A DNA stretch of 40,030 bases from an uncultured Desulfovibrio sp. GTDB taxonomy: Bacteria > Desulfobacterota > Desulfovibrionia > Desulfovibrionales > Desulfovibrionaceae. Positions 1 to 40,030 of this stretch are shown piece by piece (position 1 is the first letter of the stretch; the number at the start of each line of letters is the position of its first letter). Location of the stretch: assembly GCA_944327285.1 (NCBI GenBank), contig CALVHG010000023.1, positions 1 through 40,030 on the forward strand, in the 5' to 3' direction. Under the pieces are notes generated by a model. That model did not search any database and was not told where the DNA came from. It worked only from the letters and a program-made list of their open reading frames with translations. The position numbers were made by a program, and so were the translations under genes.

Positions 1-122
1 GCATTCCAAACCATACGGCCTGTCGTTTCGCGGAAAAAACGCGGTTTTTCCGCTCACTTTGGGCCGGGCGGCGCTGTGCTGCCGCCTTCGCGTTTCACCT
101 TTTTCAAAGTTGAAACGCTCTA
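1..122 (+). repeat. Element A copy 1 (cut by window start)
   Basis: This is the right-hand part of the interspersed element A, forward orientation. It has the second half of hairpin I, hairpin II (GCGGAAAAA / TTTTTCCGC), hairpin III (GGCGGC region) and hairpin IV (GCGTTTCA / TGAAACGC), and ends in GCTCTA at 117-122. The left end lies outside the window. Confidence 0.9.
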
Positions 123-187
123 GAACTCACTGTCTACATATGGCCAGTGCCCCTCTGAAAAAGCGCGTTGGGGGAAGGATGGGGGGC

Positions 188-357
188 CTGGGGGGAAGGA
201 ACCCCCCTTGCGCGCTAGCCAAGGGGGTTTCCTTCCCCCCAGTAACACAGCTAGCCGCGCCCGAATGGCGGCCGCAGGCCGTGCCCGTTAGGCGACACAG
301 GAACCTTACGGGCATCGACTGCAAAGATAAGGGGGTTTCTTCCCCCCAGAAAAACAG
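188..357 (-). repeat. Element B copy 1, with a large terminal palindrome
   Basis: Read on the minus strand this matches the second repeat family: a CTGGGGGGAAG-type G-rich start, then GTCGATGCCCGTA, then AACGGGCACGGCCTGCGGCC, then GCCATTCGG. The copy is extended by an inverted repeat whose arms lie at 188-210 and 220-242 (CTGGGGGGAAGGAA against TTTCCTTCCCCCCAG) around a 9-base loop. No convincing gene lies in 123-383. Confidence 0.75.
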
Positions 358-383
358 TTTAGCGCTCCCCAGGCGTTCAGTCT

Positions 384-1082
384 TCAGCACGAGCGCTTAC
401 GGCGCACCGGCAGGCGTTCCGCCAGCAAAAGACTTTCGTACCGGCCCGGCCCGCCGGCCGCATCCACCGACCGGTTGAGATCCCGACCATAAAACACCCG
501 CCAGAAACGCGCGGGCAGTCCTGCCAGCCGCTCGCGCAGCGCCGCTTCCTCCTCTGCTCCTCCGGCATGCCCTGTATAGCAATGAAGACACAGACAACCG
601 CACGGGGCCAGCCGTTCCAGCACCGCGTCCACGGCCCGCAAACTCGTTTCCACGCGGGTCACACAACTCTTGTCGCTGCCGGGCAGCCAGCCGAAATTAA
701 ACACCGCCGCTATCAAGGGACGCCCGGCGGCTTCCGGCACTTCCAGCAGCACATTTTCCAGTTCCTCATGCCCCCGGCACAGGCAGCGCCAGTCAGTCCC
801 AAGAGGCATTCCCGCCGCATGCAATTTTTCCCGCGCCTGGGCAAGCCGCGTTTCCGTAGCCGCAATGGCCGCGGGCTGCACATCAAGAGCCAGAACAAGC
901 GAGCCTTCCGGGGCAGTCTCCACTAAAAACAGCGTGTCATGCCCGTTCCCGGCCGTACCGTCCAGACACAGGGGCCGCGCCCCTGTTTCCCGCGCAGCCG
1001 CAAACGCCCGCGCCAGTCCAGCATGAGCAAGCTGATCCAGCAGCGAAGGGCGCGCGGGACGCAAGGCATGTTCACTGTGCAT
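384..1082 (-). CDS. mnmM: Class I SAM-dependent methyltransferase, MnmM/YtqB-like (tRNA 5-aminomethyl-2-thiouridine methyltransferase family)
   Basis: The 232-residue product has a glycine-rich SAM-binding motif (LDGTAGNGHDTLFLVE) near its N-terminus, and later FNFGWLPGSDK and CYTGHAGG, which match the pattern of the YtqB/MnmM family (GNGHDT, FNLGYLPGGDK, YxGHxGG). Known members methylate nm5s2U at the tRNA wobble position to mnm5s2U; the exact substrate here is inferred. The start at 1082 is chosen because GGGAGA lies 6 bases upstream; a longer frame from 1118 has no such site. The gene stands alone, with element B beyond its 3' end and element A upstream, so it is probably monocistronic. 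The family assignment is good; the precise enzyme name is less certain. Confidence 0.8.
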   Translation of the reverse strand: MHSEHALRPARPSLLDQLAHAGLARAFAAARETGARPLCLDGTAGNGHDTLFLVETAPEGSLVLALDVQPAAIAATETRLAQAREKLHAAGMPLGTDWRCLCRGHEELENVLLEVPEAAGRPLIAAVFNFGWLPGSDKSCVTRVETSLRAVDAVLERLAPCGCLCLHCYTGHAGGAEEEAALRERLAGLPARFWRVFYGRDLNRSVDAAGGPGRYESLLLAERLPVRRKRSC

Positions 1083-1151
1083 GAAAGATCTCCCGTAAAG
1101 ACGTGCCGCAACAGACACTGAAGGCTCAGAGAGCGCCTTTTTTCCTCAAAA

Positions 1152-1260
1152 TAGAGCCTTTTCAGTTTGAAACTGTGCGCTTCAAACCATATGGCCTGTC
1201 GTTTCGCGGAAAAACGCGGTTTTTCCGCTCGCTTTGGGCCAGACACCCGGCCGGGAAACA
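1152..1260 (+). repeat. Element A copy 2 (degenerate right end)
   Basis: Starts TAGAGCCTTTTCAGTTTGAA and keeps the CATATGGCCTGTCGTTTCGCGG block and hairpin II. After the CGCTTTGGGCC block the sequence no longer matches, so the right end is lost or has diverged before the mdtC-like stop codon at 1273. Confidence 0.8.
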
Positions 1261-1272
1261 CGCCGTCTCCGG

Positions 1273-4200
1273 CTACCCCTTGCGCGTCAGCACTTCCAGA
1301 CGACGGGCGCGAGTCCGGCCATAGCGGAGCTGCCAGCGCCAGCGGCGCACCCTGCGGCGCGCGCCATCCATGTAAAGAAAGACAACCGGCGTCGTGTAGA
1401 GGGTCAGAAGCTGGCTGAGGCACAGGCCGCCGACAATGGTCACCCCCAGGGGCTGACGGATTTCCGCGCCGTCACCCTGCCCCAGCGCCAGCGGCACAGC
1501 CCCGAAGAGCGCGGCGGCTGTCGTCATCATAATAGGCCGGAAGCGCAGACGGCAGGCTGTCACAATGGCCTCATCGGGCCTCTGCCCGCGCATGCGCATG
1601 GCGTCAAGGGCAAAGTCAATCATCATGATGGCATTTTTCTTGACGATGCCGCACAGCAGCAGCACCCCGATCAGGGCAATGACGCTGAATTCCATGCCGC
1701 AGAAAAGCAGCGCCAGCAGCGCGCCGCCCCCGGCGCTGGGAAGCGTGGACAGAATGGTCAGCGGATGCACAAGACTTTCATACAGGATGCCCAGCACAAT
1801 ATAGAGCGCCGCCAGAGCCGCCAGAATAAGAATGACCTGATTCTGGAGCGTTTCGCTGAACATCTTGGCCGTGCCCTGAAAGCTGCCGACAACGGAGGAC
1901 GGCATGCCGATACGCACGCGCGCCTCGTCAATGGCGGTCTGCGCCTGCGACAGCGACGAACCGGGAGCCAGATTAAAGGCCAGCGTCACGGCGGCAAACT
2001 GCCCCTGATGGGAAACCGACAACGGCGCAAAACCGGGACCGACTGTGGCCACGCTCAACAGCGGCACTAAGCCGTCCTGCCCGCGCAGATAGACCTTTTG
2101 CAGGGCGTCTTCTCCTTCCAGCCATGAAGGAATGAACTCCAGCACCACCCGATACTGGTTCTTGTCCCGGTACATGGTAGAGACCTGCCGCTGTCCGAAG
2201 GCGTTGTTAAGCGCGTTGTCCACGTCCTGCATGGTCAGACCGTAGCGCGCCAGCGCGTCCCGATCCACACTCAGAACCGTCTGAAGGCCGCGCTCTTCAA
2301 TATCGCTGTCCACATCTTTCAGGAAGGGAATACCCGCCAGCTCTTCCTGCAATTTCCTGCCCCAGCGGCGCAGCTCGTCGAGGTCGTCCGCCTGCAAGGT
2401 ATACTGATACTGCGACCGCGCGCTGCGGCCGCCCATCATAATATCCTGCGCCGCCTGAAGAAAAATCTGAAGACCGGGTTCGGACGAGAGACGGCCGCGC
2501 AGACGGGCTATGACGGCGTCGGCCGAAACCTTGCGTTCTTCCAGCGGCTTCAGGGCAATAAAGATCCCCCCGCCGCCGCGCGCGCCGGAGATATGACCGG
2601 AAACCTGCTCCACGGCGGGATCGGAACGAATAATTTCCATCAGCCGGGGCAATTTCTCCACGATATTCTGATAAGAGGAGCTTTGATCCGCGCGCATGCC
2701 GCCCATGATGACGCCCGTATCCTGCTGCGGAAAAAAGCCCTTGGGCACGATGATGTACAGCCAGACATTAGCAGCCAGCACCAGAAAGAGGGAAAACAGC
2801 GTCAGCCCCCGATGGCGCAGCACCACGGCAAGGCTGCGTTCGTAGCCGGACTGCATGCCCTCCAGCAGACGTCCCCAGGCCCGATCGATACGCGCCCGCA
2901 GCCGGGCAAACGCGCCCTGCTCCCCGGCGTTGCGTTTCAAATCTTCGGGCCGCAGCATATGGGCGCACATCATTGGCGTCGTAGTCAGAGACACAAGCAT
3001 GGACACAAGCACAGCCGTTGTCAGCACCACGGCAAACTCGCGGAACAGACGCCCGACAATGCCGCCCATGAACAGAATGGGCGCAAACACCGCCACCAGC
3101 GAAATAGAAATGGAAATGACGGTAAAGCCGACCTCGCGCGCGCCGCGCAACGCGGCACGCAGCGGCGTTTCTCCCAGTTCCATACGCCGCACGATATTTT
3201 CCAGCACCACAATGGCGTCGTCCACCACAAAGCCCGTGGCAATGGTCAGGGCCATGAGGGAAAGATTGTCCAGGGTGTAGTCGCAAAGGTACATGACCCC
3301 GAAGGTGCCAATCAGGGATACCGGCGCAGCCACGGCGGGAATAGTGGTGGCCCGGCCGTTGCGCAAAAAGAGAAAGACCACCAGCACCACGAGCACGACG
3401 GAAATCATGAGGCTCTTTTCCACCTCATGCAAAGAGGCCCGGATGGTCTGCGAGCGATCCATGCGCAGGGAAAGATCGGCGCTTTCGGGCAGCCACGAAC
3501 GCAGCTGCGGCAACATGGCCTTAACGCGATCCACTGTTTCTATGATATTCGCACCGGGGGAACGAAAAATAATAAGCAGAATTGCGGGTTTGCCGTTGGC
3601 AACAGCCATATTGCGCTCGTCCTGCGGCCCGTCGCGCACAACGGCGATGTCGCCAAGACGCACGGTCCCCTCGTCCGTATGGGCGACAATCAGTTTCTTA
3701 TAGTCCTCCGCCGTGGAAAGCTGATCGCTGGCATCGACCAGCCAGGAATATTCGCCGTCGTCCAGCAGACCTTTGGGCAGATAGGCGTTGGCGCCCGCAA
3801 TAGCGGAACGCACCGTCTCCATATCAAGCCCCATGCGATTGAGCGCGTCGGGAATGACATCCACGCGCACGGCAGGCAACGCGCCGCCGCCCACCGTCAC
3901 TTCGCCCACGCCTTCCATCTGGGAAATCTTCTGCGCCAGCACCGTGGAAGCCGCGTCATAGAGCTGCGTCCGCGTCAGCGTATCGGAGGTGACAGACAGA
4001 ATCATAATGGGCGCGCCCGCCGGATTCACCTTGCGATAGCTGGGATTGGACGGCATGGTGGGCAGCGTGGAACGCGCCGCGTTGATGGCCCCCTGCACAT
4101 CGCGAGCCGCGCCGTTGATGTCGCGGTTCAAATCAAATTGCAGCGTCACATTGCTGGAACCGAGGCTGCTGCTCGACGTCATTTCCGTGATACCCGCGAT

Positions 4201-4473
4201 GCGCCCCAGCGCCCGTTCCAGCGGCGTCGCCACGGTGGCGGCCATGGTTTCCGGGCTTGCGCCCGGCATGGAGGCGCGCACAACCACCACGGGCATATCC
4301 ACCTGCGGCAAAGGCGCCACGGGCAGCAGGGCAAAGGCGGCTATCCCCGCCAGCAGGACCGCCAGCGTCAGCAACGTGGTTGCCACCGGCCTGCGGATAA
4401 AGGGCGCGGAAATGTTCAGCGGCAGAAATTCCGGCCCGAAACGCTTGCGCTTTTCCCCGTGGCGCCCGCTCAT
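1273..4473 (-). CDS. mdtC: RND multidrug efflux transporter subunit, MdtC/MuxC-like
   Basis: The 1066-residue inner-membrane proton/drug antiporter belongs to the AcrB (HAE1) family. Visible features are the N-terminal segment [15 protein letters not shown] leading into TM1, the periplasmic porter region beginning [14 protein letters not shown], and the central membrane bundle with [14 protein letters not shown], whose paired Asp residues form the proton relay in AcrB. The C-terminal half repeats the pattern ([14 protein letters not shown]). It is the second of two tandem RND genes; its ATG overlaps the stop of the upstream gene by 4 bases, so the two are translationally coupled. That pairing is typical of MdtBC/MuxBC heteromeric pumps. 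The N-terminus has about 15 extra basic residues before the usual start. No membrane-fusion (MdtA) or outer-membrane channel gene is nearby. Confidence 0.9.
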
Positions 4474-7400
4474 GCGCGTTCCTCCCCGGCATGGCCGGAG
4501 CGCCGGAAACGCTGCGCCAGACGATCAAACCAGAGATAAATCACAGGCGTGGTAAAGAGGGTGAGCGCCTGGCTGAAAATCAGCCCGCCAACCATAGTCA
4601 CGCCGAGGGGACGGCGTAGCTCCGCGCCCATGCCCCAGCCGATCATCAGAGGCAGCGCCCCCAGCAGAGCCGCCATTGTCGTCATGAGAATGGGACGCAG
4701 ACGCAGCAGACAGGCCTGCCGGATGGCCTCTTCCGGGGCCTTGCCCTCTCCGCGTTCCGCTTCCAGGGCAAAGTCGATCATCATGATGGCGTTTTTCTTG
4801 ACGATACCGATGAGCAGAATAATGCCGATGATACCCACCACGCCCAGTTCCATGTCGCAGACAATCAAGGCCAACAGCGCGCCCACGCCCGCCGACGGCA
4901 GGGTGGAAAGGATGGTAACCGGATGCACATAGCTCTCGTAGAGCACGCCGAGCACGATGTACATAGTGATGACGGCCGCCAGAATCAGCCACACCTGATT
5001 ATCGGTAGAGGACAGAAACGCATGCGCCGCGCCCTGAAACTGCGTCCGCAACGATGACGGCAGACCGGCCTCCGCCTCTGCTTCCTGCACAGCCTTCACG
5101 GCCGCGCCAAGAGAGGAATCCTCGTCCACATTAAAGGACAGCGTAGCCACGGGGAACTGCCCCTGCCGCGCCACGGACAGATGCACGGCCCGTTCTTCGA
5201 CACGCGCAACGGCCGTCAGCGGCACTGGCTGGTCGCCGGTACCGCGCACATAGATATTTTCCAGCGTTCCCGGACCGTTGCGGAACAGGGGCGCGCTCTC
5301 CAGCACCACCTTGTACTGATTGGTCTGGGTAAAAATAGTGGAGATCAGACGCTGGCCGAGCGCATCATACAGCGCATTGTCAATATCGCTCATGGTCAGG
5401 CCGTAGCGCGAGGCCGCATCCCGATCAATATTAATCCACACGGCCCGCCCGCGGGCCTGCATGTCCGACGCCACATGCGAGAGCTCCGGCCGGGCGCGCA
5501 GCGCCTGCAAAAGACGCGGCTCCCAGGCTTCCAGCTGCTCCCGGCTCAGGGCCTCCACCGTAAACTGATACTGCGTGCGGGAAACGCGGTCCTCGATGGT
5601 CAAATCCTGCACCGGCTGCATGTAGAGCCGCTGGCCGGGCACGCTGTCGGCCTTCTGCATGATCCGCCGGGCGATTTCCTGCGCGCGCGCATCGCGCTCC
5701 GACAAATCCTTGAGGTTGACCGTCAGCCGCGACGTGCCCAGACTGGGATTAATTCCGTCCACGCCTACAAAAAAAGCCACGCTTTCCACAGCCGGGTCCG
5801 CCATGATGATCTCGGCCAGCTCCCGCTGACGGCGCGTCATGGCGGCAAAGGAACTATCCTGCGGCGCTTCGGCAATGCCTTGCAGCACGCCTGTATCCTG
5901 CGTGGGGAAGAAGCCCTTGGGCGTCACGATATACAGAGCCACGGTCAGCAGCAGCGTCCCGACGGCAACCGCCAGCACAAGGCCCTGCCGGGCAAGCACC
6001 CAGTCCAGCGCCCGCGCATACCAGCGCAGCAGAAAGTCGAAAAAGGCCCCGTGTTCCTGCTGTCTGCCATGTTCTCTGCCGAGCATGACCGCGCAGAGCA
6101 TAGGCGTCAGGCTCAGGGAAATAGCCGCCGATATGAGGATGGTCACGGCCAGCGTTACGGCAAATTCACGGAAGAGCCTCCCGGACACGTCGCCCATGAA
6201 CAGCAGAGGAATCAGCACGGCCACCAGCGACAGGGTCAAAGATATGATGGTGAAGCCAATCTGCCCCGCCCCCTGAAGCGCGGCCTGCAAGGGCTTCATG
6301 CCTTCTTCCAGATAGCGGGAAATATTTTCGATCACCACAATGGCGTCGTCCACTACGAAGCCGGAAGCAATAACCAGCGCCATCAGCGTCAGGTTATTGA
6401 GCGAATAGCCCGCAAGATACATGATGCCCAGCGAACCGACGAGCGACAAAGGCACGGCCAGCGCGGGAATGATTGTCGCCTGCACATTGCGCAAAAACAG
6501 CCAGATGACCGCGATGACCAGCACGATAGCCAGCGCCAGCTCCAGCTGCACGTCGTGCACGGTGGCGCGGATGGTCACCGTGCGATCCGTGACGGTGATG
6601 ATCTCCACATTGCCGGGCAGCGTCTGCCGGATGCGCGGCACCAGCTCGTTGACGCTGTCGGCCACCTCAATGACGTTGGCTCCGGGCTGCCGCTGCACGG
6701 AAAGAATGATGGCGGGACGGAAATCCTGCCCCCGCCCGGCCACATAGGCGGCAAGACGGGCGTTTTCCGCCCCTTCCACAACCTCGGCCACATCCTGAAG
6801 CCGCAGCGGCGCGCCGTTTTTGTAGCCGATGATGACGCGGGCGTACTCCTCGGCGGAAGCCAGCTGATCATTGGCGTCAATGGTGCTGGCGCGCTCCTTG
6901 CCGTCAAAGCTGCCCTTGGAGTCGTTGACGTTGGCCTTATCCACGGCGGTGCGCACGTCGGCCAGCGTCAGGCCCGCGGACGCCAGCGCCTTGGGATTGA
7001 CCTGAATGCGCACGGCGGGGCGCTGGCCGCCCGAAATCGTCACCAGCCCCACGCCGGGCAGTTGCGAAATTTTCTGGGCCAGCCGCGTGTCCACCAGGTC
7101 TTCGAGACGTGTCAGCGGCATGGCGTCGCTGACCACCGCCAGCGTCATGATGGGCGGGTCCGCCGGATTGACCTTGCTGTATACCGGCGGATTGGGCAAA
7201 TCCTGCGGCAGCAGACTGTCCGCCGCATTGATGGCCGCCTGCACTTCCTGCTCCGCCACATCCAGCGGCACGGACAAGTCAAATTGCAGGGTAATGACCG
7301 AGGCCCCCGCCGACGACTGGGACGACATCTGCACCAGCCCCGACATAGTGCCGAACTGCCGCTCCAGGGGAGCGGTCACCACGGCCGCCATGACATCGGG

Positions 7401-7565
7401 CGACGCGCCGGGGTAAAAGGTCTGCACCTGCATGGTGGGATAGTCGATCTGCGGCAGGGCGGCTATGGGCAGATAACGGTAGGCCAGCAGACCGGAGAGA
7501 AGAAGCGCCGCCATCAGAAGCGATGTGGCAATGGGACGAAGAATGAAAATGCGCGATATGTTCAT
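4470..7565 (-). CDS. mdtB: RND multidrug efflux transporter subunit, MdtB/MuxB-like
   Basis: The 1031-residue AcrB-family transporter begins [20 protein letters not shown], the standard RND start. It has two homologous halves, each with a TM1 segment, a large periplasmic loop and a membrane bundle. [14 protein letters not shown] carries the two Asp residues of the proton path, and the second half has [18 protein letters not shown]. It is first of the mdtB-mdtC pair and should form a mixed trimer with the next gene. It starts 12 bases after the exonuclease III stop codon and shows no good Shine-Dalgarno sequence (CTTTCCCTTCC precedes ATG), so reinitiation after the upstream gene is likely. Substrates cannot be read from the sequence. 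Confidence 0.9.
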
Positions 7566-7577
7566 GGAAGGGAAAGG

Positions 7578-8384
7578 CTAGAACTCCAGACAGAGGCAGA
7601 CGGGGCAGTGATCCGAACCGCGCACGTCGGCCGCGATCCAGGCATCCGCCACATTGGGGCGCAGTTCCTCGGAAACAAAGAAGTAGTCGATGCGCCAGCC
7701 GATGTTCTTTTCCCGCGCCCGCGTTTTGTACGACCACCACGAATAGCAGCCGGGTTCGTCGCCATGACACAGGCGGAAGGTGTCGATATAGCCGAGAGAG
7801 ACAAAGCGATCCAGAAAGGCCCGCTCTTCCGGCAGAAAGCCGGTATTTTTGACGTTCTGTTTCGGTCTGGCGAGATCAATTTCCCTGTGGGCAATATTGA
7901 AGTCCCCACAGACTACGATGGGCTTGCTTTTGCGGCATTCTTCCGCATAGCGCACAAAGGCGTCAAAATAGCCCATTTTATAAGGCACGCGCTTGAAGCG
8001 CCCCGTGGGCTTGCCGTTTTCGTCCAGCTCTTCCGCGCCGCCGTTGGGAAAATATCCGTTGAAGAAGTGAAAACGCTCAAATTCCAGATGCAACAGACGG
8101 CCTTCGCCCTGCCACTCGGTTTCCGGCAGTTCATGGCGCACAAAAAGCGGCGCCTGCCGGCTGAATACCGCCACGCCGGAATAGCCCTTTTTAACGACGC
8201 TGGACGCCCACTCGCTGTGCCAGCCCTCCGGCCGTACTAGTTCGGGAGCAAGCTGCTCCGGAGCGGCCTTGGTTTCCTGCAAGGCAAAGACATCCGCGCC
8301 GGATTCCTGAAACCAGCGCCATTCCTCTTTAGCGGATATGGCACGTAAGCCATTGACATTCCAGGAAACAAGAGTTTGACGCAT
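7578..8384 (-). CDS. xth: Exodeoxyribonuclease III (AP endonuclease, ExoA/XthA family)
   Basis: The 268-residue product is of normal length for this endonuclease/exonuclease/phosphatase fold. The family's catalytic motifs appear in order: SWNVNGLRAI at the N-terminus, LQETK with the metal-binding Glu, GYSGVAVFS, CGDFNIAHREIDL with the Asp/Asn pair, IDYFFVS, and GSDHCPV at the C-terminus with the Asp-His pair. It should cleave abasic sites and trim 3' ends in base excision repair. The start at 8384 is preceded by GAGG 8 bases upstream and begins MRQTLVSWNVNG as in homologues; a longer frame to 8486 has no support. It lies just upstream of the two RND genes and probably shares their transcript. 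Confidence 0.93.
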   Translation of the reverse strand: MRQTLVSWNVNGLRAISAKEEWRWFQESGADVFALQETKAAPEQLAPELVRPEGWHSEWASSVVKKGYSGVAVFSRQAPLFVRHELPETEWQGEGRLLHLEFERFHFFNGYFPNGGAEELDENGKPTGRFKRVPYKMGYFDAFVRYAEECRKSKPIVVCGDFNIAHREIDLARPKQNVKNTGFLPEERAFLDRFVSLGYIDTFRLCHGDEPGCYSWWSYKTRAREKNIGWRIDYFFVSEELRPNVADAWIAADVRGSDHCPVCLCLEF

Positions 8385-8450
8385 ACAAAAACCTCGCGTG
8401 TTTTCCGCCCTGACCATAGCCGAGCCCGCACGGGAGAGCAAGACGTTCCA

Positions 8451-8479
8451 TTGCGGGGCAGGGCGTTTTCTGCTACGCT
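8451..8479 (+). promoter_or_regulatory. Putative sigma-70 promoter for purH-hflX
   Basis: TTGCGG at 8451-8456 and TACGCT at 8474-8479 are separated by 17 bases, 40 bases before the purH start. It lies in the divergent region between xth and purH. Pattern match only. Confidence 0.5.
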
Positions 8480-8519
8480 GTTTCACGCGTAAGAACGCAA
8501 CTTTTTACAGGAGTTCAAC

Positions 8520-9116
8520 ATGGACTTTTTGCCTATCCGTCGCGCCATCCTGAGCGTGACTGACAAGACGGGTCTTGTGGACTTTGCCTCCTTTCTCGTG
8601 GAGCACAAGGTGGAGCTTGTCTCTACCGGCGGCACGCAGAAGGCTCTTGAGCAGGCGGGACTGCCGGTGACGGCCGTCAGCACCGTCACGGGCTTCCCCG
8701 AAATTCTCGGCGGCCGCGTCAAGACGCTGCATCCCAAGATCCACGCGGGCATCCTCTGCAACAAGGACAATCCCGAACATCTGAAGACCATTGCCGAAAA
8801 AGGCATTCTTCCGTTCGATCTCGTCTGTGTCAATCTCTACGACTTTGCCGGCGCGGTGGAGCGCAAGCTCTCGCTGGAACAGGCCGTGGAGGAAATCGAC
8901 ATCGGCGGCCCCTGCATGATCCGCGCGGCGGCCAAGAACTTCCACAGCATTCTGGTGCTGCCCTCGACGCAGTGGTACGACGCGGCCAGAGAGGAAATGG
9001 TCGCCCACGACATGCGCGTGGGTCTGCCGTTCCGTCAGCTCATGGCTTCGCGGGCCTTTGAGGCCACGTCGCGCTATGACGCGCTGATCTGCTCCTATAT
9101 CCGCCCCGGAGACTAG
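8520..9116 (+). CDS. purH: IMP cyclohydrolase, stand-alone PurH N-terminal domain
   Basis: The 198-residue product covers only the MGS-like IMP cyclohydrolase half of PurH; the AICAR transformylase half (about 300 residues in the fused enzyme) is absent and the frame ends cleanly. It shows ILSVTDKTGL, STGGTQKAL, GGRVKTLHPKIHAGIL (the catalytic Lys/His region) and EIDIGGPCMIRAAAKN. It should close FAICAR to IMP in the last step of purine synthesis. AGGAG sits 6 bases before ATG. The formyl transfer step must come from a separate gene, which is not in this window. It is the first gene of a pair with hflX, whose start immediately follows its stop codon. Confidence 0.9.
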   Translation: MDFLPIRRAILSVTDKTGLVDFASFLVEHKVELVSTGGTQKALEQAGLPVTAVSTVTGFPEILGGRVKTLHPKIHAGILCNKDNPEHLKTIAEKGILPFDLVCVNLYDFAGAVERKLSLEQAVEEIDIGGPCMIRAAAKNFHSILVLPSTQWYDAAREEMVAHDMRVGLPFRQLMASRAFEATSRYDALICSYIRPGD

Positions 9117-9117
9117 T

Positions 9118-10794
9118 ATTTCCCGCCTCGAAGGAAATCTCCAGGGACTGAAGCCCAGTCAGACCAAGGGCTTGCAGCGCCTGCTCAACCGACGCTTTCC
9201 GCAGGGAGACGTCTATACGCTTGAGCAGGCGCGCGAGCTTGCTCTTTTGTCGCGCGCTGTGGGCCGCCAGATCGGCCTGCTCATCAACCGCCGGGGGCGC
9301 GTGGAAATGGTCATCGTGGGCGAGCCCGGCAGTCTGCTCATTCCCGAACTGCCGCGCAGCCGCGTGGGCGCGGATCGTCTGCGCGGTCTGCGTCTGCTCC
9401 ATACGCACCTGACGCCCGATCTGCTCAGTCAGGAAGACCTGATGGACATGCTCTTCCTGCGTCTCGACGCGGTCATTGCCCTGAGCGTCAACCCCGCGGG
9501 CGACCCTGTGCAGTGGCAGGCGGCGCATCTGCTGCCCGGCCCCGGCGACGCGCCCTATCGCGTGGACGCCCCCCGCCCCTGGGAACGCACCGCCGCCGAC
9601 CTTGCCGCCACGGCGGAAGCTCTGGAAGAAGAGCTGGCCCGCGACGGCAGCGATGCGCGGGCGGCTTCCGACGCGCCCCGCGCCCTGCTGGTTTCCGTTT
9701 CCAGCCTGCCGCGCATTCAGCAGGAACGCCATCTTGACGAGCTGGCGGAACTGGCCCGCACGGCGGGTCTTGAAGTTGCCGGCCGCATGGTGCAGCGCGT
9801 GGCGCAGGTCAATCCCAAGTTCATCATGGGCAAGGGGAAAATGGCCGAACTGGAAGTGCTCGCACTTCAGCATCATGCCGGAACCCTCGTCTTTGACGGC
9901 GAGCTTGCCCCGGCGCAGCTGCATAATCTTGCGGACATCACCGAGCGCAAGGTGCTTGATCGCACCCAGCTTATTCTGGATATCTTCGCCCAGCATGCCG
10001 TGACCAGCGCCGGCAAACTACAGGTGGAGCTGGCCCAGCTGCGCTATACGCAGCCCCGGCTGACAGGCAAGAACCGCGCTATGGACAGGCTCATGGGCGG
10101 CATCGGCGGACGCGGTCCCGGCGAAACCAAGTTGGAAACGGATCGCCGCCGTATCCGCGATCGCATGGCCCGTCTGCGCAAGGAGCTCGACCGTCTGCGC
10201 AATCAGCGGGCCTTCACCCGCGGCCGTCGCAACCGACAGGGTATCCCCCTGGCCGCCCTCGTCGGCTACACCAATGCGGGCAAGTCCACCCTGCTTAACA
10301 ATCTGACGCGCTCGGATGTTCTGGCCGAAAACAAGCTCTTTGCCACGCTCGATCCCACTACCCGGCGGCTTCGCTTCCCTGCGGAACGGGAAATCATTCT
10401 TGCCGATACCGTTGGTTTCATCCGCAATCTGCCCAAAGAGCTCATGGACGCCTTCCGGGCCACCCTGGAAGAACTCGACGCGGCCGATGTGCTTGTGCAT
10501 GTGGCCGACGCTTCCCACCCTGATCTTGTCCTGCAAATGGAATCGGTGGAAACCATTCTGGAAGAGCTGGAACTGCATGAGCGCCCGCGTCTGCTCGTGC
10601 TCAACAAGTGGGACAAACTCCCTGTCCCCGCTCGCGCCGAGCTTCAGGACGCCTTCCCCCATGCGCTGGGCGTGTCCGCCCTTACCGGCGACGGACTCAA
10701 CGCCCTGCTGCGCCGTCTGGAAGAACTGCTCCTGCAACCGCACCCCCTCGCCATTCCCGTCTTTCCCGACGACGCCTCGTCGCCGCTTCAGTAA
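9118..10794 (+). CDS. hflX: Ribosome-associated GTPase HflX, probable ATT start
   Basis: HflX is a GTPase that splits or rescues stalled 70S ribosomes. From ATT at 9118 the product is 558 residues. The middle region has the HflX nucleotide-binding domain (MGKGKMAELEVLA, FDGELAPAQLHNL, DRTQLILDIF), then GGRGPGETKLETDRRRI, then the G domain: GYTNAGKST near residue 383, TLDPTTRRL, DTVGFIRNLP and NKWD near residue 496. The first ATG/GTG/TTG is a TTG at 9172, which has no well-placed ribosome site and cuts off residues 1-18 (GNLQGLKPSQTKGLQRL), a segment I recall as conserved in many HflX proteins. GGAG at 9108-9111 lies 6 bases before ATT 9118, one base after the purH stop. The N-terminus is also longer than in E. 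coli HflX. Confidence 0.88.
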   Translation: MSRLEGNLQGLKPSQTKGLQRLLNRRFPQGDVYTLEQARELALLSRAVGRQIGLLINRRGRVEMVIVGEPGSLLIPELPRSRVGADRLRGLRLLHTHLTPDLLSQEDLMDMLFLRLDAVIALSVNPAGDPVQWQAAHLLPGPGDAPYRVDAPRPWERTAADLAATAEALEEELARDGSDARAASDAPRALLVSVSSLPRIQQERHLDELAELARTAGLEVAGRMVQRVAQVNPKFIMGKGKMAELEVLALQHHAGTLVFDGELAPAQLHNLADITERKVLDRTQLILDIFAQHAVTSAGKLQVELAQLRYTQPRLTGKNRAMDRLMGGIGGRGPGETKLETDRRRIRDRMARLRKELDRLRNQRAFTRGRRNRQGIPLAALVGYTNAGKSTLLNNLTRSDVLAENKLFATLDPTTRRLRFPAEREIILADTVGFIRNLPKELMDAFRATLEELDAADVLVHVADASHPDLVLQMESVETILEELELHERPRLLVLNKWDKLPVPARAELQDAFPHALGVSALTGDGLNALLRRLEELLLQPHPLAIPVFPDDASSPLQ

Positions 10795-10824
10795 CAACGC
10801 GCGCTTTCAGCACTTTTTTTGAAA

Positions 10825-10850
10825 GGGGTTTCCTTCCCCCCAGAAAAACA
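10825..10850 (-). repeat. Element B terminal fragment
   Basis: GGGGTTTCCTTCCCCCCAG followed by AAAAACA repeats almost exactly the end of element B at 332-357. The rest of B is missing, so this is a stub 31 bases after the hflX stop. Confidence 0.6.
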
Positions 10851-10884
10851 ATAATTCCGCCATCAGAATAACTCCCGCCCCCAA

Positions 10885-10916
10885 CAAAAAAACCGCCCCT
10901 CGCAAGAAGGGCGGTT
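10885..10916 (-). terminator. Rho-independent terminator of the cytochrome gene
   Basis: AACCGCCC (10891-10898) pairs with GGGCGGTT (10909-10916). Read on the minus strand the stem is followed by a run of T, 60 bases past the cytochrome stop codon. Confidence 0.8.
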
Positions 10917-10975
10917 CGTCGTCGGTTCCCGGCGGGGGCGGCGCGAAGGACGCGCCGCCTGTCCCGCAGTGAAAA

Positions 10976-11809
10976 CTACGGATGATCCTTGAACTTGTTC
11001 ATGAGGGCCGAGCGGCCGTCATGACAGGGCGTGCAGTCCATGACGCCCTTGGCCCAGTTGGCCTCGTTGCCCTTGGTCTGATGGCATTCGCCACAGGCCT
11101 TGACGGAATCCTGCTTGGCAAAGACGCCCTTGAAATCCTTGCCCTGTTCAATCTTGGCATTGAGGATTTCCACGGCCTTGCGACAGACGTCGGCGGTCAG
11201 ACGGCCGCAACGCTCGTTGCGGGCCTTGCTGGTGGCTTCCGTCTGGCTGGCGTAACACCATTTGGAAACGGAGATATGGCACAGCACGGAACCGGAGGCA
11301 TTCTGATGCAGATTGCCCTTCACGCCCTTGGCGGCTTCGCCGGGGTTGAAGATGGGCAGCGAGGTTTTTTCGTACCAGCGGTACAACTCGTTGACCATGG
11401 GCGTGCGCTCGTCGCGGCCCCAGAACAGGGCGTAGGCGGCAGCGGCCCCGTAAAGCGCGCCGCAGATGGTGCCCCAGTCGGAAATACCGCCCTTGTTGGC
11501 TTCCAGCATGGCAAAGGGGAACTGATTGTACGGCGCGCCGTACTTTTCGCCCATGACGCCGATGATGCCGTAAAAGACGCCGTAGCCGCAGGCGTAGCCC
11601 TTGTGCCAGTAGCCGTCATAAGCCACCAGCGCGCACTCTGCGGGGTCCAGCTTGTGGGGCTTCCAGCCGAAATCGCCGTTCACCTGCTGGAATCTGCCCG
11701 CGGGGGCCTTTTCCGCCGCGCTCGCTTCGCCGCCCAGCAGCGCCGCCGCGCCGCCGACAGCCATGCAACCGCCCAGTCCACACAACATCTGACGTCTGCT
11801 CAGAGCCAT
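10976..11809 (-). CDS. Tat-exported dihaem cytochrome c, split-Soret type
   Basis: The 277-residue precursor starts with a twin-arginine signal (ALSRRQMLCGLGG, then a hydrophobic stretch ending ASAAE), so it is exported folded to the periplasm. Two haem c sites lie at the C-terminus: CGECH at 239-243 and CTPCH at 259-263. The central region is Cys- and Gly-rich (GYACGYGVFYGIIG, ISDWGTICGALYGA, CHISVSKWC) and resembles the C-GCAxxG-C-C family; this layout fits the split-Soret cytochrome c described in Desulfovibrio desulfuricans, which as I recall also carries an iron-sulphur centre. The role in electron transfer is inferred. The start at 11809 has AAGGAG 8 bases upstream and places the signal peptide correctly. 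It is a single gene with its own terminator, divergent from dnaK. Confidence 0.78.
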   Translation of the reverse strand: MALSRRQMLCGLGGCMAVGGAAALLGGEASAAEKAPAGRFQQVNGDFGWKPHKLDPAECALVAYDGYWHKGYACGYGVFYGIIGVMGEKYGAPYNQFPFAMLEANKGGISDWGTICGALYGAAAAYALFWGRDERTPMVNELYRWYEKTSLPIFNPGEAAKGVKGNLHQNASGSVLCHISVSKWCYASQTEATSKARNERCGRLTADVCRKAVEILNAKIEQGKDFKGVFAKQDSVKACGECHQTKGNEANWAKGVMDCTPCHDGRSALMNKFKDHP

Positions 11810-11879
11810 GACTCTCTCCTTGGTAATACTCTCCCCCGCCCGTACTGGAAGGGGATGAAACGTCGTTTTGTACAATCTT

Positions 11880-11909
11880 TCACTACGCCCAGTCTCCCCG
11901 TAAGGTCAA
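11880..11909 (-). promoter_or_regulatory. Possible promoter of the cytochrome gene
   Basis: On the minus strand TTGACC (11909-11904) is followed after 18 bases by TAGTGA (11885-11880). The -10 match is weak. Confidence 0.3.
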
Positions 11910-11933
11910 TAAGGCTCCAGCGCGAAAAAACGA

Positions 11934-11963
11934 CTTTTGCAAAAAAATATTCTTTCCCCCTCT
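11934..11963 (+). promoter_or_regulatory. Possible heat-shock (sigma-32-like) promoter of dnaK
   Basis: CTTTTGC (11934-11940) and CCCCTCT (11957-11963) are 16 bases apart and resemble a degenerate sigma-32 promoter. No CIRCE operator is visible before dnaK. Weak pattern match. Confidence 0.25.
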
Positions 11964-12035
11964 GGACGTGTGGAGAGAACGACTTACTTACTAGCTCGAA
12001 GATGACAGATTTCCCCTTGAGGAGGGTTTTTCCAT

Positions 12036-13949
12036 ATGTCTAAGATTATCGGTATCGACCTTGGGACGACGAACTCCTGCGTTTACGTCATGGAGGGCAA
12101 GGATCCCAAGTGCATCACCAACCCCGAAGGCGGTCGCACGACGCCTTCCGTCGTTGCCTTCACCGACAAGGAACGCCTGGTGGGCGAAATCGCAAAGCGT
12201 CAGTCCGTCACCAACCCCAAACGCACCATCTTCGCCATCAAGCGTCTGATGGGCCGCAAGTTCGCTTCGCCCGAAGTGGATCGCTGGAAGGAGCATTCTC
12301 CTTATACGATCACCAAGGCCGCCAATGACGACGCCGGCGTGGAAGTGGACGGCCGCGTTTACAGCGCGCCCGAAGTTTCGGCCATGATTCTGGCCAAACT
12401 GAAGGCCGACGCCGAAGCCTACCTCGGCGAAACGGTTTCCGAAGCCGTCATCACCGTGCCTGCCTACTTCAACGACGCCCAGCGTCAGGCCACCAAGGAC
12501 GCCGGCCGCATTGCCGGTCTGGAAGTGAAGCGTATCATCAACGAACCGACGGCCGCTTCGCTGGCCTACGGCTTCGATAAGAAGGCCAATGAAAAGATCG
12601 CGGTCTTCGACCTTGGCGGCGGCACGTTCGATATTTCCATCCTTGAAGTGGGCGACAACGTCGTGGAAGTGCGCGCCACCAACGGCGACACCTTCCTCGG
12701 CGGCGAAGACTTCGACCAGCGCGTCATCAACTACCTGGTGGAAGAATTCAAGAAGGATAACGGCGGCATCGACCTGTCCAAGGACAGCATGGCTCTGCAG
12801 CGCCTGAAGGAAGCGGCGGAAAAGGCCAAGAAGGACCTTTCCACCTCTATGGAAGCGGAAGTCAACCTGCCCTTCATCACGGCGGATCAGACCGGCCCCA
12901 AGCATCTGACCATGAAGATCAGCCGCGCCAAGCTGGAATCGCTGGTGAGCGACCTTGTGGATCGCACCATCGAGCCCTGCCGCAAGGCGCTCAAGGACGC
13001 CGGCCTGCAGCCCAATCAGATCGACGAAGTCATCCTGGTTGGCGGCATGACCCGTATGCCTCTGGTGCAGAAGGTTGTGGGCGAATTCTTCGGCAAGGAC
13101 CCCAACCGCTCCGTGAACCCCGACGAAGTGGTCGCCATGGGCGCCGCCATTCAGGGCGGCATCCTGACCGGCGATGTGAAGGACGTGCTGCTGCTTGACG
13201 TGACGCCGCTTTCCCTCGGCATCGAAACCATGGGCGGCGTGTTTACCAAGCTGATTGAGCGCAATACGACCATCCCGACGCGCAAGAGCAACGTTTTCAC
13301 AACGGCGGCCGACAATCAGCCTTCGGTGACCATCCACGTCTTCCAGGGCGAACGTCCCATGGCGGCGGACAACATGCGCCTCGGCGCCTTTGACCTGACC
13401 GGCATTCCCCCGGCGCCCCGCGGCGTGCCGCAGATCGAAGTGACCTTCGACATCGACGCCAACGGCATCGTGAAGGTTTCCGCCAAGGACCTTGGCACGG
13501 GCAAGGAACAGTCCATCAAGATTCAGTCCTCGTCCGGCCTGTCCGAAGAAGACATCCAGCGTCTGGTGCGCGAAGCTGAACAGCATGCTAGCGACGACAA
13601 GAAGAAGCAGGAGCTGATCGAAGCCCGCAACCATGCCGACAGCCTGATTTACGGCACCGAAAAGTCGCTCAACGATCTGGGCGACAAGGCCGACGCGGCG
13701 CTGAAGAGCGATCTGGAAGGCAAGATTGCCGCCCTGCGCAAGGAAATGGAAGGCGAAAACACCGACGCCATCAAGGCTGCCACCGAAGAACTGGCCAAGG
13801 CCTCGCATAAGCTGGCCGAACAGCTCTATCAGCAGCAGTCCCAGAATGCTGGCGCTCAGCCCGGCGGCGCTGCGGGCGCTCAGCCTGGCGGCAATGCCGG
13901 CAACGGCGGCGACGATGTTGTGGATGCCGACTACGAAGTGAAGAAGTAA
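12036..13949 (+). CDS. dnaK: Chaperone DnaK (Hsp70)
   Basis: The 637-residue cytosolic Hsp70 has normal length. The ATPase domain shows [18 protein letters not shown] at the N-terminus, [16 protein letters not shown] and [17 protein letters not shown]. The substrate-binding domain and helical lid follow, and a Gly/Ala-rich linker leads to the C-terminal [10 protein letters not shown], a DnaK-type tail. It folds nascent and stressed proteins with DnaJ and GrpE, neither of which is adjacent here. GAGGAGGG lies 8 bases before ATG. It is followed directly by a strong terminator, so it appears to be transcribed alone. Its codon use is very GC-rich at third positions, as expected for a highly expressed gene here. 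Confidence 0.98.
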
Positions 13950-13973
13950 ACCGACAGAGGCTTGCGCCTCTGC

Positions 13974-14021
13974 CCGGACAAAAAAAGCCCCCGGTCTTTG
14001 TCGGGGGCTTTTTTTGTCCGG
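13974..14021 (+). terminator. dnaK Rho-independent terminator
   Basis: A near-perfect inverted repeat: CCGGACAAAAAAAGCCCCC against its complement, with a GC core (GCCCCC/GGGGGC) and a run of seven T. A small stem, AGAGGC/GCCTCT at 13956-13971, precedes it. The repeat is symmetrical and could stop transcription from both sides. Confidence 0.92.
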
Positions 14022-14182
14022 CTCACGCGGGGGGCACCCCCTCTTGCCTATCTCCGATGCCTGTAATAATCTGAAACAGAATGTTTTCGGCGCACGGCTT
14101 GCGCGGAACTCTCCGTTCCGCGCCTCTGCCGTTCCCATGCCGGAGACGGTCTCAAACAAACGTCGTCTCCAAGGAGGTAGCC

Positions 14183-14410
14183 ATGACACGTTATCTGGCT
14201 CTGATTCTGTCCTGCCTGCTGCTGGTCGGCGGCGCGGTTCTCGGCAGCGGCTGTACGGCGCACCGCAACTATCATGACGGCGACAGATACCGTTCGGATC
14301 ATCGCCCGCCGCCTCCTCCGCCGCACAAGGAGCAGAGAAAGGACTACCGCCCCGATCACAGGCCGGACGGTCCTCCGCCCCACTATCGTTCTGACAAGAC
14401 GTATCGCTAG
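14183..14410 (+). CDS. Small secreted Pro/His/Arg-rich lipoprotein-like protein
   Basis: The 75-residue product has a hydrophobic N-terminal signal (TRYLALILSCLLLVGGAVLG) ending SGC, a lipobox-like site although position -3 is Gly instead of the usual Leu. The mature part is short, charged and Pro-rich (RPPPPPPHKEQRKDYRPDHR) with a second DGPPPHYRSD block, so it is probably disordered in the periplasm or at a membrane. AAGGAGG sits 5 bases before ATG, a strong ribosome site that makes the gene credible. Its stop codon TAG (14408-14410) is also the first three bases of the following element A copy. No function is recognised. Confidence 0.65.
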   Translation: MTRYLALILSCLLLVGGAVLGSGCTAHRNYHDGDRYRSDHRPPPPPPHKEQRKDYRPDHRPDGPPPHYRSDKTYR

Positions 14411-14552
14411 AGCGTTTTGCTTGAAAAACAAGAACGCGAAACGGTGGTACACGCCGCACGGCCTGAAGCGAGCGGAACACCGCGTTTTTTCTCGCGAAAC
14501 GACAGGCCGTATAGTTTGAAACGCACAGCGTTTCAAACTAACAAGAATCTGA
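14408..14552 (-). repeat. Element A copy 3 (degenerate)
   Basis: Reverse orientation. It starts TAGAGCGTTT, keeps the GAAACGACAGGCCGTATAG block and hairpin I (GTTTGAAACGC / GCGTTTCAAAC), and fades out after CAAACTAACAAG. Hairpins III and IV have decayed. Its first TAG is the stop codon of the lipoprotein gene. Confidence 0.8.
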
Positions 14553-14708
14553 GAGGCAGGCAGTCCGGTTCCGGACGGAAATTCCGCGTTGCCGCCATCG
14601 GCATAAGCTGCTTTTCCCCGGCAGCGCCGCCACATGAAAACTCTCCGGCAGACGGGTTGCGAGCCCCGGTTCGGGACTCGGCAATGCCGGGAAAATATAC
14701 GTATATCG

Positions 14709-14735
14709 AGGGGAGGGGTCCTGTCCCCCTCCCCT
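14709..14735 (+). terminator. G-rich hairpin between two A copies
   Basis: AGGGGAGGGG (14709-14718) pairs with CCCCTCCCCT (14726-14735), followed by only two more T. It may terminate transcription from the lipoprotein side. The stretch 14553-14708 otherwise shows no gene. Confidence 0.45.
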
Positions 14736-14745
14736 TTGCGTGTTC

Positions 14746-14893
14746 TAGAGCGTTTCAACTTTGAAAAAGGTGAAACGCGAGGCGGCGGCACGGCGCCGCC
14801 CGGCCCAAAGTGAGCGGAAAAGCTGCGCTTTTTCCGCGAAACGACAGGCCGTATGGTTTGAAACGCACAGCGTTTCAAACTAACAAGGCTCTA
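14746..14893 (-). repeat. Element A copy 4 (full length)
   Basis: A full 148-bp copy in reverse orientation, from TAGAGCGTTTCAACTTTGAA to AACAAGGCTCTA. All four hairpins are recognisable. It lies in the leader of the following binding-protein gene, 32 bases before its start codon. Confidence 0.92.
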
Positions 14894-14925
14894 TTCACAG
14901 GTTCAAATTTGTAAAGGAAGCCCAG

Positions 14926-16281
14926 ATGAAACAGAGAACGGCCCTCCTGTCCCTGCTGCTTGTCATGACGTTCAGTCTTTCGGCCTGCCAGATGCCGGGT
15001 CTGCAACGCGCCACGACGCCTCCGCCCCCCTCGGAACCGCAGATTGCCCTGGCGCTCCCGCGCAGCGGTCCCTATGCTCCTATTGCCGGAAAAATCATTC
15101 AGGGGGCTAACCTGGCCGTCAAGGAACTGCAAACCAACGGCATCAAGATTAAGCTGAACGTCATCAACACTTCCGCCGGCGACTGGATAGCCAAGGTTAA
15201 CGCCCTTCCTGCCGCCAACGCCGTCATCGGCGGCCCCCTGCACGGCTCCGCCTACGCCGCCGCGCGTAAGGCCGGACTGCTGGAAAAGCGGGCGTTCTTC
15301 GCCTTCATGCCCGCTCTGGAAACCGGCGACGAGGGCACGCGCGCGTGGCGCTTCTTCACCAGCCGCCGCGATCAGATTGACGCCATCGTTGACTTTTCCA
15401 CGGATACCCTGGGCATCCGCACCTTCGGCGCGTTCTATCCCGCGGATCAGTACAGCCTGCGCATGGTGAACCTGTTTGAAAACGCTCTCCAGGAAAAGGG
15501 CATGCCGCTGCAAAAGGCGTCCTACAACAGCGCCGACAGCAGCACCTGGCCCACGGCGGCGGCCCAGATTGTCAAGCCGACGCAAAAGGAAGGCAGCAGC
15601 ACCCCCATTCCCAATACGACATGCGAAGCTCTCTTCCTGCCCGGCGTCTGGAAGGACGTGCCGCAGATTACCACAAGCCTGCTCTATAACGGCGAGGATC
15701 GCCTTGTCCTGCTCGGCACGAACTCCTGGGAGCAGAGCCTCTCTGGAAAGAGCATTGCCGAATCCGACAAGTATCTGCTGACGGTCTTCCCCGGAGCCTG
15801 GGACCCGAACCGCGCTCCCAAGGCGCTGCGCACTCCCGGCAATGACTTCTGGGTTGCCCTCGGCTATGACTTTGCCCGCTTTGCCGCCAATATCAATCTT
15901 TCCTCCAGAGAATCCTCGCAGGCCATCACCGCGCGCATTCGCTCCCTGCGCATGCTCTGGGGCATGGCTCCCATTCAGTGGGATGACAACGGCGTCGCCC
16001 ATCAGAAGCTCTATCTCTTCCAGCCCGCCGCCAACGGCATTAAGCCGCTGGACGTGAGCGATTTCCGCCGGGTGCGCACTGCCGTGCAGCAGCGCGCCGC
16101 GCTGCGCATTCAGGGCCTGCCCGCCGTGGATGAGCAGGGGCAGCCGCTCGTGGAGGGTCTGCCCCCCATGCCGCAACCGGCCCAGCAGAACGCTACGACG
16201 CCTGCCGTGACGCCGCCCAGCGGCATCGGCACGACGCCTCTGCCGTCCTACAAGCTCCGCCTGCCGTCCAGCGCGCAATAA
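14926..16281 (+). CDS. Lipoprotein with periplasmic-binding fold (branched-chain amino acid receptor / LpoA-like)
   Basis: The 451-residue product has a lipoprotein signal peptide (LLSLLLVMTFSLSAC, a standard lipobox), a short Pro-rich linker, then a type I periplasmic binding-protein fold: IALALPRSGPYAPIAGKIIQGANLAVKEL is the characteristic first strand-helix of Leu/Ile/Val-receptor (ANF) proteins, followed by a GDWIAKVNALPAANAVIGGP segment. The last 60 residues are Pro/Ala-rich and low in complexity. Similar stand-alone lipoproteins are annotated as amino acid receptors or as penicillin-binding-protein activators (LpoA); no ABC permease genes are next to it, which favours a non-transport role, but this is inference. 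AAGGAAG lies 6 bases before ATG. It is followed by the gatC promoter region. Confidence 0.78.
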   Translation: MKQRTALLSLLLVMTFSLSACQMPGLQRATTPPPPSEPQIALALPRSGPYAPIAGKIIQGANLAVKELQTNGIKIKLNVINTSAGDWIAKVNALPAANAVIGGPLHGSAYAAARKAGLLEKRAFFAFMPALETGDEGTRAWRFFTSRRDQIDAIVDFSTDTLGIRTFGAFYPADQYSLRMVNLFENALQEKGMPLQKASYNSADSSTWPTAAAQIVKPTQKEGSSTPIPNTTCEALFLPGVWKDVPQITTSLLYNGEDRLVLLGTNSWEQSLSGKSIAESDKYLLTVFPGAWDPNRAPKALRTPGNDFWVALGYDFARFAANINLSSRESSQAITARIRSLRMLWGMAPIQWDDNGVAHQKLYLFQPAANGIKPLDVSDFRRVRTAVQQRAALRIQGLPAVDEQGQPLVEGLPPMPQPAQQNATTPAVTPPSGIGTTPLPSYKLRLPSSAQ

Positions 16282-16431
16282 AAACGCCTTCACATCCCGG
16301 CCAGTCTGTTTCCGCTTCCGGCGGGCACAGGCTGGCCGTCTCGCATATGAGGCGCGACCGCGCCGGAAACGGCGCTGCCGGAGAAAATGCCGGACAAGCC
16401 GCCGCAAGCCGCGAGACCTGCCATTTTTGCT

Positions 16432-16460
16432 TTGGCAGTCGGGACAGTTTCGGCTACTCT
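16432..16460 (+). promoter_or_regulatory. Putative sigma-70 promoter for gatC(A)
   Basis: TTGGCA (16432-16437) and TACTCT (16455-16460) are 17 bases apart, 56 bases before gatC. The preceding 150 bases hold nothing recognisable. Confidence 0.5.
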
Positions 16461-16516
16461 TTCGCTACCCGCCCGCCTGTGCGCGACGGCGGAACACACT
16501 ATTGAAGGAAGCGCGT

Positions 16517-16807
16517 ATGCCGCAAGAAATCAGCAAAGAAACTGTTGCCCATATGGCAACCCTCGCCCGCCTTTCCGTCACAGAAGAGGAAAAGGCCCTG
16601 TTCGCCCGGCAATTTGGCGATATTCTCGCCTATATGGATGTCCTCTCCAAAGTGGACACCACCGATGTCGAACCCATGTACAGCCCCGCCCTGCATGCGC
16701 CTGCCATGCGCGAGGACCGAGCCGAACGCCGTCGCAGCCGGGAAGAAGTGCTGCAAAATGCGCCGGAACGCGACGAAGGGCTCTTTATCGTCCCGCGCAT
16801 TGTTTAG
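16517..16807 (+). CDS. gatC: Asp/Glu-tRNA amidotransferase subunit C
   Basis: The 96-residue protein matches GatC: ISKETVAHMATLARLSVTEEE at the N-terminus, QFGDILAYMDVLSKVDTTDVEPM in the middle, and a C-terminal REDRAERR...NAPERDEGLFIVPRIV. GatC wraps around GatA and stabilises the GatCAB complex that turns Glu-tRNA(Gln) and Asp-tRNA(Asn) into Gln- and Asn-tRNA. GAAGGAA sits 6 bases before the chosen ATG; upstream codons lack support. It precedes gatA by 301 bases, unusually far, because an element A copy lies between them. Its stop codon TAG (16805-16807) coincides with the first bases of that copy. No gatB is in the window. Confidence 0.95.
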   Translation: MPQEISKETVAHMATLARLSVTEEEKALFARQFGDILAYMDVLSKVDTTDVEPMYSPALHAPAMREDRAERRRSREEVLQNAPERDEGLFIVPRIV

Positions 16808-16947
16808 TCATTTTCCGTTTGAAACGCTTCGCTTTTCAAACCATACGGTCCGTCGTTTCGCGGAAAAAGCACTATTTTTCCGCACACTTTGGGCCGTGCA
16901 GCGCCGGGTGCCTTGCGTTCTGCCCTGCTCAATAGCAAAACGCTCCA
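16805..16947 (+). repeat. Element A copy 5, between gatC and gatA
   Basis: Forward orientation with diverged ends (TAGTCATTTTCCGTTTGAAA ... AACGCTCCA). Hairpins I and II are clear. Hairpin IV has become GCGTTCTGC / GCAAAACGC with one mismatch. The following 160 bases to gatA show no gene. Confidence 0.85.
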
Positions 16948-17108
16948 GCCTGGACGCCCCTGCCCCCGTCGGAGCACAACGGCTTTCGGCCAACGATATG
17001 GGTACGGAGCCCTCGCGCTGTTCCGGTTGATCATGCGTTTTTGCCGCAACACACGCGGCGGACGGAGCGCTTCGACACGCAACGACTTTCGATTCAGGAA
17101 TACCTGCC

Positions 17109-18569
17109 ATGACCGATATCTGTTCGCTTTCCCTCTCCGAACTGGCGCGCCGGCTTCAGGCCCGCGAAATCAGCGCCGAAGCCGCAACCGCGGCCTGCCT
17201 CGCCCGCATCGAGGCTACGGAAGAGCGCCTCGGCGCGCTCCTGCACGTGGATGCCGAAGGAGCCCTGGCGCAGGCGCGCGCTCTGGACGCCGCCGGGCCG
17301 GAGCCTGGCAAGGCCCTTTGGGGCGTTCCCGTCACCGTCAAGGACGCGCTGTCCACCAAGGGCATGCCCACTACGGCCGCATCGCGCATTCTCGAAGGCT
17401 TTACGCCCATTTACGACGCCTTTGTCGTGGAGCGCCTCAAGGAGGCCGGGGCCGTGCTGCTGGGCAAGAACAACATGGACGAATTTGCTATGGGCTCCGG
17501 CACAGACAACTCCGCCTATCAGAAAACGGGCAACCCGTGGGCCCCCGATCGCATTCCGGGCGGCTCGTCCGGCGGTTCGGCGGCTTCCGTGGCCGCCGGG
17601 CAGTGCTTTGCATCCCTGGGTTCGGATACCGGCGGTTCCATCCGTCAGCCTGCCGCCATGTGCGGCTGCGTGGGCATTAAGCCGACCTATGGCCGCGTCT
17701 CCCGCTACGGGCTCATTGCCTACGGTTCTTCTTTAGATCAGGTGGGGCCGCTGGCCCGTTCGGTGGAAGACTGCGCCCGCGTGCTAAGCGTCATTGCCGG
17801 CCATGACGCGCGGGACAACACCAGCGATCCCCGCCCGACAGAAGACTATGCCGCGGGGCTGGCCGACGCCAGTCTCAAAGGCGTCACGCTGGGCCTGCCC
17901 GCCGAATTCTACGGCGAAGGGCTGGCCCCCGAAGTGCGCTCGGCCTGCGAAGCCGCCATTGACGCGGCCAAAAGCGCCGGCGCCCGCATTGTGGACGTGC
18001 GCCTGCCGCATACCGACGCCGCCATCGCCACCTACTACATCATCGCTATGGCCGAGGCCAGCTCCAACCTCGCCCGCTTCGACGGCGTGCGCTACGGCCG
18101 CCGGGCAGCCGATGTTCAGAACCTCGCCGACCTCTATGTGCGCTCCCGCAGCGAAGGCTTCGGACAGGAAGTCAAGCGCCGCATTCTGCTCGGCACCTAC
18201 GTGCTTTCCTCCGGCTACTACGACGCTTATTATCGCAAGGCCGCGCAGGTGCGCCGTCTTATCCGCGACGAATACAACGCGGCGCTGGCGCAGTGCGACG
18301 CCCTGTTCACGCCCGTTTCACCCGTCACGGCCTGGCCCCTGGGCAGCCGCAATGCCGATCCTTTGCAGTGCTACCTGATGGACGCCTATACCCTGTCCCT
18401 CAACCTTGCGGGTCTCCCCGGTCTTGCCCTGCCCGTCGGTCTTGGCGCCGACAGTCGTATGCCCGTGGGCATGCAGCTCATCGGCAAGGCCTTTGACGAA
18501 GCGGCCCTGCTGCGCACAGGGCATGCGCTGGAGTCCGTTCTGCCCCGTATCGGCATGCCGACCCTCTAG
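17109..18569 (+). CDS. gatA: Asp/Glu-tRNA amidotransferase subunit A
   Basis: The 486-residue amidase-signature enzyme is the glutaminase subunit of GatCAB. The Ser-cisSer-Lys triad is visible: Lys78 in VTVKDAL, the Ser pair in [10 protein letters not shown] at about 153-154, and Ser177 in [25 protein letters not shown] and [21 protein letters not shown] are typical GatA segments. It releases ammonia from glutamine for transfer to mischarged tRNA. The ATG at 17109 is preceded by AGGAA 8 bases upstream. It is close to full length and shows no defects. Element B begins 15 bases after the stop. Confidence 0.97.
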
Positions 18570-18583
18570 GGCCTGTTAACAAG

Positions 18584-18710
18584 TTTTGGGGAAGGGAAAC
18601 CCCTCATCTCTGCTGTCGATGCCCGTAGCTTCCTTCGTCGCAACGGGCACGGCCTGCGGCCGCCATTCGGTCACTGCTAACGCGAGAGGTGTTTCTCTTC
18701 CCCAGCGCGC
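18584..18710 (+). repeat. Element B copy 2
   Basis: A full-looking copy: TTTTGGGGAAGGGAAACCCC, then TCATCTCTGCTGTCGATG, CCCGTAGCTTCCTTCGTCGC, AACGGGCACGGCCTGCGGCC, GCCATTCGG, ending in a second G/C-rich piece (TTTCTCTTCCCCAGCGCGC). GCCCGT pairs with ACGGGC. It lies directly after gatA and 64 bases before an A copy. Confidence 0.8.
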
Positions 18711-18774
18711 TTTATTAAAGGGAGACAGGAGCATACGGCAGGTCTCTTTCAGAGGTTATGCGTAGCTGGCGCTC

Positions 18775-18921
18775 TAGAGCATTTTCAGTTTGAAACGCTG
18801 TGCGTTTCAAACCATACGACCTGTCGTTTCGCGGAAACAACGCGGTTTTTCCGCTCACTTTGGGCCGGGCGGCGCTGTGTGCCGCCTCGCATGTCGTCTT
18901 TTCCAAAGGCAACATGCTCTA
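18775..18921 (+). repeat. Element A copy 6 (full length)
   Basis: A 147-bp forward copy, TAGAGCATTTTCAGTTTGAA to GCTCTA, with all four hairpins. Hairpin IV reads GCATGT / ACATGC in place of the usual GCGTTT / AAACGC, so two pairs changed on both sides. It is preceded by GCTC, giving a GCTCTAGAGC junction. Confidence 0.93.
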
Positions 18922-18947
18922 AAAAAAGACGTAGTTCCAGCAAGATG

Positions 18948-18988
18948 CACAGGCGGCGCAGTGATACTGCGCCGCCTGTGTCTGTTTT
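18948..18988 (+). terminator. Strong terminator before the lactate permease region
   Basis: CACAGGCGGCGCAG (18948-18961) pairs with CTGCGCCGCCTGTG (18967-18980) around a 5-base loop, followed by TCTGTTTT. It probably ends read-through from gatA across the repeats. Confidence 0.8.
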
Positions 18989-19064
18989 GTGCACGGGAAA
19001 CGTCTTTTAACAGGCGCATTGATTCATCACTCAATCAGTCTTTTCCAATATTTTCGATCTCATA

Positions 19065-19093
19065 TTGATTTTTTCCCTGTGCCGGAGTAGGAT
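19065..19093 (+). promoter_or_regulatory. Putative promoter of the lactate permease gene
   Basis: TTGATT (19065-19070) and TAGGAT (19088-19093) are 17 bases apart, about 80 bases before the start codon, in an AT-rich stretch. Confidence 0.4.
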
Positions 19094-19171
19094 TTTCACA
19101 ATATTCTGGAGTTGCCCGCTTGCGAAGGGGTCGTCTGCGGGGCTCCGCATCCTCAATGTGGGAGAAGCGTC

Positions 19172-20794
19172 ATGCCTTGGGCTCAGCAGTACACACCTGC
19201 CGGTAGCTTGTGGTTGTCCGCTCTGGCGGCAGCCATTCCTCTGATTATCCTTTTCTACATGCTGGCCGTCAGGCAGGCCAAAGGGCATGTCGCCGCCGCC
19301 TTCGGTCTGATAGGCGCTCTGCTGGTCGCCTTCTTTGTCTGGGGCATGCCCGCCACGCTGGCCGTCAACGCCGTGTTCAACGGCGCGGCCTTCGGCCTCT
19401 TCCCCATTGTCTGGATCGTCATCACGGCCGTCTGGGTCTACAATATGACGGTGGAATCCGGCGAATTTGAAATCATCAAGGACTCGCTGGCCCGCATCAC
19501 CGACGACCGCCGCCTGCAGGCCCTCTTCATCGCCTTCGCCTTCTCCGGCTTCCTGGAAGGCACGGCCGGTTTCGGCACGCCCGTGGCCATTGCCGCCGCC
19601 ATGCTGGTGGGCCTCGGCTTCTCCCCCCGCTGGGGCGCGGGTATCGCGCTGCTTTCCAACACGGCTCCCGTGGCCTTCGGCGCCATCGGCGTGCCGCTGA
19701 TCACGGCGGCCTCCATGTCCGGCCTTGATCAGATGACCGTCACCGCCATCGCCGGCCGCCAGCTCTCCATTCTGGCCATCATCGTGCCTCTGTGGGTCTG
19801 TACCGTCATGTGCGGCTTTACGCGCATGCTGGAAGTGCTGCCCGCCATTCTGGTCAGCGGCGTGGTCTTCGCGGGCGTGCAGTTCGCCGTGTCCAACCTC
19901 CACGGCCCCACCCTGCCCGACATTTTCTCCGCCTTTGCCACCATCATCGCGCTGATCGCCCTGCTCAAGGTCTGGAAGCCCAAGAGCATCTTCCGCTTTG
20001 AAAACGACGAACCCGTGCAGCATTCGGCGCAGGGCTATTCCACCGGCGCCGTCCTGCGCGCCTGGGCTCCTTATCTGATTCTGGCCGTCTTCGTGTTCTT
20101 CTGGGGTCTTTCCTCGTTCAAGAGCGTTCTCAACGGCATCCCCGGCGCCATCTTCACCTTTGGCTGGCCCGGCCTTGACGGCAGCATCGTCAAGCCCGAC
20201 GGGGCTCCCTATGCCGCCAAGTACACCTTCAACTGGCTCTCCGCCGGCGGCACCGCCATTCTGCTCTCCGGCTTCGTTTCCGTGCCGCTCATGCGCGGCT
20301 ACGGCTTCAACCGCGCCGTTGCCTGCCTGTTCCGCACGCTGGTGCAGCTGCGCTTCCCCATCCTGACCATCGCCATGATTCTTGGCCTGGCCTATCTGAT
20401 GAACTGCTCCGGCATGAGCTCCACCCTGGGTCTGGCCTTCACCGGCACGGGCGCCTACTTTGCCTTCTTCGCCCCCTTCATCGGCTGGCTGGGCGTCTTC
20501 CTCACCGGTTCGGACACCTCCGCCTGCGCCCTGTTCAGCGGCATGCAGAAGGATACCGCCATTGCCGTGGGCATGCGCCCCGAACTGGCCGTTGCCGCCA
20601 ACGCGGCTGGCGGCTGCTTCGCCAAGATGGTTTCCCCGCAGTCTCTGTCCGTGGCTACCGCGGCCACCAATACTGTGGGTCAGGAAGGTTCGCTCTTCCG
20701 CTTCACCATCGGGCACAGTATCGCCCTCACCTTCATTCTTGCCGTGCTGACCTATCTCATGGTCGGCCCGCTGTCCTGGCTGCTGCCTGCCTAG
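19172..20794 (+). CDS. lldP: L-lactate permease (LctP/LldP family)
   Basis: The 540-residue integral membrane protein is made of about a dozen hydrophobic segments. LldP-family features are PLIILFYMLAVRQAKGH, GFLEGTAGFGTPVAIAAAML, SNTAPVAFGAIGVPLI and, near the C-terminus, GWLGVFLTGSDTSACALFSGMQ and SPQSLSVATAATN. It imports lactate (and possibly glycolate) with protons; lactate is the classic electron donor for this group of bacteria. The start at 19172 has GGGAG 7 bases upstream and gives MPWAQQYTP, a usual N-terminus; the longer frame from 19112 lacks support. No lactate dehydrogenase gene is adjacent, and the gene is bounded by terminators on both sides. Confidence 0.93.
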   Translation: MPWAQQYTPAGSLWLSALAAAIPLIILFYMLAVRQAKGHVAAAFGLIGALLVAFFVWGMPATLAVNAVFNGAAFGLFPIVWIVITAVWVYNMTVESGEFEIIKDSLARITDDRRLQALFIAFAFSGFLEGTAGFGTPVAIAAAMLVGLGFSPRWGAGIALLSNTAPVAFGAIGVPLITAASMSGLDQMTVTAIAGRQLSILAIIVPLWVCTVMCGFTRMLEVLPAILVSGVVFAGVQFAVSNLHGPTLPDIFSAFATIIALIALLKVWKPKSIFRFENDEPVQHSAQGYSTGAVLRAWAPYLILAVFVFFWGLSSFKSVLNGIPGAIFTFGWPGLDGSIVKPDGAPYAAKYTFNWLSAGGTAILLSGFVSVPLMRGYGFNRAVACLFRTLVQLRFPILTIAMILGLAYLMNCSGMSSTLGLAFTGTGAYFAFFAPFIGWLGVFLTGSDTSACALFSGMQKDTAIAVGMRPELAVAANAAGGCFAKMVSPQSLSVATAATNTVGQEGSLFRFTIGHSIALTFILAVLTYLMVGPLSWLLPA

Positions 20795-20849
20795 ACAGGC
20801 TCTGCCTTTCCTGGATGCAGCTCTTCAAAAGGGCGGCATCCGTTGCGGA

Positions 20850-20877
20850 GCCCTCCCTTGCGGAGGGCTTTTTTTTG
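20850..20877 (+). terminator. Lactate permease terminator
   Basis: GCCCTCC (20850-20856) and GGAGGGC (20862-20868) form the stem, followed by eight T. An A copy starts 10 bases later. Confidence 0.88.
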
Positions 20878-20886
20878 GGGTCTGTC

Positions 20887-21003
20887 CAGAGCATTTTCAG
20901 TACGAACTGCCGGTTCGCGGAAAAGGCGCGGCCTTTCCGCTCGCTTCTGGCCGGGCGACGCTGCGCGCCTGCCTTTTACCGTTGCCAAAGATAAAACGCT
21001 CTA
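20887..21003 (+). repeat. Element A copy 7 (internal deletion)
   Basis: Forward, 117 bp, CAGAGCATTTTCAG to AAAACGCTCTA. The segment holding most of hairpin I and the CATACGGCC block is deleted. Hairpins II (GCGGAAAAGGC / CTTTCCGC), III and IV remain. Confidence 0.85.
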
Positions 21004-21169
21004 CATAAAAAGCGACAGCTGTAAAAAATCCTGACAGTTGTTAATGCTGCGCAAAGAAGGCGCTTCACATGTCGCAAAATATTTTTCAAGTAAAATAAAA
21101 AAGTTACGCTGAAAACTTCAGATTGTGCAAAATGGAACATTTATTGCTAAAAGAAAATATCGTGATGAA

Positions 21170-21192
21170 GCCGTACCGGGGGGAGGTACGGC
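21170..21192 (+). promoter_or_regulatory. Leader hairpin upstream of the TauE-like gene
   Basis: GCCGTACC (21170-21177) pairs perfectly with GGTACGGC (21185-21192) around a G-rich loop, 22 bases before the start codon. The 210-base leader is unusually AT-rich for this window. It could be an RNA control site or mRNA stabiliser; no known riboswitch is recognised. Confidence 0.4.
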
Positions 21193-21214
21193 AGCCAAAT
21201 CCAACGGAGGAGTT

Positions 21215-22480
21215 ATGAGCTTCGGCAGAGACTTGTACCACTTTCTCTTGAGCAGCTCCCAGGCCTATGCCAAATGGGATCTGGAAGTCAGTACATCCAT
21301 CATCAAAAACCGCAAAAAACTCTTGATCCTGCTGGCGCTGGCCGCGCCTATCCTGCTGGTCTGCGGCGCGGAAGCCTATGAAGCCCACGAAATGCTGGGC
21401 GGCAAATCCGCCTATGCGCCCGCCTTCTATACGACGACGATTTTCCTGGCCTCCATTGCCGTGGGTCTGGCCGCGGGTCTGATTACCGGCTGTATCGGCG
21501 CGGGCGGCGGCTTCATCATCACGCCCGCCCTCATGGCTGCCGGCGTCAAGGGTATTCTGGCTGTCGGCACGGACCTGTTCCACATCTTCGCCAAGGCCAT
21601 CATGGGCACGACCGTGCACAAGAAGCTGGGCAACGTGTCCGTCAAACTGGCCATTGCCTTCCTTGTGGGTTCCGGCGCGGGCACCTTCATCGGCGGCGCC
21701 ATTAACAAGGGTCTGTATAACTCCGACCCGCTGCTGTCCGAGCTCTTCATCAGCACCATCTATGCCGTGCTGCTGGGCTTCCTCGGCTTCTACGCCCTGT
21801 TTGACTTCCTCAAGGCGACCCGCGGCAGCAAGGCGGCCCAGAGCAACGACGCTCACGGCGGCAGCGTGGGCATGACCGGCATCTCCATGAAGCTGCAGGG
21901 CATGAACATTCCGCCCATGATCACCTTTGACGAAGACCTCGTGCCCGGCGGTCGTCGCATTTCCGGCTGGATCATCGCGGCTGGCGGCGCTGTGGTCGGC
22001 ATGCTCGCGGCCATCATGGGCGTGGGCGGCGGCTTCGTCACCTTCCCCATGTTCGTGTACATCTTCGGCGTGTCTTCCATGACCACCGTGGGCACGGACA
22101 TTCTGCAGATCATCTTCACGGCCGGTCTGGCTTCTATCGGCCAGTACGCCATTTACGGTTACGTGTTCTACACGCTGGCCGTGGGCATGCTGCTCGGCTC
22201 CCTGCTCGGCATTCAGATTGGCGCTCTGACCACCAAGGTCGTCAAGGGCGTGCATATCCGCGGCTTCTATGCCATCTCCATCATCTCCGGCTTCATCAAC
22301 CGTGCGGCCACCCTGCCCAAGAAGCTCGTGGAAATGGAAGTGCTCGACTGGTCGCCCACGGTCTGCAACTGGATTGAAGAAATCGGCAATGTCGTCTTCT
22401 GGGGCGTCGTCGCCTTCTTCGGAATCTGGGTGTTCAGCAAGTTCTTTATGAATCTCGGCAAGCTCAGAGGGGAGGCGTAG
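21215..22480 (+). CDS. TauE/SafE-family membrane transporter (probable sulfite/sulfonate or organic anion exporter)
   Basis: The 421-residue membrane protein has a cytoplasmic N-terminal stretch of about 35 residues, then roughly eight membrane segments. The two half-repeats carry the glycine-rich TauE motifs: GLITGCIGAGGGFIITPALMAAGVKGILAVGTDLF in the first and AAIMGVGGGFVTFPMFVYIFGVSSMTTVGTDILQ in the second. Family members move sulfite, sulfoacetate or related anions; with a sulfur-metabolising host a sulfur anion is plausible but unproven. GGAGGAG lies just before ATG 21215. The stop is followed two bases later by the next gene's ATG, so the two are surely co-expressed, and one terminator follows both. 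Confidence 0.88.
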   Translation: MSFGRDLYHFLLSSSQAYAKWDLEVSTSIIKNRKKLLILLALAAPILLVCGAEAYEAHEMLGGKSAYAPAFYTTTIFLASIAVGLAAGLITGCIGAGGGFIITPALMAAGVKGILAVGTDLFHIFAKAIMGTTVHKKLGNVSVKLAIAFLVGSGAGTFIGGAINKGLYNSDPLLSELFISTIYAVLLGFLGFYALFDFLKATRGSKAAQSNDAHGGSVGMTGISMKLQGMNIPPMITFDEDLVPGGRRISGWIIAAGGAVVGMLAAIMGVGGGFVTFPMFVYIFGVSSMTTVGTDILQIIFTAGLASIGQYAIYGYVFYTLAVGMLLGSLLGIQIGALTTKVVKGVHIRGFYAISIISGFINRAATLPKKLVEMEVLDWSPTVCNWIEEIGNVVFWGVVAFFGIWVFSKFFMNLGKLRGEA

Positions 22481-22482
22481 TC

Positions 22483-23211
22483 ATGCTTATTCATGAAAAA
22501 GGCCCCTTCATCCGGGGTTCCATCCTGCTGGTTTCGTTCCTTGTCCTGTTCTGCGTCCTGCTGACGCCCGTCATGCACGACGAACACGGCAAGCCCGTAA
22601 CCGGCCTGCAATACGCGGATAACGTCTTCAACGAACTCTCCAAGGGTTCCTCCTACTTCATCCCCAGCGTGCGGGAAAGCATCAAGAAGGTTGAAACCCT
22701 CAACGTCAATATCAACGTCAAGCTGAAGAAGCCCGAACTGGGCGAAACCGCCGTCATGGCCTTCCAGAAGGCCGGTATTCAGGCCAGCTTTGCCGACGGC
22801 AAGCTGAGCTATCAGGGCAACCTCGGCGCGCTGCTGTCTTCGGCCACCGACGACGCGGATCGCCTCTACCACAACGACGACGCCGCTGTTTCCCAGAAGT
22901 ACAACGGCGCGGATGCGCTCAAGGTCGCCCGCGCGTGGTGGTATTCCCTTTCTCCCAGCATCAAGGAACTGCAAAAGCAGGGCCTGATTGCCGAAGCGCA
23001 GGTGGTGGATCAGGTTATCCGCCGCGCCATCGAACCCGGCAACAACTTCTTCAGCGTGACCGCCGTGAAGGTGTCGGATCATATCTGGCTCATGTCCGGC
23101 ATGCTGATCTTCTATGTCATCTATACTCTGTGGTACGGCTTCTCCATCTTCGAACTCTTTGAAGGTATCGGCCTTGCCATGACCAAGTCCAAGGTCAAGC
23201 AGGAAGGCTAG
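22483..23211 (+). CDS. Two-TM membrane protein of unknown function, partner of the TauE-like transporter
   Basis: The 242-residue protein has one membrane segment near the N-terminus (GSILLVSFLVLFCVLLTPVM) and one near the C-terminus (HIWLMSGMLIFYVIYTLWYGFSIFELF), with about 165 residues between them that should lie in the periplasm. That domain is Lys- and Asn-rich and helical in appearance, with no catalytic motif I recognise and no Cys. Its ATG is two bases after the transporter stop, preceded by GGGGAGG inside the upstream gene, so it is translationally coupled. The arrangement suggests an accessory or regulatory subunit of the exporter. A strong terminator follows. Confidence 0.82.
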   Translation: MLIHEKGPFIRGSILLVSFLVLFCVLLTPVMHDEHGKPVTGLQYADNVFNELSKGSSYFIPSVRESIKKVETLNVNINVKLKKPELGETAVMAFQKAGIQASFADGKLSYQGNLGALLSSATDDADRLYHNDDAAVSQKYNGADALKVARAWWYSLSPSIKELQKQGLIAEAQVVDQVIRRAIEPGNNFFSVTAVKVSDHIWLMSGMLIFYVIYTLWYGFSIFELFEGIGLAMTKSKVKQEG

Positions 23212-23229
23212 CCCCTCTCCCCTGTTTCT

Positions 23230-23274
23230 AACAAAAAAGACCGAGAGCCCCGCAGGCTCCCGGTCTTTTTTGTT
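23230..23274 (+). terminator. Terminator of the TauE operon
   Basis: AACAAAAAAGACCG pairs with CGGTCTTTTTTGTT, with an inner GAGCC/GGCTC stem. It is symmetrical and could act on both strands. Element A copy 8 begins on its last T. Confidence 0.92.
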
Positions 23275-23418
23275 AGAGCATTTTCAGTTTGAAACACAGT
23301 GCGTTTCAAACCATACGCCCTGCCGTTTCGCGAAAAAAACGCGGTTTTTCCGCACGATTCGGGCGGGCGCACTGTGCGCGGCCTCGCGTTTTACCTTTCC
23401 CAATGGCAAAACGCTCTC
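23274..23418 (+). repeat. Element A copy 8
   Basis: Forward, TAGAGCATTTTCAGTTTGAA to AAAACGCTCTCC. Hairpin IV reads GCGTTTT / AAAACGC, a paired change from GCGTTTC / GAAACGC. Hairpin I has one A.C mismatch (GAAACAC / GCGTTTC). Confidence 0.9.
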
Positions 23419-23443
23419 CAGGGCCTGACACGATGCGCATATC

Positions 23444-23528
23444 GAAGGGAAGGCCCTCATCTCTGCTGCCGATGCCTATTCCTTCGTCGCAACGAGCACG
23501 CTCTAATGAGCGCTACCCCCCAGGGCAC
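23444..23528 (+). repeat. Element B copy 3 (degenerate)
   Basis: GAAGGGAAGGCCCTCATCTC, TGCTGCCGATGCCTATTCCT, TCGTCGCAACGAGCACG matches the B core with several changes; the tail is lost. Confidence 0.6.
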
Positions 23529-23631
23529 TTTTTGCATGGCATTAATCTTGCTTCATTTCTAAAAAAAGCAAAAAACCGACACATCCTGTCCCGCAGCACA
23601 TCTGCGCCGGTCGGGATTCCGGGAGGAAGCC

Positions 23632-23847
23632 ATGTATTCTTCAGCGATAGCCCCTCATGCTCTGTTTGTTCTTCCTTATGAAAACAACGATGACGACTGC
23701 GGCTCGGCAGCTCCCCTGCAGGATGTGGCGGAACTGCGTCTGCCTGTCTTCCCCCTCGACGACGAAGACGACGACATTACGCCGCTGCTTGCCGCCATGC
23801 CGCCGCATAGCTGCGCCCCTGTTTCGGGATACTATGCCGCTCTGTAG
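23632..23847 (+). CDS. Small acidic protein of unknown function
   Basis: The 71-residue product has no signal peptide or membrane segment. It carries two acidic runs (ENNDDDCG near residue 20 and LDDEDDDITPLL near residue 45) and two Cys residues. A very good ribosome site (GGGAGGAAG, 3 bases before ATG) is the main reason to accept it as a gene. It sits between two element B copies with no clear partner. Function is not recognised. It could be spurious. Confidence 0.45.
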   Translation: MYSSAIAPHALFVLPYENNDDDCGSAAPLQDVAELRLPVFPLDDEDDDITPLLAAMPPHSCAPVSGYYAAL

Positions 23848-23865
23848 CAGGGCTGGCTCCCTGTA

Positions 23866-23990
23866 CCTTGGGGAGAGGGAACGCCTCTGCTCTCGATGCC
23901 CGTAACGGCCTTTGCCGCAACGGGCACGGCCTGCGACTGTTATTCATGCGATCGCTCTGGCGCGGAGTAGTTCTTCCCTCCCCTTTCCGG
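23866..23990 (+). repeat. Element B copy 4
   Basis: CTTGGGGAGAGGGAACGCCT, CTCGATGCCCGTAACGGCC, GCCGCAACGGGCACGGCCTG matches B copy 2 closely; the right part (TAGTTCTTCCCTCCCC) is a diverged version of the G/C-rich tail. It starts 19 bases after the small acidic gene's stop. Confidence 0.75.
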
Positions 23991-24020
23991 CGCGGCTTGC
24001 CGCAGTAAGATTTTTTTTCG

Positions 24021-24374
24021 ATGCTTGCCTTTGAATTTGGCAATCTATGTTTTACGCCCTCTGCTTCGGAGCAGGAAATCGTCATAGTTATTGCTCCCAG
24101 GGCGGAATATTCCTCGCTGCAAGCGTTTATCGCAGCAGCTTTGGCCTTTCTGGAGTGGCCTGAGTCATACAAAGACAGTCCCAATATTCCTGCTTCCGAC
24201 ACAGATCTTGATTTCATAAAAAAGAAAATAAAAGAGATGGATCAACGAGTTCATATCGTATTTCAACCCGTTACCAAAGCGGTGCACATTATGGCGCCAC
24301 AATGGAATCAGGTAGCATTGGGGCTGGAAACTGAACAGGAGTATATATTTTATTCATGGATAACCACAGTATAA
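24021..24374 (+). CDS. Hypothetical 117-residue protein, AT-richer than its surroundings
   Basis: The frame encodes a soluble protein beginning MLAFEFGNLCFTPSASEQEI with a C-terminal half of alternating hydrophobic and polar residues (QRVHIVFQPVTKAVHIMAPQ). No family is recognised. Codon choice (AAA, ATA, TTT, GTA) differs from the GC-ending codons of neighbouring genes, which suggests recent acquisition or relaxed selection. No Shine-Dalgarno sequence is evident: the start follows a T-rich run. It is the only coding candidate in an AT-rich pocket from about 24.0 to 24.65 kb. Confidence 0.5.
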   Translation: MLAFEFGNLCFTPSASEQEIVIVIAPRAEYSSLQAFIAAALAFLEWPESYKDSPNIPASDTDLDFIKKKIKEMDQRVHIVFQPVTKAVHIMAPQWNQVALGLETEQEYIFYSWITTV

Positions 24375-24501
24375 TTTGCTGCGCGGCATCTCTTGGTTTT
24401 ACGATAAAAAACGCGATGCTTTTAAATTCTGCGCCATCTCGGTACTCACCGCCCCACGCAACAAAAAAACTGTCTTAAAAAGACAGAACTTTCGAAAGAT
24501 A

Positions 24502-24527
24502 CCCGCCAAGAAAGGCGGGCTTTTTTA
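24502..24527 (+). terminator. Terminator downstream of the hypothetical gene
   Basis: CCCGCC (24502-24507) and GGCGGG (24514-24519) with a tail of six T. An additional CTGTCTT / AGACAG stem lies at 24470-24486. Bases 24528-24690 show a small CCTCAG...CTGAGG stem and nothing else. Confidence 0.8.
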
Positions 24528-24693
24528 TTTCAGCCTCAGAACTTATTATCTGAGGTTGGTTCCCCGGCGTATTCACGCATCAACGACACGAGAAAAGATA
24601 AAATATCAGCGAATATTACGAAAATACTCATCTTTACCCGTCAAACACGGGGCGGGTTTGGGGAAGATTAGGGGAGTTTGGAGGAATGCCCCC

Positions 24694-24816
24694 TGGAGCG
24701 TTGAGGCGGCGGCACAGCGCCGCCCGGCCCGAATCGTGCGGAAAAACCGCATTTTTCCGCGAAACGACAGGCTGTATGGTTTGCAATGCGAAGCGTTTCA
24801 AACTGAAAATGCTCTC
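24694..24816 (-). repeat. Element A copy 9
   Basis: Reverse orientation, TGGAGCGTTGAGGCGGCGGC to GAAAATGCTCTC. Hairpin IV is almost entirely deleted; hairpins III and II are intact and hairpin I carries mismatches (TTTGCAATGCGAAGCGTTTC). Confidence 0.87.
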
Positions 24817-24873
24817 AAACTGCACCGTAGCGAGAAAACAGAGGAGGCGCACGAGCCGGGTCTCTTTTCTGAG

Positions 24874-24918
24874 GGAAAAATTAAGGAGGAAGAAAGCCTT
24901 TGCTTTCTCCCTCCTTAA
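24874..24918 (-). terminator. Terminator of the beta-propeller gene
   Basis: TTAAGGAGG..AAGAAAGC (24881-24897) pairs with GCTTTCTCCCTCCTTAA (24902-24918). On the minus strand the stem runs into AATTTTTC. It lies 20 bases past the stop codon. Confidence 0.78.
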
Positions 24919-24937
24919 AAAGAAAATACGTCAGAGC

Positions 24938-25879
24938 CTAGCGTTCAGGACGCGGAGCCACAGGCGGCGGGGGCGGCAGCGGGCGGCCCTTCTTTCCGGC
25001 GGGAATCATGGCATAGCGGTAAATTTCGTGAATTTCCTTGTCATAGCCAGGATAAAGCCCCTTGGTCATGCCCAGCACGATATGAGCGCCGCGATTGTAG
25101 AGCAACAGCAGGTCGCCGGTAGACGGGTCCACGCACAGACCTTCGATTTCGCCCTGACGCAGCACTTCGTCAAACGCCTTTTCATGCACGACGCGCGCGC
25201 TGGTGGCGGAGGAAATATCCACGCGGTACAGATTATCGGGTTCGTTGTCGTCGGCGGTGCCGTCATCGGCCGTCAGATAGAGAGAGCCGTTCCAGGCGAA
25301 CACGCCCTGCACCCACTGCGGCACGGGCTGCAAATGCACCTTGCGCAGATACTTGCCGTCCAGCGTGTATTCATACAGATAGCGACCGCTTTCCTCGCCG
25401 ACCCACGAGCACATCCACACTGTCCGGCGAATGGGGTCAACCGTAATGCCGGAAACTTCCATCTGCCCCGACGCGGGCTCGAAAGCAAAGGTGCGCTTCA
25501 GTTGCAGGGTATCCGCGTCATGCACGGCAATCTGAATATCCTTGCCCACGCCATCCATGAAATTTTCGGCGCTGACATAGATCTCGCCGTTATAGACGTC
25601 GATGTCGCCGATATGGTTGGAGGGGATCTTGTACCCTTCGAAGGGTTTATCGTTCACCTTGATCAGATTGCCCTTCATATCGTACTTGAGCAGCTTGGCG
25701 CTGTCGCTCACGTAGAGATACTTGCCGTCGCAGGCAACACCCTGCCGTCCGGCCACGGGCATGACGCTTTTCAGCTCATATTTGTAGCTGGGCGCGTGGG
25801 GCGCGGCCTGCGGCATGGCGACGGGCGCCATCAAGGATGCCCCAAGCAACAGGGCAGGCACAAGAAACATGGATTTCAT
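24938..25879 (-). CDS. Secreted beta-propeller protein (YncE/SdiA-regulated-like), unknown function
   Basis: The 313-residue precursor has an N-terminal signal peptide (KSMFLVPALLLGASLMAPVA). The mature part consists of repeated four-strand blades of the kind GVACDGKYLYVSDSAKLLKY, IGDIDVYNGEIYVSAENF and VSGITVDPIRRTVWMCSW, ending in a Pro-rich tail (GRPLPPPPPVAP). It resembles NHL/YncE-type or esterase-like propellers and should act in the periplasm, perhaps binding a ligand or partner; no catalytic residues can be named. AAGGAG directly abuts an ATG at 25885, so the in-frame ATG at 25879, 6 bases after the ribosome site, is taken as the start. It has its own terminator and is not linked to the next gene. 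Confidence 0.75.
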   Translation of the reverse strand: MKSMFLVPALLLGASLMAPVAMPQAAPHAPSYKYELKSVMPVAGRQGVACDGKYLYVSDSAKLLKYDMKGNLIKVNDKPFEGYKIPSNHIGDIDVYNGEIYVSAENFMDGVGKDIQIAVHDADTLQLKRTFAFEPASGQMEVSGITVDPIRRTVWMCSWVGEESGRYLYEYTLDGKYLRKVHLQPVPQWVQGVFAWNGSLYLTADDGTADDNEPDNLYRVDISSATSARVVHEKAFDEVLRQGEIEGLCVDPSTGDLLLLYNRGAHIVLGMTKGLYPGYDKEIHEIYRYAMIPAGKKGRPLPPPPPVAPRPER

Positions 25880-26020
25880 ACGCATCTCCTTGGTGCGGAC
25901 CCTGCATCGCGGCATTTCCCCATGAAACGCGCGGCGGGCCTGCGAAAAGTATGCGCCAACTCGCACCTTCCCGCAAGTCTCAGCCATGTGTCATTCACAT
26001 GTTTTTTCTTAACATCCCGC

Positions 26021-26055
26021 GAAAAAGCGCCCCTGCCGCTGTCGGCAAGGGCGCT
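26021..26055 (-). terminator. Terminator of the GlcG/HbpS-like gene
   Basis: AGCGCCC..TGCCG pairs with CGGCA..GGGCGCT (26026-26055). On the minus strand the stem is followed by five T. It lies 27 bases past the stop. Confidence 0.8.
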
Positions 26056-26081
26056 GTGCAAAACGCCGGAAATACTGTTTT

Positions 26082-26570
26082 CTACTTGATGGCCGCAGCC
26101 CCGGCCTTAGCCACATTGGTATCTTCGGCAACGCTGCCGCCGCTCACGCCGATGGCACCAATCACAACCCCCTTGCGCACCAGCAGCTCGCCGCCGCCGA
26201 AGATAACAAGGCCGTCATTGGTAGCCTCGATGCCGAAGAGCTCCTTACCCGGCTGCGCGGCCGCGCCGAGCGCCGACGTGGGCATATTGAAATAACGCGC
26301 CGTCACGGCCTTCTTAATGGAAACGTCAATACTGCCGAGGAAAGCCCCGTCCTGCCGCACAAACGTTTTCAAATGGCCGCCCGCATCCACCACAGCAATA
26401 TTCATGGGAACGCCCTGGGCCTTGGCCTTTTCCAAAGCGGCCTTTTGCACAGCCAGAGCTTCTTCCATAGTGAGATCCCCAGGCAAATGCGTCTTGGGAC
26501 CAGCGGCAAAAGCCGCGGAAGCCATTACGAGCAAAAAGGCGCAGCACAAAGGAAGCAAACGACGCAACAT
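26082..26570 (-). CDS. Secreted GlcG/HbpS-family protein (haem-degrading domain)
   Basis: The 162-residue precursor has a clear signal peptide (LLPLCCAFLLVMASAAFA) and one GlcG/HbpS domain: TMEEALAVQKAALEKAKAQGVPMNIAVVDAGGHLKTFVRQDGAFLGSID region, then ARYFNMPTSALG, and a Gly-rich end (FGGGELLVRKGVVIGAIGVSGGSVAEDTNVAKAGAAAI). Members bind haem or cobalamin-like ligands or occur with glycolate and propanediol pathways; the ligand here is unknown, but a periplasmic haem role would fit a cytochrome-rich host. AAGGAGT precedes ATG by 6 bases. A hairpin at 26606-26640 lies in its leader. It is monocistronic. Confidence 0.85.
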   Translation of the reverse strand: MLRRLLPLCCAFLLVMASAAFAAGPKTHLPGDLTMEEALAVQKAALEKAKAQGVPMNIAVVDAGGHLKTFVRQDGAFLGSIDVSIKKAVTARYFNMPTSALGAAAQPGKELFGIEATNDGLVIFGGGELLVRKGVVIGAIGVSGGSVAEDTNVAKAGAAAIK

Positions 26571-26605
26571 GACAGGACTCCTTTCGACCCGCAGGTCGCA
26601 GCAAG

Positions 26606-26640
26606 AGGAAACAGCGCCGAAGGGCGCGAAGCTGTTTCCT
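26606..26640 (-). promoter_or_regulatory. Leader hairpin upstream of the GlcG/HbpS-like gene
   Basis: AGGAAACAGC (26606-26615) pairs with GCTGTTTCCT (26631-26640), with an inner GCGCC/GGCGC stem. No T run follows on the minus strand, so it is more likely a leader structure than a terminator. Confidence 0.3.
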
Positions 26641-26758
26641 TCACGCTAGCACGGAGAAGACGGGGGAGCAAGCCGGGCAACGACCTTTGCCTGTCCTGTC
26701 GATCCGCTGACGCAGCGACAGCACGTTTCTTGCAATTCTACATCAGAGGAGGTGTGCC

Positions 26759-26989
26759 ATGTCAAAAAACGGCTGTATGACGCGATGCCTGCACTGGGCA
26801 AGCCTTGCCCTATTGCTGACCTGTACTCTTGGACACGCGGCTCTGCTGTTTTACGGCAGCAAAGCGCCCCTGACCGGCATTCCCCTGTATGCCCCCGGCT
26901 TTGAGGTACAGGCCGAAGGCATGAACGTTCACTATATCCCCCTTGCGGGCAGAGAATTGCGCAGCGTTGCCGTCCACGTCAACGGCTAG
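26759..26989 (+). CDS. Small membrane-anchored or secreted protein, unknown
   Basis: The 76-residue product has one hydrophobic segment (HWASLALLLTCTLGHAALLF) after a short basic N-terminus, then about 40 residues outside the membrane (PGFEVQAEGMNVHYIPLAGR). AGAGGAGG lies 6 bases before ATG 26759, a strong site, so it is probably a real gene. The segment can be an uncleaved anchor or a signal peptide. No family is recognised. Element A follows 18 bases after the stop. Confidence 0.55.
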   Translation: MSKNGCMTRCLHWASLALLLTCTLGHAALLFYGSKAPLTGIPLYAPGFEVQAEGMNVHYIPLAGRELRSVAVHVNG

Positions 26990-27007
26990 GAGACTCGCCG
27001 CCCCCGC

Positions 27008-27089
27008 TGGAGCATTTTCAGTTTGAAACACTGCGTGTTTCAAACCATGCGGCCTGCCGTTTCACCTTTTTTAAAGCTGAAACGATCTA
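27008..27089 (+). repeat. Element A copy 10 (deleted centre)
   Basis: Forward, 82 bp, TGGAGCATTTTCAGTTTGAA to GAAACGATCTA. Hairpins II and III are missing; I and part of IV are joined. Hairpin I is GTTTGAAACAC / GTGTTTCAAAC, a fully compensated change from GC to AT. Confidence 0.88.
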
Positions 27090-27120
27090 AGCCTCCAGCA
27101 TCCCGACGCGAAAGACATCG

Positions 27121-27747
27121 CTATGCCCTTTCGCCTGCACGCGCCGCCGCCAGCACAAGATATCTGCCCAGAGGCAGCAACGCCGCCAGCAATTCCGGCC
27201 GATCCAGCTGCCCGGCATCATAGAGCAGCAGCGCCGATCCTGTCACGGCATTGAATGTCACTTCTCGCAATCCGGGATGCTCCAGCATCTCCCGACGCAG
27301 CTCGTCGGGCACGGCGGCTGCCCGCAACGCCGGATGACGCAAACGAACCCGTCCTTCCGTAAAACTGACAATATGAGCCGTAAGGCAGCGCAAAGCCGCT
27401 TCATCAGCGACCGTCATCGCGGCTGCGCCATCGCTTTCCGGGTAGACTTCATGCGTTGCGCCATCCAAAGGCGCTTCCTTCCCAAAAGAAACATTCCCTG
27501 CGTCCCGCCTCTGCGTTTTGTCTGACAGCACGCGCAGAAGTTCTTCCAATGGCGCCTCCTGCTGTCGGCCGTCGGCCCCCTGACCGCCGCGACCTCCGCC
27601 GCCAGCCTTGCCACCTCGGCCGCCGGAGCCCTTTCCTCTGCCGCCAAGAGCCATCTTTGCCAGCTCCAGCGCCACCTTGCCGCCTCCGGCTGCCAGCATT
27701 CCCTTGCCAAGGCCTCCCATCAGCCCCAGCGCCAGACGCCCTATCAT
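27121..27747 (-). CDS. HMA-like (HMA_2 type) domain protein with Gly-rich N-terminus
   Basis: The 208-residue protein starts with an amphipathic Gly-rich stretch (MIGRLALGLMGGLGKGMLAA), a basic Gly-rich low-complexity part (GRGKGSGGRGGKAGGGGRGG), then a domain of about 75 residues: SFTEGRVRLRHPALRAAAVP, LEHPGLREVTFNAVTGSALLLYD. That pattern matches heavy-metal-associated folds of the HMA_2 type that lack CxxC. It probably binds or senses metal or a partner; transport cannot be claimed. The start 27747 follows GGAGG by 10 bases. It lies downstream of the DUF134 regulator on the same strand, with an A copy between them. Confidence 0.6.
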   Translation of the reverse strand: MIGRLALGLMGGLGKGMLAAGGGKVALELAKMALGGRGKGSGGRGGKAGGGGRGGQGADGRQQEAPLEELLRVLSDKTQRRDAGNVSFGKEAPLDGATHEVYPESDGAAAMTVADEAALRCLTAHIVSFTEGRVRLRHPALRAAAVPDELRREMLEHPGLREVTFNAVTGSALLLYDAGQLDRPELLAALLPLGRYLVLAAARAGERA

Positions 27748-27800
27748 AATTCTGTCACCTCCGGCGCGGCAGCGCACAATGCCGCCGCATGCTGCGAACC

Positions 27801-27944
27801 TGGAGAATTTTCAGTTTGAAACGCTTCACGTTTCAAACCATACGGCCTGCCGTTTCGCGGAAAAAACGCGGTTTTTCCGCTCACTTTTGTCCGGGCGGCG
27901 CTGGCCGCCTCGCGTTTCACCTTTTTCAAAGTTGAAACGCTCTG
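27801..27944 (+). repeat. Element A copy 11, between the DUF134 and HMA-like genes
   Basis: Forward, TGGAGAATTTTCAGTTTGAA to GAAACGCTCTGG, all four hairpins readable (III shortened to GGGCGGC / GCCGCC). It separates two genes that appear to share a transcript. Confidence 0.92.
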
Positions 27945-27950
27945 GACCGT

Positions 27951-28472
27951 CTATGCCGCTCCGTCTTCAGATGCCGCATCGTCCCGCATATGCTCGGTCT
28001 CCTGGGCCGACATCCGGCCTCGACGACACGCCCCCGCGCCCAGATGTCCCCGCCTCTGACCGAGTCCGCGTCCCCGGCGATCCTTATCGGCCAGCGGAGC
28101 ATCGTTTCCGCCGCACGTCTGCTGCCAACCGCCGCCGTGACCATGCGGCCCGTGCGGGCCATGCCCATGACGCTTTCTGCCAGAATTTTCACACAACATG
28201 ACATTTCCTCCTTCAATGACAAGAGCCCGCCCCTGACACAAGGCTGTAGCAACCTGCCTGCGCGCTTCGCCAAGAATGCGGCACAGCGTCGGGGCGGAAA
28301 CATCCATAACCGTCGCGGCCTGCTCCTGCGGCATGCCTTCCGCATCGACCAGCCGCAGGGCTTCCAGCATATCCAGTCCGATACGATTTTCCCCTTCCGA
28401 AACGCCGTCCTGCGGGCCATAGCGGCGGCAGGACGGAAGGACGCCGATCCGACGGGGTTTGCACGGCCTCAT
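27951..28472 (-). CDS. DUF134 (UPF0251) family DNA-binding protein with His-rich tail
   Basis: The 173-residue protein begins MRPCKPRRIGVLP and has the DUF134 core: LDMLEALRLVDAEGMPQEQAA, then a helix-turn-helix (ATVMDVSAPTLCRILGEARRQVATAL) and GRALVIEGG. The C-terminal 70 residues are Gly/His/Arg-rich (KRHGHGPHGPHGHGGG), suggesting metal binding. DUF134 genes often neighbour NifX/NifB-like or metal-cofactor genes. AAGGAGGG lies 6 bases before ATG. A sigma-70 promoter with an overlapping palindrome precedes it, so autoregulation is likely. The HMA-like gene follows. Confidence 0.82.
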   Translation of the reverse strand: MRPCKPRRIGVLPSCRRYGPQDGVSEGENRIGLDMLEALRLVDAEGMPQEQAATVMDVSAPTLCRILGEARRQVATALCQGRALVIEGGNVMLCENSGRKRHGHGPHGPHGHGGGWQQTCGGNDAPLADKDRRGRGLGQRRGHLGAGACRRGRMSAQETEHMRDDAASEDGAA

Positions 28473-28490
28473 GTGTCGCCCTCCTTTCCG

Positions 28491-28510
28491 TTATGAAACA
28501 TATTTCATAA
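28491..28510 (-). promoter_or_regulatory. Palindromic operator upstream of the DUF134 gene
   Basis: TTATGAAA CATA TTTCATAA is a perfect inverted repeat, 18 bases upstream of the start codon and overlapping the -10 box of the promoter below. The placement suits a repressor site. Confidence 0.6.
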
Positions 28511-28536
28511 TTAAGACTGACGACTCTTTCTGTCAA
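28508..28536 (-). promoter_or_regulatory. Sigma-70 promoter of the DUF134-HMA genes
   Basis: On the minus strand TTGACA (28536-28531), a 17-base spacer and TAATTA (28513-28508) make a near-consensus promoter. Confidence 0.7.
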
Positions 28537-28565
28537 GAGACTGCCCCCCAGCCCGACAGCCTGCG

Positions 28566-28614
28566 AAAAAAACAAAAGGGCTGCTCCGGCGAACTCTTCA
28601 GCCGAAACAGCCCT
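28566..28614 (-). terminator. Second terminator of the tRNA operon
   Basis: AGGGCTG with GCCGG (plus-strand 3' side GCCG, CAGCCCT) forms a stem; on the minus strand it is followed by TTTTGTTTTTTT. It insulates the DUF134 promoter from the tRNA genes. Confidence 0.75.
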
Positions 28615-28629
28615 AAAGCGTTTTTCCTT

Positions 28630-28666
28630 TAGAGCATTTCAACTTTGAAAAAGGTGAAATGCTCTA
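28630..28666. repeat. Element A copy 12: minimal 37-bp palindrome
   Basis: TAGAGCATTTCA ... TGAAATGCTCTA. It consists of element A's right-end hairpin IV alone, made symmetrical at its outer ends. Compared with the usual GCGTTTCA / TGAAACGC, one pair has changed on both sides (G-C to A-T). It lies between the two tRNA-operon terminators. Confidence 0.85.
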
Positions 28667-28702
28667 AAAATAAAAAACGCTGCCTGCTTAAACAGACAGC
28701 GT
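28666..28702 (-). terminator. First terminator of the tRNA operon
   Basis: ACGCTGCCTG (28677-28686) pairs with CAGACAGCGT (28693-28702); on the minus strand TTTTTTATTTTT follows, just after the last tRNA gene. Confidence 0.85.
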
Positions 28703-28707
28703 AAAAA

Positions 28708-28782
<75 letters not shown>

Positions 28783-28798
28783 AAATGCGGCTATGATA

Positions 28799-28873
28799 TG
28801 GAGCGGGAAACGGGATTTGAACCCGCAACCTTCAGCTTGGGAAGCTGACACTCTACCGTTGAGTTATTCCCGC
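28799..28873 (-). tRNA. tRNA-Gly (CCC)
   Basis: Cloverleaf with acceptor GCGGGAA / TTCCCGC and anticodon loop TTCCCAA giving CCC. CCA is encoded. It resembles the Gly-GCC genes outside the anticodon arm, consistent with descent by duplication. Confidence 0.95.
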
Positions 28874-28918
28874 CCAAGCGGTGCGCTCTCGCGACGCTGC
28901 TAAGCAGCGTCACAAATA

Positions 28919-28993
<75 letters not shown>

Positions 28994-29025
28994 AGAGTGA
29001 ATCGATCCGGCTATAAAATTTTTTT

Positions 29026-29100
29026 TGGAGGCGGCATCCAGATTTGAACTGGAGCATGGAGGTTTTGCAGACCTCTGCCTTACCGCTTGGCTATGCCGCC
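29026..29100 (-). tRNA. tRNA-Cys (GCA)
   Basis: Acceptor GGCGGCA / TGCCGCC, anticodon loop CTGCAAA giving GCA, discriminator T, encoded CCA. Confidence 0.97.
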
Positions 29101-29106
29101 TCAGTG

Positions 29107-29182
<76 letters not shown>

Positions 29183-29195
29183 TCAACGAAGAAGA

Positions 29196-29224
29196 GTTCT
29201 ACAGACTTTGCCCCTTTCTGTCAA
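29196..29224 (-). promoter_or_regulatory. Promoter of the tRNA operon
   Basis: On the minus strand TTGACA (29224-29219), a 17-base spacer and TAGAAC (29201-29196), 13 bases before the first tRNA. Bases 29240-29375 beyond it are AT-rich without a gene. Confidence 0.75.
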
Positions 29225-29375
29225 CAAGGTTTTTCCAAAAAAGAAAAAATTTCCTCAAAAATAAATTTTATCAAGTATAAACAACATATTACCAAAAAGA
29301 AAAACGAGCCTATCCCGAAAAAAACAGAGGGATAGACCTCCAAAAAACCTCGCGGAACAGCTTCGTTCCCATGCT

Positions 29376-32006
29376 TCAAGGCGCAACATAGCGCCCGTCA
29401 TGAGGACCGGGACGAGCGCTGCGCAGGCGCGGCGCTTCGTCGGGGCGCCACAAAACCTGCAGACGGCCCCAGCGGGCCGTGTCCAGGACAGGAATCCCCT
29501 GCTCAGCAAACCATGTCCGGACGCGGCGGGCAGGATAGCCGTAGCGATTGCCGAAACCGCAGGACGCCAGCACCAGACGCGGGCGGACGGCCCGATACAG
29601 GGCCGCCAGAAAACTTCCCGCCGCGCCGTGATGCGGAAGCACCAGCACATCGGCGGAAATATCCCGACCGCTGCGCACCAACGCCCGCAGAGCGGGTTTT
29701 TCCGCGTCGCCCGGCAGCAGCGCCAGCCCGTGACCGTGGCGCGTCAGACGCAAAATCAGGGAAGCGTCATTAGCAGAAAGTCCCCCGGCATCTCCGGGCG
29801 GCCAGAGAACCTCCAACCGCAGCCCGAACCGGGGATCGCCCAGCGGCAGCACATCTCCGGCGGACAGGACACGCGCCCGGCCCGCGCTCTCCCAGGGCTG
29901 ACGGGCCCTGCGCCAGCGCTCCCCAAAACTTCCCCTGCCCTCCCTGCCGTTGTGCAGCAGCAACGGCGGCGACACGGCTTCCAGCAGGGCCGGAAGCCCG
30001 CCCGCATGATCAAGATCAGGATGGCTGGCAACCACGGCCGCCAGCTCCGGTTTTCTGTTGTCCCCCAGAAGGGGCAGCACCAGCGCCGCTCCGGGATCGA
30101 AACGAGACGACAGGCTGCCGCCGCCGTCAATGAGCCAGCGCTTCCCGTCGGGCAGGTCAAGCAGGAGCGCCTGCCCCTGCCCCACATCGATGACGTCCAG
30201 CCGGACTTCCTGAAAATGCGCGGCCAGAAACTGCTCGTGAAGCCGCAGCAGAGGACCCGCGCAAAGCAGCAGCAGAGCCGCCACCGCCAGACGACGCACG
30301 GCTCCCGGCAAATGATCTCTTCCTACGGCGGCCACGCTGACAAGAAAGAGCAGCGGCACGGCCAGCAGGGCCGTCCAGTGCGGCCGCAACAGGGCGGGAG
30401 AATCCAGCAGCCCCGCATCCGCCAGTTTCTGAAGCCCTTGCAACAGCAGCTCGCAAGGCCAGGCCGCCAGGGTCAACGCCGTTTCCGCAGCGGCGCGCCA
30501 CTGACAGACAGCGCAGAACAGACCAAAAAAGGCCAGCGGCATGACCGCGAGGCCGAGCACAGGCAGCCAGAGAACATTGAGCCAGAACCAGTGCCCCGGC
30601 GAGGAAAACAACAGGACATTCAGCGGCAAAAGAGCAAGCTGCAAGGCCAGAGACACGACGAAGATATGCAGGGCCCCGCGCATGGCGGAACGGATTCGGC
30701 CGCGCCATGTCCGGCGCTGTTCTCCGGCAGGCGGCGGCATAATGCGGGAGAGCAGCGGCGGCAGAGCGCACAGGGCAGCCACGCACAGCACCGAAAGTTG
30801 CAAGCCCGTATCGTAGACGCTCAACGGAGCGGCCAGCGTGATGCAAAGCAGCGCCAGACAAAGGGCATCCCAGCCGCTGCGCGGCGCCAGCGCCGCCCAC
30901 AACGCCGCGTTTTCCTGACCACGCCGGAAACACAGGGCCAGACAGCCGAGCAGCAGCATGCAGGCCGCGCGCACCAGCGAGGGCGGCGCGTTGCCAATCC
31001 AGAGATAGACGAGAGCAAAAGGCAGGGAACAGAGCAGCCCCCAGACACGGAAAGGACGACGCAGATAGCAGGCGGGATGCGACAGCCCCGCAAGTTGAAC
31101 AACAAGCACGCCAAGCAGACCGGCAATAGCGAGATGCTGTCCGGAAAGCGCCAGACTGTGCGCCAGCGAAGCCGCAGCCACCTGTTTGAAAACCGGGGAG
31201 GCGATAAACTCGCGCTCGCCGAAAATCAGAGCGGGCAGCAAGGCCCGCGCCTGCGTCATCTGCGCCTTGCCTTCGGGCAGGAGAGCCGCCAGAAAGGCCT
31301 GACGGCAGCGCTCCCGCCACAGGACGGGAAGCGAGACCTCTGTTGCCGCAAGTTCGGGATTTCCGGCGTCGCCCCGACTCCATAGCGTCCAGGCAACGCC
31401 GCGCGCCCGCCACCAGAGCTCAAAACCGCGCGGCGACGGTTGCCCGCTACCGGCGGCGGCAAGTTCATAGGTCGGCTCCTCGTTGGCAAAGCCATGCACA
31501 GGCCGCAAAGATCGGGAAAGACAAACACGCTGCCCTGCCAGAGGTCGGAACAAAGGCTGATCCCAGGTCCAGGCCACGTTATCCTCGACAGGCGCTCCCG
31601 CTCCGTCAGCGGGGCGCACCTGCCGCAACAGCACGCGCAGGCGGTTGTCCGGCAAACTTTGCACATCCGCCACCTCGCCGCATACGCGCACGGCGCCGAA
31701 ACGCGGCGGCTCCCGCAAATCCATGATGCCGGGGAGCCACTCCGGCGGCAACGGCGGGCGCAGCAGAAAGGAGGCTGTTCCCCAGCCGGCGGCCCAGAGG
31801 AGCAGACAGCAGATCAGACGCGCCCCTCCGCGCCGCATGCGACACAATGTCCACGGCGCGGAAGGGCGCAAACGCTCGTCTGCCGCCAGCAGCAGACCAA
31901 GAAAAAGCAGCGACGGCTGCGGCCATGACGCGCCGAGCAGCCCCGCGACCCAGCAGAGCAGAAAGCACTGCCACGGCAGAGGAGCCTGCAACATGCGCGG
32001 CGTCAT
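29376..32006 (-). CDS. comEC: DNA internalisation protein ComEC/Rec2
   Basis: The 876-residue polytopic membrane protein has the full ComEC layout: N-terminal membrane segments, an OB-like DUF4131 region, the competence domain (FGEREFIASPVFKQVAAASLAHSLALSGQHLAI with the SGQH signature, then many membrane helices), and a C-terminal metallo-beta-lactamase domain (LDVIDVGQGQALLLDLPDG, VASHPDLDHAGGL, LLPGDAEKPALRAL, VLPHHGAAGS). It forms the channel and probable nuclease for uptake of transforming DNA. The start follows smpB by 17 bases with a poor ribosome site, so coupled expression is likely. All key motifs are present, so the gene looks functional, but no other competence genes are in the window. 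Confidence 0.93.
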   Translation of the reverse strand: MTPRMLQAPLPWQCFLLCWVAGLLGASWPQPSLLFLGLLLAADERLRPSAPWTLCRMRRGGARLICCLLLWAAGWGTASFLLRPPLPPEWLPGIMDLREPPRFGAVRVCGEVADVQSLPDNRLRVLLRQVRPADGAGAPVEDNVAWTWDQPLFRPLAGQRVCLSRSLRPVHGFANEEPTYELAAAGSGQPSPRGFELWWRARGVAWTLWSRGDAGNPELAATEVSLPVLWRERCRQAFLAALLPEGKAQMTQARALLPALIFGEREFIASPVFKQVAAASLAHSLALSGQHLAIAGLLGVLVVQLAGLSHPACYLRRPFRVWGLLCSLPFALVYLWIGNAPPSLVRAACMLLLGCLALCFRRGQENAALWAALAPRSGWDALCLALLCITLAAPLSVYDTGLQLSVLCVAALCALPPLLSRIMPPPAGEQRRTWRGRIRSAMRGALHIFVVSLALQLALLPLNVLLFSSPGHWFWLNVLWLPVLGLAVMPLAFFGLFCAVCQWRAAAETALTLAAWPCELLLQGLQKLADAGLLDSPALLRPHWTALLAVPLLFLVSVAAVGRDHLPGAVRRLAVAALLLLCAGPLLRLHEQFLAAHFQEVRLDVIDVGQGQALLLDLPDGKRWLIDGGGSLSSRFDPGAALVLPLLGDNRKPELAAVVASHPDLDHAGGLPALLEAVSPPLLLHNGREGRGSFGERWRRARQPWESAGRARVLSAGDVLPLGDPRFGLRLEVLWPPGDAGGLSANDASLILRLTRHGHGLALLPGDAEKPALRALVRSGRDISADVLVLPHHGAAGSFLAALYRAVRPRLVLASCGFGNRYGYPARRVRTWFAEQGIPVLDTARWGRLQVLWRPDEAPRLRSARPGPHDGRYVAP

Positions 32007-32023
32007 GCGCGCCGCCCCGGAAA

Positions 32024-32482
32024 TCAGGCCATTTCCCGCGCCGCGTCACGTTCCGCGGCACGGCGCTTGAGGGATTCCCGATGATCGAAAAGTTTTTTCC
32101 CTCTGCCCAGGGCAATTTCCACCTTGATCTTTCCCCGGCTGAAATAGAGCTTAACAGGCACCACCGTCAGACCCTTCTGGGCCACCTGCGCCGCAAGACG
32201 ATTAATTTCTCCCTTATGCAGCAGAAGGACACGCGGCCTGTCCGGATCCTGCGGCGCATAGCCGGCATTGGCATAGGGCGCGATATGCAGCGACAGCAGC
32301 AGAGCTTCGCCGTTTTTGAAATCCACATAGCTGTCGATAAAGTTCACCTTTCCGGCGCGCACGCTCTTGACTTCGGGGCCGGTAAGGCAGATGCCCGCCT
32401 CCATGAAATCCGAAAGCTCATAGAGATGACGCGCTTTCTTGTTGACGGCGATAGTGGACGGAGATTGTTTCTTTTTACTCAT
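32024..32482 (-). CDS. smpB: SsrA-binding protein SmpB
   Basis: The 152-residue tmRNA partner required for trans-translation has the normal beta-barrel: VNKKARHLYELSDFMEAGICLTGPEVKSVRAGKVNFIDSYVDF region, then LLLSLHIAPYANAG, KGLTVVPVKLYFSRGKIKVEIALGRGKKLFDHRE, and a basic C-terminal tail (KRRAAERDAAREMA). The ATG at 32482 gives MSKKKQSPST; it overlaps the ptsI stop codon by 8 bases and has no strong ribosome site, so translation is likely coupled. A TTG four codons upstream is an alternative. The tmRNA gene is not in the window. Confidence 0.97.
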   Translation of the reverse strand: MSKKKQSPSTIAVNKKARHLYELSDFMEAGICLTGPEVKSVRAGKVNFIDSYVDFKNGEALLLSLHIAPYANAGYAPQDPDRPRVLLLHKGEINRLAAQVAQKGLTVVPVKLYFSRGKIKVEIALGRGKKLFDHRESLKRRAAERDAAREMA

Positions 32483-34244
32483 GGCAATGGGCAAGAATGC
32501 TTGTGGTATGGAACGCCAGCTCTGACCCCAGTGACTCCTGAAGACGTTCGCGCACCATGCGCTGGGATGCGGAAATATCCGCGCTCATCAGGACGTTGTA
32601 GGCCAGATCCATGCAGGTGGCCGCATCCAGACGGCGCAGCATATGCTTCATGCCGGGAACGAAACGCGGCGACGCCGAAACAGCGTCTACGCCCATGCCC
32701 AGCAGCAGAGCCAGCCCGTAAGGATCGGACGCCAGCTCGCCGCAGACGGAAACCCAGATGCCCTCGCGGTGCGCCGAATCAATAATGCGCTTGAGAGAAC
32801 GCACCACAGCGGGGTGCAGAGCCTCGTTGAGATAGGCAACCTGATGATTGTTGCGGTCGATGGCCAGCAGATAGTGAATCAAATCGTTGGTGCCAATGCT
32901 GAAAAAATCGCATTCGCGCGCCAGCGCATCGGCAATCAGCACGGCGGCGGGCGTTTCGATCATGACGCCCAGAGGCAACTTTTCGGCATGCGGAATATGT
33001 CGCGCCGCCAGTTCTCCATGCAGATCGCGCATGATGTCGCGCACAGTCAGCACTTCGTCCAGCGTGGAAATCATGGGCAACATCAGCGCCACATTGCCCG
33101 CCACGCCCACGCGCATCAGAGCGCGCAGCTGCGTCCGAAAAATATGGCGATGCCGCAGGCAGAAACGGATGCCGCGCAGCCCCAGCGCCGGATTAGGCTC
33201 CTTTGCGTTGGACTGGGCCCGCATCATCTTATCCGCGCCCACGTCCAGCGTGCGGAAGACCACCCGCGCAGGCGCGACCCCGCGCACGACAGCGCCGTAT
33301 TCCTCCAGCAGTTCCCGTTCTCCGGGCAGCACATCTCTCAGGAAGGAAAATTCCGTACGGTACAGGCCAACGCCGTCCGCGCCGCTCTCGCGCATTTCCC
33401 CGGCTTCTTCAGGGCGCTCCATATTGGCCTGCACGCTGACGCGCACGCCGTCGCGGGTGTCCGCGGGCCAGTGAGCGGCGGCGCGCACCCGCGTTTCCCA
33501 GGCCGTATACTCCTCCCGCAAGGCGGTATACTGCGCGAGATCATCCTGCTCCGGTCCGGCAAGCAGCACCCCGCCGACACCGTCCACAATAACGGAATCG
33601 CCTTCATGCACGGTGGCCAGCACATCGGGCAGCCCCACCAAAGCCGGAATACGCAAGCCGCGGGCCAGAATGGCCGTGTGCGACGTCGGACCGCCCTGCG
33701 CCGTCACCAGCGCCTGCACGCCGGAAAAATCCATGTCCATGACATCGGCAGGCGACAGATCTTCGGCCATCAGCACGCAGGCTTCCCCCGGCGCGACGGC
33801 AGCGCGGGATCCCTGCAGGCTCTCCCGCAGCCGCAGCCCCACGGCGCGGATGTCCTGCGCGCGATCCCGCAGATAGGGGTCTTCCATCTTGTCAAACAGG
33901 GCGCAAAGCTGATTGATGGTTTCATCCAGCGCCCAGGAAGCGCAAATAAGATCGCTTTCAATCCGCTTTGCGGCGCTTTCCAGCAGCTTGGGGTCGCGGG
34001 CCAGTTCCATCTGCGCGGCGATGACTTCCCGATACTCCGCGAGATCTTCCGGCACCTTGCCCATAGCTTCGCGCAGGGCTTCGCGCACGGACTCGGACGC
34101 CGCCCGCAAACGCTGCTGCTCCCGCTCGGCCTGCCGGGGCGCAATACGCCGTTTTTCAACCATGCCCGCCATGTGCAGCAAATGGACCCTGCCGATGGCG
34201 TATCCGGGAGAAACAGCCGTACCGTAAAGAAGGGCGCGTGCCAT
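32475..34244 (-). CDS. ptsI: Phosphoenolpyruvate-protein phosphotransferase (PTS Enzyme I)
   Basis: The 589-residue Enzyme I takes phosphate from PEP and passes it to HPr. The HPr-binding N-domain is followed by the swivelling phosphohistidine domain (VTAQGGPTSHTAILARG, His189), then the PEP-binding barrel with GVGLYRTEFSFL, FRTLDVGADK, NPALGLRGIRF, MIETPAAVLIAD, FFSIGTNDLIHYLLAIDRN and VSVCGELASDP (active-site Cys). The start lies 3 bases after the HPr stop, with a weak ribosome site. All catalytic residues are present. It is followed by smpB in the same transcript. Confidence 0.96.
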   Translation of the reverse strand: MARALLYGTAVSPGYAIGRVHLLHMAGMVEKRRIAPRQAEREQQRLRAASESVREALREAMGKVPEDLAEYREVIAAQMELARDPKLLESAAKRIESDLICASWALDETINQLCALFDKMEDPYLRDRAQDIRAVGLRLRESLQGSRAAVAPGEACVLMAEDLSPADVMDMDFSGVQALVTAQGGPTSHTAILARGLRIPALVGLPDVLATVHEGDSVIVDGVGGVLLAGPEQDDLAQYTALREEYTAWETRVRAAAHWPADTRDGVRVSVQANMERPEEAGEMRESGADGVGLYRTEFSFLRDVLPGERELLEEYGAVVRGVAPARVVFRTLDVGADKMMRAQSNAKEPNPALGLRGIRFCLRHRHIFRTQLRALMRVGVAGNVALMLPMISTLDEVLTVRDIMRDLHGELAARHIPHAEKLPLGVMIETPAAVLIADALARECDFFSIGTNDLIHYLLAIDRNNHQVAYLNEALHPAVVRSLKRIIDSAHREGIWVSVCGELASDPYGLALLLGMGVDAVSASPRFVPGMKHMLRRLDAATCMDLAYNVLMSADISASQRMVRERLQESLGSELAFHTTSILAHCHE

Positions 34245-34247
34245 GAG

Positions 34248-34538
34248 CTAATCCCGCAACGAATCCAGGCAGGCCGCCACCCCCTCCAGCGCCGCCCGCG
34301 CATCCGGGCCGGAAGCCGTCAGGGTGAACTCGGTATCCTGCGGCAAAGCCAGCGAAAGCACGTCGAGCATGCTCTTGGCGTCGGCCTGTCCGTTTTCCGT
34401 TTCAATGCGTATATCCGCCGTAAAACGCTGCGCTTCCTGCGCCAGCTTAGCCGCCGGACGCGCATGCAGACCACCGCGCATACGCAGCACCAGCGGCAGC
34501 CTCAGACCATCGGCGGTTTCGGCTATGGCTTCATGCAT
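34248..34538 (-). CDS. ptsH: PTS phosphocarrier protein HPr
   Basis: The 96-residue protein has the HPr active-site motif GLHARPAAKLAQEA with His25, and the regulatory region DAKSMLDVLSLALPQDTEF, where Ser56 stands at the Ser46 position phosphorylated by HPr kinase. It has about 8 residues more at the N-terminus than E. coli HPr. ATG 34538 is preceded by AGAGGAC about 7 bases upstream; upstream codons would translate element A and are rejected. It passes phosphate from EI to a PTS permease. The preceding gene encodes EIID, but the two are separated by repeat sequence. Confidence 0.93.
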   Translation of the reverse strand: MHEAIAETADGLRLPLVLRMRGGLHARPAAKLAQEAQRFTADIRIETENGQADAKSMLDVLSLALPQDTEFTLTASGPDARAALEGVAACLDSLRD

Positions 34539-34689
34539 TGTCTTTGTCCTCTGGCCGCAAGGCTCCGGCCCCGGCCTTCCGCACGACGCGCTTCGGCGCA
34601 TCGCGCGTTCACGTTCACAAAAAATTTTATTTTTCTGCTGTCGATACCCGGCGAAAGGGCCTGCGCGAGAGACGGGCCCCTCATCTCTG

Positions 34690-34777
34690 TGCGGAAAAAA
34701 CACGATTTTCCGCTCGCTTCGGGCCAGGCGGCGCCGAGCGCCTCGCAATCTGCCCTGTTCAATGGCAAAACGCTCTA
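34690..34777 (+). repeat. Element A copy 13 (right part only)
   Basis: Forward, from GCGGAAAAAACACGATTTTC through GGGCCAGGCGGCGCCGAGCG to AAAACGCTCTA. The left third is missing and is replaced by a stretch (34635-34689) that vaguely resembles element B (TCGATACCCGG, ACGGGC). The end TAGAGC on the minus strand supplies the EIID stop codon. Confidence 0.82.
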
Positions 34778-35521
34778 GCCCCGGACAAGGGACGCATCCA
34801 GGAAGGCCAGACAGGAGACCCCAATCAGCCAGAGAATAATACGCGGCAGACGCATCCTCCAGGTAAAGATCGCGGCGGCCGCCGCGCACAGCAAGGCCGG
34901 CACACACAACAGCCACGGGAAGGAATGCCCCGTCCAGGGAGTAACGCCCAGCAGCAGCGCCAGCATAACGGCATTCAGCTGTTTGATCCGCCCCGCCCAG
35001 TCAATCAGAGCCAGACGCTTCAGCCACTGCAACGCAGCGACGCCATGCCGCAATCCGTAAAAAAAGATGCCTATCCTGAAGGCGACCATTCCGGCCACCA
35101 GCAACGCCGTCAGGATAATCGCTGACCAGATATGCCCGCACAGCGCAAAGATAACGCAGGCCAGCGACCAGCAGGGAAGCACCGCTCCTTCAAAAAAACC
35201 GTCACCCAGAGCCGACAGCGTCGTGGACAACGTGCGATTAACGCTGCCCAGAGCCGCGGCGGGCAGGGAACCGCTTGCAACCTGAATTTCCAGCGACAGG
35301 GTAATGCCCAGGAATAAAGGCATCATGTACGGGTGCGTATTGCTGTGCCCGGCATGCCGCAACAGGGCCTCCTGCCGCTTCTTGCCCGGAGGATACAACG
35401 CCATGATGGCGGGCTCCAGTGCAAAGAGCAGCCCGATCTCCTGCATGGCGCGGGTGGAGATGGCCGCATTGATACAACCGCAGCGGGCAAGACAGTGCAG
35501 AGCGACGGACGTGGTGAGCAT
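34775..35521 (-). CDS. PTS mannose-family IID component
   Basis: The 248-residue membrane protein matches the EIID (mannose/fructose/sorbose class) family: TRAMQEIGLLFALEPAIMALY, EALLRHAGHSNTHPYMMPLFLGITLSLE, and ALGDGFFEGAVLP, then several hydrophobic segments. EIID normally works with EIIC in the membrane and a phosphorylated EIIAB. None of those genes is adjacent: upstream lies element A and then rsmI. AAGGGGG precedes ATG 35521 by 5 bases. The stop codon TAG at 34777-34775 is formed by the end of element A copy 13, so the original C-terminus may have been altered; the last residues (LDASLVRG) look intact. Confidence 0.88.
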   Translation of the reverse strand: MLTTSVALHCLARCGCINAAISTRAMQEIGLLFALEPAIMALYPPGKKRQEALLRHAGHSNTHPYMMPLFLGITLSLEIQVASGSLPAAALGSVNRTLSTTLSALGDGFFEGAVLPCWSLACVIFALCGHIWSAIILTALLVAGMVAFRIGIFFYGLRHGVAALQWLKRLALIDWAGRIKQLNAVMLALLLGVTPWTGHSFPWLLCVPALLCAAAAAIFTWRMRLPRIILWLIGVSCLAFLDASLVRG

Positions 35522-35647
35522 GAAGCCCCCTTGAAAAAACCTTTGAACCCTGCCGCTGCATCCTGTCCGGCACGGGAGCCGTGCCTCCGGCTGTCTCAGA
35601 CCGGGAAGGAACAGGATACAGACGAAAAAACTCCCTTCCCCGGATAC

Positions 35648-35795
35648 TAGAGCGTTTCAACTTTGAAAAAGGTGAAACGCGGGGCGGCAGCACAGCGCCG
35701 CCCGGCCCAAAGTGAGCGGAAAAACCGCGCTTTTTCCGCGAAACGACAGGCCGTAAGGTTTGAAACGCACAGCGTTTCAAACTGAAAATGCTCTA
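35648..35795 (-). repeat. Element A copy 14 (full length)
   Basis: A 148-bp reverse copy, TAGAGCGTTTCAACTTTGAA to GAAAATGCTCTA, with four well-paired hairpins: IV at 35652-35680, III and II in the middle, I near the right end. It separates the rsmI gene from the PTS genes. The remaining 125 bases before EIID show no gene. Confidence 0.94.
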
Positions 35796-35807
35796 AAGAG
35801 GCGGAAA

Positions 35808-36647
35808 TCAAAGTTCCCGGATCAGCGCATAGAGCTCCTTCGAGCTCCAGCCTTCAAGCCGGGCCGCCGCCCGGCGGGCGCATTCCCGCGGCTTGCCGCC
35901 GTCCTCCAGTTCCTCGCGCAGCACGCCCAGCGCCTCTTCCCGCGAAGATCGGCCGCTTTCTTCCGGCGGCCCGATAATGACCGTTATCTCGCCGAGCAAA
36001 TCTGTTGCTGCTTCCGCAGCATTTTCCAGTCTGTCAAGTATAAATTCCTCATGCGTTTTGGTCAATTCCCGGCAAATAGCCAGCGCACGCGGTCCGAGGA
36101 TTTCCGCGGCCTGTTCCAAACTCTCGCGCAGGCGATCCTTGCGCTCGAAAAAAATAAGGGAACCGGGCGTGCGGCGAAACGCGGAAAAAAGAGCGGCGCG
36201 CCCTGCCGCATCCCGCGGCAGAAAGCCCAGGAAGGTATACGGCAACGGCGGCAGCCCCGCCGCCGAAAGCGCCGTTACCGGCGCGGAGGGACCGGGCACG
36301 GGAACCACGCGCACCCCGGCGGCCCGGCAGGCCCGCACCAGCCGATAGCCGGGATCGGCCACCAGCGGCGTTCCGGCATCAGACACCAGCGCGGCCGTGC
36401 CGCCCGCCTCAAGATGGCGCAGCACTTCCGGCTGTTTTTCGGCCTCGTTGTGATCATGAAAACTGACAAAACGCCGCACGGGAATGCCGCATTGCGCGCA
36501 GAGCAGCCCCGCGCGGCGCGTATCCTCGGCCAACACAAGATCGGCCTCGGCCAGCGTCTGGCGCGCGCGGGGAGAAAAATCACCAGGGTTGCCAAGCGGC
36601 GTTGCGACAATCCACAGCACGCCGCCCGTCGGAGAAGCGGAAGGCAT
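35808..36647 (-). CDS. rsmI: 16S rRNA 2'-O-ribose C1402 methyltransferase RsmI
   Basis: The 279-residue tetrapyrrole-methylase-fold enzyme modifies 16S rRNA C1402. Typical motifs appear in order: [73 protein letters not shown], and FLGFLPRDAAGR, with RELTKTHEEF and GEITVIIGP later. ATG 36647 gives an N-terminus of the usual length; GGAG lies about 10 bases upstream. It overlaps the end of yraN by 68 bases. It is the last gene of the trmD-rplS-rnhB-yraN-rsmI cluster. Confidence 0.94.
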   Translation of the reverse strand: MPSASPTGGVLWIVATPLGNPGDFSPRARQTLAEADLVLAEDTRRAGLLCAQCGIPVRRFVSFHDHNEAEKQPEVLRHLEAGGTAALVSDAGTPLVADPGYRLVRACRAAGVRVVPVPGPSAPVTALSAAGLPPLPYTFLGFLPRDAAGRAALFSAFRRTPGSLIFFERKDRLRESLEQAAEILGPRALAICRELTKTHEEFILDRLENAAEAATDLLGEITVIIGPPEESGRSSREEALGVLREELEDGGKPRECARRAAARLEGWSSKELYALIREL

Positions 36648-37062
36648 CGGGCATATGCTCCACGTTGAAGGTTGTTCCGTCATGCACCAGGCACAGAACG
36701 TCAAAACGACAGGGACGATCCCAGGCGTCATGGGCGCTCAACCAGGCCTGCGCGGCCTTGCAGACATGCGCCCGCTTGGCGGGCGTCAGCCCGTCAGCCG
36801 GACTGCTGACGCCTCCCGCCGTCCTTGTCTTGACTTCCACAAAAACCAGCTCCGTTCCGTCAAGGGCCACCAGATCCAGCTCCACATGCCCGTAACGCCA
36901 GTTGCGTTCCAGAATGCGCCAGCCCTTGCGGCACACAAAGACCGCGGCGGCATCTTCGCCGCGTCGCCCCAGCTCCGCCGACGACGCGACGCTCTGCGGG
37001 GTCGCGTCGCCTTCGCTACGGGTCCGCGTACCCGCTCCGGCCGTCATACGCCCGAAAATCAC
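36580..37062 (-). CDS. yraN: UPF0102 (YraN) family nuclease-fold protein
   Basis: The 160-residue protein carries the UPF0102 core: [50 protein letters not shown] and the Lys/Arg-rich [14 protein letters not shown]. The E-D-EVK residues recall restriction-endonuclease-like folds; a DNA repair or processing role is inferred. It begins with GTG at 37062 that overlaps the rnhB stop as GTGA, with GGGGAG 6 bases upstream, so coupling with rnhB is tight. The N-terminal 28 residues are low in complexity and the C-terminus overlaps rsmI. Confidence 0.92.
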
Positions 37063-37772
37063 AGCAACTCCCCTTGACGACAGGAAGTTTTCTCCGGCGC
37101 GGCAACGCCCTTGTATGTCAGGCGATGCTGCGGACAGGGCCCCAGACGCCGCAGGGCCGCATAGTGCGCCTGCGTGCCGTAGCCCTTGTGCTGCTCAAAG
37201 CCGTAGCCCGGCCAGCGGCGGGCCAGACACTCCATCACATGATCGCGGAACGTCTTTGCCAGAACAGACGCCGCGGCAATGGCGTCTACCCGCGCATCGC
37301 CGCCCACAACAGCTTCCTGCTGGGGAAAACGCGCCGCCGTCCACCGCGCGCGCAAGGTCTGATCAGGAATAGTCTTATTGCCGTCCACATAGATTATCCC
37401 CGGCGACACGGACAGCAGACAAACCGCCCTCGTCATGGCCTCGAACGTCGCCTGCAAAATATTGATTTCGTCAATACGCCGAGGCCAGACCACGCCCAGC
37501 CCCCAGGCTGTCGCGCACTGCCTGATACGCGGCGCAAGCGCCGCGCGCTGTGCCGCCGACAGCGCCTTGGAATCCGTCAGCCCCGGCAAGTCAAACGAAA
37601 CGGGCAGAATGACAGCCGCCGCCACCACCGGCCCGGCCAGACACCCGCGTCCGGCTTCATCCACGCCTGCCGGCGGGCGATCATCGGACAAGCCCGGCAA
37701 CAGTTGCGCGGCGCGCGCTTCCCACAGTTTCCGCGCGCTCAGGCACGGCATGACGGTTCGTGTCTTTTTCAT
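37059..37772 (-). CDS. rnhB: Ribonuclease HII
   Basis: The 237-residue enzyme cuts RNA in RNA-DNA hybrids and removes misincorporated ribonucleotides. The acidic active-site motifs are [19 protein letters not shown] (Asp38, Glu39), [17 protein letters not shown] and [33 protein letters not shown] near the C-terminus is also typical. The ATG at 37772 has no strong ribosome site; Met8 at 37751 is an alternative. It follows rplS in order but is separated from it by 368 bases that contain elements B and A, which is unusual for this cluster. Confidence 0.95.
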
Positions 37773-37809
37773 GACGCAATACCGGGTGTGTTAACACTAT
37801 TCGTAAGTT

Positions 37810-37893
37810 GTTTGGGGGAAGGGGAACCCCTCATCTCTGCTGTCGATGCCCGTAGCTTCCTTCGTCACAACGGGCACGGCCTGCGGCCGCCAT
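37810..37893 (+). repeat. Element B copy 5, abutting element A
   Basis: GTTTGGGGGAAGGGGAACCC, then TCATCTCTGCTGTCGATG, CCCGTAGCTTCCTTCGTCAC, AACGGGCACGGCCTGCGGCC, GCCAT; very close to B copy 2. At the point where copy 2 continues GCCATTCGG, element A begins (TAGAGC at 37894). Confidence 0.8.
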
Positions 37894-38012
37894 TAGAGCA
37901 TTTTCAGTTTGAAATGCTGTGCATTTCAAACCATACGGCCTGTCGTTTCGCGGAAAAAACGCATTTTCCCGCGCACTTCGGGCCGGGCGGCGCTGCCCAT
38001 CTTCCTTTTTGC
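37894..38012 (+). repeat. Element A copy 15 (right end diverged)
   Basis: Forward, TAGAGCATTTTCAGTTTGAA and on to the GGGCCGGGCGGCGCTG block; then the match fades. Hairpin I is GTTTGAAATGC / GCATTTCAAAC, a compensated C-G to T-A change. Bases 38013-38140 hold a possible AACAGCC / GGCTGTT stem and no gene. Confidence 0.85.
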
Positions 38013-38140
38013 CGGGTACGCCCGGCGTCGGGCTCCGTTACGCAAACAGCCCCATACCAATGCCCGAAGGCATTGCATGAGGCTGTTCAGGTGCTGTTTT
38101 CCGCTCATTCCGGGGAATGGTCGGAACAACAAGACAAAAA

Positions 38141-38488
38141 TCAGAAGCGGCCGCGGGGCTTGATACGAGCGGCCTTGCCCTTGAGGGCGCGCAGGTAGTA
38201 GAGACGGCTGCGGCGCACGCGGCCCTGCGTCACCACTTCCACGTGATCAATGAAGGGAGAATGCATGGGGAAGATGCGCTCCACGCCCACGCCGTCGGAA
38301 ATCTTGCGAACGGTGAAGGTCGCGTCCGTCGTGCCGCGGCTGATGCGGATCACATTGCCCTGGAACACCTGAATGCGTTCCTTTTCGCCTTCCACAATGC
38401 GCAGATGCACTTTCACCGTGTCGCCAGAGCGAAACACGGGCATATCCATGCGCATGTTTTCTTGTTCAATCTTTTTAATGATGTCCAT
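38141..38488 (-). CDS. rplS: 50S ribosomal protein L19
   Basis: The 115-residue protein is a standard L19 found at the 30S-50S interface: [68 protein letters not shown], and the C-terminal [27 protein letters not shown] lies 6 bases before ATG 38488. It follows trmD by 53 bases on the same strand, the usual arrangement in bacteria. Confidence 0.98.
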
Positions 38489-38541
38489 GCCCAACTCCTT
38501 GAATAGCCGGCTCACAGGGAACCGTCCTTGATATCGCGGCG

Positions 38542-39837
38542 TTATTGATAGTCGCCCAAAATTCTGTCGGCCAAGATAGCGGCCGCGCTCCGCACCGAAA
38601 GGTGGTTGTATTGCAGGAAGCGCACAGGGCGCAACTGCCCGTCGCTGCGCGCCAGCACTTCCGGCGCCAGACCGTGGGCAGTACCGAGGCAGAGCAGCAC
38701 GGGGCCGCTCCGGCACCATTCCAACACATCGGCGCACGTCAGCAAAGGCGGCGCATTCCTGCCCGCAGGCCAGGCAGCGGAACTTGTGACCAGCCGGGGG
38801 CGCTGCCCCGTGCGCTGCTCCAGCTCCGTTATGGCCGCATCCAGCGAAAGCGCCGGCCGGACAAGGCGCAACGCTCGCGCCCTGTCGGGGTTGCCCCGGC
38901 CTCCGGGACCGTCTGTCCAGTGTTGCAGAATCTCTGCCAGCAGGCGCTGCTGCTCTTCCAGCGGCGTCACCACATAGAACGGACCCATCGCATAGCTGCA
39001 GGAAATCCGGGCTATATCGTGAATATCAAAATTTGTCAAAGAGGAAACGCCGCTATTTTTCGCGTCTAGCATAACGGGATAGTGCATCAGGCACAAGGAA
39101 AGATTACGCCCCGCCCGTTCGCGCGGTATCCCCGCCAGCATCAGCGCGTCCTCGCGCCCCAGCGGAGCGCTGTCCAGCAGATCCGGCCGTACCGCCAGCG
39201 TCGCCCGCAAGGACATTTCCCGTCGCCAGTGGGCAATGCGCCCGTGATCGCCGCTCCGCAGCACTTCCGGCACGGGCAGCCCCTCCAGCACATCGGGGCG
39301 CGTGTAGTGCGGGTACTCCAGCAGGCCCGCCGAAAAGCTCTCTTCGTCGCCGGAAGCCTCTTTGCCCATAAAACCGGGCATCAGACGCGCCACGGCTTCC
39401 ATCAGGGCCAGAGCCGCCGTCTCGCCGCCGTTGAGCACCACGTCGCCCAGACTGACCGCCTCCAGCGGAAACAGTTCAAAAAGGCGCTGATCCAGCCCCT
39501 CATACCGTCCGCAGATAATGGTCAGATGTTCCTCCTTCGCCCATGCGCGCGCCATGCGCTGCGTCATGGGACGTCCTCCCGGACTCATGACCAGCATGCG
39601 CCCCGGCTGCGGAATGGACCGCAGGGCCGCCGCCACCGGCTCTCCCTGCAATACCATGCCGGGGCCGCCGCCATAGGGGCTGTCGTCCACATGGCGATGC
39701 CTGTCGCTGCTGAAGTTCCGCGGATTGTGAAACGTCACGTCCACAATGCCCGCGTCGCGGGCGCGTCCCATGAGCGCCACGCCCAGCGGCGAATCAAAAA
39801 ATTCCGGGAAAAGAGAAACAATATGAAACTGCGGCAT
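38542..39837 (-). CDS. trmD: tRNA (guanine-37-N1) methyltransferase TrmD with C-terminal second methyltransferase-like domain
   Basis: From ATG 39837 ([19 protein letters not shown]) the protein has 431 residues, against about 240-255 in typical TrmD. The first part is a complete Trm[66 protein letters not shown] and the [21 protein letters not shown] segment. From about residue 255 comes an additional 175-residue domain ([55 protein letters not shown]) resembling the RNA methyltransferase family Methyltrn_RNA_4; this fusion occurs in Desulfovibrio-type genomes. TrmD makes m1G37 to prevent frameshifting. The ribosome site is weak; ATG 39849 is an alternative. A hairpin and element A precede it. 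Confidence 0.92.
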
Positions 39838-39902
39838 GCCGCAAACCATGCCGCAAGTCGCTCCATCTGTCAAAAGAGATTGCGGCGCTTCTTCCGCAAC
39901 GC

Positions 39903-39940
39903 CGAAGCCCGGCGTTCCTCTCAGGAATCGCCGGGCTTCG
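39903..39940. promoter_or_regulatory. Long hairpin upstream of trmD
   Basis: CGAAGCCCGGCG (39903-39914) pairs with CGCCGGGCTTCG (39929-39940), and the loop itself can pair TTCCT/AGGAA. No T run follows on either strand, so it may be a leader structure or processing site rather than a terminator. Confidence 0.45.
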
Positions 39941-39954
39941 GGCAAAAGAACTCT

Positions 39955-40030
39955 TAGAGCATTTTCAGTTTGAAACGCTGTGCGTTTCAAACCATACGGC
40001 CTGTCGTTTCGCGGAAAAAACGCGGTTTTT
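39955..40030 (+). repeat. Element A copy 16 (cut by window end)
   Basis: Forward, TAGAGCATTTTCAGTTTGAA with perfect hairpin I (GTTTGAAACGC / GCGTTTCAAAC), the CATACGGCCTGTCGTTTCGC block and the first part of hairpin II. The rest lies beyond the window. Confidence 0.92.

Follow-up and report, generated by a model that had tools for sequence, protein, structure and literature searches.

The window, by which we mean the whole 40,030-nucleotide stretch of DNA analysed here, begins with the first base of contig C23 of an uncultured Desulfovibrio genome (G000) and carries a dense series of non-coding repeats of about 148 bp, termed element A. The preliminary description had reported about 16 copies in both orientations; a profile search recovered 15 of them where they had been placed, on both strands, with E values from 2.6e-49 to 4.6e-13. 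The six window copies from which the profile was built necessarily match it. The sixteenth, at 28630, is a 37-bp TAGAGC...GCTCTA palindrome consisting of the ends only. The window boundaries truncate the copies at 1 and 39955, and one end or an inner part is missing in several more (1152, 20887, 24694, 27008, 34690 and 37894). As had also been claimed, none lies within a predicted gene; three overlap a gene by its 3-base stop codon alone. The features are as follows.

1..122, plus strand: element A copy, left part lost at the window and contig start
1152..1242, plus strand: element A copy, left part only
14408..14550, minus strand: near full-length copy whose right-end TAG serves as stop codon for predicted gene 14183-14410 (plus strand, 75 aa, weak score)
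14746..14893, minus strand: full-length copy
16805..16946, plus strand: near full-length copy whose left-end TAG serves as stop codon for predicted gene 16517-16807 (plus strand, 96 aa)
18775..18921, plus strand: full-length copy, which served as query
20887..21003, plus strand: copy with an internal deletion; a direct tandem pair occupies the same site in relative G022
23274..23417, plus strand: full-length copy
24694..24815, minus strand: copy without most of the right-end hairpin
27008..27089, plus strand: copy with an internal deletion, retaining the first hairpin and the right end
27801..27944, plus strand: near full-length copy with ends TGGAGA and GCTCTGG
28630..28666, no strand: 37-bp palindrome of element A ends only; a full copy occupies the same site in G022
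34690..34777, plus strand: right part of a copy whose TAG serves as stop codon for predicted gene 34775-35521 (minus strand, 248 aa)
35648..35795, minus strand: full-length copy that served as reference row in the structure counts
37894..37995, plus strand: left part of a copy
39955..40030, plus strand: copy cut at the window end

Element A occurs at more than this one locus. Its left end, TAGAGCATTTTCAGTTTGAA, was found 515 times in the whole genome with up to two mismatches, against 0 for the reversed control, so its abundance is not due to chance. Left and right ends have 14 of 20 bases in common (median), and the TAGAGC and GCTCTA termini had thus been correctly described as imperfect terminal inverted repeats. 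Many copies are dispersed, with sites filled in one genome and empty in another; some lie in tandem with one common TA, and some are nested in another repeat. Neither element A nor the window contains a transposase gene, the latter as previously noted, and the IS630-type genes of G000 lie only on contigs C4 and C140. An Rfam search returned only five tRNAs above the gathering score, leaving element A without a catalogued RNA family. Judged by these sequence features, element A is a MITE, probably moved by an IS630-family transposase.

The proposed search for an IS630-type transposase with TAGAGC at its ends does find one in the same genome. This insertion sequence (IS) on contig C4 (L105:1396-2388) is 993 bp long and encodes a 322-aa transposase that matches the NCBIfam IS630 model with 193 bits (cut-off 100) and Pfam DDE_3 with an E value of 1.6e-33, and whose residues D156, D236 and E271 are spaced as DD34E. 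It is the only intact matching transposase gene found in G000. The ends of the IS are TAGAGCGTTTCACCTTTGAAATG and TAGAGCAATTCAACTTTGAGATG. Compared over 20 bases with the right ends of 113 element A copies, TAGAGCGTTTCACCTTTGAAATG is identical at 18 positions in the median case and at all 20 in the best, and 62 of the 113 copies reach at least 18; the other IS end fits these right ends less well (median 15/20), and the left ends of element A reach a median of only 15/20 with either IS end. In G022, a homologous IS aligns over about 1 kb within different surroundings. Its transposase is apparently broken (two frames, one TAA), its flanks read as different genes and, when joined, give no clean empty site that would show a TA duplication by the IS. 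One CitMHS-type transporter gene is occupied at its stop codon in both genomes, by a left-truncated MITE in G000, whose right end lies there, and by the IS itself in G022 (...GTCCTGTTC joined to TAGAGC). An IS630-type DDE_3 match was absent from 11 of the 12 other element-bearing genomes, including G098 and the single-contig G089; in G020 only a second IS630 type occurs, without TAGAGC ends in the stretch covered.

TA stands exactly at both ends of 106 of 202 full element A copies. Among full copies bounded in this way, 54 of 71 originated at YTAR, compared with 587 of 4211 (14%) free intergenic TA sites. Empty-like sites were found for 10 of the 109 copies checked, five of these ten being gapped or unclear. 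A single dinucleotide stands at the joint of the unoccupied sites L149:7990, L076:5466, L162:236/L146:2782 and L137:7308; of the four clean unoccupied sites, two have TA (in repeat copies) and two another dinucleotide. The insertion at L015:1448 has no clear TA and is an exception. By these sequence comparisons the target of element A is TA, duplicated on insertion, as for an IS630-derived MITE.

TAA and TAG stop codons fit YTAR, and element A itself begins TAG. Gene calls came from a simple predictor made for this analysis, and many of the sampled stretches had been picked for holding copies; in this G000 sample, 187 distinct copies remained after overlapping hits were merged, 184 of them with an intact end. 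Exactly on a gene's stop codon lie 45 of the 184 (about one in four), and 45 of the 463 genes predicted in those stretches (about one in ten) end on an element stop codon, so that the mRNA tail of roughly a tenth of the sampled genes is likely set by a transposon. By hits, 45 of 340 TA-type stop codons were occupied versus 142 of 4353 other intergenic TA sites (p = 1.3e-13). Leaving gene calls aside, 58 of 85 long open frames are closed in phase by the element's TAG. For 13 of the 45 genes there was a relative whose match extended to the last two residues, and in 12 of these 13 comparable genes the relative ends at the same residue; for five genes (cases 0, 5, 18, 28 and 42) a same-residue end was found in a relative whose stop codon is not spelled by the element. 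In case 36, the relative's protein continues beyond the element's stop.

The preliminary description had also noticed successive internal hairpins. These are predicted for the element A consensus, and the predicted folds are stable. RNAalifold returned almost no structure on 113 G000 copies, and paired changes were therefore counted on a named structure. Within G000 we counted 107 paired double changes, 38 and 61 of which fall in the two hairpins adjoining the ends and back these two; the inner stems together hold 8, hardly above slid controls. Elements of 139-152 bp that have TAGAGC ends and a similar hairpin chain recur in part of the genus, and hairpin order and total length are similar among families of different sequence, which serve as natural replicates for the question of selection on MITE folds. 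Eight F3 elements score 36-48 bits with a structure model; a sequence-only model gives 17-32 bits for seven and misses one. The F4 type (G017, G089 and G061) was rejected as a homologue of family A: it reaches at most 29 bits, against up to 25.7 bits on the wrong strand in the same search, and since these scores are not clearly above the wrong-strand matches, homology is not claimed. Recurrence of the design in part of the genus, insertion at stop codons and the YTAR target all go beyond the preliminary description.

We consider it highly probable, on sequence grounds, that the hundreds of copies of element A are moved in trans by the resident IS630-family transposase, mainly into YTAR, with about a quarter of the sampled copies on stop codons that the element spells with its own TAG. 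The transposase would bind the ends common to IS and MITE, excise the element and insert it at the TA of YTAR. A TAA or TAG stop codon could serve as this target and, because element A has G directly after TA, would be restored as TAG upon insertion; a restored stop keeps protein length, and insertion would therefore cost little. Dense MITEs are known, and element A suggests why they are tolerated, as target and end sequence together would restore the stop codon. More tentatively, the hairpins may be retained because folding, of the strand or of the RNA, is important to movement or to the element-ended mRNA.

The enrichment at stop codons could come from selection rather than targeting: insertion would occur at any YTAR and harmless copies would be retained, those at stop codons being harmless because TAG is restored. 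We lean slightly towards this account. Divergent (promoter) regions are avoided, with 11 copies in 55 against 53 in 57 convergent regions; YTAR explains part of the enrichment, which falls from 4.5-fold over all TA sites to 2.9-fold in odds (p = 8e-4) over YTAR sites only; and YTAR is the site of every one of the 20 full TA-bounded copies at stop codons. That the 2.9-fold excess persists among YTAR sites nonetheless points to targeting, as does the near absence of genes that run into an element in another frame (2, versus 46 exact ends), though one of the two other frames would add only few codons. Stable folds, a preference for gene ends and an orientation bias in tandem gene pairs (73 versus 29) would also suit resident host regulatory RNAs or terminators that are not mobile DNA, an origin we find very improbable given the occupied and unoccupied sites, the tandem copies with a common TA, the nesting in another repeat and the ends common to an IS; moreover, terminator-like flanks were not clearly commoner (right 4/119, left 5/118) than in the control (34/1500). 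The preliminary description had offered a REP-like element beside a MITE-like one and had proposed looking for a TnpA-REP/RAYT. Element A is short, palindromic, intergenic and dense, as REP/BIME-type repeats spread by RAYT (Y1 transposase) are, but the genome yielded no Y1_Tnp match, against matches in 5 of 14 control genomes, and its TA-bounded ends are common to an IS630-family element; REP/RAYT is ruled out for G000 and its chance as an explanation is close to nil, whereas the MITE half of the earlier reading stands.

The paired hairpin changes might reflect template switching between arms, a mutation that perfects palindromes, and not selection on the fold. Their concentration in the two end hairpins is what this would give, and we rate it a serious contender that falls somewhat short of an even chance, as families differing in sequence share a similar hairpin order and length and the structure model outscores the sequence-only model on the F3 elements. 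Returning to transposition by the IS630-family enzyme, a broader proposal is that an IS and MITE lineage of Desulfovibrio uses stop codons as a safe harbour, YTAR targeting and the TAG-bearing end allowing it to replace the host's stop codon and to append one and the same hairpin chain as a mobile 3' untranslated region, with the fold selected across the genus while the sequence changes; we put this forward as speculative and rather unlikely.

Nezha of cyanobacteria is a MITE, as is element A, and has an IS630-type partner. REP/BIME repeats with RAYT are dense short palindromes between genes; unlike these, element A sits in a genome without RAYT and has TA-bounded, transposon-type ends. RUP of Streptococcus pneumoniae is, in the portion of PMC2229807 covered, a 107-bp MITE with about 108 intergenic copies, IS630-Spn1-like terminal repeats and a TA target. 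By that published description, through which RUP is known here, element A is likewise a short MITE with IS630-type ends and a TA target, and differs in its copy number, which is several times higher, its hairpin chain with asymmetric ends, its preference for YTAR and its frequent location on stop codons. Repeats encoding stop codons already have a published precedent in pneumococcal BOX, which in the portion of PMC3049150 covered encodes a gene's stop codon in 36 cases, without strong evidence of truncation; that portion also reports enrichment of pneumococcal repeats between convergent genes and a BOX partner, ISSpn2, proposed from terminal-repeat similarity, and in it we found no statement on insertion targeting of the stop codon by BOX. 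Compared by this description, element A spells stop codons as BOX does, whereas BOX is modular, at 67-637 bp. Correia elements, or NEMIS, of Neisseria are described in part of PMC2229807 and PMC10969869 as MITEs of 107-155 bp that have TA termini, reach high copy number and give fold-back transcripts, and in the latter as lying upstream of genes, with promoters; this description sets them apart from element A, which tends to keep out of divergent regions and to lie at gene ends. No insertion sequence or MITE that targets stop codons was described in the literature searched, including the portions of PMC6382973 and PMC4853749 covered, and the Desulfovibrio literature searched yielded no paper on such repeats.

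Targeting of intrinsic terminators was rejected as a general rule on the flank counts given above. A T-tract precedes some copies (window 28630, L105:2531), A-runs of at least four after the right end are mildly in excess (10.9% versus 2.8%), and on either side the flanks are more stably folded than those of the control. Five copies (window 14000-29000) carry a weak outward promoter match at their left end, TTGAAA-18-GAAAAT, and such a candidate promoter would fit the orientation bias.

The preliminary description had counted about 16 copies of element A in the window, none of them inside a gene. A six-copy profile recovered 15 of the 16 at their listed positions (E 2.6e-49 to 4.6e-13), and gene prediction placed all 16 between genes, with three sharing exactly the stop codon of a predicted gene. 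The copy missed by the profile (28630) is a TAGAGC...GCTCTA palindrome of 37 bp. The first copy starts with contig C23 itself (base 1), and the last extends to base 40030. Described from this locus, the repeat recurs across its genome, G000 (3.33 Mb, 179 contigs), in which 515 20-mers matched the left end with at most 2 mismatches, against 0 for the reversed control. Searching 627,489 sampled bases of G000 gave 193 profile matches, 117 of them full-length, and 187 distinct copies once overlapping matches were merged; element A spans 23,331 bases, or 3.7% of this sample (predicted intergenic total, 117,331 bases), in which many stretches were picked for holding copies, so the values do not represent genome-wide averages. 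The genomes are mostly draft assemblies in many contigs, with genes called by a simple hexamer predictor. A window copy was matched in 12 of 61 genomes, G000 counted, all 12 of the same genus, and among the matches listed all 73 named stretches with the end sequence come from Desulfovibrio or Desulfovibrionaceae assemblies, which points to a Desulfovibrio as the probable host. One exact left end also lies on a viral contig from IMG/VR (6360 bp; L104:1710-1730).

The predicted consensus fold has two terminal hairpins, one per end, and between them two more, one of which carries an outer stem. Across 111 distinct G000 copies, 107 double changes kept pairing (slid controls, 6-24), the first and last hairpins accounting for 38 and 61 of them; the inner stems had 5, 1 and 2, hardly above their own slid controls, and the TAGAGC/GCTCTA pairing had none. 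In a cross-genome set of 37 copies (36 from seven genomes plus L216, of unlisted origin), pairing held in 92.4% of cells, and two-sided changes occurred in 66 cells, as compared to 19.6 on average after shuffling (none of 500 shuffles reached 66) and 5-19 in slid controls. Folding z-scores of 19 representatives, covering four sequence types (F1-F4), ranged from -3.1 to -10.3.

TAGAGC-bounded elements of similar length are frequent in 11 of 79 genomes of the genus, G000 among them, with 21 to 174 matches where controls gave 0 to 6. G067 and G094 follow with 15 matches apiece, and most remaining genomes are at or near control level. A covariance model built on F1 and F2 scored eight F3 elements between 36 and 48 bits, and L225, the ninth, at 27 bits, as compared to 17-32 bits, with one missed, for a sequence-only model. 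F4 elements reached at most 29 bits with the covariance model, not clearly above wrong-strand matches. Twelve loci were included for their chance TAGAGC...GCTCTA matches; 11 gave no model hit at E < 1, and the twelfth, L207, gave a 26-bit hit, but at another place.

A search for a mobilising partner had been suggested, either an IS630-type or a REP/RAYT transposase with ends shared with element A. No Y1 transposase was found in G000, and a Pfam DDE_3 search returned two proteins, of which one is an IS630-family protein (193 bits, cut-off 100) with a DD34E triad, encoded on contig C4 (locus L105):

L105:1396-2388, 993-bp IS with termini TAGAGC...GCTCTA, enclosing the transposase gene
L105:1405-2373, reverse, 322-aa transposase
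L105:425-1439, VbhA/Fic-like overlapping frame pair adjoining the IS, which lies at the 3' end of the Fic frame

The IS adjoins an element A copy, one TA being common to both. The similarity of ends is strongest on one side: one IS end matched 113 element A right ends at a median of 18/20 bases (maximum 20; at least 18/20 in 62 of 113), but left ends reached a median of only 15/20 against either IS end, as did right ends against the other IS end. A homologous IS lies at a different location in the relative G022, with its transposase frame apparently broken. Around the gene of the second DDE_3 protein (L106), no TAGAGC-type ends occur within the stretch seen. Of 12 further element-bearing genomes, 11 have no DDE_3 match, and the twelfth, G020, has only the second type (L227, matching the same domain part as L106). 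Either this transposase is gained and lost, or a different enzyme does its work in those genomes. IS630-family copies were also seen in loci of G002, G025, G010, G028 and G001 (L109-L136), with TAGAGC ends near several; some are split into two overlapping frames (residues ~1-115 and 106-307), which may reflect decay or a programmed frameshift. The closest known published pair is RUP with IS630-Spn1 (PMC2229807).

Exact TA dinucleotides bound both ends of 106 of 202 full copies, and direct tandem copies have one TA in common. The reconstructed target, YTAR, was found for 54 of 71 full TA-bounded copies, as compared to 587 of 4211 free intergenic TA sites. For 109 copies with usable flanks, an empty-like site was found in 10, of which five were clean, representing four sites, and five gapped or unclear:

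Clean empty sites
L149:7990 and L076:5466, joint TA, inside copies of another repeat
L162:236 and L146:2782, versus G022, joint CA/TG, one site seen in two genomes
L137:7308, versus the window, joint CG, alignment to G020 gapped

The insertion at L015:1448 has no clear TA. A third, G-rich repeat (AAAGCGCGCTGGGGAAGGG...) hosts element A at L149:7990, L076:5466, L143:1487-1677 and others, and its unoccupied copies have a single TA. In the closest-pair list, each of the seven pairs that abut (gap -3 to 3) is head-to-tail; inverted pairs would also be expected if orientation were random:

Abutting head-to-tail pairs
L148:15384-15674
L148:9583-9764
L192:6882-7129
L183:11179-11360
L143:13908-14199
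L144:10298-10590
L142:10761-10853

By the rule used, 166 of 193 hits lie between two predicted genes (11 in 55 divergent, 53 in 57 convergent and 102 in 248 tandem regions), and three lie mostly inside one. Between tandem genes, 73 of 102 hits run opposite to the genes (p 1.6e-5), a bias also seen when neighbours are defined slightly differently, both with and without stop-codon cases (55 vs 25, and 19 vs 5). An outward promoter-like match, TTGAAA-18-GAAAAT, spans the first hairpin and end at the left of the window copies at 16805, 18775, 23274, 27008 and 27801.

Counted by hits in the G000 sample, 46 of 304 intact element ends form the exact stop codon of a gene reading toward the element; two genes enter it in another frame and 21 stop at most ~55 bases before it. 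As one copy matched on both strands, merging lowers the count to 45 stop-codon copies among 184 that retain an intact end; the gene reads toward the right end in 31 cases and toward the left end in 14. The 45 copies belong to 45 distinct genes of 463 predicted. Occupancy (by hits) was 45 of 340 TAA/TAG stop codons versus 142 of 4353 other intergenic TA sites (p 1.3e-13). Restricted to YTAR, stop codons comprised 20 occupied and 120 free sites, and other positions 34 and 587 (odds 2.9, p 8e-4). Long open frames, analysed independently of gene prediction, ended in phase with the TAG of the element in 58 of 85 cases (p 5e-11), as compared to 126 of 816 for random TAG triplets. In other genomes, in-phase counts were 6 of 10 in G022 (p 0.08) and 2 of 3 in G020, and 28 loci mixing F2-F4 with three family-A loci gave 15 of 23 (p 0.002).

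Thirteen of the 45 genes could be compared, a relative's match covering the last two residues, and 12 share their end residue with at least one relative. Close relatives mostly have the element at that stop as well; in cases 0, 5, 18, 28 and 42, a relative has the same end residue followed by a TAA, TAG or TGA not spelled by any element. These shared ends, some with an element-free stop, look like natural gene ends rather than truncations. In case 36 a relative (49% identity) continues past the element's stop, and in case 0 some more distant relatives end elsewhere. At the end of a CitMHS-type transporter gene (VLF-stop), the same TA holds a left-truncated MITE copy in G000 and the IS in G022. 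Read from sequence, stop codons may be either targeted or merely tolerated. Stop codons supplied by repeats have a precedent, since BOX elements provide those of 36 genes in one pneumococcus (PMC3049150); in the literature searched, no case was found in which target preference and end sequence jointly explain stop-codon supply.

Further features were observed in the window:

18583-18667, 23860-23944 and 37810-37894, second dispersed repeat of ~85 bp, hairpin (GATGCCCGTAGC...CAACGGGCACGG)
28708-29182, clustered tRNA genes, four tRNA-Gly and one tRNA-Cys
1273-4473 and 4470-7565, neighbouring pair of AcrB-type (ACR_tran) pump genes in tandem

The ~85-bp copy at 37810-37894 directly adjoins element A at 37894. 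A terminator-like hairpin lies downstream of the tRNA cluster, with the 37-bp palindrome (28630) just beyond.
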